DNA from: Triglochin maritima
Taxonomy: Eukaryota > Streptophyta > Magnoliopsida > Alismatales > Juncaginaceae
DNA length: 64,000 bases
Direction: 5' to 3'
Assembly (NCBI GenBank): GCA_963682175.1
Contig: OY821784.1
Coordinates: 20,131,621-20,195,620 of the forward strand
How positions within the stretch are numbered: position 1 is the first letter of the stretch; each line of letters begins with the position of its first letter. Positions 1-64,000 of the stretch are shown one piece after another. Below the pieces are notes generated by a model. The model ran no database searches, was not told the DNA's origin, and was given only the letters and a program-made list of their open reading frames with translations. The translations under genes were made by a program, and so were the position numbers.

Positions 1-2115
1 ATTTGGGGTTGTGAGGCTTACGTCAAGAGATTGATGTCGACCAAACTTCAACCAAAAGCGGATAAGTGCTTCTTTATTGGTTATCCTCGTGAGACAAGAG
101 GATACTACTTTTGGCATATCACCTCCAATCGAGTGATTGTAGAGAGGGATGCCACATTTCTGGAAAAAGAATTTCTAGAAAGAGTAAAAAGTAGTGGGAG
201 TAGGGTTGTGCTTGAGGAAACTCAAGATACTCTACAAGATCATGAAATGAATGATGACATTCAAGATCATGAAGGCCCAACCGAGATTCCTTTGGTTAGT
301 GGGAGCGTGAGTGAGAGACCCTCGCAAGAAATTGTGGGAGAATCTCAATCATCCCCACCAAGTGTACGTTCAAGAGTTGAACGTGAACCGACTCCTCAAG
401 AAATTGTGGAAGAAGTTCGAGAGACACGAGAAGAACCAAAAGAACTTAGAAGGTCAATAAGGGAAAGGAAGAAACCCGATTTATATCTGGGACTTCATGA
501 AATCATGGTACTAGATACCAATGATCCCTTAACCTTCCAAGAAGCAATGGAAAGGGAAGACTCCAAACTATGGCTTAAGGCCATGGAATCCGAAATAGAA
601 TCCATGTATGATAATCAAGTATGAGACTTGGTTGACCTTCCTCAAGGGAAAAAGGCCATTCATAATAAATGGGTTTTTAAGAGGAAGATGGACATGGATG
701 GGAACTTGACAACCTACAAAGCGAGGCTTGTAGCGAAGGGTTTCACTCAAGTTCAAGGAATTGACTATGATGAAACTTTTTCACCGGTTGCCATGTTCAA
801 GTCTATTCGGATCATGCTCGCTATTGCCGCATTTCACGATTATGAAATATGGCAAATGGATGTCAAAACGGCGTTCCTGAATGGGAACTTGGAGGAGGAT
901 GTGTACATGGTACAACCTCAAGGTTTTGAAGATCCAAAGAATAGCGAGAAGGTATGCAAGCTTCAAAGATCCATCTATGGATTGAAGCAAGCATCAAGGA
1001 GTTGGAACAAACGCTTCGACGAGGAAGTGAAGAAGCTTCACTTCATTCAAAGTAAGGAAGAACCTTGTGTATACAAGAAGGTTAGTGGGAGCCATGTAGT
1101 ATTCCTAATCCTATATGTCGATGACATATTGCTTATGGGCAATCATATTCCTTTGCTTGAGCAAACGAGAAGTTCATTGAAATCTGCATTTTCGATGAAA
1201 GACATGGGTGAGGCTCAATACATCTTGGGAATCAAGATATATCGAGATAGATCTCGCAGACTCATTGGCCTCAGTCAACGTGCATACATTGACAAGGTCT
1301 TGGAAAGGTTCAAGATGAACAACTCCAAAAAGGGCAGTGTGCCAATGAGTATGGGTGTGCAACTCAAGAAGTCTCAACGTGCGCAATCACGTAAGGACTT
1401 AGAGTACATGAAAGATGTCCCTTATGCTTCAGCAATTGGGTCGATCATGTACGCGATGACTTGCACAAGACCCGATGTCTCGTATGCTCTAAGTGTGACA
1501 AGTCGTCACCAATCCAACGCAGGTCCTGAGCATTGGACTGCGGTCAAGAATATCCTGAAGTACCTTAACCGGACTAAGGATAAGATTCTTGTTTATGGAG
1601 GACAAAGGGAATTGATAGCTGAAGGTTACTCGGATGCGAGTTTCATGAGTGATCCAGACGATAGAAGGTCGCAGTCAGGATACGTCTTCCTTCTGAATGG
1701 TGGAGCTGTGAGTTGGCGTAGTTGGAAGCAAAGCACTACTGCCGACTCAACCACTGCTTCAGAAGTGATGGCTGTCGCTGAAGCGAGCAAGGAAGGAGTG
1801 TGGATTAAGAAGTTCCTTGAAGAGCTTGGAGTAGTTCCCTCGAACTCGAGCGAGTGACCAATAGAGCTATTTTGCGACAATAGTGCATCTATCTCGCAAA
1901 TCAAGGATCCCAAATCACACCACAAAGTGAAGTACATGGATCGTAAGTACTTCGTGACGCGTGACCTCATCGACGAAGGCAAAATAAATCTGTTATGGGT
2001 GGACACCAACAACAACACAGCTGATCCATTCACAAAACCCTTATCCCAAGCCAAGGGCGAAATGCATTTCGAGTCCATGGGATTGAGGAACCATGTAGAT
2101 TGGCTTGATGATTGA
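1..2115 (+). pseudogene. copia pol polyprotein, 3' two-fifths, two in-frame stops
   Basis: One reading frame (codons from base 1) covers the whole stretch. It begins in the SH3-like tail of integrase (IWGCEAYVKRLMSTK, CFFIGYPRETRGYYFW), passes through an acidic linker, then the RVT_2 reverse transcriptase from about 540 (ARLVAKGFTQ, MDVKTAFLNG, YGLKQASRSW, catalytic YVDD at about 1114-1125), and ends in RNase H (YSDASF, SEVMAV, FCDNSA, DPFTKP). Two TGA codons interrupt it, at 622-624 where a Trp is usual, and at 1855-1857. No frameshift is needed, so the copy decayed by substitution only. It made cDNA and RNase H activity when intact. As it stands it cannot give full pol without readthrough of both stops. 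Confidence 0.93.
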
Positions 2116-2187
2116 TATGTAATGGGGTTTACCCTAGTTATTATTGTTTTATGCATTGAGTATGTATGAGAAAGAAAACTTTAATAA

Positions 2188-2199
2188 CAAGTGGGAGAT
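2188..2199 (+). other. polypurine tract, plus-strand primer site
   Basis: The run AACAAGTGGGAGAT lies directly before the LTR's first TG and 70-odd bases after the pol stop. The form AAGTGGGAGAT next to TG is the usual copia plus-strand primer site. The rest of 2116-2199 is a short A/T-rich untranslated spacer with nothing else recognisable. Confidence 0.8.
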
Positions 2200-3365
2200 T
2201 GAAGGGAATGTGTTCTAAAAGTTTTACTTTTAAATGCCAATTATTATGAATTGAATGAGAAATCATTTTGTTCCTTGTTTATGTTATTCGTCTTTTAGAA
2301 GTGTTAAGGAAGATGCTCTTGGTTCTTAACCGTAGAGCTCTAAAAGATATTGGTTTGCATAAAACAAAAGATATTCGCAATCATGGTAATTAACATGGAA
2401 CATTAATTACCGAGTTAAGATTGTCGTGTTGGTCATAGATCATTGTAGCTCTATAAGTGAGTGACAACACGGGTATGCAAAAGAGGAAAATATTACTTTT
2501 GTATACTGAATAGACCTAATAAGTAAAATATTATAGAAATGTGTTTCTGTGTCATTAATATTTTACTGTGTCTTTGGTCCTTTGATATGAGACTTATATC
2601 TAATCACTTAAGGAATACTTAATTAGATCAGTGTCTTGAACTATCGATCAGTGTAGTGTAAAGGCATTGGTTGGTTAAGTACAACTTTCGTTGGAGAAGA
2701 TAGTTAGTCAAAAGATTATCATTGCCCCTCTTAATTGAGTGATGATATTAGTGGGCCCCTTGATAAAGCAAAGTTATAATGTGCACAATGTGATTTGAGT
2801 TAAGTCACATATTTATAACTAGCTTAAAGAGATCAAGAAATGAATACTAATACAAAGATGACACAACACTACTTTGTGTGTATTCTTAATATCATGAGGC
2901 AAGGGACGGACACAAGTGGTGCACTCCATCACTAAATGGATCGGGTTTTGGTTCGAGTGGAATTAAGACATCTAACTAATTGGGAGCTATAATGTGTAGC
3001 TAGATACCGCTTATAGCTTGTGATATTAAGCTCTTAATATCACTGCCAACTTAGTTTAGATCCTCCCATAGGTCACACCGCAAAAACCGTGAAACAAGAA
3101 GCTTGATTTTTGGTTCATATGATGTGTCGGGTTTCTCATAGAAAATATGACACATATGGTGAACAAGTAAAATCAATTATGTTGTATATAAACATAATTA
3201 GAATCATGATAAATTCATATAAGATGCATATATTATGGGGTGCAATAATTTATTGTTGCATAGGATAATACATTGCATAAGTTGTGAATTTGCTAAAACC
3301 CCTTAAGTTCAAATTTTGTTGGAAATAAATCCAAAATTTGAAATAGGCAAAATCGGGTAGAAGTT

Positions 3366-3679
3366 CGGTAATCCGTTGAGGTTCGGTCGACCGAAGGATC
3401 TATGGATCGGTCAACCGAACGTGGAACGGATAATCGTAATTGATTGACCGAACTTGACCAAAGTGCCTGGAGCTTTGGTACGGTGTACCGAACCAGAAAC
3501 GGTCGACCGAACAATGTCAAGTTCCGATATTTTCGGTTAACCGAATAGCACTCGGTCTTGGACGAGAATTGGTCCGATCGGTTAAGGAGAATTTTTCTCC
3601 TTAAGATTCGGTCATCCGTCACGTACTCGGTTAAACGATCGTGACAAATTCGGTTAACCGAGTGGGACTCGGTAAACCG
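3366..3679 (+). promoter_or_regulatory. cluster of CGGTNNACCG palindromes in LTR U3
   Basis: Seven exact copies of the 10-bp palindrome CGGTNNACCG occur at 3384, 3408, 3481, 3500, 3534, 3651 and 3670 (start positions), with centres CG, CA, GT, CG, TA, TA and AA. Near copies lie at 3366 (CGGTAATCCG), 3609 (CGGTCATCCG) and 3628 (CGGTTAAACG), and half sites lie between. Many extend to TTCGGT..ACCGAA. The cluster ends about 180 bp upstream of the TATA box. This is what an enhancer of repeated dimer-binding sites looks like. The binding protein is not identified. Confidence 0.7.
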
Positions 3680-3861
3680 AACAACGGTCGATTTTCTGCC
3701 TTTGATTATTAAGAGATTAATTTGATCGATGGTTGGATTAGCTCCAAATTTGGTCAAACATTTTGTGGGTGCATATAATGCATTATAGAATTAATTTGTG
3801 AGAGAATTTGTCATAAAACCGTGGCTTAAGAATAGCCATGATTAAGAGTAAGATTGGAACC

Positions 3862-3868
3862 TATAAAT
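3862..3868 (+). promoter_or_regulatory. LTR TATA box
   Basis: CTATAAATAG is a consensus plant TATA box in the right place within the LTR. Transcription would be expected to start about 30 bp downstream, near 3893, which would put the U3/R boundary there. Confidence 0.65.
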
Positions 3869-4234
3869 AGGTCCTTATTCTCCCTAGTTGTGACACACAA
3901 TTCAATAATTATTTTCTCTCTTAATTCACCACAAAAACCCACGAAAATTCTCTTAGTTTTCTAAGTCTTTGGAAGGAGAAATCTCAGAGGCTAAGGAAGG
4001 GGTTTGTAGCTAGATTCTAAGCTTGTTTGGAGATCGATTGGCTAGCTCCTTTCTCTCCAACCTTGTTTAGGGTTTCGGTGAACACTCGGAGGCATCCGGC
4101 GCGGCGAGAAGCATCCCCAACGTCTCCGAATCTTCAAGAAGTTTTTGAGAACTTCTAGGTATGAATTTCGGAGCCCTTGTTTGTTTTAATAGAGTTTTGA
4201 AACTAGATGTTAAAACAAACCAATGCATGCATGA

Positions 4235-4240
4235 AATAAA
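4235..4240 (+). terminator. AATAAA polyadenylation signal candidate
   Basis: AATAAA lies 80 bp before the LTR end in an A-rich stretch, downstream of the predicted start site, as needed for 3'-end formation in R. Plant signals are loose, so this is only a candidate. Confidence 0.4.
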
Positions 4241-4320
4241 TCAAAGAAAATTGTAATTGATCCTTATTATACATAAAAATTTCGAAAATATATATGTATA
4301 ATTAAACATGAAATCCTACA

Positions 4321-5004
4321 CCTCCTTCCCTCTCTTCTCTACCTCTCTCGTTCCCTCTCCCTCCTCTTCCTTCTTCTCCTTCATTTTCTATCTCCCTCCT
4401 CCTTCTCTCGCTCTCTCCCCCTTCTTCTCCCTCCTCTCTCCCTCTCCGCTCTTGTCTATTCTCGTGTTCTCTCTCTCTGCTCTTCTTATCCTCTTTTCTC
4501 CACTCTCCTTCTCTCCCCCTTCTCTACCTCTCGCTCTCGTTCTCCATATCTCTTCTCTCTCTCTCTCCCTTTCCCTCTCTTCTCTTATCTCTCTTCCCAT
4601 TTCTCTTCTTCACTACCACTCTCCTCCCTCTTCTCCTTCTCTCCTCCTCCTTGTTCTACCCCTCACCTTCTCTCGCTTCTCCTTTTCTCACTCTCCCTCT
4701 TATGCTCTTTCTCTTCTCCTTCTCTCTCGTTCACTCTCTCCTTATCTCTCTTTACTTCTCTCTCTTTCTCCCTCTCTCCTCCCTTCCTCTTCTCTCTCCC
4801 TCTCTTTCTCTCCCTCTCCTCCACTCTCCCTTCTCTCTCTTCTCTCCCTCCTCTCTCCTTCTCTAACGCTCCACCCTTCTCACTCTCCTCTTCTCTCGTT
4901 TCCTCCCTCCTTCTCTCTCCCTCTTCCTTATCTCTTCTTCTCTCTCTCTCTCTGTCCTCTTCCCCCCTCTCTCCTCTTCCCTCTTCTCGTTCCCTATCTC
5001 TCCC
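4321..5004 (+). repeat. satellite unit S0, right-hand fragment
   Basis: The last 684 bases of a monomer, exposed by the copia insertion. It matches the end of S1 from 6706 onward but lacks about 13 bases of TGTTCTCC-type sequence near 4910. It has a private variant, TTCTTCACTACCAC, near 4606. Confidence 0.92.
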
Positions 5005-5013
5005 CTTATAAGG
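5004..5013 (+). promoter_or_regulatory. CArG-box palindrome CCTTATAAGG at the strand switch (type copy)
   Basis: CC(A/T)6GG is the consensus site of MADS-domain proteins, and this copy is also a perfect palindrome. It stands exactly where the + strand changes from pyrimidine to purine. The same ten bases occur one base before the start of each unit listed here, in 20 of 21 switch points; only S17 is altered. Binding is not shown by sequence alone. Confidence 0.6.
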
Positions 5014-7400
5014 ATAAGGAGAGATGGAAGAGAGGAGCGAGAGGGAGAGAAGGAGAAGAAGAGAGAGGATAAAGAGAAGAGAAGGAGATGGGACTCCTCT
5101 CTCAATCTCCTCCTTCCCTTCTTCGCTCCTCTCCCCGTTCTCTCTCCCCCCTTCTTCCCTCTCCTTACCTTCTCTCTCCTTCTCCCTCCTATCCTCTTCT
5201 CTTCCCTCTACTCTCCTTTCTCTCTCTCTTCTCTCCCCTTCTCTATCTCCTTATCCCTCTCCTCCTCTCACTTCTCTCGGTTCCTCCCTCCTCCTCTATC
5301 TCTCTTGCTTCTCTCCTTCTGTGTCTCTACTCTCCCTTCTCTATCTCGTTCCCTTCCCCTTCCCTCTTCTCCTCCTATCCTTCTCCGTTCTCCTCTCATT
5401 TTCTTGTTCCCTCTCACCTCCTCTCTTGTTCCCTCTCTCCTTCTTCTTCTCTCTCTCCCCCTCTTCTCCCTCTCTCTCCTCCCCTCTCGTCCTCTCGTTC
5501 TCTCTCCCTCCCTCCCGCTCTCTCCCTCCTTCTCCGCTCTCTCCTCTTTTCCATCCGTGTCCTCTCGTTCCCTCTCTCTTCTCCTTATCTCTCCCTCTCT
5601 CTCCTTCCCTCTCTTCGTCTCCTCTCCTTCTCCCTCATCTTCTCTCTCTCCTTTCATCCTTTCATCTCCTCTAATTGCCCCTCTCTTCTCCTTCAATCCC
5701 TCTCCCTTTTTTCTCTCACCTTCCCTTCTCTGTCTCCTCCTCTCCCTCTCCTCTTCTCCATTTCCCTCTCTCTCCTTCTCCCTCTTATTATCTCTCTCTT
5801 TCTCTCTCCTCTTATCTGTCCTCTCTTATTTCTCCTTCTCTATCTCCCTCTTATCTCTCTCCTTCTCTCCTTTTCTCTCTCCCACTTATCCCACTCCTCC
5901 ACTCCCTCCTTCTCCTCCTCTCGCTCTCTCTCCCTTCTTCTCCCTCGTATCTCTTATCTTTTCTCCCATCCCTCTCTCCTCTTTTCTGTTCTCCTTCTCT
6001 TCTCTCCTTATCCTTATCCCTATTCTCACTTCTCTGCCTCTATCCTTCTCTCTTCTCCTATGTTGTCTACCTCTCTCTCTTCTCCATCTCTCTCATTCTC
6101 TCCCCCTCTCTTCCCTCTTCTCTGCCTTCTCATTATCCTTATCCTTCTCCTCCTCTCTCCCTTCTCATTTCTCTCACCTTCTCTTTCTCTCTCTTCCGTC
6201 TATCCCTCTCTCCTTATGCCACTCTCTTTATCTCTCTCCTTCTCCATCTTCTTCTCTCCCTTCTCTTGCTTCTCCTTTTCTCCCACTCATCTCTCTCTCC
6301 TCGTCCCATTCTGTACAGCCCTTCTCTCACTCTCTCTCGTTCTACCCCTCTCTCTTCTCTCCTTCTCTACCACTCTCCTTCTCTCTCACTCTTCCCTCTT
6401 CTCTTTCTCTCATCTCCCTCGCCTCATCTCTATCTCCCTCACATTCCCTCTCCTCTCCCTTCCCCCTTATCCCTCTCCCCTTCTTCTGCTCTCCTTATCC
6501 TTCTCTCTTCTTCTTCTCTCTACCCATTTTATCCTTCTCCATCCTCCTCTTTCCCTTCTCCTTCTCTCTCTCCCTCTTTCCTTCTCTCCCACTCCTTCAC
6601 CCCCTCTCTCTTCTACCTCTCTCTTCTTCTCCCTCTCCTTCTCCGTCTCCCCTCTACTTCGCTATCCTCCTGTCTCCCTCATCTCTTTCTCTCTCCCTCT
6701 TCTCTCCTCCTTCCCTCTCTTCTCTACCTCTCTCGTTCCCTCTCCCTCCTCTTCCTTCTTCTCCTTCATTTTCTATCTCCCTCCTCCTTCTCTCGCTCTC
6801 TCCCCCTTCTTCTCCCTCCTCTCTCCCTCTCCGCTCTTGTCTATTCTCGTGTTCTCTCTCTCTGCTCTTCTTATCCTCTTTTCTCCACTCTCCTTCTCTC
6901 CCCCTTCTCTACCTCTCGCTCTCGTTCTCCATATCTCTTCTCTCTCTCTCTCCCTTTCCCTCTCTTCTCTTATCTCTCTTCCCATTTCTCCTCTTCTCTA
7001 CCACTCTCCTCCCTCTTCTCCTTCTCTCCTCCTCCTTGTTCTACCCCTCACCTTCTCTCGCTTCTCCTTTTCTCACTCTCCCTCTTATGCTCTTTCTCTT
7101 CTCCTTCTCTCTCGTTCACTCTCTCCTTATCTCTCTTTACTTCTCTCTCTTTCTCCCTCTCTCCTCCCTTCCTCTTCTCTCTCCCTCTCTTTCTCTCCCT
7201 CTCCTCCACTCTCCCTTCTCTCTCTTCTCTCCCTCCTCTCTCCTTCTCTAACGCTCCACCCTTCTCACTCTCCTCTTCTCTCGTTTCCTCCCTCCTTCTC
7301 TGTTCTCCTTCTCTCTCCCTCTTCCTTATCTCTTCTTCTCTCTCTCTCTGTCCTCTTCCCCCCTCTCTCCTCTTCCCTCTTCTCGTTCCCTATCTCTCCC
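5005..7400 (+). repeat. satellite unit S1, complete (2396 bp)
   Basis: Used here as the reference monomer. Variants CTTTTCCATCCG, CTTCGTCTCC and a shortened T-run (CCCTTTTTT) are shared with S7, and the last two also with S10, rather than with its neighbour S2. TTCTTCTGCTCTCC and CTTCACCCCC are shared with S2 only. Confidence 0.95.
5010..5093 (+). other. purine island of the satellite monomer (type copy)
   Basis: About 84 bases of G and A with only a few C or T, between 2.3-kb pyrimidine tracts on the same strand. It contains repeated GAGA and GAAGAGA motifs. Its left edge folds back on the preceding pyrimidines (ATAAGGAGAGAT against ATCTCTCC..TTAT). The 16 bases ATAAGGATAAGGAGAG are the exact reverse complement of 6002-6017 in the same unit. 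The island is present in all 21 units, with point variants such as GAGAATGAG (S3) and GAGAACGAG (S6, S7). Confidence 0.85.
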
Positions 7401-9803
7401 CTTATAAGGATAAGGAGAGATGGAAGAGAGGAGCGAGAGGGAGAGAAGGAGAAGAAGAGAGAGGATAAAGAGAAGAGAAGGAGATGGGACTCCTCTCTCA
7501 ATCTCCTCCTTCCCTTCTTCGCTCCTCTCCCCGTTCTCTCTCCCCCCTTCTTCCCTCTCCTTACCTTCTCTCTCCTTCTCCCTCCTATCCTCTTCTCTTC
7601 CCTCTACTCTCCCTTCTCTCTCTCTTCTCTCCCCTTCTCTATCTCCTTATCCCTCTCCTCCTCTCACCTCTCTCGGTTCCTCCCTCCTCCTCTATCTCTC
7701 TTGCTTCTCTCCTTCTGTGTCTCTACTCTCCCTTCTTTATCTCGTTCCCTTCCCCTTCCCTCTTCTCCTCCTATCCTTCTCCGTTCTCCTCTCATTTTCT
7801 TGTTCCCTCTCACCTCCTCTCTTGTTCCCTCTCTCCTTCTTCTTCTCTCTCTCCCCCTCTTCTCCCTCTCTCTCCTCCCCTCTCGTCCTCTCGTTCTCTC
7901 TCCCTCCCTCCCGCTCTCTCCCTCCTTCTCCGCTCTCTCCTCTTATCCATCCGTGTCCTCTCGTTCCCTCTCTCTTCTCCTTATCTCTCCCTCTCTCTCC
8001 TGCCCTCTCTTCCTCTCCTCTCCTTCTCCCTCATCTTCTCTCTCTCCTTTCATCCTTTCATCTCCTCTAATTGCCCCTCTCTTCTCCTTCAATCCCTCTC
8101 CTTTTTTTCTCTCACCTTCCCTTCTCTGTCTCCTCCTCTCCCTCTCCTCTTCTCCATTTCCCTCTCTCTCCTTCTCCCTCTTATTATCTCTCTCTTTCTC
8201 TCTCCTCTTATCTGTCCTCTCTTATTTCTCCTTCTCTATCTCCCTCTTATCCCTCTCCTTCTCTCCTTTTCTCTCTCCCACTTATCCCACTCCTCCACTC
8301 CCTCCTTCTCCTCTCTCGCTCTCTCTCCCTTCTTCTCCCTCGTATCTCTTATCTTTTCTCCCATCCCTCTCTCCTCTTTTCTGTTCTTCTCCTTCTCTTC
8401 TCTCCTTATCCTTATCCCTATTCTCACTTCTCTGCCTCTATCCTTCTCTCTTCTCCTATGTTGTCTACCTCTCTCTCTTCTCCTTCTCTCTCATTCTCTC
8501 CCCCTCTCTTCCCTCTTCTCTGCCTTCTCATTATCCTTATCCTTCTCCTCCTCTCTCCCTTCTCATTTCTCTCACCTTCTCATTCTCTCTCTTCCGTCTA
8601 TCCCTCTCTCCTTATGCCACTCTCTTTATCTCTCTCCTTCTCCATCTTCTTCTCTCCCTTCTCTTGCTTCTCCTTTTCTCCCACTCATCTCTCTCTCCTC
8701 GTCCCATTCTGTACAGCCCTTCTCTCACTCTCTCTCGTTCTACCCCTCTCTCTTCTCTCCTTCTCTACCACTCTCCTTCTCTCTCACACTTCCCTCTTCT
8801 CTTTCTCTCATCTCCCTCGCCTCATCTCTATCTCCCTCACATTCCCTCTCCTCTCCCTTCCCTCTTATCCCTCTCCCCTTCTTCTGCTCTCCTTATCCTT
8901 CTCTCTTCTTCTTCTCTCTACCCATTTTATCCTTCTCCATCCTCCTCTTTCCCTTCTCCTTCTCTCTCTCCCTCTTTCCTTCTCTCCCACTCCTTCACCC
9001 CCTCTCTCTTCTGCCTCTCTCTTCTTCTCCCTCTCCTTCTCCGTCTCCCCTCTACTTTGCTATCTTCCGGTCTCCCTCATCTCTTTCTCTCTCCCTCTTC
9101 TCTCCTCCTTCCCTCTCTTCTCTACCTCTCTCGTTCCCTCTCCCTCCTCTTCCTTCTTCTCCTTCATTTTCTATCTCCCTCCTCCTTCTCTCGCTCTCTC
9201 CCCCTTCTTCTCCCTCCTCTCTCCCTCTCCGCTCTTGTCTATTCTCGTGTTCTCTCTCTCTGCTCTTCTTATCCTCTTTTCTCCACTCTCCTTTTCTCCC
9301 CCTTCTCTACCTCTCGCTCTCGTTCTCCATATCTCTTCTCTCTCTCTCTCTCTCCCTTTCCCTCTCTTCTCTTATCTCTCTTCCCATTTCTCCTCTTCTC
9401 TACCACTCTCCTCCCTCTTCTCCTTCTCTCCTCCTCCTTGTTCTACCCCTCACCTTCTCTCGCTTCTCCTTTTCTCACTCTCCCTCTTATGCTCTTTCTC
9501 TTCTCCTTCTCTCTCGTTCACTTTCTCCTTATCTCCCTTTACTTCCTCTCTCTTTCTCCCTCTCTCCTCCCTTCCTCTTCTCTCTCCCTCTCTTTCTCTC
9601 CCTCTCCTCCACTCTCCCTTCTCTCTCTTCTCTCCCTCCTCTCTCCTTCTCTAACGCTCCACCCTTCTCACTCTCCTCTTCTCTCGTTTCCTCCCTCCTT
9701 CTCTGTTCTCCTTCTCTCTCCCTCTTCCTTATCTCTTCTTCTCTCTCTCTCTGTCCTCTTCCCCCCTCTCTCCTCTTCCCTCTTCTCGTTCCCTATCTCT
9801 CCC
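7401..9803 (+). repeat. satellite unit S2, complete (2403 bp)
   Basis: Private variants include TATCTTCCGGTCTCCC near 9061, a 3-base loss before CTCGCTCTC near 8309 and CTCACCTTCTCATTCTC near 8575. ACTCTCCCTTCTC near 7608 is shared with S4. Confidence 0.95.
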
Positions 9804-12195
9804 CTTATAAGGATAAGGAGAGATGGAAGAGAGGAGCGAGAGGGAGAGAATGAGAAGAAGAGAGAGGATAAAGAGAAGAGAAGGAGATGGGACTCCTCTC
9901 TCAATCTCCTCCTTCCCTTCTTCGCTCCTCTCCCCGTTCTCTCTCCCCCCTTCTTCCCTCTCCTTACCTTCTCTCCTTCTCCCTCCTTTCCTCTTCTCTT
10001 CCCTCTACTCTCCTTTCTCTCTCTTCTCTCCCCTTCTCTATCTCCTTATCCCTCTCCTCCTCTCACCTCTCTCGGTTCCTCCCTCCTCCTCTATCTCTCT
10101 TCCTTCTCTCCTTCTGTGTCTCTACTCTCCCTTCTCTATCTCGTTCCCTTCCCCTTCCTCTTCTCCTCCTATCCTTCTCCGTTCTCCTCTCATTTTCTTG
10201 TTCCCTCTCACCTCCTCTCTTGTTCCCTCTCTCCTTCTTCTCTAACTCCCCCTCTTCTCCCTCTCTCTCCTCCCCTCTCGTCCTCTCGTTCTCTCTCCCT
10301 CCCTCCCGCTCTCTCCCTCCTTCTCCGCTCTCTCCTCTTATCCATCCGTGTCCTCTCGTTCCCTCTCTCTTCTCCTTATCTCTCCCTCTCTCTCCTGCCC
10401 TCTCTTCCTCTCCTCTCCTTCTCCCTCATCTTCTCTCTCTCCTTTAATCCTTTCATCTCCTCTAATTGCTCCTCTCTTCTCCTTCAATCCCTCTCCTTTT
10501 TTTCTCTCACCTTCCCTTCTCTGTCTCCTCCTCTCCCTCTCCTCTTCTCCATTTCCCTCTCTCTCCTTCTCCCTCTTATTATCACTCTCTTTCTCCCTCC
10601 TCTTATCTGTCCTCTCTTATTTCTCCTTCTCTATCTCCCTCTTATCCCTCTCCTTCTCTCGTTTTCTCTCTCCCACTTATCCCACTCCTCCACTCCCTCC
10701 TTCTCCTCCTCTCGCTCTCTCTCCCTTCTTCTCCCTCGTATCTCTTATCTTTTCTCCCATCCCTCTCTCCTCTTTTCTGTTCTCCTTCTCTTCTCTCCTT
10801 ATCCTTATCCCTATTCTCACTTCTCTGCCTCTATCCTTCTCTCTTCTCCTATGTTGTCTACCTCTCTCTCTTCTCCTTCTCTCTCATTCTCTCCCCCTCT
10901 CTTCCCTCTTCTCTGCCGTCTCATTATCCTTATCCTTCTCCTCCTCTCTCCCTTCTCATTTCTCTCACCTTCTCTTTCTCTCTCTTCCGTCTATCCCTCT
11001 CTCCTTATGCCACTCTCTTTATCTCTCTCTCCTTCTCCATCTTCTTCTCTCCCTTCTCTTGCTTCTCCTTTTCTCCCACTAATCTCTCTCTCCTCGTCCC
11101 ATTCTGTACAGCCCTTCTCTCACTCTCTCTCGTTCTACCCCTCTCTCTTCTCTCCTTCTCTACCACTCTCCTTCTCTCTCACTCTTCCCTCTTCTCTTTC
11201 TCTCATCTCCCTCGCCTCATCTCTATCTCCCTCACATTCCCTCTCCTCTCCCTTCCCTCTTATCCCTCTCCCCTTCTTCTTCTCTCCTTATCCTTCTCTC
11301 TTCTTCTTCTCTCTACCCATTTTATCCTTCTCCATCCTCCTCTTTCCCTTCTCCTTCTCACTCTCCCTCTTTCCTTCTCTCCCACTCCTTCACCTCCTCC
11401 CTCTTCTGCCTCTCTCTTCTTCTCCCTCTCCTTCTCCGTCTCCCCTCTACTTCGCTATCCTCCTGTCTCCCTCATCTCTTTCTCTCTCCCTCTTCTCTCC
11501 TCCTTCCCTCTCTTCTCTACCTCTCTCGTTCCCTCTCCCTCCTCTTCCTTCTTCTCCTTCATTTTCTATCTCCCTCCTCCTTCTCTAGCTCTCTCCCCCT
11601 TCTTCTCCCTCCTCTCTCCCTCTCCGCTCTTGTCTATTCTCGTGTTCTCTCTCTCTGCTCTTCTTATCCTCTTTTCTCCACTCTCCTTCTCTCCCCCTTC
11701 TCTACCTCTCACTCTCGTTCTCCATATCTCTTCTCTCTCTCTCTCTCCCTTTCCCTCTCTTCTCTTATCTCTCTTCCCATTTCTCCTCTTCTCTACCACT
11801 CTCCTCCCTCTTCTCCTTCTCTCCTCCTCCTTGTTCTACCCCTCACCTTCTCTCGCTTCTCCTTTTCTCACTCTCCCTCTTATGCTCTTTCTCTTCTCCT
11901 TCTCTCTCGTTCACTCTCTCCTTATCTCTCTTTACTTCTCTCTCTTTCTCCCTCTCTCCTCACTTCCTCTTCTCTCTCCCTCTCTTTCTCTCCCTCTCCT
12001 CCACTCTCCCTTCTCTCTCTTCTCTCCCTCCTCTCTCCTTCTCTAACGCTCCACCCTTCTCACTCTCCTCTTCTCTCGTTTCCTCCCTCCTTCTCTGTTC
12101 TCCTTCTCTCTCCCTCTTCCTTATCTCTTCTTCTCTCTCTCTCTGTCCTCTTCCCCCCTCTCTCCTCTTCCCTCTTCTCGTTCCCTATCTCTCCC
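9804..12195 (+). repeat. satellite unit S3, complete (2392 bp)
   Basis: The island carries GAGAATGAG. Further private changes are TTCTCTAACTCCCC near 10240 and a small loss near 9975. CTTCTCACTCTCC and CACCTCCTCCCTC near 11355-11405 recur in the right half of S4. Confidence 0.95.
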
Positions 12196-13627
12196 CTTAT
12201 AAGGATAAGGAGAGATGGAAGAGAGGAGCGAGAGGGAGAGAAGGAGAAGAAGAGAGAGGATAAAGAGAAGAGAAGGAGATGGGACTCCTCTCTCAATCTC
12301 CTCCTTCCCTTCTTCGCTCCTCTCCCCGTTCTCTCTCCCCCCTTCTTCCCTCTCCTTACCTTCTCTCTCCTTCTCCCTCCTATCCTCTTCTCTTCCCTCT
12401 ACTCTCCCTTCTCTCTCTCTTCTCTCCCCTTCTCTATCTCCTTATCCCTCTCCTCCTCTCACCTCTCTCGGTTCCTCCCTCCTCCTCTATCTCTCTTGCT
12501 TCTCTCCTTCTGTGTCTCTACTCTCCCTTCTCTATCTCGTTCCCTTCCCCTTCCCTCTTCTCCTCCTATCCTTCTCCGTTCTCCTCTCATTTTCTTGTTC
12601 CCTCTCACCTCCTCTCTTGTTCCCTCTCTCCTTCTTCTCTCTCTCCCCTCTTCTCCCTCTCTCCTCCCCTCTCGTCCTCTCGTTCTCTCTCCCTCCCTCC
12701 CTCTCTCTCCCTCCTTCTCCGCTCTCTCCTCTTATCCATCAGTGTCCTCTCGTTCCCTTCTCCATCCTCCTCTTTCCCTTCTCCTTCTCACTCTCCCTCT
12801 TTCCTTCTCTCCCACTCCTTCACCTCCTCCCTCTTCTGCCTCTCTCTTCTTCTCCCTCTCCTTCTCCGTCTCCCCTCTACTTCGCTATCCTCCTGTCTCC
12901 CTCATCTCTTTCTCTCTCCCTCTTCTCTCCTCCTTCCCTCTCTTCTCTACCTCTCTCGTTCCCTCTCCCTCCTCTTCCTTCTTCTCCTTCATTTTCTATC
13001 TCCCTCCTCCTTCTCTCGCTCTCTCCCCCTTCTTCTCCCTCCTCTCTCCCTCTCCGCTCTTGTCTATTCTCGTGTTCTCTCTCTCTGCTCTTCTTATCTT
13101 CTTTTCTCCACTCTCCTTCTCTCCCCCTTCTCTACCTCTCGCCCTCGTTCTCCATACCTCTTCTCTCTCTCTCTCTCTCCCTTTCCCTCTCTTCTCTTAT
13201 CTCTCTTCCCATTTCTCCTCTTCTCTACCACTCTCCTCCCTCTTCTCCTTCTCTCCTCCTCCTTGTTCTACCCCTCACCTTCTCTCGCTTCTCCTTTTCT
13301 CACTCTCCCTCTTATGCTCTTTCTCTTCTCCTTCTATCTCGTTCACTCTCTCCTTATCTCTCTTTACTTCTCTCTATTTCTCCCTCTCTCCTCCCTTCAT
13401 CTTCTCTCTCCCTCTCTTTCTCTCCCTCTCCTCCACTCTCCCTTCTCTCTCTTCTCTCCCTCCTCTCTCCTTCTCTAACGCTCCACCCTTCTCACTCTCC
13501 TCTTCTCTCGTTTCCTCTCTCCTTCTCTGTTCTCCTTCTCTCTCCCTCTTCCTTATCTCTTCTTCTCTCTCTCTCTCTGTCCTCTTCCCCCCTCTCACCT
13601 CTTCCCTCTTCTCGTTCCCTATCTCTC
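12196..13627 (+). repeat. satellite unit S4, internally deleted (1432 bp)
   Basis: About 965 bp are missing. Near 12757, monomer phase about 565 (CTCTCGTTCCC) is joined to phase about 1530 (TTCTCCATCC), with only about 3 bases shared at the join. The right half has S3-type variants. The left half shares ATCAGTGTCC and a shortened CCCCTCTTCTCC stretch with S5. Confidence 0.93.
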
Positions 13628-15656
13628 CTTATAAGGATAAGGAGAGATGGAAGAGAGGAGCGGGAGGGAGAGAAGGAGAAGAAGAGAGAGGATAAAGAGA
13701 AGAGAAGGAGATGTGACTCCTCTCTCAATCTCCTCCTTCCCTTCTTCGCTCCTCTCCCCGTTCTCTCTCCCCCCTTCTTCCCTCTCCTTACCTTCTCTCT
13801 CCTTCTCCCTCCTATCCTCTTCTCTTCCCTCTACTCTCCTTTCTCTCTCTCTTCTCTCCCCTTCTCTATCTCCTTATCCCTCTCCTCCTCTCACCTCTCT
13901 CGGTTCCTCCCTCCTCCTCTATCTCTCTTGCTTCTCTCCTTCTGTGTCTCTACTCTCCCTTCTCTATCTCGTTCCCTTCCCCTTCCCTCTTCTCCTCCTA
14001 TCCTTCTCCGTTCTCCTCTCATTTTCTTGTTCCCTCTCACCTCCTCTCTTGTTCCCTCTCTCCTTCTTCTTCTCTCTCTCCCCTCTTCTCCCTCTCTCCT
14101 CCCCTCTCGTCCTCTCGTTCTCTCTCCCTCCCTCCCTCTCTCTCCCTCCTTCTCCGCTCTCTCCTCTTATCCATCAGTGTCCTCTCGTTCCCTCTCTCTT
14201 CTCCTTATCTCTCCCTCTCTCTCCTGCCCTCTCTTCCTCTCCTCTCCTTCTCCCTCATCTTCTCTCTCTCCTTTAATCCTTTCATCTCCTCTAATTGCCC
14301 CTCTCTTCTCCTATATTGTCTACCTCTCTCTCTTCTCCTTCTCTCTCATTCTCTCCCCCTCTCTTCCCTCTTCTCTGCCTTCTAATTATCCTTATCCTTC
14401 TCCTCCTCTCTCCCTTCTCATTTCTCTCACCTTCTCTTTCTCTCTCTTCCGTCTATCCCTCTCTCCTTATGCCACTCTCTTTATCTCTCTCTCCTACTCC
14501 ATCTTCTTCTCTCCCTTATCTTGCTTCTCCTTTTCTCCCACTCATCTCTCTCTCCTCGTCCCATTCTGTACAACCCTTCTCTCACTCTCTCTCGTTCTAC
14601 CCCTCTCTCTTCTCTCCTTCTCTACCACTCTCCTTCTCTCTCACTCTTCCCTCTTCTCTTTCTCTCATCTCCCTCGCCTCATCTCTATCTCCCTCACATT
14701 CCCTCTCCTCTCCCTTCCCTCTTATCCCTCTCCCCTTCTTCTTCTCTCCTTATCCTTCTCTCTTCTTCTTCTCGCTACCCATTTTATCCTTCTCCATCCT
14801 CCTCTTTCCCTTCTCCTTCTCTCTCTCCCTCTTTCCTTCTCTCCCACTCCTTCACCTCCTCTCTCTTCTGCCTCTCTCTTCTTCTCCCTCTCCTTCTCCG
14901 TCTCCCCTCTCCTTCGCTATCCTCCTGTCTCCCTCATCTCTTTCTCTCTCCCTCTTTTCTCCTCCTTCCCTCTCTTCTCTACCTCTCTCGTTCCCTCTCC
15001 CTCCTCTTCCTTCTTCACCTTCATTTTCTATCTCCCTCCTCCTTCTCTCGCTCTCTCCCCCTTCTTCTCCCTCCTCTCTCCCTCTCCGCTCTTGTCTATT
15101 CTCGTGTTCTCTCTCTGCTCTTCTTATCCTCTTTTCCCCACTCTCCTTCTCTCCCCCTTCTCTACCTCTCGCTCTCGTTCTCCATATCTCTTCTCTCTCT
15201 CTCTCCCTTTCCCTCTCTTCTCTTATCTCTCTTCCCATTTTTCCTCTTCTCTACCACTCTCCTCCCTCTTCTCCTTCTCTCCTCCTCCTTGTTCTACCCC
15301 TCACCTTCTCTCGCTTCTCCTTTTCTCACTCTCCCTCTTATGCTCTTTCTCTTCTCCTTCTCTCTCTTTCACCCTCTCCTTATCTCTCTTTATTTCTCTC
15401 TCTTTCTCCCTCTCTCCTCCCTTCCTCTTCTCTCTTCCTCTCTTCTCTCTCCCTCTCCTCCACTCTCCCTTCTCTCTCTTCTCTCCCTCCTCTCTCCTTC
15501 TCTAACGCTCTACCCTTCTCACTCTCCTCTTCTCTCGTTTCCTCCCTCCTTCTCTGTTCTCCTTCTCTCTCCCTCTTCCTTATCTCTTCTTCTCTCTCTC
15601 TCTCTGTCCTCTTCCCCCCTCTCTCCTCTTCCCTCTTCTCGTTCCCTATCTCTCCC
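13628..15656 (+). repeat. satellite unit S5, internally deleted (2029 bp)
   Basis: About 370 bp are missing at 14301-14312, where the 12-base sequence CTCTCTTCTCCT occurs at both ends of the lost segment in complete units. It has the CC-less switch (TCTCCTTATAAGG), and island variants GAGCGGGAG and GATGTGACT. CTGTACAAC, CTCTCCTTCGC and CTTCTTCACC are shared with S8; the last two also with S11. Confidence 0.93.
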
Positions 15657-18022
15657 CTTATAAGGATAAGGAGAGATGGAAGAGAGGAGCGAGAGGGAGA
15701 GAACGAGAAGAAGAGAGAGGATAAAGAGAAGAGAAGGAGATGGGACTCCTCTCTCAATCTCCTCCTACCCTTCTTCGCTCCTCTCCCCGTTCTCTCTCCC
15801 CCCTTCTTCCCTCTCCTTACCTTCTCTCTCCTTCTCCCTCCTATCCTCTTCTCTTCCCTCTACTCTCCTTTCTCTCTCTCTTCTCTCCCCTTCTCTATCT
15901 CCTTATCCCTCTCCTCCTCTCACCTCTCTCGGTTCCTCCCTCCTCCTCTATCTCTCTTGCTTCTCTCCTTCTGTGTCTCTACTCTCCCTTCTCTATCTCG
16001 TTCCCTTCCCCTTCCCTCTTCTCCTCCTATCCTTCTCTGTTCTACTCTCATTTTCTTGTTCCCTCTCACCTCCTCTCTTGTTCCCCCTCTCCTTCTTCTT
16101 CTCTCTCTCCCCCTCTTCTCCCTCTCTCTCCTCCCCTCTCGTACTCTCGTTCTCTCTCCCTCCCTCCCGCTCTCTCCCTCCTTCTCCGCTCTCTCCTCTT
16201 ATCCATCCGTGTCCTCTCGTTCCCTCTCTCTTCTCGTTATCTCTCCCTCTCTCTCCTGCCCTCTCTTCCTCTCCTCTCCTTCTCCCTCATCTTCTCTCTC
16301 TCCTTTAATCCTTTCATCTCCTCTAATTGCCCCTCTCTTCTCCTTCAATCCCTCTCCTTTTTTTCTCTCACCTTCCCTTCTCTGTCTCCTCCTCTCCCTC
16401 TCCTCTTCTCCATTTCCCTCTCTCTCCTTATCCCTCTTATTATCTCTCTCTTTCTCTCTCCTCTTATTTGTCCTCTCTTATTTCTCTTTCTCTATCTCCC
16501 ACTTATCCCTCTCCTTCTCTCCTTTTCTCTCTCCCACTTATCCCACTCCTCCACTCCCTCCTTCTCCTCCTCTCGCTCTCTCTCCCTTCTTCTCCCTCGT
16601 ATCTCTTATCTTTTCTCCCATCCCTCTCTCCTCTTTTCTGTTCTCCTTCTCTTCTCTCCTTATCCTTATCCCTATTCTCACTTCTCTGCCTCTATCCTTC
16701 TCTCTTCTCCTATGTTGTCTACCTCTCTCTCTTCTCCATCTCTCTCATTCTCTCCCCCTCTCTCCCTCTTCTCTGCCTTCCCATTATCCTTATCCTTCTC
16801 CTCTCTCCCTTCTCATTTCTCTCACCTTCTCTTTCTTTCGCTTCCGTCTATCCCTCTCTCCTTATGCCACTCTCTTTATCTCTCTCTCCTTCTCCATCTT
16901 CTTCTCTCCCTTCTCTTGCTTCTCCTTTTCTCCCACTCATCTCTCTCTCCTCGTCCCATTCTGTACAGCCCTTCTCTCACTCTCTCTCGTTCTACCCCTC
17001 TCTCTTCTCTCCTTCTCTCTCACTCTTCCCTCTTCTCTTTCTCTCATCTCCCTCGCCTTATCTCTATCTCCCTCACATTCCCTCTCCTCTCCCTTCCCTC
17101 TCATCCCTCTCCTCTTCTTCTTCTTCTCTCCTTATCCTTCTCTCTTCTTCTTCTCTCTACCCATTTTATCCTTCTCCATCCTCCTCTTTCCGTTCTCCTT
17201 CTCTCTCTCCCTCTTTCCTTCTCTCCCACTCCTTCACCTCCTCTCTCTTCTGCCTCTCTCTTCTTCTCCCTCTCCTTCTCTGTCTCCCCTCTACTTCGCT
17301 ATCCTCCTGTCTCCCTCATCTCTTTCTCTCTCCCTCTTCTCTCCTCCTTCCCTCTTTTCTCTACCTCTCTCGTTCCCTCTCCCTCCTCTTCCTTCTTCTC
17401 CTTCATTTTCTATCTCCCTCCTCCTTCTCTCGCTCTCTCCCCCTTCTTCTCCCTCCTCTCTCCCTCTCCGCTCTTGTCTATTCTCGTGTTCTCTCTCTCT
17501 GCTCTTCTTATCCTCTTTTCTCCACTCTCCTTCTCTCCCCCTTCTCTACCTCTCGCTCTCGTTCTCCATATCTCTTCTCTCTCTCTCTCCCTTTCCCTCT
17601 CTTCTCTTATCTCTCTTCCCATTTCTCCTCTTCTCTACCACTCTCCTCCCTCTTCTCCTTCTCTCCTCCTCCTTGTTCTACCCCTCACCTTCTCTCGCTT
17701 CTCATTTTCTCACTCCCCACTTATGCTCTTTCTCTTCTCCTTCTCTCTCGTTCACTCTCTCCTTATCTCTCTTTACTTCTCTCTTTCTCCCTCTCTCCTC
17801 CCTTCCTCTTCTCTCTCCCTCTCCTCCACTCTCCCTTCTCTCTCTTCTCTCCCTCCTCTCTCCTTCTCTAACGCTCTACCCTTCTCACTCTCCTCTTCTC
17901 TCGTTTCCTCCCTCCTTCTCTGTTCTCCTTCTCTCTCCCTCTTCCTTATCTCTTCTTCTCTCTCTCTCTCTGTCCTCTTCCCCCCTCTCTCCTCTTCCCT
18001 CTTCTCGTTCCCTATCTCTCCC
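15657..18022 (+). repeat. satellite unit S6, complete (2366 bp)
   Basis: Diagnostic changes are GTACTCTCG (16141), CTCGTTATC, TTATTTGTCC, CTCCCACTTATCC, TTCCGTTCTCC and CACTCCCCACTT. It has two small losses, about 16 bases near 17010 and about 14 near 17815. All of these recur in S9, 7128 bp downstream. Confidence 0.95.
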
Positions 18023-20425
18023 CTTATAAGGATAAGGAGAGATGGAAGAGAGGAGCGAGAGGGAGAGAACGAGAAGAAGAGAGAGGATAAAGAGAAGAGA
18101 AGGAGATGGGACTCCTCTCTCAATCTCCTCCTACCCTTCTTCGCTCCTCTCCCCGTTCTCTCTCCCCCCTTCTTCCCTCTCCTTACCTTCTCTCTCCTTC
18201 TCCCTCCTATCCTCTTCTCTTCCCTCTACTCTCCTTTCTCTCTCTCTTCTCTCCCCTTCTCTATCTCCTTATCCCTCTCCTCCTCTCACCTCTCTCGGTT
18301 CCTCCCTCCTCCTCTATCTCTCTTGCTTCTCTCCTTCTGTGTCTCTACTCTCCCTTCTCTATCTCGTTCCCTTCCCCTTCCCTCTTCTCCTCCTATCCTT
18401 CTCCGTTCTCCTCTCATTTTCTTGTTCCCTCTCACCTCCTCTCTTGTTCCCTCTCTCCTTCTTCTTCTCTCTCTCCCCCTCTTCTCCCTCTCTCTCCTCC
18501 CCTCTCGTCCTCTCGTTCTCTCTCCCTCCCTCCCGCTCTCTCCCTCCTTCTCCGCTCTCTCCTCTTTTCCATCCGTGTCCACTCGTTCCCTCTCTCTTCT
18601 CCTTATCTCTCCCTCTCTCTCCTTCCCTCTCTTCGTCTCCTCTCCTTCTCCCTCATCTTCTCTCTCTCCTTTAATCCTTTCATCTCCTCTAATTGCCCCT
18701 CTCTTCTCCTTCAATCCCTCTCCCTTTTTTCTCTCACCTTCCCTTCTCTGTCTCCTCCTCTCCCTCTCCTCTTCTCCATTTCCCTCTCTCTCCTTCTCCC
18801 TCTTATTATCTCTCTCTTTCTCTCTCCTCTTATCTGTCCTCTCTTATTTCTCCTTCTCTATCTCCCTCTTATCTCTCTCCTTCTCTCCTTTTCTCTCTCC
18901 CACTTATCCCACTCGTCCACTCCCTCCTTCTCCTCCTCTCGCTCTCTCTCCCTTCTTCTCCCTCGTATCTCTTATCTTTTGTCCCATCCCTCTCTCCTCT
19001 TTTCTGTTCTCCTTCTCTTCTCTTCTCTCCTTATCCTTATCCCTAATCTCACTTCTCTGCCTCTATCCTTCTCTCTTCTCCTATGTTGTCTACCTCTCTC
19101 TCTTCTCCTTCTCTCTCATTCTCTCCCCCTCTCTTCCCTCTTCTCTGCCTTCTCATTATCCTTATCCTTCTCCTCCTCTCTCCCTTCTCATTTCTCTCAC
19201 ATTCTCTTTCTCTCTCTTCCGTCTATCCCTCTCTCCTTATGCCACTCTCTTTATCTCTCTCTCCTTCTCCATCTTCTTCTCTCCCTTCTCTTGCTTCTCC
19301 TTTACTCCCACTCATCTCTCCCTCCTCGTCCCATTCTGTACAGCCCTTCTCTCACTCTCTCTCGTTCTACCCCTCTCTCTTCTCTCCTTCTCTACCACTC
19401 TCCTTCTCTCTCACTCTTCCCTCTTCTCTTTCTCTCATCTCCCTCGCCTCATCTCTATCTCCCTCACATTCCCTCTCCTCTCCCTTCCCAGTTATCCCTC
19501 TCCCCTTCTTCTTCTTCTCTCCTTATCCTTCTCTCTTCTTCTTCTCTCTACCCATTTTATCCTTCTCCATCCTCCTCTTTCCCTTCTCCTTCTCTCTCTC
19601 CCTCTTTCCTTCTCTCCCACTCCTTCACCTCCTCTCTCTTCTGCCTCTCTCTTCTTCTCCCTCTCCTTCTCCGTCTCCCCTCTACTTCGCTATCCTCCTG
19701 TCTCCCTCATCTCTTTCTCTCTCCCTCTTCTCTCCTCCTTCCCTCTCTTCTCTACCTCTCTCGTTCCCTCTCCCTCCTCTTCCTTCTTCTCCTTCATTTT
19801 CTATCTCCCTCCTCCTTCTCTCGCTCTCTCCCCCTTCTTCTCCCTCCTCTCTCCCTCTCCGCTCTTGTCTATTCTCGTGTTCTCTCTCTCTCTCTGCTCT
19901 TCTTATCCTCTTTTCTCCACTCTCCTTCTCTCCCCCTTCTCTACCTCTCGCTCTCGTTCTCCATATCTCTTCTCTCTCTCTCTCTCTCCCTTTCCCTCTC
20001 TTCTCTTATCTCTCTTCCCATTTCTCCTCTTCTCTACCACTCTCCTCCCTCTTCTCCTTCTCTCCTCCTCCTTGTTCTACCCCTCACCTTCTCTCGCTTC
20101 TCCTTTTCTCACTCTCCCTCTTATGCTCTTTCTCTTCTCCTTCTCTCTCCTTATCTCTCTTTACTTCTCTCTCTTTCTCCCTCACTCCTCCCTTCCTCTT
20201 CTCTCTCCCTCTCTTTCTCTCCCTCTCCTCCACTCTCCCTTCTCTCTCTTCTCTCCCTCCTCTCTCCTTCTCTAACGCTCCACCCTTCTCACTCTCCTCT
20301 TCTCTCGTTTCCTCCCTCCTCTGTTCTCCTTCTCTCTCCCTCTTCCTTATCTTTTCTTCTCTCTCTCTCTCTCTCTGTCCTCTTCCCCCCTCTCTCCTCT
20401 TCCCTCTTCTCGTTCCCTATCTCTC
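18023..20425 (+). repeat. satellite unit S7, complete (2403 bp)
   Basis: CCTACCC near 18132, GTGTCCACTCG (18575) and CTTCGTCTCC are shared with S10. TTTACTCCCACTC near 19300 and CCCAGTTATCC near 19487 recur in S11. A doubled TTCTC step near 19017 also appears in S21. Confidence 0.95.
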
Positions 20426-22784
20426 CTTATAAGGATAAGGAGAGATGGAAGAGAGGAGCGAGAGGGAGAGAAGGAGAAGAAGAGAGAGGATAAAGAGAAG
20501 AGAAGGAGATGGGACTCCTCTCTCAATCTCCTCCTTCCCTTCTTCGCTCCTCTCCCCGTTCTCTCTCCCCCCTTCTTCCCTCTCCTTTACCTTCTCTCTC
20601 CTTCTCCCTCCTATCCTCTTCTCTTCCCTCTACTCTCCTTTCTCTCTCTCTTCTCTCCCCTTCTCTATCTCCTTATCCCTCTCCTCCTCTCACCTCTCTC
20701 GGTTCCTCCCTCCTCCTCTATCTCTCTTGCTTCTCTCCTTCTGTGTCTCTACTCTCCCTTCTCTATCTCGTTCCCTTCCCCTTCCCTCTCCTCCTCCTAT
20801 CCTTCTCCGTTCTCCTCTCATTTTCTTGTTCCCTCTCACCTCCTCTCTTGTTCCCTCTCTCCTTCTTCTTCTCTCTCTCCCCCTCTTCTCCCTCTCTCTC
20901 CTCCCCTCTCGTCCTCTCGTTCTCTCTCCCTCCCTCCCGCTCTCTCCCTCCTTCTCCGCTCTCTCCTCTTATCCATCCGTGTCCTCTCGTTCCCTCTCTC
21001 TTCTCCTTATCTCTCCCTCTCTCTCCTGCCCTCTCTTCCTCTCCTCTCCTTCTCCCTCATCTTCTCTCTCTCCTTTAATCCTTTCATCTCCTCTAATTGC
21101 CCCTCTCTTCTCCTTCAATCCCTCTCCTTTTTTTCTCTCACCTTCCCTTCTCTGTCTCCTCCTCTCCCTCTCCTCTTCTCCATTTCCCTCTCTCTCCTTC
21201 TCCCTCTTATTATCTCTCTCTTTCTCTCTCCTCTTATCTGTCCTCTCTTATTTCTCCTTCTCTATCTCCCTCTTATCCCTCTCCTTCTCTCCTTTTCTCT
21301 CTCCCACTTATCCCACTCATCCACTCCCTCCTTCTCCTCCTCTCGCTCTCTCTCCCTTCTTCTCCCTCGTATCTCTTATCTTTTCTCCCATCCCTCTCTC
21401 CTCTTTTCTGTTCTCCTTCTCTCCTCTCCTTATCCTTATCCCTATTCTCACTTCTCTGCCTCTATCCTTCTCTCTTCTCCTATGTTGTCTACCTCTCTCT
21501 CTTCTCCTTCTCTCTCATTCTCTCCCCCTCTCTTCCCTCTTCTCTGCCTTCTCATTATCCTTATCCTTCTCCTCCTCTCTCCCTTCTCATTTCTCTCACC
21601 TTCTCTTTCTCTCTCTTCCGTCTATCCATCTCTCCTTATGCCACTCTCTTTATCTCTCTCCTTCTCCATTATCTTCTCTCCCTTCTCTTGCTTCTCCTTT
21701 TCTCCCACTCATCTCTCTCTCCTCGTCCCATTCTGTACAACCCTTCTCTCACTCTCTCTCTCGTTCTACCCCTCTCTCTTCTCTCCTTCTCTACCACTCT
21801 CCTTCTCTCTCACTCTTCCCTCTTCTCTTTCTCTCATCTCCCTCGCCTCATCTCTATCTCCCTCACATTCCCTCTCCTCTCCCTTCCCTCTTATCCCTCT
21901 CCCCTTCTTCTTCTCTCCTTATCCTTCTCTCTTCTTCTTCTCTCTACCCATTTTATCCTTCTCCATCCTCCTCTTTCCCTTCTCCTTCTCTCTCTCCCTC
22001 TTTCCTTCTCTCCCACTCCTTCACCTCCTCTCTCTTCTGCCTCTCTCTTCTTCTCCCTCTCCTTCTCCGTCTCCCCTCTCCTTCGCTATCCTCCTGTCTC
22101 CCTCATCTCTTTCTCTCTCCCTCTTTTCTCCTCCTTCCCTCTCTTCTCTACCTCTCTCGTTCCCTCTCCCTCCTCTTCCTTCTTCACCTTCATTTTCTAT
22201 CTCCCTCCTCCTTCTCTCGCTCTCTCCCCCTTCTTCTCCCTCCTCTCTCCCTCTCCGCTCTTGTCTATTCTCGTGTTCTCTCTCTGCTCTTCTTATCCTC
22301 TTTTCTCCACTCTCCTTCTCTCCCCCTTCTCTACCTCTCGCTCTCGTTCTCCATATCTCTTCTCTCTCTCTCCCTTTCCCTCTCTTCTCTTATCTCTCTT
22401 CCCATTTTTCCTCTTCTCTACCACTCTCCTCCCTCTTCTCCTTCTCTCCTCCTCCTTGTTCTACCCCTCACCTTCTCTCGCTTCTCCTTTTCTCACTCTC
22501 CCTCTTATGCTCTTTCTCTTCTCCTTCTCTCTCTTTCTCCCTCTCTCATCCCTTCCTCTTCTCTCTCCCTCTCTTTCTCTCCCTCTCCTCCACTCTCCCT
22601 TCTCTCTCTTCTCTCCTTCCTCTCTCCTTCTCTAACGCTCCACCCTTCTCACTCTCCTCTTCTCTCGTTTCCTCCCTCCTTCTCTGTTCTCCTTCTCTCT
22701 CCCTCTTCCTTATCTCTTCTTCTCTCTCTCTCTTTGTCCTCTTCCCCCCTCTCTCCTCTTCCCTCTTCTTGTTCCCAATCTCTC
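20426..22784 (+). repeat. satellite unit S8, complete (2359 bp)
   Basis: It has a CC-less switch and CCTTTACC (20584), shared with S11. About 38 bases are lost near 22530, removing the GTTCACTCTCTCC segment. CTGTACAAC near 21733 breaks the usual CTGTACAG palindrome, as in S5 and S21. Confidence 0.95.
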
Positions 22785-25151
22785 CTTATAAGGATAAGGA
22801 GAGATGGAAGAGAGGAGCGAGAGGGAGAAAAGGAGAAGAAGAGAGAGGATAAAGAGAAGAGAAGGAGATGGGACTCCTCTCTCAATCTCCTCCTTCCCTT
22901 CTTCGCTCCTCTCCCCGTTCTCTCTCCCCCCTTCTTCCCTCTCCTTACCTTCTCTCTCCTTCTCCCTCCTATCCTCTTCTCTTTCCTCTACTCTCATTTC
23001 TCTCTCTCTTCTCGCCCCTTCTCTATCTTCTTATCCCTCTCCTCCTCTCACCTCTCTCGGTTCCTCCCTCCTCCTCTATCTCTCTTGCTTCTCTCCTTCT
23101 GTGTCTCTACTCTCCCTTCTCTATCTCGTTCCCTTCCCCTTCCCTCTTCTCCTCCTATCCTTCTCTGTTCTCCTCTCATTTTCTTGTTCCCTCTCACCTC
23201 CTCTCTTGTTCCCTCTCTCCTTCTTCTTCTCTCTCTCCCCCTCTTCTCCCTCTCTCTCCTCCCCTCTCGTACTCTCGTTCTCTCTCCCTCCCTCCCGCTC
23301 TCTCCCTCCTTCTCCGCTCTCTCCTCTTATCCATCCGTGTCCTCTCGTTCCCTCTCTCTTCTCGTTATCTCTCCCTCTCTCTCCTGCCCTCTCTTCCTCT
23401 CCTCTCCTTCTCCCTCATCTTCTCTCTCTCCTTTAATCCTTTCATATCCTCTAATTGCCCCTCTCTTCTCCTTCAATCCCTCTCCTTTTTTTCTCTCACC
23501 TTCCCTTCTCTGTCTCCTCCTCTCCCTCTCCTCTTCTCCATTTCCCTCTCTCTCCTTATCCCTCTTATTATCTCTCTCTTTCTCTCTCCTCTTATTTGTC
23601 CTCTCTTATTTCTCTTTCTCTATCTCCCACTTATCCCTCTCCTTCTCTCCTTTTATCTCTCCCACTTATCCCACTCCTCCACTCCCTCCTTCTCCTCCTC
23701 TCGCTCTCTCTCCCTTCTTCTCCCTTGTATCTCTTATCTTTTCTCCCATCCCTCTCTCCTCTTTTCTGTTCTCCTTCTCTTCTCTCCTTATCCTTATCCC
23801 TATTCTCACTTCTCTGCCTCTATCCTTCTCTCTTCTCCTATGTTGTCTACCTCTCTCTCTTCTCCATCTCTCTCATTCTCTCCCCCTCTCTTCCCTCTTC
23901 TCTGCCTTCCCATTATCCTTATCCTTCTCCTCCTCTCTCCCTTCTCATTCTCTCACCTTCTCTTTCTCTCTCTTCCGTCTATCCCTCTCTCCTTATGCCA
24001 CTCTCTTTATCTCTCTCTCCTTCTCCATCTTCTTCTCTCCCTTCTCTTGCTTCTCCTTTTCTCCCACTCATCTCTCTCTCCTCGTCCCATTCTGTACAGC
24101 CCTTCTCTCACTCTCTCTCGTTCTACCCCTCTCTCTTCTCTCCTTCTCTCTCACTCTTCCCTATTCTCTTTCTCTCATCTCCCTCGCCTTATCTCTATCT
24201 CCCTCACATTCCCTCTCCTCTCCCTTCCCTCTCATCCCTCTCCCCTTCTTCTTCTTCTCTCCTTATCCTTCTCTCTTCTTCTTCTCTCTACCCATTTTAT
24301 CCTTCTCCATCCTCCTCTTTCCGTTCTCCTTCTCTCTCTCCCTCTTTCCTTCTCTCCCACTCCTTCACCTCCTCTCTCTTCTGCCTCTCTCTTCTTCTCC
24401 CTCTCCTTCTCTGTCTCCCCTCTACTTCGCTATCCTCCTCTCTCCCTCATCTCTTTCTCTCTCCCTCTTCTCTCCTCCTTCCCTCTCTTCTCTACCTCTC
24501 TCGTTCCCTCTCCCTCCTCTTCCTTCTTCTCCTTCATTTTCTATCTCCCTCCTCCTTCTCTCGCTCTCTCCCCCTTCTTCTCCCTCCTCTCTCCCTCTCC
24601 GCTCTTGTCTATTCTCGTGTTCTCTCTCTCTGCTCTTCTTATCCTCTTTTCTCCACTCTCCTTCTCTCCCCCTTCTCTACCTCTCGCTCTCGTTCTCCAT
24701 ATCTCTTCTCTCTCTCTCTCCCTTTCCCTCTCTTCTCTTATCTCTCTTCCCATTTCTCCTCTTCTCTACCACTCTCCTCCCTCTTCTCCTTCTCTCCTCC
24801 TCCTTGTTCTACCCCTCACCTTCTCTCGCTTCTCCTTTTCTCACTCCCCACTTATGCTCTTTCTCTTCTCCTTCTCTCTCGTTCACTCTCTCCTTATCTC
24901 TCTTTACTTCTCTCTTTCTCCCTCTCTCCTCCCTTCCTCTTCTCTCTCCCTCTCCTCCACTCTCCCTTCTCTCTCTTCTCTCCCTCCTCTCTCCTTCTCT
25001 AACGCTCTACCCTTCTCACTCTCCTCTTCTCTCGTTTCCTCCCTCCTTCTCTGTTCTCCATCTCTCTCCCTCTTCCTTATCTCTTCTTCTCTCTCTCTCT
25101 GTCCTCTTCCCCCCTCTCTCCTCTTCCCTCTTCTCGTTCCCTATCTCTCCC
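22785..25151 (+). repeat. satellite unit S9, complete (2367 bp)
   Basis: From about 23160 it carries nearly all the S6 markers, including both small losses. Its first 300 bases are private (CTTTCCTCTAC, CTCTCATTTCTC, TTCTCGCCCC). The switch is CC-less and preceded by CCCAATC instead of CCCTATC. Confidence 0.95.
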
Positions 25152-26123
25152 CTTATAAGGATAAGGAGAGATGGAAGAGAGGAGCGAGAGGGAGAGAAGG
25201 AGAAGAAGAGAGAGGATAAAGAGAAGAGAAGGAGATGGGACTCCTCTCTCAATCTCCTCCTACCCTTCTTCGCTCCTCTCCCCGTTCTCTCTCCCCCCTT
25301 CTTCCCTCTCCTTACCTTCTCTCTCCTTCTCCCTCCTATCCTCTTCTCTTCCCTCTACTCTCCTTTCTCTCTCTCTTCTCTCCCCTTCTCTATCTCCTTA
25401 TCCCTCTCCTCCTCTCACCTCTCTCGGTTCCTCCCTCCTCCTCTATCTCTCTTGCTTCTCTCCTTCTGTGTCTCTACTCTCCCTTCTCTATCTCGTTCCC
25501 TTCCCCTTCCCTCTTCTCCTCCTATCCTTCTCCGTTCTCCTCTCATTTTCTTGTTCCCTCTCACCTCCTCTCTTGTTCCCTCTCTCCTTCTTCTTCTCTC
25601 TCTCCCCCTCTTCTCCCTCTCTCTCCTCCCCTCTCGTCCTCTCGTTCTCTCTCCCTCCCTCCCGCTCTCTCCCTCCTTCTCCGCTCTCTCCTCTTATCCA
25701 TCCGTGTCCACTCGTTCCCTCTCTCTTCTCCTTATCTCTCCCTCTCTCTCCTTCCCTCTCTTCGTCTCCTCTCCTTCTCCCTCATCTTCTCTCTCTCCTT
25801 TAATCCTTTCATCTCCTCTAATTGCCCCTCTCTTCTCCTTCAATCCCTCTCCCTTTTTTCTCTCACCTTCCCTTCTCTGTCTCCTCCTCTCCCTCTCCTC
25901 TTCTCTCTCCCTCTCTTTCTCTCCCTCTCCTCCACTCTCCCTTCTCTCTCTTCTCTCCCTCCTCTCTCCTTCTCTAACGCTCCACCCTTCTCACTCTCCT
26001 CTTCTCTCGTTTCCTCCCTCCTCTGTTCTCCTTCTCTCTCCCTCTTCCTTATCTCTTCTTCTCTCTCTCTCTCTGTCCTCTTCCCCCCTCTCTCCTCTTC
26101 CCTCTTCTCGTTCCCTATCTCTC
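25152..26123 (+). repeat. satellite unit S10, internally deleted (972 bp)
   Basis: About 1430 bp are missing. The join at 25896-25905 uses the 10-base repeat TCCTCTTCTC present at both edges in complete units. What is left has S7 markers (CCTACCC, GTGTCCACTCG at 25704, CTTCGTCTCC), so the loss came after the S7/S10 duplication. Confidence 0.94.
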
Positions 26124-28529
26124 CTTATAAGGATAAGGAGAGATGGAAGAGAGGAGCGAGAGGGAGAGAAGGAGAAGAAGAGAGAGGATAAAGAGAAGAG
26201 AAGGAGATGGGACTCCTCTCTCAATCTCCTCCTTCCCTTCTTCGCTCCTCTCCCCGTTCTCTCTCCCCCCTTCTTCCCTCTCCTTTACCTTCTCTCTCCT
26301 TCTCCCTCCTATCCTCTTCTCTTCCCTCTACTCTCCTTTCTCTCTCTCTTCTCTCCCCTTCTCTATCTCCTTATCCCTCTCCTCCTCTCACCTCTCTCGG
26401 TTCCTCCCTCCTCCTCTATCTCTCTTGCTTCTCTCCTTCTGTGTCTCTACTCTCCCTTCTCTATCTCGTTCCCTTCCCCTTCCCTCTCCTCCTCCTATCC
26501 TTCTCCGTTCTCCTCTCATTTTCTTGTTCCCTCTCACCTCCTCTCTTGTTCCCTCTCTCCTTCTTCTTCTCTCTCTCCCCCTCTTCTCCCTCTCTCTCCT
26601 CCCCTCTCGTCCTCTCGTTCTCTCTCCCTCCCTCCCGCTCTCTCCCTCCTTCTCCGCTCTCTCCTCTTATCCATCCGTGTCCTCTCGTTCCCTCTCTCTT
26701 CTCCTTATCTCTCCCTCTCTCTCCTGCCCTCTCTTCCTCTCCTCTCCTTCTCCCTCATCTTCTCTCTCTCCTTTAATCCTTTCATCTCCTCTAATTGCCC
26801 CTATCTTCTCCTTCAATCCCTCTCCTTTTTTTCTCTCACCTTCCCTTCTCTGTCTCCTCCTCTCCCTCTCCTCTTCTCCATTTCCCTCTCTCTCCTTCTC
26901 CCTCTTATTATCTCTCTCTTTCTCTCTCCTCTTATCTGTCCTCTCTTATTTCTCCTTCTCTATCTCCCTCTTATCCCTCTCCTTCTCTCCTTTTCTCTCT
27001 CCCACTTATCCCACTCCTCCACTCCCTCCTTCGCCTCCTCTCGCTCTCTCTCCCTTCTTCTCCCTCGTATCTCTTATCTTTTCTCCCATCCCTCTCTCCT
27101 CTTTTCTGTTCTCCTTCTCTTCTCTCCTTATCCTTATCCCTATTCTCACTTCTCTGCCTCTATCCTTCTCTCTTCTCCTATGTTGTCTACCTCTCTCTCT
27201 TCTCCTTCTCTCTCATTCTCTCCCCCTCTCTTCCCTCTTCTCTGCCTTCTCATTATCCTTATCCTTCTCCTCCTCTCTCCCTTCTCATTTCTCTCACCTT
27301 CTCTTTCTCTCTCTTCTGTCTATCCCTCTCTCCTTATGCCACTCTCTTTATCTCTCTCTCCTTCTCCATCTTCTTCTCTCCCTTCTCTTGCTTCTCCTTT
27401 ACTCCCACTCATCTCTCCCTCCTCGTCCCATTCTGTACAGCCCTTCTCTCACTCTCTCTCGTTCTACCCCTCTCTCTTCTCTCCTTCTCTACCACTCTCC
27501 TTCTCTCTCACTCTTCCCTCTTCTCTTTCTCTCATCTCCCTCGCCTCATCTCTATCTCCCTCACATTCCCTCTCCTCTCCCTTCCCAGTTATCCCTCTCC
27601 CCTTCTTCTTCTTCTCTCCTTATCCTTCTCTCTTCTTCTTCTCTCTACCCATTTTATCCTTCTCCATCCTCCTCTTTCCCTTCTCCTTCTCTCTCTCCCT
27701 CTTTCCTTCTCTCCCACTCCTTCACCTCCTCTCTCTTCTGCCTCTCTCTTCTTCTCCCTCTCCTTCTCCGTCTCCCCTCTCCTTCGCTATCCTCCTGTCT
27801 CCCTCATTTCTTTCTCTCTCCCTCTTTTCTCCTCCTTCCCTCTCTTCTCTACCTCTCTCGTTCCCTCTCCCTCCTCTTCCTTCTTCACCTTCATTTTCTA
27901 TCTCCCTCCTCCTTCTCTCGCTCTCTCCCCCTTCTTCTCCCTCCTCTCTCCCTCTCCGCTCTTGTCTATTCTCGTGTTCTCTCTCTGCTCTTCTTATCCT
28001 CTTTTCTCCACTCTCCTTCTCTCCCCCTTCTCTACCTCTCGCTCTCGTTCTCCATATCTCTTCTCTCTCTCTCTCTCTCTCTCCCTTTCCCTCTCTTCTC
28101 TTATCTCTCTTCCCATTTCTCCTCTTCTCTACCACTCTCCTCCCTCTTCTCCTTCTCTCCTCCTCCTTGTTCTACCCCTCACCTTCTCTCGCTTCTCCTT
28201 TTCTCACTCTCCCTCTTATGCTCTTTCTCTTCTCCTTCTCTCTCGTTCACTCTCTCCTTATCTCTCTTTACTTCTCTCTCTTTCTCCCTCACTCCTCCCT
28301 TCCTCTTCTCTCTCCCTCTCTTTCTCTCCCTCTCCTCCACTCTCCCTTCTCTCTCTTCTCTCCCTCCTCTCTCCTTCTCTAACGCTCCACCCTTCTCACT
28401 CTCCTCTTCTCTCGTTTCCTCCCTCCTTCTCTGTTCTCCTTCTCTCTCCCTCTTCCTTATCTTTTCTTCTCTCTCTCTCTGTCCTCTTCCCCCCTCTCTC
28501 CTCTTCCCTCTTCTCGTTCCCTATCTCTC
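26124..28529 (+). repeat. satellite unit S11, complete (2406 bp), mosaic
   Basis: It starts like S8 (CC-less switch, CCTTTACC at 26282), has S7 variants in the middle (TTTACTCCCACTC near 27398, CCCAGTTATCC near 27585), then returns to S5/S8 variants (CTCTCCTTCGC, CTTCTTCACC near 27890). This is a patchwork expected from gene conversion or unequal exchange. Confidence 0.93.
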
Positions 28530-30258
28530 CTTATAAGGATAAGGAGAGATGGAAGAGAGGAGCGAGAGGGAGAGAAGGAGAAGAAGAGAGAGGATAAAGA
28601 GAAGAGAAGGAGATGGGACTCCTCTCTCAATCTCCTCCTTCCCTTCTTCGCTCCTCTCCCCGTTCTCTCTCCCCCCTTCTTCCCTCTCCTTACCTTCTCT
28701 CTCCTTCTCCCTCCTATCCTCATCTCTTCCCTCTACTCTCCTTTCTCTCTCTCTTCTCTCCCCTTCTCTATCTCCTTATCCCTCTCCTCCTCTCACCTCT
28801 CTCGGTTCCTCCCTCCTCCTCTATCTCTCTTGCTTCTCTCCTTCTGTGTCTCTACTCTCCCTTCTCTATCTCGTTCCCTTCCCCTTCCCTCTCCTCCTCC
28901 TATCCTTCTCCGTTCTCCTCTCATTTTCTTGTTCCCTCTCACCTCCTCTCTTGTTCCCTCTCTCCTTCTTCTTCTCTCTCTCCCCCTCTTCTCCCTCTCT
29001 CTCCTCCCCTCTCGTCCTCTCGTTCTCTCTCCCTCCCTCCCGCTCTCTCCCTCCTTCTCCGCTCTCTCCTCTTATCCATCCGTGTCCTCTCGTTCCCTCT
29101 CTCTTCTCCTTATCTCTCCCTCTCTCTCCTGCCCTCTCTTCCTATCCTCTCCTTCTCCCTCATCTTCTCTCTCTCCTTTAATCCTTTCATCTCCTCTAAT
29201 TGCCCCTCTCTTCTCCTTCAATCCCTCTCCTTTTTTTCTCTCACCTTCCCTTCTCTGTCTCCTCCTCTCCCTCTCCTCTTCTCCATTTCCCTCTCTCTCC
29301 TTCTCCCTCTTATTATCTCTCTCTTTCTCTCTCCTCTTATCTGTCCTCACTTATTTCTCCTTCTCTATCTCCCTCTTATCCCTCTCCTTCTTTCCTTTTC
29401 TCTCTCCCAGTTATCCCACTCCCCCACTCCCTCCTTCTCCTCCTCTCGCTCCCTCTCCCTTCTTCTCCCTCGTATCTCTTATCTTTTCTCCCATCCCTCT
29501 CTCCACTTTTATGTTCTCCTTCTCTTCTCTCCTTATCCTTATCCCTATTCTTACTTCTCTGCCTCTATCCTTCTCTCTTCTCCTATGTTGTCTACCTCTC
29601 TCTCTTCTCCTTCTCTCTCATTCTCTCCCCCTCTCTTCCCTCTTCTCTGCCTTCTCATTATCCTTATCCTTCTCCTCCTCTCTCCCTTCTCATTTCTCTC
29701 ACCTTCTCTTTCTCTCTCTTCCGTCTATCCCTCTCTCCTTATGCCACTCTCTTTATCTCTCTCTCCTTCTCCATCTTCTTCTCTCCCTTCTCTTGCTTCT
29801 CCTTTTCTCCCACTCATCTCTCTCTCCTCATCTCATTCTGTACAGCCCTTCTCTCACTCTCTCTCGTTCTACCCCTCTCTCTTCTCTCCTTCTCTACCAC
29901 TCTCCTTCTCTCTCACTCTTCCCTCTTCTCTTTCTCTCATCTCCCTCGCCTCATCTCTATCTCCCTCACATTCCCTCTCCTCTCCCTTCCCTCTTATCCC
30001 TCTCCCCTTCTTCTTCTCTCCTTATCCTTCTCTCTTCTTCTTCTCTCTACACATTTTATCCTTCTCCATCCTCCTCTTTCCCTTCTCCTTCTCTCTCTCC
30101 CTCTTTCCTTCTCTCCCACTCCTTCACCTCCTCTCTCTTCTGCCTCTCTCTTCTTCTCCCTCTCCTTCTCCGTCTCCCCTCTACTTCGCTATCCTCCTGT
30201 CTCCCTCATCTATTTCTCTCTCCCTCTTCTCTCCTCCTTCCCTCTCTTCTCTACCTCT
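28530..30258 (+). repeat. satellite unit S12, left part (interrupted by LINE A)
   Basis: 1729 bases up to the LINE junction. The rest of the unit resumes at 36649 and runs to 37317. The two parts add up to 2398 bases once the 17-bp duplication is counted once, so the LINE inserted without loss. The switch is CC-less; private changes include CCTCATCTC near 28719 and CACTTTTATGTTC near 29511. Confidence 0.95.
30242..30258 (+). repeat. target-site duplication of LINE A, copy at LINE 3' end
   Basis: CTCTCTTCTCTACCTCT, identical over 17 of 17 bases to 36632-36648. The last T may belong to the LINE's poly(A) tail (T-run on this strand), so 16 or 17 bp are equally possible. Confidence 0.9.
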
Positions 30259-30432
30259 TTTTTTTTGCAAAGCAAAAGGGAGGCTTGGCCTCTAATTGTA
30301 TTAATAAACTAAGTGTTTACAACCTACAAAAATGATAAGTTTTTGGTGCTTGGGCTTGTGCTACATGCAAAGCCGGCCACATCTACTCCGTTTTACAAAA
30401 CGTGATTACATCAAACCTCACAAGAGGCTACC
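30259..30432 (-). other. LINE A 3' UTR with terminal double hairpin and poly(A)
   Basis: The poly(A) tail reads as T on the + strand at 30259-30266. Two small hairpins precede it: TTTTGC-loop-GCAAAA at 30263-30277 and GAGGC-TTG-GCCTC at 30280-30292. LINE B ends with the same two stems but different loops. ACAACCTACAAAAAT near 30319 is also shared. Such a conserved 3' stem-loop is the kind of signal a LINE reverse transcriptase uses to select its own RNA. Confidence 0.75.
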
Positions 30433-33400
30433 CTACTTCCACGTATCTATAAAGGTCTTGTGTTCTTCTTCGTTCTTCACTATGTCTTTTACTTTGTCTC
30501 CCATACACCGGATCGTATCTTTAATTGCTGAAATGATGTCCCCCGGTTTCTTCCTATCTCCCTCAAAGATTCTTCGATTTCGTTCTTGCCAACACTCTTG
30601 TATCATGGCATTGAACACCCACTTCCTTGTTATGGCTGCAATTCGCTTGCCTCGAATGTGTAGGATGCGATTTGCTTCTCACGCAAGAGAAGTGTCAATG
30701 TTGGGGCTGATTTGAAGGTGCAAGAGGAGCTGGCCCCATACCTCTCTAGTGAACGTACATCCCCAAAATAAGTGTTCTATATCTTCCTCCACACTCATAC
30801 AAAGGACACATGTCGGGTCGTGCTTTGCTCCCCTTTTGTTCATGAGTGTCTTCGTGAGTAGTCGGCCTCGCATTGCTCTCCATGTTGTGAGTGCATGCTT
30901 TGGTATCCCATGCTTGTGCCACACCATGTCCACCCAACTAACCTTGGTTCCCGGTTCCTTGACCCATTTCCAAACTTCCTTCATGCCGAGAGAACCTCCA
31001 TTCCCATGAAGCATTGTCGGTCTATCCTTTCCTCCCGTAATAGGGATATGTTTCACCCTCTCCCATAACTCCTCCATGGTATTTGATCTCGGGAAGGGGA
31101 GCCTCCACGCACCCTCTCGAATGAAGAAAGATACCTTGGTATCCCAAGGTACCCCCAACTCGTAATGAAGCCTCTCCCCCCAAGGCTGCTCTTGGAATGC
31201 TGTTCCACACCATGGAAAGTGAAAGAAACGGATATTCTCTCCATTGCCCACCTCATAGGAAATGTGCTTGCAAGCCATCTCGCGGACCCGAAGGATCCCC
31301 CTCCAAGCCCAAGAACATGTCGACGGTGGTCTTGCTTGCCAAATTGATCGATTCTTCAAGTACTTATGATGCATACAATTCACCCACAACGAGTTTTCAT
31401 CCTCCACCACAAGCCAAAAGAGTCTAAGGAGACCCACATCATTCCATTCCGTGAGCTTCTTTAGGCCGAGGCCACCCTCGTCCTTTGGGGTGCAAACATC
31501 TTTCCAAGCAACGGCCACCCATTTCTTCGGCCCTCCCCAAATGAAGTGGCTCATGATACTATCCATCTCATGAAGAACCTTTCTTGGGATCAAGAATGCG
31601 GAGGACCAATATATGCTAAGCGAGACAAGGATGCTTCTCACAAGCTCAACCCTCCCGGCAATGGAAAGGTAATTTTGTTGCCACGTGCTTAGGCGAGCTT
31701 TTACCTTGTTTATAAGCACCCCACAATGGCTTTTCCCCATCCTTCCTGAAAATAGAGGAAGACCAAGATACACCACCAGAAACTCCTTACGTTCCATACC
31801 AAGGTGCTCCACAATCCACTCTTCATGTGTGACTTCCCCACCCATAAAGATTTGACTCTTCGAGACACTAAACCGCAGCCCCGAGCAAGCCGTGAATTCA
31901 TCAAGGACTTTCTTGATTCCTCTTGCATTCTCCTTTGTGGCCTTTGCAAACATGAGGACATCGTCGGCGAATAACAAATGTGACACGGCCACATCCCCAC
32001 ACTCTAACGGCTCGATTTGCCCATCTCTCACCGCCATCTTCACCATTTCACTCAACACCTCCATGCAAAAGACAAACAAATACGGTGCCAAAGGGTCCCC
32101 TTGCCGCAATCCATTCCTCGCTCGAAATGGTGTTGAGTTTGCTCCATTCACCGTTACCACAAATGAGGCTTCAACACACGCCATGATCACTCTCCTCCAC
32201 TTGCCCGGGAACCCAAATCTCACCATAACTTGCTCCAAGAACTCCCACGATAGAGAATCATAGGCTTTCCGGATGTCCAACTTAATACACATACGCCCTC
32301 GACCCCTTGCAAGGTGAATGTTGTGGCAAAGCTCATGTGCAAGGAGTATGTTATCGCTGATTCGTCTTCCTTGAACAAAGGCACTTTGAGTGTTTCCAAA
32401 CAGCTTTGGTAATAGACTCTTCAACCGGTTTGCAAGCACCTTCGCAATGAACCTATACATCATATTACACAATGCAATAGGTCGATAATCCTCAACCACC
32501 GCGGGGGCCTTCTTCTTAGGAATGATTGTGATGGAGGTATAATTTAGTTGTGCCAACATCTTTCCATTGCTCAAGCATGAGTCCACGGCCTTGAAGACAT
32601 CTCTCTTGATTATTCCCCAAGCCGCCTTGAAAAAATTTGCATTGAAACCATCCGGACCCGGTGCCTTGTCCACATTTGCAAACAAAACCACGTCCTCCAA
32701 CTCCTTTAAAGTCAGCTTGCGCACCAACAAGTCACCTTCCCGTGGGTCAAGAATGGGCAATATTAATGATGTGGGGAGGGGTTGTACCTGAAAACCATTA
32801 GCAAACAAATTAGCAAAAAAACACCGGAATGCCTCCCGGATGCCACCCTCCTCCTCGATAATGTTCTCTCCATCACAAACTCTCCTCACTTGGTTGGTGG
32901 CTCTCCTCACTCTTAGGTGCGCATGGAAGAACCTCGTGTTTCGATCACCCTCCTTCAACCACTTGACTCGCGATTTTTGCCTAATCAAGGACTCCTCACG
33001 TTCAAGAACTCGTGCTAGCTCATCCTTAGCCTCTACCTCCTCAAGGGCTAGAGCATCCACCTCCGGATTTGCACTCCTCCTAGCCCTCACATCCGCAAGG
33101 GCATTGGTGGCAGCCCCAACCTTATGTGCAATGTTACCGAACTTATCCCCACTCCACTTCTTGAGAGCATCCTTTACTTCCTTCAATTTTGCCACGACAC
33201 AAAACATGGGTGTCCCATTAACAAGTGTAGTCCACGCCTCTTTAACAACCTCACCAAACTCTTCGTGCTCGACCCAATGATTTTGAAACCGAAATATCCT
33301 CTTCTTTCTCAACCCATTTCCTTCCGTTTTCAATGTGAGCATAGCATGGTCACTCAAGTCCTTCTCCCCTATCTCATAGAAGGAATCCGGGAAAGCTTCA

Positions 33401-34023
33401 AGCCATGCATTGTTTATCAAAATGCGATCAATCTATGTCTCAATGCGGGCACTCCCCTCGGACGAATTCGACCATGTAAAAGGCCCTCCCGTTGAAGGCA
33501 CCTCAATGAGTTGGAGTGCATCTAGACACTCATTGAACTCCTTGGTAGCAACCTCGTTTGCACCACCTCCTCCACACTTCTCACTTGTCCATCGGATACA
33601 ATTGAAGTCACCTCCCACAATCCAAGGCTTCTCAAGGGCTGGAGCAATAGTTTCAAGATCCCCCCATAACGCCCTTCGATCCACATGAGCATTTTCACCA
33701 TAAATTGCGGTTAGGAAAAAATTGGTGCCATCCCTCTTCACCTTCCCTTGGAAGTGAAGGAGTTGTGTTGTTTCAAAGGTGACCTAGAGATCAACCGCTT
33801 TGTCATTCCATAAAACTAAAATTCCGCAGGAATCAACAATCACACTATTTGCCGCCCAAGCATGTGGCCATATTGCTCGCTTCAATCGATCTAGCTTCTT
33901 CAATTTAACTTTGTGTTCCATAAGACACACCACCTCCGCATTTGCCTCCTTAATTCGACCCCTAATCATGAGTGCACGGCCGGGTCCATTTGCACCGCGC
34001 ACATTCCACATGAGGAGATTCAT
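30433..34023 (-). pseudogene. LINE A ORF2: endonuclease-reverse transcriptase, three in-frame stops
   Basis: It starts at the ATG of MNLLMWNVRGANG, four bases after the ORF1 stop. The endonuclease part shows WN, EHK, VGGDFN and SDH, the AP-endonuclease-like catalytic set. The reverse transcriptase shows APGPDGFNANFF, IPKK, DYRPIALCN, KLDIRKAYDSL, LRQGDPLAPYLF and the FADD box at 31960-31971. The C-terminus is a zf-RVT domain (HGIPKHALTTWR, CVLC, HLFWGC). The frame is unbroken apart from TAG at 33784-33786, TAG at 33433-33435 and TGA at 30679-30681. The first two lie within the endonuclease and the third in the C-terminal tail, so the whole reverse transcriptase lies in one open frame of 913 codons. 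No RNase H domain was seen. Confidence 0.94.
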
Positions 34024-34027
34024 GGCT

Positions 34028-36490
34028 TCAAGGTGTTGGGGCACGCCCCTTTACCTCCACGTTTTTCTTTTGTTGCACCATAGCCTTTTCTCGAATCACT
34101 TTGAATGTCTCGGGTTGTGGTGATATTGTTTCTAGATCCACCGAAGGTGGTGGTGAAGACCTTCTTCTAGGTTTTGAGTTGGCGCCAGTAGTCCTCCCGT
34201 CTCCTTCTTGCATTTGTGTAGGCCTTTCTACTTCTCCTTGATCGGATTCCACCTCCCTAAGCACATTAAACATTCCCCCACTCGTCCATGAGCCCTTGCG
34301 CATCGTTCCCTTCTCCTTTGCCGCACGTTTTGGAGACTCCCAAACTTCTTCACTTCTCATCAACGAAGCAAGCCCACATTGTTCTCCAAGTAGAGCCACC
34401 CCATGCTCTTTTCCCATTACTTCCACTTCATGAGAGAAAACACTTGACCCCTTCACTATGTTCTTGTTTTCTCTTGCATGTGATTTCCTTCCCACTACCC
34501 CATACGTGATTTTCTCATTTGCTATTTCCTTTGCATCATGGTCCTCCTTTCTTTCCTCCCTTGGATCACGTGTTGCATTTGGGGAGCACTTTCCACTCAT
34601 CTCATTGGCTCTTGCTTTAGTGACATGGTCCCCCCTTCTTTCCTCCCTTGAGTCACGTGTTTCATGAGAGAAACACTCCCCACTCATGACATTTGTTTCT
34701 TCAAGTGTAGAGCACTCATCTCTTCTCTCATTTGCTCTTGCTTTTGGGACATGGTCCCCCCTTCTTTCCTCTCTTGGATCACGTGTTTCTTGAGAGAAAC
34801 AATTGCCACTCATGTCCTTTGTTTCTTCAAGTGTGGAGCACTCATCTCTTCTCTCATTGGCTCTCGATTTAAAGACATGGTCCCCCCTTCTTTCCTCTCT
34901 TGGATCACGTGTTTCATGAGAGAAACAATGGCCACTCAAGTTATTTGTTCATTCAAGTGTGGAGCACTCATCTCTTCTCTCATTTGCTCCTTCAAATGTA
35001 GAGCACTCATCCCTCCTCCTATTGGTTCTTCCAAAATTTGGGCACTCACCTCTATTCTCATTGGTTCTTCCAAAAGTGAGGCACCCACTCTTGACTAGGC
35101 TCTCCATTTCGTCTCCTTGTGATCCACATGGGTGCTCCTCATTTGCCTCCCTTCTCAAGACCGTTATCCCCACACCAACCTCTTTTGTCTCTTCTTGCTG
35201 ACGTGTCTCCTCTTGATTAGCTCCTCCCAAAGTGGTGGAAGAGAATTTGTCACTCCCATTTGCCTCCCCTCTTATGGTCACGAGTCTCCCTTCCTCCCTT
35301 TGCCTTAATTCCATGTCACCATCCACGTCATGAGGCCTAGCAAACATCAAGGAATCCCCATGCTCCACATCATCCTTTCCATCTTCCACATCATCCTCTC
35401 TTCCCTCCACGTCATCTTCCCCTCCAACCCTCCTTTCATGGTCCTTTCGAACCTCCACCACCACCCCCTCCGTTGCTCCCTTCTCCTTGGTGGAGCTCTC
35501 AGTTTTTTCCAACTCACTCACCTCACCACCATGTTTTCTTATGCTAGTCCCCATTTTCTCTTTTCGGTGATGCACTTTGATCCATTTTTCGGCCACACTT
35601 GGAGGAGGTGCTTTCCTCACAACCATGTCTATTACCTTCTTCTTCCTTGGGCACTTGTCCTCCTCATGCCCAAACTCCACGCACTCCTTGCAAAACCCGG
35701 GCCTCCACTCGTATTCCACTAGAACCCGGTGCGGTTCACCACCCTCTACTTGCACGTCGACCCAACTTGGGTAGAGGAAGTCATGTGCCACCTCAATGCA
35801 AACTCTCGCATAAGCCAACCTTCTCCCGGACGCGGTGTGTTCATCCATGTATAGTGGTCTTCCAAGAACACTCGTGATGTTGCTCAACGGCTTTGGTGAC
35901 CAAAAACGGAGGTCAAGCTCCGGCAAGCGAACCCATATTGGAACCGTTGTGATGTTTGCTCTCCTCAAGACAACTTCCGGTGCCCAAGGTTGAACCACTA
36001 ATGGGGAGCCTTTAACGAACCATGGCCCTCCCTCTAGCACCCTCTTGCTATCCTCCTCAAGTGTAAATCTAAACAACAAGAAACCTTGACTTCGTTTGAT
36101 TACCTCCATGCCACCTACTGGCTTCCATACGCCTTGTAGATGCTTCTCCAAGGTCGGCAAATGAGGCCTAAATGCAATGAAATAGCCCACCAACACCTTG
36201 TCCCACCTCTTGAGGGTTTCGACTACCTCCTCTCTAGAGCACACGGCCACCTTCTCCCCTCCCTTAATGGCGGGTGGAACATACTCTAACGCCGTAGAAG
36301 GCTTCTTGCTAGCTTGGAAAAGCTCACTCCACTTCCTTGGGGGAGACTTCGTGCTCCCTAGAGGTGGTGCTTGCGTTTCACCCTCCAAACCCGAGGATAA
36401 AACATTGTTTCTTGCATGATGAAGATCCTTGTTGGTGCCACAATCCCCATCTTGTTCTTGCAAACGTGAATGACTAGTCGTAGGAGCCAT
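34028..36490 (-). pseudogene. LINE A ORF1: DUF4283/CCHC RNA-binding protein, one in-frame stop
   Basis: The frame starts MAPTTSHSRL and gives about 820 codons to the stop at 34028. Residues about 80-235 form the DUF4283-like domain of plant LINE and related proteins (GYFIAFRPHLP, GGPWFVKGSPL, PIWVRLPELDLRFW). Residues 267-280 form a C-x2-C-x4-H-x4-C zinc knuckle (CKECVEFGHEEDKC). The rest is charged and low in order and contains three tandem 42-residue repeats. A TGA at 34949-34951 falls at the start of those repeats where sister repeats have Glu, so a 513-residue protein with both folded domains is still open. ORF1 proteins of this kind bind the LINE RNA. Confidence 0.92.
34605..34985 (-). 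repeat. 126-bp tandem repeat (3 copies) inside LINE A ORF1
   Basis: CATGGTCCCCCC recurs at 34624, 34750 and 34876, exactly 126 bases apart, and the flanking sequence repeats with it. Each copy encodes 42 residues with the core RDPREERRGDHV and DECSTLEET. The period is a multiple of three, so the frame is kept. A shorter, degenerate copy lies just downstream in ORF1 (34537). LINE B ORF1 has no such repeat. Confidence 0.9.
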
Positions 36491-36631
36491 TTTGGTGTGA
36501 AAATCGCGAGTTTTTGTGAAAAAACAAGGGTGAACGGCCTAGGAAACCCTAGGTTCCCCATGCCCAAAACCAAGAGCTTCTCTCTCCTCTCATTTTTCCC
36601 TTTTCCACCTCTATTCACCTTCTTCTTCTCT
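36491..36631 (-). other. LINE A 5' UTR
   Basis: 141 bases between the satellite duplication and the ORF1 ATG. It contains CCTAGGAAACCC (also in LINE B at the same relative place) followed by a CT-rich stretch as read on the + strand. This stretch grades into the satellite, so the exact 5' end is set by the duplication and not by composition. Any internal promoter would lie here; none is recognisable beyond the shared motif. Confidence 0.7.
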
Positions 36632-36648
36632 CTCTCTTCTCTACCTCT
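36632..36648 (+). repeat. target-site duplication of LINE A, copy at LINE 5' end
   Basis: Identical to 30242-30258. The satellite continues without loss after it (CTCGTTCCCTCTCCC). Confidence 0.9.
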
Positions 36649-37317
36649 CTCGTTCCCTCTCCCTCCTCTTCCTTCTTCTCCTTCATTTTCTATCTCCCTC
36701 CTCCTTCTCTCGCTCTCTCCACCTTCTTCTCCCTCCTCTCTCCCTCTCCGCTCTTGTCTATTCTCGTGTTCTCTCTCTCTGCTCTTCTTATCCTCTTTTC
36801 TCCACTCTCCTTCTCTCCCCCTTCTCTACCTCTCGCTCTCGTTCTCCATATCTCTTCTCTCTCTCTCTCCCTTTCCCTCTCTTCTCTTATCTGTCTTCCC
36901 ATTTCTCCTCTTCTCTACCACTCTCCTCCCTCTTTTCCTTCTCTCCTCCTCCTTGTTCTACCCCTCACCTTCTCTCGCTTCTCCTTTTCTCACTCTCCCT
37001 CTTATGCTCTTTCTCTTCTCCTTCTCTCTCGTTCACTCTCTCCTTATCTCTCTTTACTTCTCTCTCTTTCTCCCTCTGTCCTCCCTTCCTCTTCTCTCTC
37101 CCTCTCTTTCTCTCCCTCTCCTCCACTCTCCCTTCTCTCTCTTCTCTCCCTCCTCTCTCCTTCTCTAACGCTCCACCCTTCTCACTCTCCTCTTCTCTCG
37201 TTTCCTCCCTCCTTCTCTGTTCTCCTTCTCTCTCCCTCTTCCTTATCTCTTCTTCTCTCTCTCTCTGTCCTCTTCCCCCCTCTCTCCTCTTCCCTCTTCT
37301 CGTTCCCTATCTCTCCC

Positions 37318-39722
37318 CTTATAAGGATAAGGAGAGATGGAAGAGAGGAGCGAGAGGGAGAGAAGGAGAAGAAGAGAGAGGATAAAGAGAAGAGAAGGAG
37401 ATGGGACTCCTCTCTCAATCTCCTCCTTCCCTTCTTCGCTCCTCTCCCCGTTCTCTCTCCCCCCTTCTTCCCTCTCCTTACCTTCTCTCTCCTTCTCCCT
37501 CCTATCCTCTTCTCTTCCCTCTACTCTCCTTTCTCTCTCTCTTCTCTCCCCTTCTCTATCTCCTTATCCCTCTCCTCCTCTCACCTCTCTCGGTTCCTCC
37601 CTCCTCCTCTATCTCTCTTGCTTCTCTCCTTCTGTGTCTCTACTCTCCCTTCTCTATCTCGTTCCCTTCCCCTTCCCTCTTCTCCTCCTATCCTTCTCCG
37701 TTCTCCTCTCATTTTCTTGTTCCCTCTCACCTCCTCTCTTGTTCCCTCTCTCCTTCTTCTTCTCTCTCTCCCCCTCTTCTCCCTCTCTCTCCTCCCCTCT
37801 CGTCCTCTCGTTCTCTCTCCCTCCCTCCCGCTCTCTCCCTCCTTCTCCGCTCTCTCCTCTTATCCATCCGTGTCCTCTCGTTCCCTCTCTCTTCTCCTTA
37901 TCTCTCCCTCTCTCTCCTGCCCTCTCTTCCTCTCCTCTCCTTCTCCCTCATCTTCTCTCTCTCCTTTAATCCTTTCATCTCCTCTAATTGCCCCTCTCTT
38001 CTCCTTCAATCCCTCTCCTTTTTTTCTCTCACCTTCCCTTCTTTGTCTCCTCCTCTCCCTCTCCTCTTCTCCATTTCCTCTCTCTCCTTCTCCCTCTTAT
38101 TATCTCTTTCTCTCTCTCTCCTCTTATCTGTCCTCTCTTATTTCTCCTTCTCTATCTCCCTCTTATCCCTCTCCTTCTCTCCTTTTCTCTCTCCCACTTA
38201 TCCCACTCCTCCACTCCCTTCTTCTCCTCCTCTCGCTCTCTCTCCCTTCTTCTCCCTCGTATCTCTTATCTTTTCTCCCATCCCTCTCTCCTCTTTTCTG
38301 TTCTCCTTCTCTTCTCTCCTTATCCTTATCCCTATTCTCACTTCTCTGCCTCTATCCTTCTCTCTTCTCCTATGTTGTCTACCTCTCTCCCTTTTCCTTC
38401 TCTCTCATTCTCTCCCCCTTTCTTCCCTCTTCTCTGCCTTCTCATTATCCTTATCCTTCTCCTCCTCTCTCCCTTCTCATTTCTCTCACCTTCTCTTTCT
38501 CTCTCTTCCGTCTATCCCTCTCTCCTTATGCCACTCTCTTTATCTCTCTCTCCTTCTCCATCTTCTTCTCTCCCTTCTCTTGCTTCTCCTTTTCTCCCAC
38601 TCATCTCTCTCTCCTCGTCCCATTATGTACAGCCCTCTCTCACTCTCACTCTCGTTCTACCCCTCTCTCTTCTCTCCTTCTCTACCACTCTCCTTCTCTC
38701 TCACTCTTCCCTCTTCTCTTTCTCTCATCTCCCTCGCCTCATCTCTATCTCCCTCACATTCCCTCTCCTCTCCCTTCCCTCTTATCCCTCTCCCCTTCTT
38801 CTTCTCTCCTTATCCTTCTCTCTTCTTCTTCTCTCTACCCATTTTATCCTTCTCCATCCTCCTCTTTCCCTTCTCCTTCTCTCTCTCCCTCTTTCCTTCT
38901 CTCCCACTCCTTCACCTCCTCTCTCTTCTGCCTCTCTCTTCTTCTCCCTCTCCTTCTCCGTCTCCCCTCTACTTCGCTATCCTCCTGTCTCCCTCATCTC
39001 TTTCTCTCTCCCTCTTCTCTCCTCCTTCCCTCTCTTCTCTACCTCTCTCGTTCCCTCTCCCTCCTCTTCCTTCTTCTCCTTCATTTTCTATCTCCCTCCT
39101 CCTTCTCTCGCTCTCTCCCCCTTCTTCTCCCTCCTCTCTCCCTCTCCGCTCTTGTCTATTCTCGTGTTCTCTCTCTCTCTGCTCTTCTTATCCTCTTTTC
39201 TCCACTCTCCTTCTCTCCCCCTTCTCTACCTCTCCCTCTCGTTCTCCATATCTCTTCTCTCTCTCCCCCTCTCCCTTTCCCTCTCTTCTCTTATCTCTCT
39301 TCCCATTTCTCCTCTTCTCTACCACTCTCCTCCCTCTTCTCCTTCTCTCCTCCTCCTTGTTCTACCCCTCACCTTCTCTCGCTTCTCCTTTTCTCACTCT
39401 CCCTCTTATGCTCTTTCTCTTCTCCTTCTCTCTCGTTCACTCTCTCCTTATCTCTCTTTTCTTCTCTCTCTTTCTCCCTCTCTCCTCCCTTCCTCTTCTC
39501 TCTCCCTCTCTTTCTCTCCCTCTCCTCCACTCTCCCTTCTCTCTCTTCTCTCCCTCCTCTCTCCTTCTCTAACGCTCCACCCTTCTCACTCTCCTCTTCT
39601 CTCGTTTCCTCCCTCCTTCTCTGTTCTCCTTCTCTCTCCCTCTTCCTTATCTATTCTTCTCTCTCTCTCTCTGTCCTCTTCCCCCTCTCTCCTCTTCCCT
39701 CTTCTCGTTCCCTATCTCTCCC
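37318..39722 (+). repeat. satellite unit S13, complete (2405 bp)
   Basis: Close to the S1 reference. Private changes are CTTTGTCTCC near 38042, CATTATGTACAG near 38623 and CTCTCTCCCCCTCTCCC near 39260, the last also seen at the right end of the window near 63900. Confidence 0.95.
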
Positions 39723-42088
39723 CTTATAAGGATAAGGAGAGATGGAAGAGAGGAGCGAGAGGGAGAGAAGGAGAAGAAGAGAGAGGATAAAGAGAAGAGA
39801 AGGAGATGGGACTCCTCTCTCAATCTCCTCCTTCCCTTCTTCGCTCCTCTCCCCATTCTCTCTCCCCCCTTCTTCCCTCTCCTTACCTTCTCTCTCCTTC
39901 TCCCTCCTATCCTCTTCTCTTCCCTCTACTCTCCTTTCTCTCTCTCTTCTCTCCCCTTCTCTATCTCCTTATCCCTCTCCTCCTCTCACCTCTCTCGGTT
40001 CCTCCCTCCTCCTCTATCTCTCTTGCTTCTCTCCTTCTGTGTCTCTACTCTCCCTTCTCTATCTCGTTCCCTTCCCCTTCCCTCTTCTCCTCCTATCCTT
40101 CTCCGTTCTCCTCTCATTTTCTTGTTCCCTCTCACCTCCTCTCTTGTTCCCTCTCTCCTTCTTCTTCTCTCTCTCCCCCTCTTCTCCCTCTCTCTCCTCC
40201 CCTCTCGTCCTCTCGTTCTCTCTCCCTCCCTCCCGCTCTCTCCCTCCTTCTCCGCTCTCTCCTCTTATCCATCCGTGTCCTCTCGTTCCCTCTCTCTTCT
40301 CCTTATCTCTCCCTCTCTCTCCTGCCCTCTCTTCCTCTCCTCTCCTTCTCCCTCATCTTCTCTCTCTCCTTTAATCCTTTCATCTCCTCTAATTGCCCCT
40401 CTCTTCTCCTTCAATCCCTCTCCTTTTTTTCTCTCACCTTCCCTTCTCTGTCTCCTCCTCTCCCTCTCCTCTTCTCCATTTCCCTCTCTCTCCTCTTATC
40501 TGTCCTCTCTTATTTCTCCTTCTCTATCTCCCTCTTATCCCTCTCCTTCTCTCCTTTTCTCTCTCCCACTTATCCCACTCCTCCACTCCCTCCTTCTCCT
40601 CCTCTCGCTCTCTCTCCCTTCTTCTCCGTCGTATCTCTTATCTTTTCTCCCATCCCTCTCTCCTCTTTTCTGTTATCCTTCTCTTCTCTCCTTATCCTTA
40701 TCCCTATTCTCACTTCTCTGCCTCTATCCTTCTCTCTTCTCCTATGTTGTCTACCTCTCTCTCTTCTCCTTCTCTCTCATTCACTCCCCCTCTCTTCCCT
40801 CTTCTCTGCCTTCTCATTATCCTTATCCTTCTCCTCCTCTCTCCCTTCTCATTTCTCTCACCTTCTCTTTCTCTCTCTTCCGTCTATCCCTCTCTCCTTA
40901 TGCCACTCTCTTTATCTCTCTCTCCTTCTCCATCTTCTTCTCTCCCTTATCTTGCTTCTCCTTTTCTCCCACTCATCTCTCTCTCCTCGTCCCATTCTGT
41001 ACAGCCCTTCTCTCACTCTCTCTCGTTCTACCCCTCTCTCTTCTCTCCTTCTCTACCACTCTCCTTCTCTCTCACTCTTCCCTCTTCTCTTTCTCTCATC
41101 TCCCTCGCCTCATCTCTATCTCCCCCACATTCCCTCTCCTCTCCCTTCCCTCTTATCCCTCTCCCCTTCTTCTTCTCTCCTTATCCTTCTCTCTTCTTCT
41201 TCTCTCTACCCATTTTATCCTTCTCCATCCTCCTCTTTCCCTTCTCCTTCTCTCTCTCCCTCTTTCCTTCTCTCCCACTCCTTCACCTCCTCTCTCTTCT
41301 GCCTCTCTCTTCTTCTCCCTCTCCTTCTCCGTCTCCCCTCTACTTCGCTATCCTCCTGGCTCCCTCATCTCTTTCTCTCTCCCTCTTCTCTCCTCCTTCC
41401 CTCTCTTCTCTACCTCTCTCGTTCCCTCTCCCTCCTCTTCCTTCTTCTCCTTCATTTTCTATCTCCCTCCTCCTTCTCTCGCTCTCTCCCCCTTCTTCTC
41501 CCTCCTCTCTCCCTCTCCGCTCTTGTCTATTCTCGTGTTCTCTCTCTCTCTGCTCTTCTTATCCTCTTTTCTCCACTCTCCTTCTCTCGCCCTACTCTAC
41601 CTCTCGCTCTCGTTCTCCATATCTCTTCTCTCTCTCTCTCCCTTTCCCTCTCTTCTCTTATCTCTTTTCCCATTTCTCCTCTTCTCTACCACTCTCCTCC
41701 CTCTTCTCCTTCTATCCTCCTCCTTGTTATACCCCTCACCTTCTCTCGCTTCTCCTTTTCTCACTCTCCCTCTTATGCTCTTTCTCTTCTCCTTCTCTCT
41801 CTTTCACTCTCTTCTTATCTCTCTTTACTTCTCTCTCTTTCTCCCTCTCTCCTCCCTTCCTCTTCTCTCTCCCTCTCTTTCTCTCCCTCTCCTCCACTCT
41901 CCCTTCTCTCTCTTCTCTCCCTCCTCTCTCCTTCTCTAACGCTCCACCCTTCTCACTCTCCTCTTCTCTCGTTTCCTCCCTCCTTCTCTGTTCTCCTTCT
42001 CTCTCCCTCTTCCTTATCTCTTCTTCTCTCTCTCTCTGTCCTCTTCCCCCCTCTCTCCTCTTCCCTCTTCTCGTTCCCTATCTCTCCC
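39723..42088 (+). repeat. satellite unit S14, complete (2366 bp)
   Basis: About 34 bases are lost near 40492 between two CTCTCTCC repeats, a loss shared with S15. CTGGCTCCC (41357) begins here and runs through S18. TCTCGCCCTACTC near 41586 is shared with S16. Confidence 0.95.
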
Positions 42089-44448
42089 CTTATAAGGATA
42101 AGGAGAGATGGAAGAGAGGAGCGAGAGGGAGAGAAGGAGAAGAAGAGAGAGGATAAAGAGAAGAGAAGGAGATGGGACTCCTCTCTCAATCTCCTCCTTC
42201 CCTTCTTCGCTCCTCTCCCCGTTCTCTCTCCCCCCTTCTTCCCTCTCCTTACCTTCTCTCTCCTTTTCCCTCCTATCCTCTTCTCTTCCCTCTACTCTCC
42301 TTTCTCTCTCTCTTCTCTCCCCTTCTCTATCTCCTTATCCCTCTCCTCCTCTCACCTCTCTCGGTTCCTCCCTCCTCCTCTATCTCTCTTGCTTCTCTCC
42401 TTCTGTGTCTCTACTCTCCCTTCTCTATCTCGTTCCCTTCCCCTTCCCTCTTCTCCTCCTATCCTTCTCCGTTCTCCTCTCATTTTCTTGTTCCCTCTCA
42501 CCTCCTCTCTTGTTCCCTCTCTCCTTCTTCTTCTCTCTCTCCCCCTCTTCTCCCTCTCTCTCCTCCCCTCTCGTCCTCTCGTTCTCTCTCCCTCCCTCCC
42601 GCTCTCTCCCTCCTTCTCCGCTCTCTCCTCTTATCCATCCGTGTCCTCTCGTTCCCTCTCTCTTCTCCTTATCTCTCCCTCTCTCCTGCCCTCTCTTCCT
42701 CTCCTCTCCTTCTCCCTCATCTTCTCTCTCTCCTTTAATCCTTTCATCTCCTCTAATTGCCCCTCTCTTCTCCTTCAATCCCTCTCCTTTTTTTCTCTCA
42801 CCTTCCCTTCTCTGTCTCCTCCTCTCCCTCTCCTCTTCTCCATTTCCCTCTCTCTCCTCTTATCTGTCCTCTCTTATTTCTCCTTCTCTATCTCCCTCTT
42901 ATCCCTCTCCTTCTCTCCTTTTCTCTCTCCCACTTATCCCACTCCTCCACTCCCTCCTTCTCCTCCTCTCGCTCTCTCTCCCTTCTTCTCCCTCGTATCT
43001 CTTATCTTTTCTCCCATCCCTCTCTCCTCTTTTCTGTTCTCCTTCTCTTCTCTCCTTATCCTTATCCCTATTCTCACTTCTCTGCCTCTATCCTTCTCTC
43101 TTCTCCTATGTTGTCTACCTCTCTCTCTTCTCCTTCTCTCTCATTCTCTCCCCTCTCTTCCCTCTTCTCTGCCTTCTCATTATCCTTATCCTTCTCCTCT
43201 CTCCCTTCTCATTTCTCTCACCTTCTCTTTCTCTCTCTTCCGTCTATCCCTCTCTCCTTATTCCACTCTCTTTATCTCTCTCTCCTTCTCCATCTTCTTC
43301 TCTCCCTTATCTTGCTTCTCCTTTTCTCCCACTCATCTCTCTCTCCTCGTCCCATTCTGTACAGCCCTTCTCTCACTCTCTCTCGTTCTACCCCTCTATC
43401 TTCTCTCCTTCTCTACCACTCTCCTTCTCTCTCACTCTTCCCTCTTCTCTTTCTCTCATCTCCCTCGCCTCATCTCTATCTCCCCCACATTCCCTCTCCT
43501 CTCCCTTCCCTCTTATCCCTCTCCCCTTCTTCTTCTCTCATTATCCTTCTCTCTTCTTCTTCTCTCTACCCATTTTATCCTTCTCCATCCTCCTCTTTCC
43601 CTTCTCCTTCTCTCTCTCCCTCTTTCCTTCTCTCCCACTCCTTCACCTCCTCTCTCTTCTGCCTCTCTCTTCTTCTCCCTCTCCTTCTCCGTCTCCCCTC
43701 TACTTCGCTATCCTCCTGGCTCCCTCATCTCTTTCTCTCTCCCTCTTCTCTCCTCCTTCCCTCTCTTCTCTACCTCTCTCGTTCCCTCTCCCTCCTCTTC
43801 CTTCTTCTCCTTCATTTTCTATCTCCCTCCTCCTTCTCTCGCTCTCTCCCCCTTCTTCTCCCTCCTCTCTCCCTCTCCGCTCTTGTCTATTCTCGTGTTC
43901 TCTCTCTCTGCTCTTCTTATCCTCTTTTCTCCACTCTCCTTCTCTCCCCCTTCTCTACCTCTCGCTCTCGTTCTCCATATCTCTTCTCTCTCTCTCTCTC
44001 CCTTTCCCTCTCTTCTCTTATCTCTCTTCCCATTTCTCCTCTTCTCTACCACTCTCCTCCCTCTTCTCCTTCTCTCCTCCTCCTTGTTCTACCCCTCACC
44101 TTCTCTCGCTTCTCCTTTTCTCACTCTCCCTCTTATGCTCTTTCTCTTCTCCTTCTCTCTCGTTCACTCTCTCCTTATCTCTCTTTACTTCTCTCTCTTT
44201 CTCCCTCTCTCCTCCCTTCCTCTTCTCTCTCCCTCTCTTTCTCTCCCTCTCCTCCACTCTCCCTTCTCTCTCTTCTCTCCCTCCTCTCTCCTTCTCTAAC
44301 GCTCCACCCTTCTCACTCTCCTCTTCTCTCGTTTCCTCCCTCCTTCTCTGTTCTCCTTCTCTCTCCCTCTTCCTTATCTCTTCTTCTCTCTCTCTCTGTC
44401 CTCTTCCCCCCTCTCTCCTCTTCCCTCTTCTCGTTCCCTATCTCTCCC
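42089..44448 (+). repeat. satellite unit S15, complete (2360 bp)
   Basis: It has the same 34-base loss as S14 (near 42858), plus TTATTCCAC replacing TTATGCCAC near 43259 and short losses near 43150 and 43199. Confidence 0.95.
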
Positions 44449-46850
44449 CTTATAAGGATAAGGAGAGATGGAAGAGAGGAGCGAGAGGGAGAGAAGGAGA
44501 AGAAGAGAGAGGATAAAGAGAAGAGAAGGAGATGGGACTCCTCTCTCAATCTCCTCCTTCCCTTCTTCGCTCCTCTCCCCGTTCTCTCTCCCCCCTTCTT
44601 CCCTCTCCTTACCTTCTCTCTCCTTCTCCCTCCTATCCTCTTCTCTTCCCTCTACTCTCCTTTCTCTCTCTCTTCTCTCCCCTTCTCTATCTCCTTATCC
44701 CTCTCCTCCTCTCACCTCTCTCGGTTCCTCCCTCCTCCTCTATCTCTCTTGCTTCTCTCCTTCTGTGTCTCTACTCTCCCTTCTCTATCTCGTTCCCTTC
44801 CCCTTCCCTCTTCTCCTCCTATCCTTCTCCGTTCTCCTCTCATTTTCTTGTTCCCTCTCACCTCCTCTCTTGTTCCCTCTCTCCTTCTTCTTCTCTCTCT
44901 CCCCCTCTTCTCCCTCTCTCTCCTCCCCTCTCGTCCTCTCGTTCTCTCTCCCTCCCTCCCGCTCTCTCCCTCCTTCTCCGCTCTCTCCTCTTATCCATCC
45001 GTGTCCTCTCGTTCCCTCTCTCTTCTCCTTATCTCTCCCTCTCTCTCCTGCCCTCTCTTCCTCTCCTCTCCTTCTCCCTCATCTTCTCTCTCTCCTTTAA
45101 TCCTTTCATCTCCTCTAATTGCCCCTCTCTTCTCCTTCAATCCCTCTCCTTTTTTTCTCTCACCTTCCCTTCTCTGTCTCCTCCTCTCCCTCTCCTCTTC
45201 TCCATTTCCCTCTCTCTCCTTCTCCCTCTTATTATCTCTCTCTTTCTCTCTCCTCTTATCTGTCCTCTCTTATTTCTCCTTGTCTATCTCCCTCTTATCC
45301 CTCTCCTTCTCTCCTTTTCTCTCTCCCACTTATCCCACTCCTCCACTCCCTCCTTCTCCTCCTCTCGCTCTCTCTCCCTTCTTCTCCCTCGTATCTCTTA
45401 TCTTTTCTCCCATCCCTCTCTCCTCTTTTCTGTTCTCCTTCTCTTCTCTCATTATCCTTATCCCTATTCTCATTTCTCTGCCTCTATCATTCTCTCTTCT
45501 CCTATGTTGTCTACCTCTCTCTCTTCTCCTTCTCTCTCATTCTCTCCCCCTCTCTTCCCTCTTCTCTGCCTTCTCATTATCCTTATCCTTCTCCTCCTCT
45601 CTCCCTTCTCATTTCTCTCACCTTCTCTATCTCTCTCTTCCGTCTATCCCTCTCTCCTTATGCCACTCTCTTTATCTCTCTCTCCTTCTCCATCTTCTTC
45701 TCTCCCTTATCTTGCTTCTCCTTTTCTCCCACTCATCTCTCTCTCCTCGTCCCATTCTGTACAGCCCTTCTCTCACTCTCTCTCGTTCTACCCCTCTCTC
45801 TTCTCTCCTTCTCTACCACTCTCCTTCTCTCTCACTCTTCCCTCTTCTCTTTCTCTCATCTCCCTCGCCTCATCTCTATCTCCCCCACATTCCCTCTCCT
45901 CTCCCTTCCCTCTTATCCCTCTCCCCTTCTTCTTCTCTCCTTATCCTTCTCTCTTCTTCTTCTCTCTACCCATTTTATCCTTCTCCATCCTCCTCTTTCC
46001 CTTCTCCTTCTCTCTCTCCCTCTTTCCTTCTCTCCCACTCCTTCACCTCCTCTCTCTTCTGCCTCTCTCTTCTTCTCCCTCTCCTTCTCCGTCTCCCCTC
46101 TACTTCGCTATCCTCCTGGCTCCCTCATCTCTTTCTCTCTCCCTCTTCTCTCCTCCTTCCCCCTCTTCTCTACCTCTCTCGTTCCCTCTCCCTCCTCTTC
46201 CTTCTTCTCCTTCATTTTCTATCTCCCTCCTCCTTCTCTCGCTCTCTCCCCCTTCTTCTCCCTCCTCTCTCCCTCTCCGCTCTTGTCTATTGTCGTGTTC
46301 TCTCTCTCTCTGCTCTTCTTATCCTCTTTTCTCCACTCTCCTTCTCTCGCCCTACTCTACCTCTCGCTCTCGTTCTCCATATCTCTTCTCTCTCTCTCTC
46401 TCCCTTTCCCTCTCTTCTCTTATCTCTCTTCCCATTTCTCCTCTTCTCTACCACTCTCCTCCCTCTTCTCCTTCTCTCCTCCTCCTTGTTCTACCCCTCA
46501 CCTTCTCTCGCTTCTCCTTTTCTCACTCTCCCTCTTATGCTCTTTCTCTTCTCCTTCTCTCTCTTTCACTCTCTCCTTATCTCTCTTTACTTCTCTCTCT
46601 TTCTCCCTCTCTCCTCCCTTCCTCTTCTCTCTCCCTCTCTTTCTCTCCCTCTCCTCCACTCTCCCTTCTCTCTCTTCTCTCCCTCCTCTCTCCTTCTCTA
46701 ACGCTCCACCCTTCTCACTCTCCTCTTCTCTCGTTTCCTCCCTCCTTCTCTGTTCTCCTTCTCTCTCCCTCTTCCTTATCTCTTCTTCTCTCTCTCTCTG
46801 TCCTCTTCCCCCCTCTCTCCTCTTCCCTCTTCTCGTTCCCTATCTCTCCC
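44449..46850 (+). repeat. satellite unit S16, complete (2402 bp)
   Basis: It keeps the 34 bases lost from S14 and S15 but shares TCTCGCCCTACTC (46347) with S14 and TCTCCCCCACATTCC with both. The nearest relatives alternate, so exchange between non-adjacent units is likely. Confidence 0.95.
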
Positions 46851-49247
46851 CTTATAACGATAAGGAGAGATGGAAGAGAGGAGCGAGAGGGACAGAAGGA
46901 GAAGAAGAGAGAGGATAAAGAGAAGAGAAGGAGATGGGACTCCTCTCTCAATCTCCTCCTTCCCTTCTTCGCTCCTCTCCCCGTTCTCTCTCCCCCCTTC
47001 TTCCCTCTCCTTACCTTCTCTCTCCTTCTCCCTCCTATCCTCTTCTCTTCCCTCTACTCTCCTTTCTCTCTCTCTTCTCTCCCCTTCTCTATCTCCTTAT
47101 CCCTCTCCTCCTCTCACCTCTCTCGGTTCCTCCCTCCTCCTCTATCTCTCTTGCTTCTCTCCTTCTGTGTCTCTACTCTCCCTTCTCTATCTCGTTCCCT
47201 TCCCCTTCCCTCTTCTCCTCCTATCCTTCTCCGTTCTCCTCTCATTTTCTTGTTCCCTCTCACCTCCTCTCTTGTTCCCTCTCTCCTTCTTCTTCTCTCT
47301 CTCTCCCCCTCTTCTCCCTCTCTCTCCTCCCCTCTCGTCCTCTCGTTCTCTCTCCCTCCCTCCCGCTCTCTCCCTCCTTCTCCGCTCTCTCCTCTTATCC
47401 ATCTGTGTCCTCTCGTTCCCTCTCTCTTCTCCTTATCTCTCCCTCTCTCTCCTGCCCTCTCTTCCTCTCCTCTCCTTCTCCCTCATCTTCTCTCTCTCCT
47501 TTAATCCTTTCATCTCCTCTAATTGCCCCTCTCTTCTCCTTCAATCCCTCTCCTTTTTTTCTCTCACCTTCCCTTCTCTGTCTCCTCCTCTCCCTCTCCT
47601 CTTCTCCATTTCACTCTCTCTCCTTCTCCCTCTTATTATCTCTCTCGTTCTCTCTCCTCTTATCTGTCCTCTCTTATTTCTCCTTCTCTATCTCCCTCTT
47701 ATCCCTCTCCTTCTCTCCTTTTCTCTCTCCCACTTATCCCACTCCTCCACTCCCTCCTTCTCCTCCTCTCGCTCTCTCTCCCTTCTTCTCCCTCGTATCT
47801 CTTATCTTTTCTCCCATCCCTCTCTCCTCTTTTCTGTTCTCCTTCTCTTCTCTCCTTATCCTTATCCCTATTCTCACTTCTCTACCTCTATCCTTCTCTC
47901 TTCTCCTATGTTGTCTACCTCTCTCTCTTCTCCTTCTCTCCCCCTCTCTTCCCTCTTCTCTGCCTTCTCATTATCCTTATCCTTCTCCTCCTCTCTCCCT
48001 TCTCATTTCTCTCACCTTCTCTTTCTCTCTCTTCCGTCTATCCCTCTCTCCTTATGCCACTCTCTTTATCTCTCTCTCCTTCTCCATCTTCTTCTCTCCC
48101 TTATCTTGCTTCTCCTTTTCTCCCACTCATCTCTCTCTCCTCGTCCCATTCTGTACAGCCCTTCTCTCACTCTCTCTCGTTCTACCCCTCTCTCTTCTCT
48201 CCTTCTCTACCACTCTCCTTCTCTCTCACTCTTCCCTCTTCTCTTTCTCTCATCTCCCTCGCCTCATCTCTATCTCCCTCACATTCCCTCTCCTCTCCCT
48301 TCCCTCTTATCCCTCTCCCCTTCTTCTTCTCTCCTTATCCTTCTCTCTTCTTCTTCTCTCTACCCATTTTATCCTTCTCCATCCTCCTCTTTCCCTTCTC
48401 CTTCTCTCTCTCCCTCTTTCCTTTCTCCCACTCCTTCACCTCCTCTCTCTTCTGCCTCTCTCTTCTTCTCCCTCTCCTTCTCCGTCTCCCCTCTACTTCG
48501 CTATCCTCCTGGCTCCCTCATCTCTTTCTCTCTCCCTCTTCTCTCCTCCTTCCCTCTCTTATCTACCTCTCTCGTTCCCTCTCCCTCCTCTTCCTTCTTC
48601 TCCTTCATTTTCTATCTCCCTCCTCCTTCTCTCGCTCTCTCCCCCTTCTTCTCCCTCCTCTCTCCCTCTCCGCTCTTGTCTATTCTCGTGTTCTCTCTCT
48701 CTGCTCTTCTTATCCTCTTTTCTCCACTCTCCTTCTCTCCCCCTTCTCTACCTCTCGCTCTCGTTCTCCATATCTCTTCTCTCTCTCTCTCTCTCTCTCC
48801 CTTTCCCTCTCTTCTCTTATCTCTCTTCCCATTTCTCCTCTTCTCTACCACTCTCCTCCCTCTTCTCCTTCTCTCCTCCTCCTTGTTCTACCCCTCACCT
48901 TCTCTCGCTTCTCCTTTTCTCACTCTCCCTCTTATGCTCTTTCTCTTCTCCTTCTCTCTCGTTCACTCTCTCCTTATCTCTCTTTACTTCTCTCACTTTC
49001 TCCCTCTCTCCTCCCTTCCTCTTCTCTCTCCCTCTCTTTCTCTTCCTCTCCTCCACTCTCCCTTCTCTCTCTTCTCTCCCTCCTCTCTCCTTCTCTAACG
49101 CTCCACCCTTCTCACTCTCCTCTTCTCTCGTTTCCTCCCTCCTTCTCTGTTCTCCTTCTCTCTCCCTCTTCCTTATCTCTTCTTCTCTCTCTCTCTGTCC
49201 TCTTCCCCCCTCTCTCCTCTTCCCTCTTCTCGTTCCCTATCTCTCCC
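46851..49247 (+). repeat. satellite unit S17, complete (2397 bp), altered CArG box
   Basis: The only unit whose switch reads CCTTATAACG in place of CCTTATAAGG (46850-46859). The island also has GGGACAGAAGG. About 10 bases are lost near 47938. CTGGCTCCC is kept, but the S14-S16 variant CCCCCACATT has returned to CCCTCACATT. Confidence 0.95.
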
Positions 49248-51654
49248 CTTATAAGGATAAGGAGAGATGGAAGAGAGGAGCGAGAGGGAGAGAAGGAGAA
49301 GAAGAGAGAGGATAAAGAGAAGAGAAGGAGATGGGACTCCTCTCTCAATCTCCTCCTTCCCTTCTTCGCTCCTCTCCCCGTTCTCTCTCCCCCCTTCTTC
49401 CCTCTCCTTACCTTCTCTCTCCTTCTCCCTCCTATCCTCTTCTCTTCCCTCTACTCTCCATTCTCTCTCTCTTCTCTCCCCTTCTCTATCTCCTTATCCC
49501 TCTCCTCTCACCTCTCTCGGTTCCTCCCTCCTCCTCTATCTCTCTTGCTTCTCTCCTTCTGTGTCTCTACTCTCCCTTCTCTATCTCGTTCCCTTCCCCT
49601 TCCCTCTTCTCCTCCTATCCTTCTCCGTTCTCCTCTCATTTTCTTGTTCCCTCTCAGCTCCTCTCTTGTTCCCTCTCTCCTTCTTCTTCTCTCTCTCCCC
49701 CTCTTCTCCCTTTCTCTCCTCCCCTCTCGTCCTCTCGTTCTCTCTCCCTCCCTCCCGCTCTCTCCCTCCTTCTCCGCTCTCTCCTCTTATCCATCCGTGT
49801 CCTCTCGTTCCCTCTCTCTTCTCCTTATCTCTCCCTCTCTCTCCTGCCCTCTCTTCCTCTCCTCTCCTTCTCCCTCATCTTCTCTCTCTCCTTTAATCCT
49901 TTCATCTCCTCTAATTGCCCCTCTCTTCTCCTTCAATCCCTCTCCTTTTTTTCTCTCACCTTCCCTTCTCTGTCTCCTCCTCTACCTCTCCTCTTCTCCA
50001 TTTCCCTCTCTCTCCTTCTCCCTCTTATTATCTCTCTCGTTCTCTCTCCTCTTATATGTCCTCTCTTATTTCTCCTTCTCTATCTCCCTCTTATCCCTCT
50101 CCTTCTCTCCTTTTCTCTCTCCCACTTATCCCACTCCTCCACTCCCTCCTTCTCCTCCTCTCGCTCTCTCTCCCTTCTTCTCCCTCGTATCTCTTATCTT
50201 TTCTCCCATCCCTCTCTCTTCTTTTCTGTTCTCCTTCTCTTCTCTCCTTATCCTTATCCCTTTTCTCACTTCTCTGCCTCTATCCTTCTCTCTTCTCCTA
50301 TGTTGTCTACCTCTCTCTCTTCTCCTTCTCTCTCATTCTCTCCCCCTCTCTTCCCTCTTCTCTGCCTTCTCATTATCCTTATCCTTCTCCTCCTCTCTCC
50401 CTTCTCATTTCTCTCACCTTCTCTTTCTCTCTCTTCCGTCTATCCCTCTCTCCTTATGCCACTCTCTTTATCTCTCTCTCCTTCTCCATCTTCTTCTCTC
50501 CCTTATCTTGCTTCTCCTTTTCTCCCACTCATCTCTCTCTCCTCGTCCCATTCTGTACAGCCCTTCTCTCACTCTCTCTCGTTCTACCCCTCTCTCTTCT
50601 CTCCTTCTCTACCACTCTCCTTCTCTCTCACTCTTCCCTCTTCTCTTTCTCTCATCTCCCTCGCCTCATCTCTATCTCCCTCACATTCCCTCTCCTCTCC
50701 CTTCCCTCTTATCCCTCTCCCATTCTTCTTCTCTCCTTATCCTTCTCTCTTCTTCTTCTCTCTACCCATTTTATCCTTCTCCATCCTCCTCTTTCCCTTC
50801 TCCTTCTCTCTCTCCCTCTTTCCTTCTCTCCCACTCCTTCACCTCCTCTCTCTTCTGCCTCTCTCTTCTTCTCCCTCTCCTTCTCCGTCTCCCCTCTACT
50901 TCGCTATCCTCCTGGCTCCCTCATCTCTTTCTCTCTCCCTCTTCTCTCCTCCTTCCCTCTCTTCTCTACCTCTCTCGTTCCCTCTCCCTCCTCTTCCTTC
51001 TTCTCCTTCATTTTCTATCTCCCTCCTCCTTCTCTCGCTCTCTCCCCCTTCTTCTCCCTCCTCTCTCCCTCTCCGCTCTTGTCTATTCTCGTGTTCTCTC
51101 TCTCTGCTCTTCTTATCCTCTTTTCTCCACTCTCCTTCTCTCCCCCTTCTCTACCTCTCGCTCTCGTTCTCCATATCTCTTCTCTCTCTCTCTCTCTCTC
51201 TCTCTCCCTTTCCCTCTCTTCTCTTATCTCTCTTCCCATTTCTCCTCTTCTCTACCACTCTCCTCCCTCTTCTCCTTCTCTCCTCCTCCTTGTTCTACCC
51301 CTCACCTTCTCTCGCTTCTCCTTTTCTCACTCTCCCTCTTATGCTCTTTCTCTTCTCCTTCTCTCTCGTTCACTCTCTCCTTATCTCTCTTTACTTCTCT
51401 CACTTTCTCCCTCTCTCCTCCCTTCCTCTTCTCTCTCCCTCTCTTTCTCTCCCTCTCCTCCACTCTCCCTTCTCTCTCTTCTCTCCCTCCTCTCTCCTTC
51501 TCTAACGCTCCACCCTTCTCACTCTCCTCTTCTCTCGTTTCCTCCCTCCTTCTCTGTTCTCCTTCTCTCTCCCTCTTCCTTATCTCTTCTTCTCTCTCTC
51601 TCTGTCCTCTTCCCCCCTCTGTCCTCTTCCCTCTTCTCGTTCCCTATCTCTCCC
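49248..51654 (+). repeat. satellite unit S18, complete (2407 bp)
   Basis: First unit with the S18-S20 set: a 3-base loss giving CCCTCTCCTCTCACC (49498), CTCTCAGCTCC (49652) and CTCCTCTACCTCTCC (49976). It is also the last unit with CTGGCTCCC. A long (CT)n run near 51182 accounts for part of its length. Confidence 0.95.
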
Positions 51655-54039
51655 CTTATAAGGATAAGGAGAGATGGAAGAGAGGAGCGAGAGGGAGAGA
51701 AGGAGAAGAAGAGAGAGGATAAAGAGAAGAGAAGGAGATGGGACTCCTCTCTCAATCTCCTCCTTCCCTTCTTCGCTCCTCTCCCCGTTCTCTCTCCCCC
51801 CTTCTTCCCTCTCCTTACCTTCTCTCTCCTTCTCCCTCCTATCCTCTTCTCTTCCCTCTACTCTCCTTTCTCTCTCTCTTCTCTCCCCTTCTCTATCTCC
51901 TTATCCCTCTCCTCTCACCTCTCTCGGTTCCTCCCTCCTCCTCTATCTCTCTTGCTTCTCTCCTTCTGTGTCTCTACTCTCCCTTCTCTATCTCGTTCCC
52001 TTCCCCTTCCCTCTTCTCCTCCTATCCTTCTCCGTTCTCCTCTCATTTTCTTGTTCCCTCTCAGCTCCTCTCTTGTTCCCTCTCTCCTTCTTCTTCTCTC
52101 TCTCCCCCTCTTCTCCCTCTCTCTCCTCCCCTCTCGTCCTCTCGTTCTCTCTCCCTCCCTCCTTCTCCGCTCTCTCCTCTTATCCATCCGTGTCCTCTCG
52201 TTCCCTCTCTCTTCTCGTTATCTCTCCCTCTCTCTCCTGCCCTCTCTTCCTCTCCTCTCCTTCTCCCTCATCTTCTCTCTCTCCTTTAATCCTTTCATCT
52301 CCTCTAATTGCCCCTCTCTTCTCCTTCAATCCCTCTCCTTTTTTTCTCTCACCTTCCCTTCTCTGTCTCCTCCTCTACCTCTCCTATTCTCCATTTCCCT
52401 CTCTCTCCTTCTCCTTGTTTTTATCTCTCTCTTTCTCTCTCCTCTTATATGTCCTCTCTTATTTCTCCTTCTCTATCTCCCTCTTATCCCTCTCCTTCTC
52501 TCCTTTTCTCTCTCCCACTTATCCCACTCCTCCACTCCCTCCTTCTCCTCCTCTCGCTCTCTCTCCCTTCTTCTCCCTCGTATCTCTTATCTTTTCTCCC
52601 ATCCCTCTCTCCTCTTTTCTGTTCTCCTTCTCTTCTCTCCTTATCCTTATCCCTATTCTCACTTCTCTGCCTCTATCCTTCTCTCTTCTCCTATGTTGTC
52701 TACCTCTCTCTCTTCTCCTTCTCTCTCATTCTCTCCCCCTCTCTTCCCTCTTCTCTGCCTTCTCATTATCCTTATCCTTCTCCTCCTCTCTCCCTTCTCA
52801 TTTCTCTCACCTTCTCTTTCTCTCTCTTCCGTCTATCCCTCTCTCCTTATGCCACTCTCTTTATCTCTCTCTCCTTCTCCATCTTCTTCTCTCCCTTCTC
52901 TTGCTTCTCCTTTTCTCCCACTCATCTCTCTCTCCTCGTCCCATTCTGTACAGCCCTTCTCTCACTCTCTCTCGTTCTACCCCTCTCTCTTCTCTCCTTC
53001 TCTACCACTCTCCTTCTCTCTCACTCTTCCCTCTTCTCTTTCTATCATCTCCCTCGCCTCATCTCTATCTCCCTCACATTCCCTCTCCTCTCCCTTCCCT
53101 CTTATCCCTCTCCCCTTCTTCTTCTCTCCTTATCCTTCTCTCTTCTTCCTCTCTCTACCCATTTTATCCTTCTCCATCCTCCTCTTTCCCTTCTCCTTCT
53201 CTCTCTCCCTCTTTCCTTCTCTCCCACTCCTTCACCTCCTCTCTCTTCTGCCTCTCTCTTCTTCTCCCTCTCCTTCTCCGTCTCCCCTCTACTTCGCTAT
53301 CCTCCTGTCTCCCTCATCTCTTTCTCTCTCCCTCTTCTCTCCTCCTTCCCTCTCTTCTCTACCTCTCTCGTTCCCTCTCCCTCCTCTTCCTTCTTCTCCT
53401 TCATTTTCTATCTCCCTCCTCCTTCTCTCGCTCTCTCCCCCTTCTTCTCCCTCCTCTCTCCCTCTCCGCTCTTGTCTATTCTCGTGTTCTCTCTCTCTCT
53501 GCTCTTCTTATCCTCTTTTCTCCACTCTCCTTCTCTCGCCCTTCTCTACCTCTCGCTCTCGTTCTCCATATCTCTTCTCTCTCTCTCTCCCTTTCCCTCT
53601 CTTCTCTTATCTCTCTTCCCATTTCTCCTCTTCTCTACCACTCTCCTCCCTCTTCTCCTTCTCTCCTCCTCCTTGTTCTACCCCTCACCTTCTCTCGCTT
53701 CTCCTTTTCTCACTCTCCTTCTTATGCTCTTTCTCTTCTCCTTCTCTCTCGTTCACTCTCTCCTTATCTCTCTTTACTTCTCTCTCTTTCTCCCTCTCTC
53801 CTCCCTTCCTCTTCTTTCTCCCTCTCTTTCTCTCCCTCTCCTCCACTCTCCCTTCTCTCTCTTCTCTCCCTCCTCTCTCCTTCTCTAACGCTCCACCCTT
53901 CTCACTCTCCTCTTCTCTCGTTTCCTCCCTCCTTCTCTGTTCTCCTTCTCTCTCCCTCTTCCTTATCTCTTCTTCTCTCTCTCTCTCTGTCCTCTTCCCC
54001 CCTCTCTCCTCTTCCCTCTTCTCGTTCCCTATCTCTCCC
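51655..54039 (+). repeat. satellite unit S19, complete (2385 bp)
   Basis: It carries the S18-S20 set. A private loss of about 20 bases near 52160 removes one CGCTCTCTCCCTC step. TTGTTTTTATC near 52415 is private. CTCCTATTCTCC near 52380 is shared with S20. Confidence 0.95.
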
Positions 54040-55800
54040 CTTATAAGGATAAGGAGAGATGGAAGAGAGGAGCGAGAGGGAGAGAAGGAGAAGAAGAGAG
54101 AGGATAAAGAGAAGAGAAGGAGATGGGACTCCTCTCTCAATCTCCTCCTTCCCTTCTTCGCTCCTCTCCCCGTTCTCTCTCCCCCCTTCTTCCCTCTCCT
54201 TACCTTCTCTCTCCTTCTCCCTCCTATCCTCTTCTCTTCCCTCTACTCTCCTTTCTCTCTCTCTTCTCTCCCCTTCTCTATCTCCTTATCCCTCTCCTCT
54301 CACCTCTCTCGGTTCCTCCCTCCTCCTCTATCTCTCTTGCTTCTCTCCTTCTGTGTCTCTACTCTCCCTTCTCTATCTCGTTCCCTTCCCCTTCCCTCTT
54401 CTCCTCCTATCCTTCTCCGTTCTCCTCTCATTTTCTTGTTCCCTCTCAGCTCCTCTCTTGTTCCCTCTCTCCTTCTTCTTCTCTCTCTCCCCCTCTTCTC
54501 CCTCTCTCTCCTCCCCTCTCGTCCTCTCGTTCTCTCTCCCTCCCTCCCGCTCTCTCCCTCCTTCTCCGCTCTCTCCTCTTATCCATCCGTGTCCTCTCGT
54601 TCCCTCTCTCTTCTCCTTATCTCTCCCTCTCTCTCCTGCCCTCTCTTCCTCTCCTCTCCTTCTCCCTCATCTTCTCTCTCTCCTTTAATCCTTTCATCTC
54701 CTCTAATTGCCCCTCTCTTCTCCTTCAATCCCTCTCCTTTTTTTCTCTCACCTTCCCTTCTCTGTCTCCTCCTCTACCTCTCCTATTCTCCATTTCCCTC
54801 TCTCTCCTTCTCCTTCTTATTATCTCTCTCTTTCTCTCTCCTCTTATATCTCCTCTCTTATTTCTCCTTCTCTATCTCCCTCTTATCCCTCTCCTTCTCT
54901 CCTTTTCTCTCTCCCACTTATCCCACTCCTCCACTCCCTCCTTCTCCTCCTCTCGCTCTCTCTCCCTTCTTCTCCCTCGTATCTCTTATCTTTTCTCCCA
55001 TCCCTCTCTCCTCTTTTCTGTTCTCCTTCTCTTCTCTCCTTATCCTTATCCCTATTCTCACTTCTCTGCCTCTATCCTTCTCTCTTCTCCTATGTTGTCT
55101 ACCTCTCTCTCTTCTCCTTCTCTCTCATTCTCTCCCCCTCTCTTCCCTCTTCTCTGCCTTCTCATTATCCTTATCTTTCTCCTCCTCTCTCCCTTCTCAT
55201 TTCTCTCACCTTCTCTTTCTCTCTCTTCCGTCTATCCCTCTCTCCTTATGCCACTCTCTTTATCTCTCTCTCCTTCTCCATCTTCTTCTCTCCCTTCTCT
55301 TGCTTCTCCTTTTCTCCCACTCATCTCTCTCTCCTCGTCCCATTCTGTACAGCCCTTCTCTCACTCTCTCTCGTTCTACCCCTCTCTCTTCTCTCCTTCT
55401 CTACCACTCTCCTTCTCTCTCACTCTTCCCTCTTCTCTTTCTCTCATCTCCCTCGCCTCATCTCTATCTCCCTCACATTCCCTCTCCTCTCCCTTCCCTC
55501 TTATCCCTCTCCCCTTCTTCTTCTCTCCTTATCCTTCTCTCTTCTTCTTCTCTCTACCCATTTTCTCCTTCTCCATCCTCCTCTTTACCTTCTCCTTCTC
55601 TCTCTCCCTCTTTCCTTCTCTCCCACTCCTTCACCTCCTCTCTCTTCTGCCTCTCTCTTCTTCTCCCTCTCCTTCTCCGTCTCCCCTCTACTTCGCTATC
55701 CTCCTGTCTCCCTCTTCTCTCCTCCTTCCCTCTCTTCTCTACCTCTCTCGTTTCCTCTCCCTCCTCTTCCTTCTTCTCCTTCATTTTCTATCTCCCTCCT
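54040..55800 (+). repeat. satellite unit S20, left part (interrupted by LINE B)
   Basis: 1761 bases up to the LINE junction. The unit resumes at 61321 and ends at 61957, together 2398 bases. It carries the S18-S20 set and CTCCTATTCTCC. About 20 bases are lost near 55712 just before the insertion region. Confidence 0.95.
55784..55800 (+). repeat. target-site duplication of LINE B, copy at LINE 3' end
   Basis: TTTTCTATCTCCCTCCT, identical over 17 of 17 bases to 61304-61320. The T-run of the tail starts at its last base, so the length is 16-17 bp. It may extend by ambiguity in the T-run at the other end. Confidence 0.9.
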
Positions 55801-56005
55801 TTTTTTGCAAGCAAAAGGGAGGCTCAGCCTCTAAATCGATTAAGTGTGTGAATTTACAACCTACAAAAATTGTCCTTTAATTCCGCAGGATATGCCACAT
55901 GCATACCCGGCCACTACTTCTACTCTATCACTATCACCTAATTAAGGCTCCACATTTCGACCCATTACACCACGGGACTCATGCTATTACAAAAGGTATA
56001 ATACC
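55801..56005 (-). other. LINE B 3' UTR with terminal double hairpin and poly(A)
   Basis: The tail is T at 55801-55806 on the + strand. The hairpins are TTTTGC-TT-GCAAAA-type at 55803-55816 and GAGGC-TCA-GCCTC at 55819-55831. Both stems are identical to those of LINE A; the loops differ. ACAACCTACAAAAAT follows near 55857. The remaining bases to the ORF2 stop show nothing recognisable. Confidence 0.75.
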
Positions 56006-59000
56006 CTATAGTGCCCAAGTTCTATGAAAGTCCAATAAGCTCGCGGGATCCTCTATAATCTCTTTGAGGTTGCTCCCAATGCTTCGCACTCCTTCCTTCA
56101 CAAGTTTTACAACATCCACCGAGCGCTTCTTCTCATCATCGAAAATTCGCCTATTCCGCTCAAGCCAACATTCGTGCACCGCCGCGCCTAGAGCCAAACG
56201 CATTAAGTGCACCTTTTCAGCCCCTCCCCCAATCCTCATTAGTCCATGTACCTCGGCTTCCATAGTTCCTTCCACGTTCGTGCTCAAACTTAGCACCCTC
56301 TTGACTTGGCCCCAAACAGATTTCGTGAACTTACATTTCCAGAAAAGGTGAGCCATATCCTCCTCACCATCCTCGCAAAGCACACATATGGTATCGTGTG
56401 TGGCTCCCATTTGCTTCATCAAGCACTTGGTTGTCAATCTTCCACGCAAAACTCTCCAAAGAGTTAGTGCATGTTTCGGAATGTGATGTTTATGCCATAC
56501 TAGGGAGGCCCAACCCACATCCTCCATCCTTGGAGTTATCCACTTCCAAGCCTCCTTTATGTTGAACTTCTCACTAGTCATTCCCACACGAACCGGTTTG
56601 TCACTTCCACCATGGATTGGGACACTTAATATTTGCGGCCATAACTCCTCCATCTCGGTAATTCGTGGAAATGGGAGCTGCCACGTCCCATCTCTAATAA
56701 AATACGACACATGAGTATCCATGGGGACCCCCATGTTGTATTGCAGCCAATCTCCCCCCGGGCGAGAGATAAACGGTATTCCACACCAAGGGTCAAGGAA
56801 GAAACGAATGGAAGTGTCATCCCCTACTTGGTACTGCATTTTCTCCTTCGCTTTGTCACGAACGCTCAATATACCTTTCCATGCCCATGAGGAATTTGCT
56901 GGAGGCCGAGCAAGCCAAATTGATCTATTTCGCATGTATTTACGGCGAATGCATTGCACCCAAAGTGACGCACCATTTTCAACCACCAACCAAAAAAGTC
57001 GTAGCATTCCAACTTCGTTCCATTCCGTGAGCCTCTTCAGCCCCAAGCCTCCCTTTTTCTTTGGTTTGCATATATCTTTCCATGCCACGGCCACCCATTT
57101 CTTTGGGCCACCCCACACGAAGTGTATCATGATACTCTCCAACTCCTTCAACACCTTCCTTGGAAGCAAGAAGGTAGATGTCCAATATATACTAAAGGAC
57201 ACCAAAACACTCCTCACCAACTCCACCCTCCCCGCCATGGATAGGAAACTCCTCTTCCAAGTGCTTAAACGGGTGCGCACCTTCTCAATGAGGACCAAAC
57301 AGTGTTGCTTGCCAATACGCGCCGAGAACAATGGCAGCCCTAAATATATCACCGGGAAATCGACTCTCTCCATCCCCAAATGTGCACAAATCCATTGACC
57401 ATCTCTTGCATCCCCCCAATAAATACTTGGCTTTTGGTAGTGTTTAGTTGGAGGCCCGACATGGCTGAGAACTTCACAAGAACCTCCTTTATCGCACGGG
57501 CATTCTCATGGGTAGCATCCGCGAACACCATCACATCATCGGCAAATAGAAGATGAGACACCGGGATGTCCCCACATCTTGCCGTTGTGATAGTTCCCCT
57601 CTCCACCTCTTCCTTGATCATCATACTCAATACTTCCATACACAAGACAAACAAGTAGGGGGCAAGTGGGTCACCTTGCCTAAGTCCATTTGTTGCGCGG
57701 AAAGGCTTTGAGTTGGCACCATTCACCGTTACCACAAATGACGCTCGCACACACGCCATCATCCATTTCCTCCACAAGCTTGGAAAGCCGAACCTCTTCA
57801 ATACTTCTTCAAGGAATGTCCATGAGACGGAGTCATAAGCCTTGCGTAAGTCTAGCTTGAGACACATACGCCCCTTCCCTCGACTCAAGTGCATATTATG
57901 GCATACTTCATGTGCTACCAAAATGTTGTCACTAATCCTTCGTCCACTCACAAATGCACTTTGCGTCTCCCCCACCAATCGTGGAAACACCTTCTTCAAC
58001 CTATTTGCCAATACTTTTGAAAGATAGCGGTAAATCATATTGCATAGGGAGATGGGGCGATAGTCATCAACCGTAGTTGGCGTCGCCTTCTTCGGAATGA
58101 GTGTAATTGATCTATAGTTTACTTGAGCTAACAACTTCCCACTACGCATGAAGGAGTCCACCGCCTTGAATATATCTAGCTTCACCCATGACCACGAGCT
58201 CTTGAAGAACTTTGCATTGAACCCATCGGGGCCCGGTGCCTTGTCCACGTTCGAATGCATGACCACATGCTCCAACTCATCCATACTTAGGTTCTTGATT
58301 AATGCTGCACTTTCACCTTCCTCAAGTCGTGGGAGTTGGACTTGTGAGTCAAGAGTTTGTACCTGAAAACCATTAGCAAACAAGTTAGAGTAACGGCGCC
58401 TAAACGCCTCACGAATCTCCTCCTCACTCTCAAAGGTTTGACCCCCTTCCATCACTCGTCTCACATTGTTGGTGGCTCTCCTCACACGAAGGGAAGCATG
58501 AAAGAATCTAGAGTTCCGGTCGCCCTCACGTAGCCACTTTATCCTCGATTTTTGCCTCAAAATTGATTCCTCCCTCGTTAGTTCTCGATCATACTCATCT
58601 TTGCATCGAGTTTCATTTTCTTTGAGAAGTTCATCATCCGGGTGTGCCATCCTTTGAAGTCTCACCCCTTCAAGGGCTGATTTAGCTTCATTTACTCTCT
58701 CCACCGGATCCCCAAACGTTTCCTCGGTCCACTTTTTCAAGGCCTCTTTCACCGCCCCAAGTTTCGCCATTACTCGGAACATGGGTGTCCCATCCACCAA
58801 AGTGGCCCATGCTGTACCAACAACATCCGAAAAACCCTCATGGTCAACCCAATAGTTTGCAAATCGGAACATTCTAGCCTTACGAATGCTCGTCTTTTCC
58901 GTCGTCATAAGAAGTGGGGAGTGATCGCTAAGCTCTTTACCACCCACCACGTAAGAAATTTCCGGGAAATCAGCCAACCAAGCATGCGACATAAGGATCC

Positions 59001-59601
59001 TATCTATACGTGTTTCAATGCACGCCTCACCATTGGACGAGTTGGTCCACGTGAATTCCCATCCGGTTGATGGCACCTCAATTAGTTGCACCCGGTCTAA
59101 ACAAGAGTTGAACTCCTCCATCGCCGTGATATTTAACCCCGCACCACCTCTCTTCTCCTCTCTCCTTCTTATGCAATTGAAGTCCCCACCTACAATCCAA
59201 GGTGTAGAACTCGGGGGTGCCGCTCTTTCCAAGTCCGCCCAAAGCCTTCTTCTTTCCACATACCCATTTTCCCCATACACCACCGTGATTACCATGTTCT
59301 TCCCATTTCGTAGCTCCTTTCCTTCGAGTTGAAGTAGTTGTGTCGTTTCCCATGTCACGTGTAAATCCATTTTGCTTTCATCCCACATCACAAGTATCCT
59401 TCCCGAATCCACGATCATGTTGTTTGCCGCCCATTGATTATTTTCCCATATAGCTCTCCGGAAGCGATCCAACTTCTTAGTCTTCACTTTGTGTTCCAAA
59501 ATGCACACAACATCCGCCTTTGCCTCTCTTATTTTTCCCCGTATCATGTGTGCACGGCCGGGGAGATTTGCGCCGTGCACATTCCACACAAGCATATTCA
59601 T
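56006..59601 (-). pseudogene. LINE B ORF2: endonuclease-reverse transcriptase, one frameshift
   Basis: It starts MNMLVWNVHG, with the ATG overlapping the ORF1 stop as ATGA. Endonuclease residues visible are N7, E36, D140 and N142 in VGGDFN, and D226-H227 in SDH. The reverse transcriptase has APGPDGFNAKFF, LIPKK, DYRPISLCNMIYR, KLDLRKAYDSV, LRQGDPLAPYLF and FADD at 57535-57546. The zf-RVT domain is near the C-terminus (HHIPKHALTLWR, CVLC, HLFWKC). A single-base frameshift lies between about 57380 and 57405, just after the catalytic core and before VIYLGLPLF, and splits it into 750- and 457-codon frames. No in-frame stop was found elsewhere, so this copy is one indel away from an open ORF2. Confidence 0.94.
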
Positions 59602-61177
59602 GGTTTTGGAGTAGGGGATCGAGATCCCTTTCCACCTCGTGTTGCTCTTTGTTGCACCATGGCCTTCTCACGAACGGCTTTGAACGCCTCCGGTTGTGGG
59701 GAGATGGAGGACAAGTCCACCACCGGGGGTGGGGATGTAGCTTTTGTTCCCACCCTCGCCCCCCTCATTTCCTCCCTCATCACCCTATCCTCACTCTCGG
59801 GTTGCACCACTTCACCGAGGCCCTTGAGAGCTTCAAACCGGCCACATGAACCTCCTTCTGAGGCTCCCCCACGGATGAGCACCAAATTCGAACTCCCCTT
59901 GTCCATCTCGTGTGCCACTCGTTTGGGAGAAGTCCACACCTCATTTTGGTTTGTGGCATTTCGAAAATCCTCCTCAAAAGCAAGAGTAACAACTCCTTCA
60001 AGTGCATCCACATCATTTTCTCTTTCTTTACCCACCCCTATGACACGTGTCACGTTTTGGTTTGGCCTCCCATCATTGGCTTTTTCCTTTCCACGTGTAT
60101 CCTTCCCATTTGCTTCATGGCTGCCCAAAGGTGTAGCCCCCCCATCAATTTCGAAATTCCCCCCAACAATTGGCTCAAGCAAAGAACATGATTTTTCTTT
60201 TCCAAAGATGCTTTTTCCTTTTTGTCCTTCCCTTCCTTTTTGTCCCCCTCCACTAACTTTTTGTCCCCCTTGGTTTGTCCCATGTGCACCTTCCCCCATG
60301 ACCACCTCACCTCCGGTGACATCTCCGGCGACCTCTACCGGCGCACCTCCGGCCAGCCCCTCCTCACCGGCAACCACTCCCAATACCTCATTTGTTTCAC
60401 CTTCAACGCCCATTCCAGCCACCACGTTTTCACCTTCCTTCTCCTCTTGTGATCGCACTTCTTTCCCTCCTCTCCCCACCACCACCCATTCTTTGCTTTT
60501 CTTCTTTCCGACCGGCTTCACTTGGGCTCTACGTGGGCATCTCGCCGGAGCATGGCCAAAGTCCTTGCAATCATCGCAATACCCCAACCTCCACTCATAC
60601 TCCACCGCAATATCCTCCTCCTCTCCATCCTCCACTTGAACTCGGATTCTTGGTGGGTAGTCAAACGTGCATGGAACTTCCACACACAAACGTGCATAAG
60701 CCAATCGCCTCCCCACCGCCGTGTTCTCATCCATGTAGAGGGGTCTTCCAATGACACTAGCTATAGTGCTCAAGTTCTTTGGTGACCAAAACCGCAAATC
60801 CAACTCCGGCATGCGGATCCAAATGGGCACCGTGGACATCTTCTCCCTCTTCATCACGGTTGTGGGTGTCCATCGTTGAACCACTAGAGGTGTGCCCCTC
60901 ACAAACCAAGGGCCGACCTCCTCCCTTGAGCACCTTGCCATGCGCACGCCCTCCTTAACTTCCGGTTCCACGAACTCAAGAGCCGTGGATGCCCTTGGGC
61001 ACGGAGAGAACAAGTCCGTCCATTTCCTCGGAGATGGTGCACCATTCTCCCTAGTGGTACTCGCCTCTCTTCCTCTAACTCCCCTTGCCGGCCCAAATGG
61101 GCATTTTGGAGGTCCAAAACATTGCCACAACCTCCATCTTGCATCACAACATGAGAAGAGCGACTAGATCGCTCCAT
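59598..61177 (-). pseudogene. LINE B ORF1: DUF4283/CCHC protein, 5' frameshift and internal deletion
   Basis: The original start is placed at 61177 (MERSSRSSHVVMQDGGCGN), which aligns with the LINE A start MAPTTSHSRLQEQDGDCGT. A frameshift near 61035-61055 then moves to the frame carrying the rest, so the open frame beginning at 61130 is not the natural N-terminus. In the DUF4283-like domain CSREEV is joined directly to GPWFVRGTPL, while LINE A has 65 residues between them. The knuckle CDDCKDFGHAPARC (C-x2-C-x4-H-x4-C) is intact. The tail is charged and rich in Gly, Glu and Lys. The stop overlaps the ORF2 start. Confidence 0.9.
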
Positions 61178-61303
61178 AAAAGTGGAAAAAACGAAGATTT
61201 AAGTGGAAAAACGTGAAAAATGACCTAGGAAACCCATAGAAAACCCCATGCTTTCCCTATAGCTTCTCTCTCCTACTTTTTCCTTCTCTATCTCACTCTT
61301 TTT
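61178..61303 (-). other. LINE B 5' UTR
   Basis: About 126 bases. It shares CCTAGGAAACCC (near 61223) and AGCTTCTCTCTCCT with LINE A as read on the + strand. The outer end runs into a T-run (61299-61307) adjoining the duplication. Confidence 0.7.
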
Positions 61304-61320
61304 TTTTCTATCTCCCTCCT
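61304..61320 (+). repeat. target-site duplication of LINE B, copy at LINE 5' end
   Basis: Identical to 55784-55800. The satellite continues directly with CCTTCTCTCGCTC. Confidence 0.9.
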
Positions 61321-61957
61321 CCTTCTCTCGCTCTCTCCCCCTTCTTCTCCCTCCTCTCTCCCTCTCCGCTCTTGTCTATTCTCGTGTTCTCTCTCTCTCA
61401 CTGCTCTTCTTATCCTCTTTTCTCCACTCTCCTTCTCTCCCCCTTCTCTACCTCTCGCTCTCGTTCTCCATATCTCTTCTCTCTCTCTCTCCCTTTCCCT
61501 CTCTTCTCTTATCTCTCTTCCCATTTCTCCTCTTCTCTACCACTCTCCTCCCTCTTCTCCTTCTCTCCTCCTCCTTGTTCTACCCCTCACCTTCTCTCGC
61601 TTCTCCTTTTCTCATTCTCCCTCTTATGCTCTTTCTCTTCTCCTTCTCTCTCGTTCACTCTCTCCTTATCTCTCGTTCACTCTCTCCTTATCTCTCTTTA
61701 CTTCTCTCTCTTTCTCCCTCTCTCCTCCCTTCCTCTTCTCTCTCCCTCTCTTTCTCTCCCTCTCCTCCACTCTCCCTTCTCTCTCTTCTCTCCCTCCTCT
61801 CTCCTTCTCTAACGCTCTACCCTTCTCACTCTCCTCTTCTCTCGTTTCCTCCCTCCTTCTCTGTTCTCCTTCTCTCTCCCTCTTCCTTATCTCTTCTTCT
61901 CTCTCTCTGTCCTCTTCCCCCTTCTCTCCTCTTCCCTCTTCTCGTTCCCTATATCTC

Positions 61958-64000
61958 CTTATAAGGATAAGGAGAGATGGAAGAGAGGAGCGAGAGGGAG
62001 AGAAGGAGAAGAAGAGAGAGGATAAAGAGAAGAGAAGGAGATGGGACTCCTCTCTAAATCTCCTCCTTCCCTTCTTCGCTCCTCTCCCCGTTCTCTCTCC
62101 CCCCTTCTTCCCTCTCCTTACCTTCTCTCTTCTTCTCCCTCCTATCCTCTTCTCTTGCCTCTACTCTCCTTTCTCTCTCTCTTCTCTCCCCTTCTCTATC
62201 TCCTTATCCCTCTCCTCCTCTCACCTCTCTCGGTTCCTCCCTCCTCCTCTATCTCTCTTCCTTCTCTCCTTCTGTGTCTCTACTCTCCCTTCTCTATCTC
62301 GTTCCCTTCCCCTTCCCTCTTCTCCTCCTATCCTTCTCCGTTCTCCTCTCATTTTCTTGTTCCCTCTCACCTCCTCTCTTGTTCCCTCTCTCCTTCTTCT
62401 TCTCTCTCTCCCCCCTCTTCTCACTCTCTCTCCTCCCCTCTCGTCCTCTCGTTCTCTCTCCCTCCCTCCCACTCTCTCCCTCCTTCTCCGCACTCTCCTC
62501 TTATCCATCCGTGTCCTCTCGTTCCCTCTCTCTTCTCCTTATCTCTCCCTCTCTCTCCTGCCCTCTCTTCCTCTCCTCTCCTTCTCCCTCATCTTCTCTC
62601 TCTCCTTTAATCCTTTCATCTCCTCTAATTGCCCCTCTCTTCTCCTTCAATACCTCTCCTTTTTTTCTCTCACCTTCCCTTCTCTGTCTCGTCCTCTCCC
62701 TCTCCTCTTCTCCATTTCCCTCTCTCTCCTTCTCCCTCTTATTATCTCTCTCTTTCTCTCTCCTCTTATCTGTCCTCTCTTATTTCTCCTTCTCTATCTC
62801 CCTCTCCTTCTCTCCTTTTCTCTCTCCCACTTATCCCACTCCTCCACTCCCTCCTTCTCCTCCTCTCGCTCTCTCTCCCTTCTTCTCTCACGTATCTCTT
62901 ATCTTTTCTCCCATCCCTCTCTCCTCTTTTCTGTTCTCCTTCTCTTCTCTTCTCTCCTTATCCTTATCCCTATTCTCACTTCTCTGCCTCTATCCTTCTC
63001 TCTTCTCCTATGTTGTCTACCTCTCTCTCTTCTCCTTCTCTCTCATTCTCTCCCCATCTATTCCCTCTTCTCTGCCTTCTCATTATCCTTATCCTTCTCC
63101 TCCTCTCTCCCTTCTCATTTCTCTCACCTTCTATTTCTCTCTCTTCCGTCTATCCCTCTCTCCTTATGCCACTCTCTTTATCTCTCTCTCCTTCTCCATC
63201 TTCTTCTCTCCCTTCTCTTGCTTCTCCTTTTCTCCCACTCATCTCTCTCTCCTCGTCCCATTCTGTACAACCCTTCTCTCACTCTCTCTCTCGTTCTACC
63301 CCTCTCTCTTCTCTCCTTCTCTACCACTCTCCTTCTCTCTCACTCTTCCCTCTTCTCTTTCTCTCATCTCCCTCGCCTCATCTCTATCTCCCTCACATTC
63401 CCTCTCCTCTCCCTTCCCTCTTATCCCTCTCCCCTTCTTCTTCTCTCCTTATCCTTCTCTCTTCTTCTTCTCTCTACCCATTTTATCCTTCTCCATCCTC
63501 CTCTTTTCCTTCTCCTTCTCTCTCTCCCTCTTTCCTTCTCTCCCACTCCTTCACCTCCTCTCTCTTCTACCTCTCTCTTCTTCTCCCTCTCCTTCTCCGT
63601 CTCCCCTCTACTTCGCTATCCTCCTGTCTCCCTCATCTCTTCCTCTCTCCCTCTTCTCTCCTCCTTCCCTCTCTTCTCTACCTCTCTCGTTCCCTCTCCC
63701 TCCTCTTCCTTCTTCTCCTTCATTTTCTATCTCCCTCCTCCTTCTGTCGCTCTCTCCCCCTTCTTCTCCCTCCTCTCTCCCTCTCCGCTCTTGTCTTTGC
63801 TCGTGTTCTCTCTCTCTCTGTTCTTCTTATCCTCTTTTCTCCACTCTCCTTCTCTCCCCACTCTCTACCTCTCGCTCTCGTTCTCCATATCTCTTCTCTC
63901 TCTCCCCCTCTCCCTTTCCCTCTCTTCTCTTATCTCTCTTCCCATTTCTCCTCTTCTCTACCACTCTCCTCCCTCTTCTCCTTCTCTCCTCCTCCTTGTT
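61958..64000 (+). repeat. satellite unit S21, left part (2043 bp, open at window end)
   Basis: The switch is CC-less, with an extra change (CTATATCTCC) that shortens the hairpin stem. CTGTACAAC near 63262 is as in S5 and S8. A doubled TTCTC step near 62945 is as in S7. CTCTCTCCCCCTCTCCC near 63897 is as in S13. About 12 bases are lost near 62804. It combines variants otherwise found in different units. Confidence 0.93.

Follow-up and report, generated by a model that had tools for sequence, protein, structure and literature searches.

Three retrotransposon insertions in a 2.4-kb satellite array of Triglochin maritima, a Ty1/copia element and two LINEs, fall within the same 79 bp of the satellite unit. 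The shared phase is confirmed and, taken at face value, improbable (p ~0.003). It is probably a coincidence noticed afterwards, produced by three independent and ordinary insertions into different units of one array.

Satellite array and inserted elements

The window, that is, the whole stretch of 64,000 nucleotides that was analysed, contains the following features:

1..4320, + strand, Ty1/copia retrotransposon, 3' part (PF25597 and PF07727 matches, LTR end)
4321..4325, + strand, copia/satellite junction at phase 1705 (CCTCC, the expected 5-bp target duplication)
4321..64000, + strand, pyrimidine-rich 2.4-kb satellite array (21 landmarks, consensus of 15 full units), interrupted by the two LINEs
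30242..30258, + strand, left target site duplication (TSD) of LINE A, phase 1714-1730, identical to 36632-36648
30259..36631, - strand, LINE A, L1-type (RVT_1, zf-RVT, DUF4283), poly(A) end at 30259
36632..36648, + strand, right TSD of LINE A, identical to the left copy
55784..55799, + strand, left TSD of LINE B, phase 1768-1783, identical to 61304-61319
55800..61303, - strand, LINE B, L1-type (Exo_endo_phos, RVT_1, zf-RVT, DUF4283), poly(A) end at 55800
61304..61319, + strand, right TSD of LINE B, identical to the left copy

The satellite units were delimited by a landmark, CCTTATAAGGATAAGGAGAGATGG, of which the window holds 21 copies when up to 4 edits are allowed. The consensus of 2400 bp was built from 15 units longer than 2300 bp, drawn from the 18 units without a large insert, and these 15 units are 98.9-99.7% identical to it. 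Units 4, 5 and 10 (12195-15655, 25151-26122) are shortened by deletions of 964, 367 and 1425 bp, the last of which removes phases 792-2216. Two deletions are common to units 6 and 9 and one to units 14 and 15 (15656-25150, 39722-44447). The commonest repeat offset in the window is about 7.13 kb, and duplication appears to have involved blocks of about three units. The landmark had no match in collections of viral and prokaryote contigs, and satellite unit 1 had none in a plasmid collection at megablast sensitivity; given the types of collection, both results carry little weight.

The satellite is strongly strand-asymmetric, with 7% purines outside phases 1-95. A purine-rich block of 84 bp (phase 7-90) follows the palindrome CCTTATAAGG and has the look of a short inverted stretch. 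Mismatch to the nearest unit is 1.27% for the left part of the unit that holds LINE A (28529-30258) and 1.45% for the unit after LINE B (61957-64000), compared with 0.54-0.88% for full-length units and 0.56% for the left part of the LINE B unit. The target unit of LINE B (54039-55799) has a 19-bp deletion at phase ~1672-1690, directly upstream of the junction cluster, and the satellite to the right of LINE B carries a 22-bp insertion at phase 2108 (61640-61700), apparently a local duplication.

The 3' end of the copia element is inside the window and its 5' half is outside, so the CCTCC duplication is an expectation from one flank. The reverse transcriptase is of the RVT_2 type of Ty1/copia elements (PF07727, 251 bits), and the 3' LTR extends from about 2199 to 4320 and is preceded by a polypurine tract at 2193. 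It terminates in ...AAATCCTACA at 4320, and the satellite resumes at 4321 at consensus phase 1705.

Both LINEs carry an RVT_1 reverse transcriptase (RT) domain, a poly(A) end and exact TSDs, with 8 A and 17 bp for LINE A (CTCTCTTCTCTACCTCT) and 7 A and 16 bp for LINE B (TTTTCTATCTCCCTCC, with one extra T that may be part of the site or of the tail). Their assignment to the L1 type is based on the domains, the poly(A) ends and the TSDs. An Exo_endo_phos domain upstream of the RT was matched in LINE B; in LINE A the ORF scanned for it, the RT ORF of 913 amino acids, begins downstream of the expected endonuclease. The first ORF of LINE A is split in two (34949-36490 and 34028-34939). With its split first ORF and an RT ORF that begins past the expected endonuclease, this copy looks disabled. 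The two LINEs share 66% nucleotide identity over 2834 bp and 80% over the 76 bp of their 3' ends, where a GAGGC/GCCTC hairpin precedes the A tract. On the sense strand both have a purine-rich start, which makes their 5' ends similar to the purine strand of the surrounding satellite. The best listed protein matches were 60-71% identical for LINE B, 56-72% for LINE A and 81-85% for the copia RT protein (query coverage 47-100% over all three element queries). Nearly all named relatives among the best 120 listed are from plants.

Phase coincidence of the three insertions

The original prediction placed the copia junction at phase ~1701 and the LINE duplications at 1710-1726 and 1764-1780. These phases were counted along one unit and are correct to about 4 bp; along the 2400-bp consensus we obtained 1705, 1714-1730 and 1768-1783. 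When the nick side of each LINE is used, the three points span 79 bp. The accompanying estimate of the chance of such a cluster, about 0.003, was reproduced: three points placed uniformly fall within a 79-bp arc of 2400 with a probability of 0.0033-0.0034. Kuiper and Rayleigh tests on the three junctions (n=3) gave p = 0.0030 and p = 0.0028, and p was 0.0033 when each phase was weighted by how many units contain it. Pairwise, copia and LINE A are 25 bp apart (p 0.021), LINE A and LINE B 54 bp (p 0.045), and copia and LINE B 79 bp (p 0.066).

The sequence preference of the LINEs was taken into account in two ways. With the LINE nicks confined to T/C steps, of which a unit has 697, the cluster had p = 0.0035. 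With the nicks confined to the motif CTAYCTC (17 positions), which was picked after the fact, the value was 0.012. All of these values are nominal, the same three points having both suggested the co-phasing and tested it. If the coincidence was one of 10 to 50 that might have been reported, a number that we assumed, the family-wise p is 0.03-0.15. The junctions lie at phases 1705, 1730 and 1783 and therefore lack the shared target base of a site-specific retrotransposon; the insertions occupy a common segment but not one base.

The mechanisms behind the insertions had been described as unrelated. This is correct for copia versus the LINEs, but the two LINEs are relatives, as their 66% identity shows, so that just two kinds of machinery are involved. 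We saw no sign in the window that the inserts were amplified together with the array, which would have undone the argument; 16-mers of the inserts are almost all single-copy.

Sequence properties of the segment

Three causes had been suggested for a fixed insertion site in each monomer, namely non-B DNA, the edge of a bound protein and a nucleosome linker. For non-B DNA we found little in favour. Pure pyrimidine runs reach their greatest lengths (68, 60 and 49 nt) at phases 2141, 426 and 1541, and mirror arms are longest at phase 1494, all outside the segment. Three runs touch or adjoin the segment, of 44, 32 and 37 nt (4th, 11th and 7th of 171); the 44-nt run at 1681-1724 touches it, as does a mirror with 12-nt arms at 1707. 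A protein-bound edge receives no support from sequence variation, which is unremarkable in the segment: the 15 units show 5 variants there, where 80 bp carry 7.7 on average (30th percentile). The nucleosome-linker proposal fares no better. At an assumed spacing of ~185 bp a 2.4-kb unit would have about 13 linkers. A model in which all insertions enter 13 equivalent phased linkers yields the cluster in 0.6% of cases and hardly improves on having no model, and if one linker were special, it would need to be some 80 bp long.

The segment has GC and T contents close to the median, few purines (12th to 24th percentile) and a 10.4-bp dinucleotide periodicity at the 20th percentile. When stacking energy was calculated over 80-bp windows at the centre and the five junction positions, the values ranged from the 18th to the 48th percentile. 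In 20-bp windows the upstream cut of LINE B is an outlier, easily melted (98th percentile). Indels of at least 4 bp were collected from 24 units and part-units. They comprise 15 distinct deletions, with 30 ends, and 7 distinct insertions, and no deletion end and no insertion lies inside 1705-1784; the program-made list misses the 1425-bp deletion of unit 10, whose ends are also outside. About one deletion end is expected inside, so that 0 of 30 is a weak result that simply fails to support a fragile site. A 68-bp imperfect duplication (TRF, 9071-9200) that covers this phase was set aside, since there are 601 such weak TRF rows and the spacing of the two LINEs is 54 bp. The tested properties, from base composition, runs and mirrors to stacking over 80 bp, periodicity, variants and indels, are thus ordinary and give no sequence reason for a hotspot; chromatin could supply one.

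Comparison with known systems

Several known systems resemble the present one, as far as the partial texts of the reports go. Plant L1-clade LINEs (PMC3747384) are similar in having the endonuclease (here in LINE B), RT, zf-RVT, DUF4283, poly(A) and TSDs of 16-17 bp. A 3' stem-loop is described there for one plant L1 lineage, and the hairpin near the tail of LINE A and LINE B is like it in kind, which is not a statement about sequence. Tal1, a Ty1/copia element of Arabidopsis, integrates into satellite occupied by CENH3 (PMC12859917). The element studied here is likewise a copia joined to satellite at an LTR end; however, Tal1 targets a chromatin domain, and the passages on it mention no fixed phase within the monomer. 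R2, a LINE that inserts site-specifically in the 28S rDNA gene (PMC3581529), occupies, like LINE A and LINE B, a place that recurs along a tandem array, but R2 is specific to that gene and the two LINEs entered dissimilar sequences 54 bp from each other. Satellite chromatin is also the target of retrotransposons in PMC12477314, PMC12321929 and PMC12371157 (hop centromeres), again at the level of a domain. Judged by titles and the opening of abstracts, none of the reports we met describes a fixed insertion phase inside a long monomer; we do not claim that there are none.

Interpretation of the co-phasing

We consider it probable that the elements inserted independently and by ordinary routes, in different units, and that their common phase is due to chance. 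L1 elements are known to move by target-primed reverse transcription, in which the nicked strand serves as the primer. Since the poly(A) ends of both LINEs adjoin the pyrimidine strand, that strand would have been nicked first and would have primed reverse transcription of both L1-type elements; orientation and TSDs are observed, and we infer nick order and priming from the L1 process. The orientation shared by the LINEs, in two cases only, may be explained by a pyrimidine-rich primer end that suits a poly(A) template. The copia element would have been joined by its integrase at the intact LTR end (one end being observed), and each unit of the array offers very many similar sites. The 697 T/C steps per unit, usable as LINE nicks of the observed sort, are in keeping with chance, as are the exact TSDs of 17 and 16 bp, which are unlike in sequence and 54 bp apart, the ordinary sequence of the segment and the family-wise p of 0.03-0.15. 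Counting against chance are three tests that agree on a nominal p of 0.003 and the easily melted upstream cut of LINE B.

The same p ~0.003, with all three insertions inside 79 bp, is what speaks for a segment (1700-1790) that is insertion-prone in chromatin, being exposed to copia integrase and LINE endonuclease alike by protein binding, a patch of open chromatin or some local structure. We regard this as unlikely, with n=3, a segment that no tested sequence property singles out, a prediction of 0.6% from equivalent linkers and no sign of breakage where about one deletion end was expected. It is equally doubtful that each 2.4-kb unit has one 80-bp door for different classes of retrotransposon, set by a chromatin feature of the unit and not by the tested sequence properties. 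The co-phasing behind the fixed accessible or structured site of the original prediction holds, and its structural causes find no support in the sequence; a hotspot is neither shown nor excluded, and beyond the three points nothing supports one. A preference of the LINE endonucleases for a sequence present here, with copia as a chance neighbour, would accord with the relatedness of the LINEs (66% over 2834 bp, and 80% at the 3' ends) and with the CTAYCTC in both TSDs. That reading is very unlikely: the motif, itself chosen afterwards, is placed differently relative to the two nicks, the used sites are 2 of its 10 occurrences per unit, and confining nicks to it still leaves p at 0.012. It is harder still to credit that the insertions were non-independent, with array amplification or misassembly giving one phase. 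Unit blocks do seem to have been duplicated, as the deletions shared by units 6 and 9 and by 14 and 15 suggest, but the three are different elements, one copy each, with distinct junctions and TSDs, and the part-units flanking them match uninterrupted units.

Retrotransposons that target satellite chromatin are already known, for example Tal1, and in those reports, as far as their partial texts go, the target is a domain. What the window shows at present is a satellite array of the ordinary kind with retrotransposons inserted in it, and a coincidence. If a fixed insertion-prone segment were true, the units would act as internal replicates of a natural assay that shows where in a repeat array the DNA is accessible to unrelated integration enzymes.
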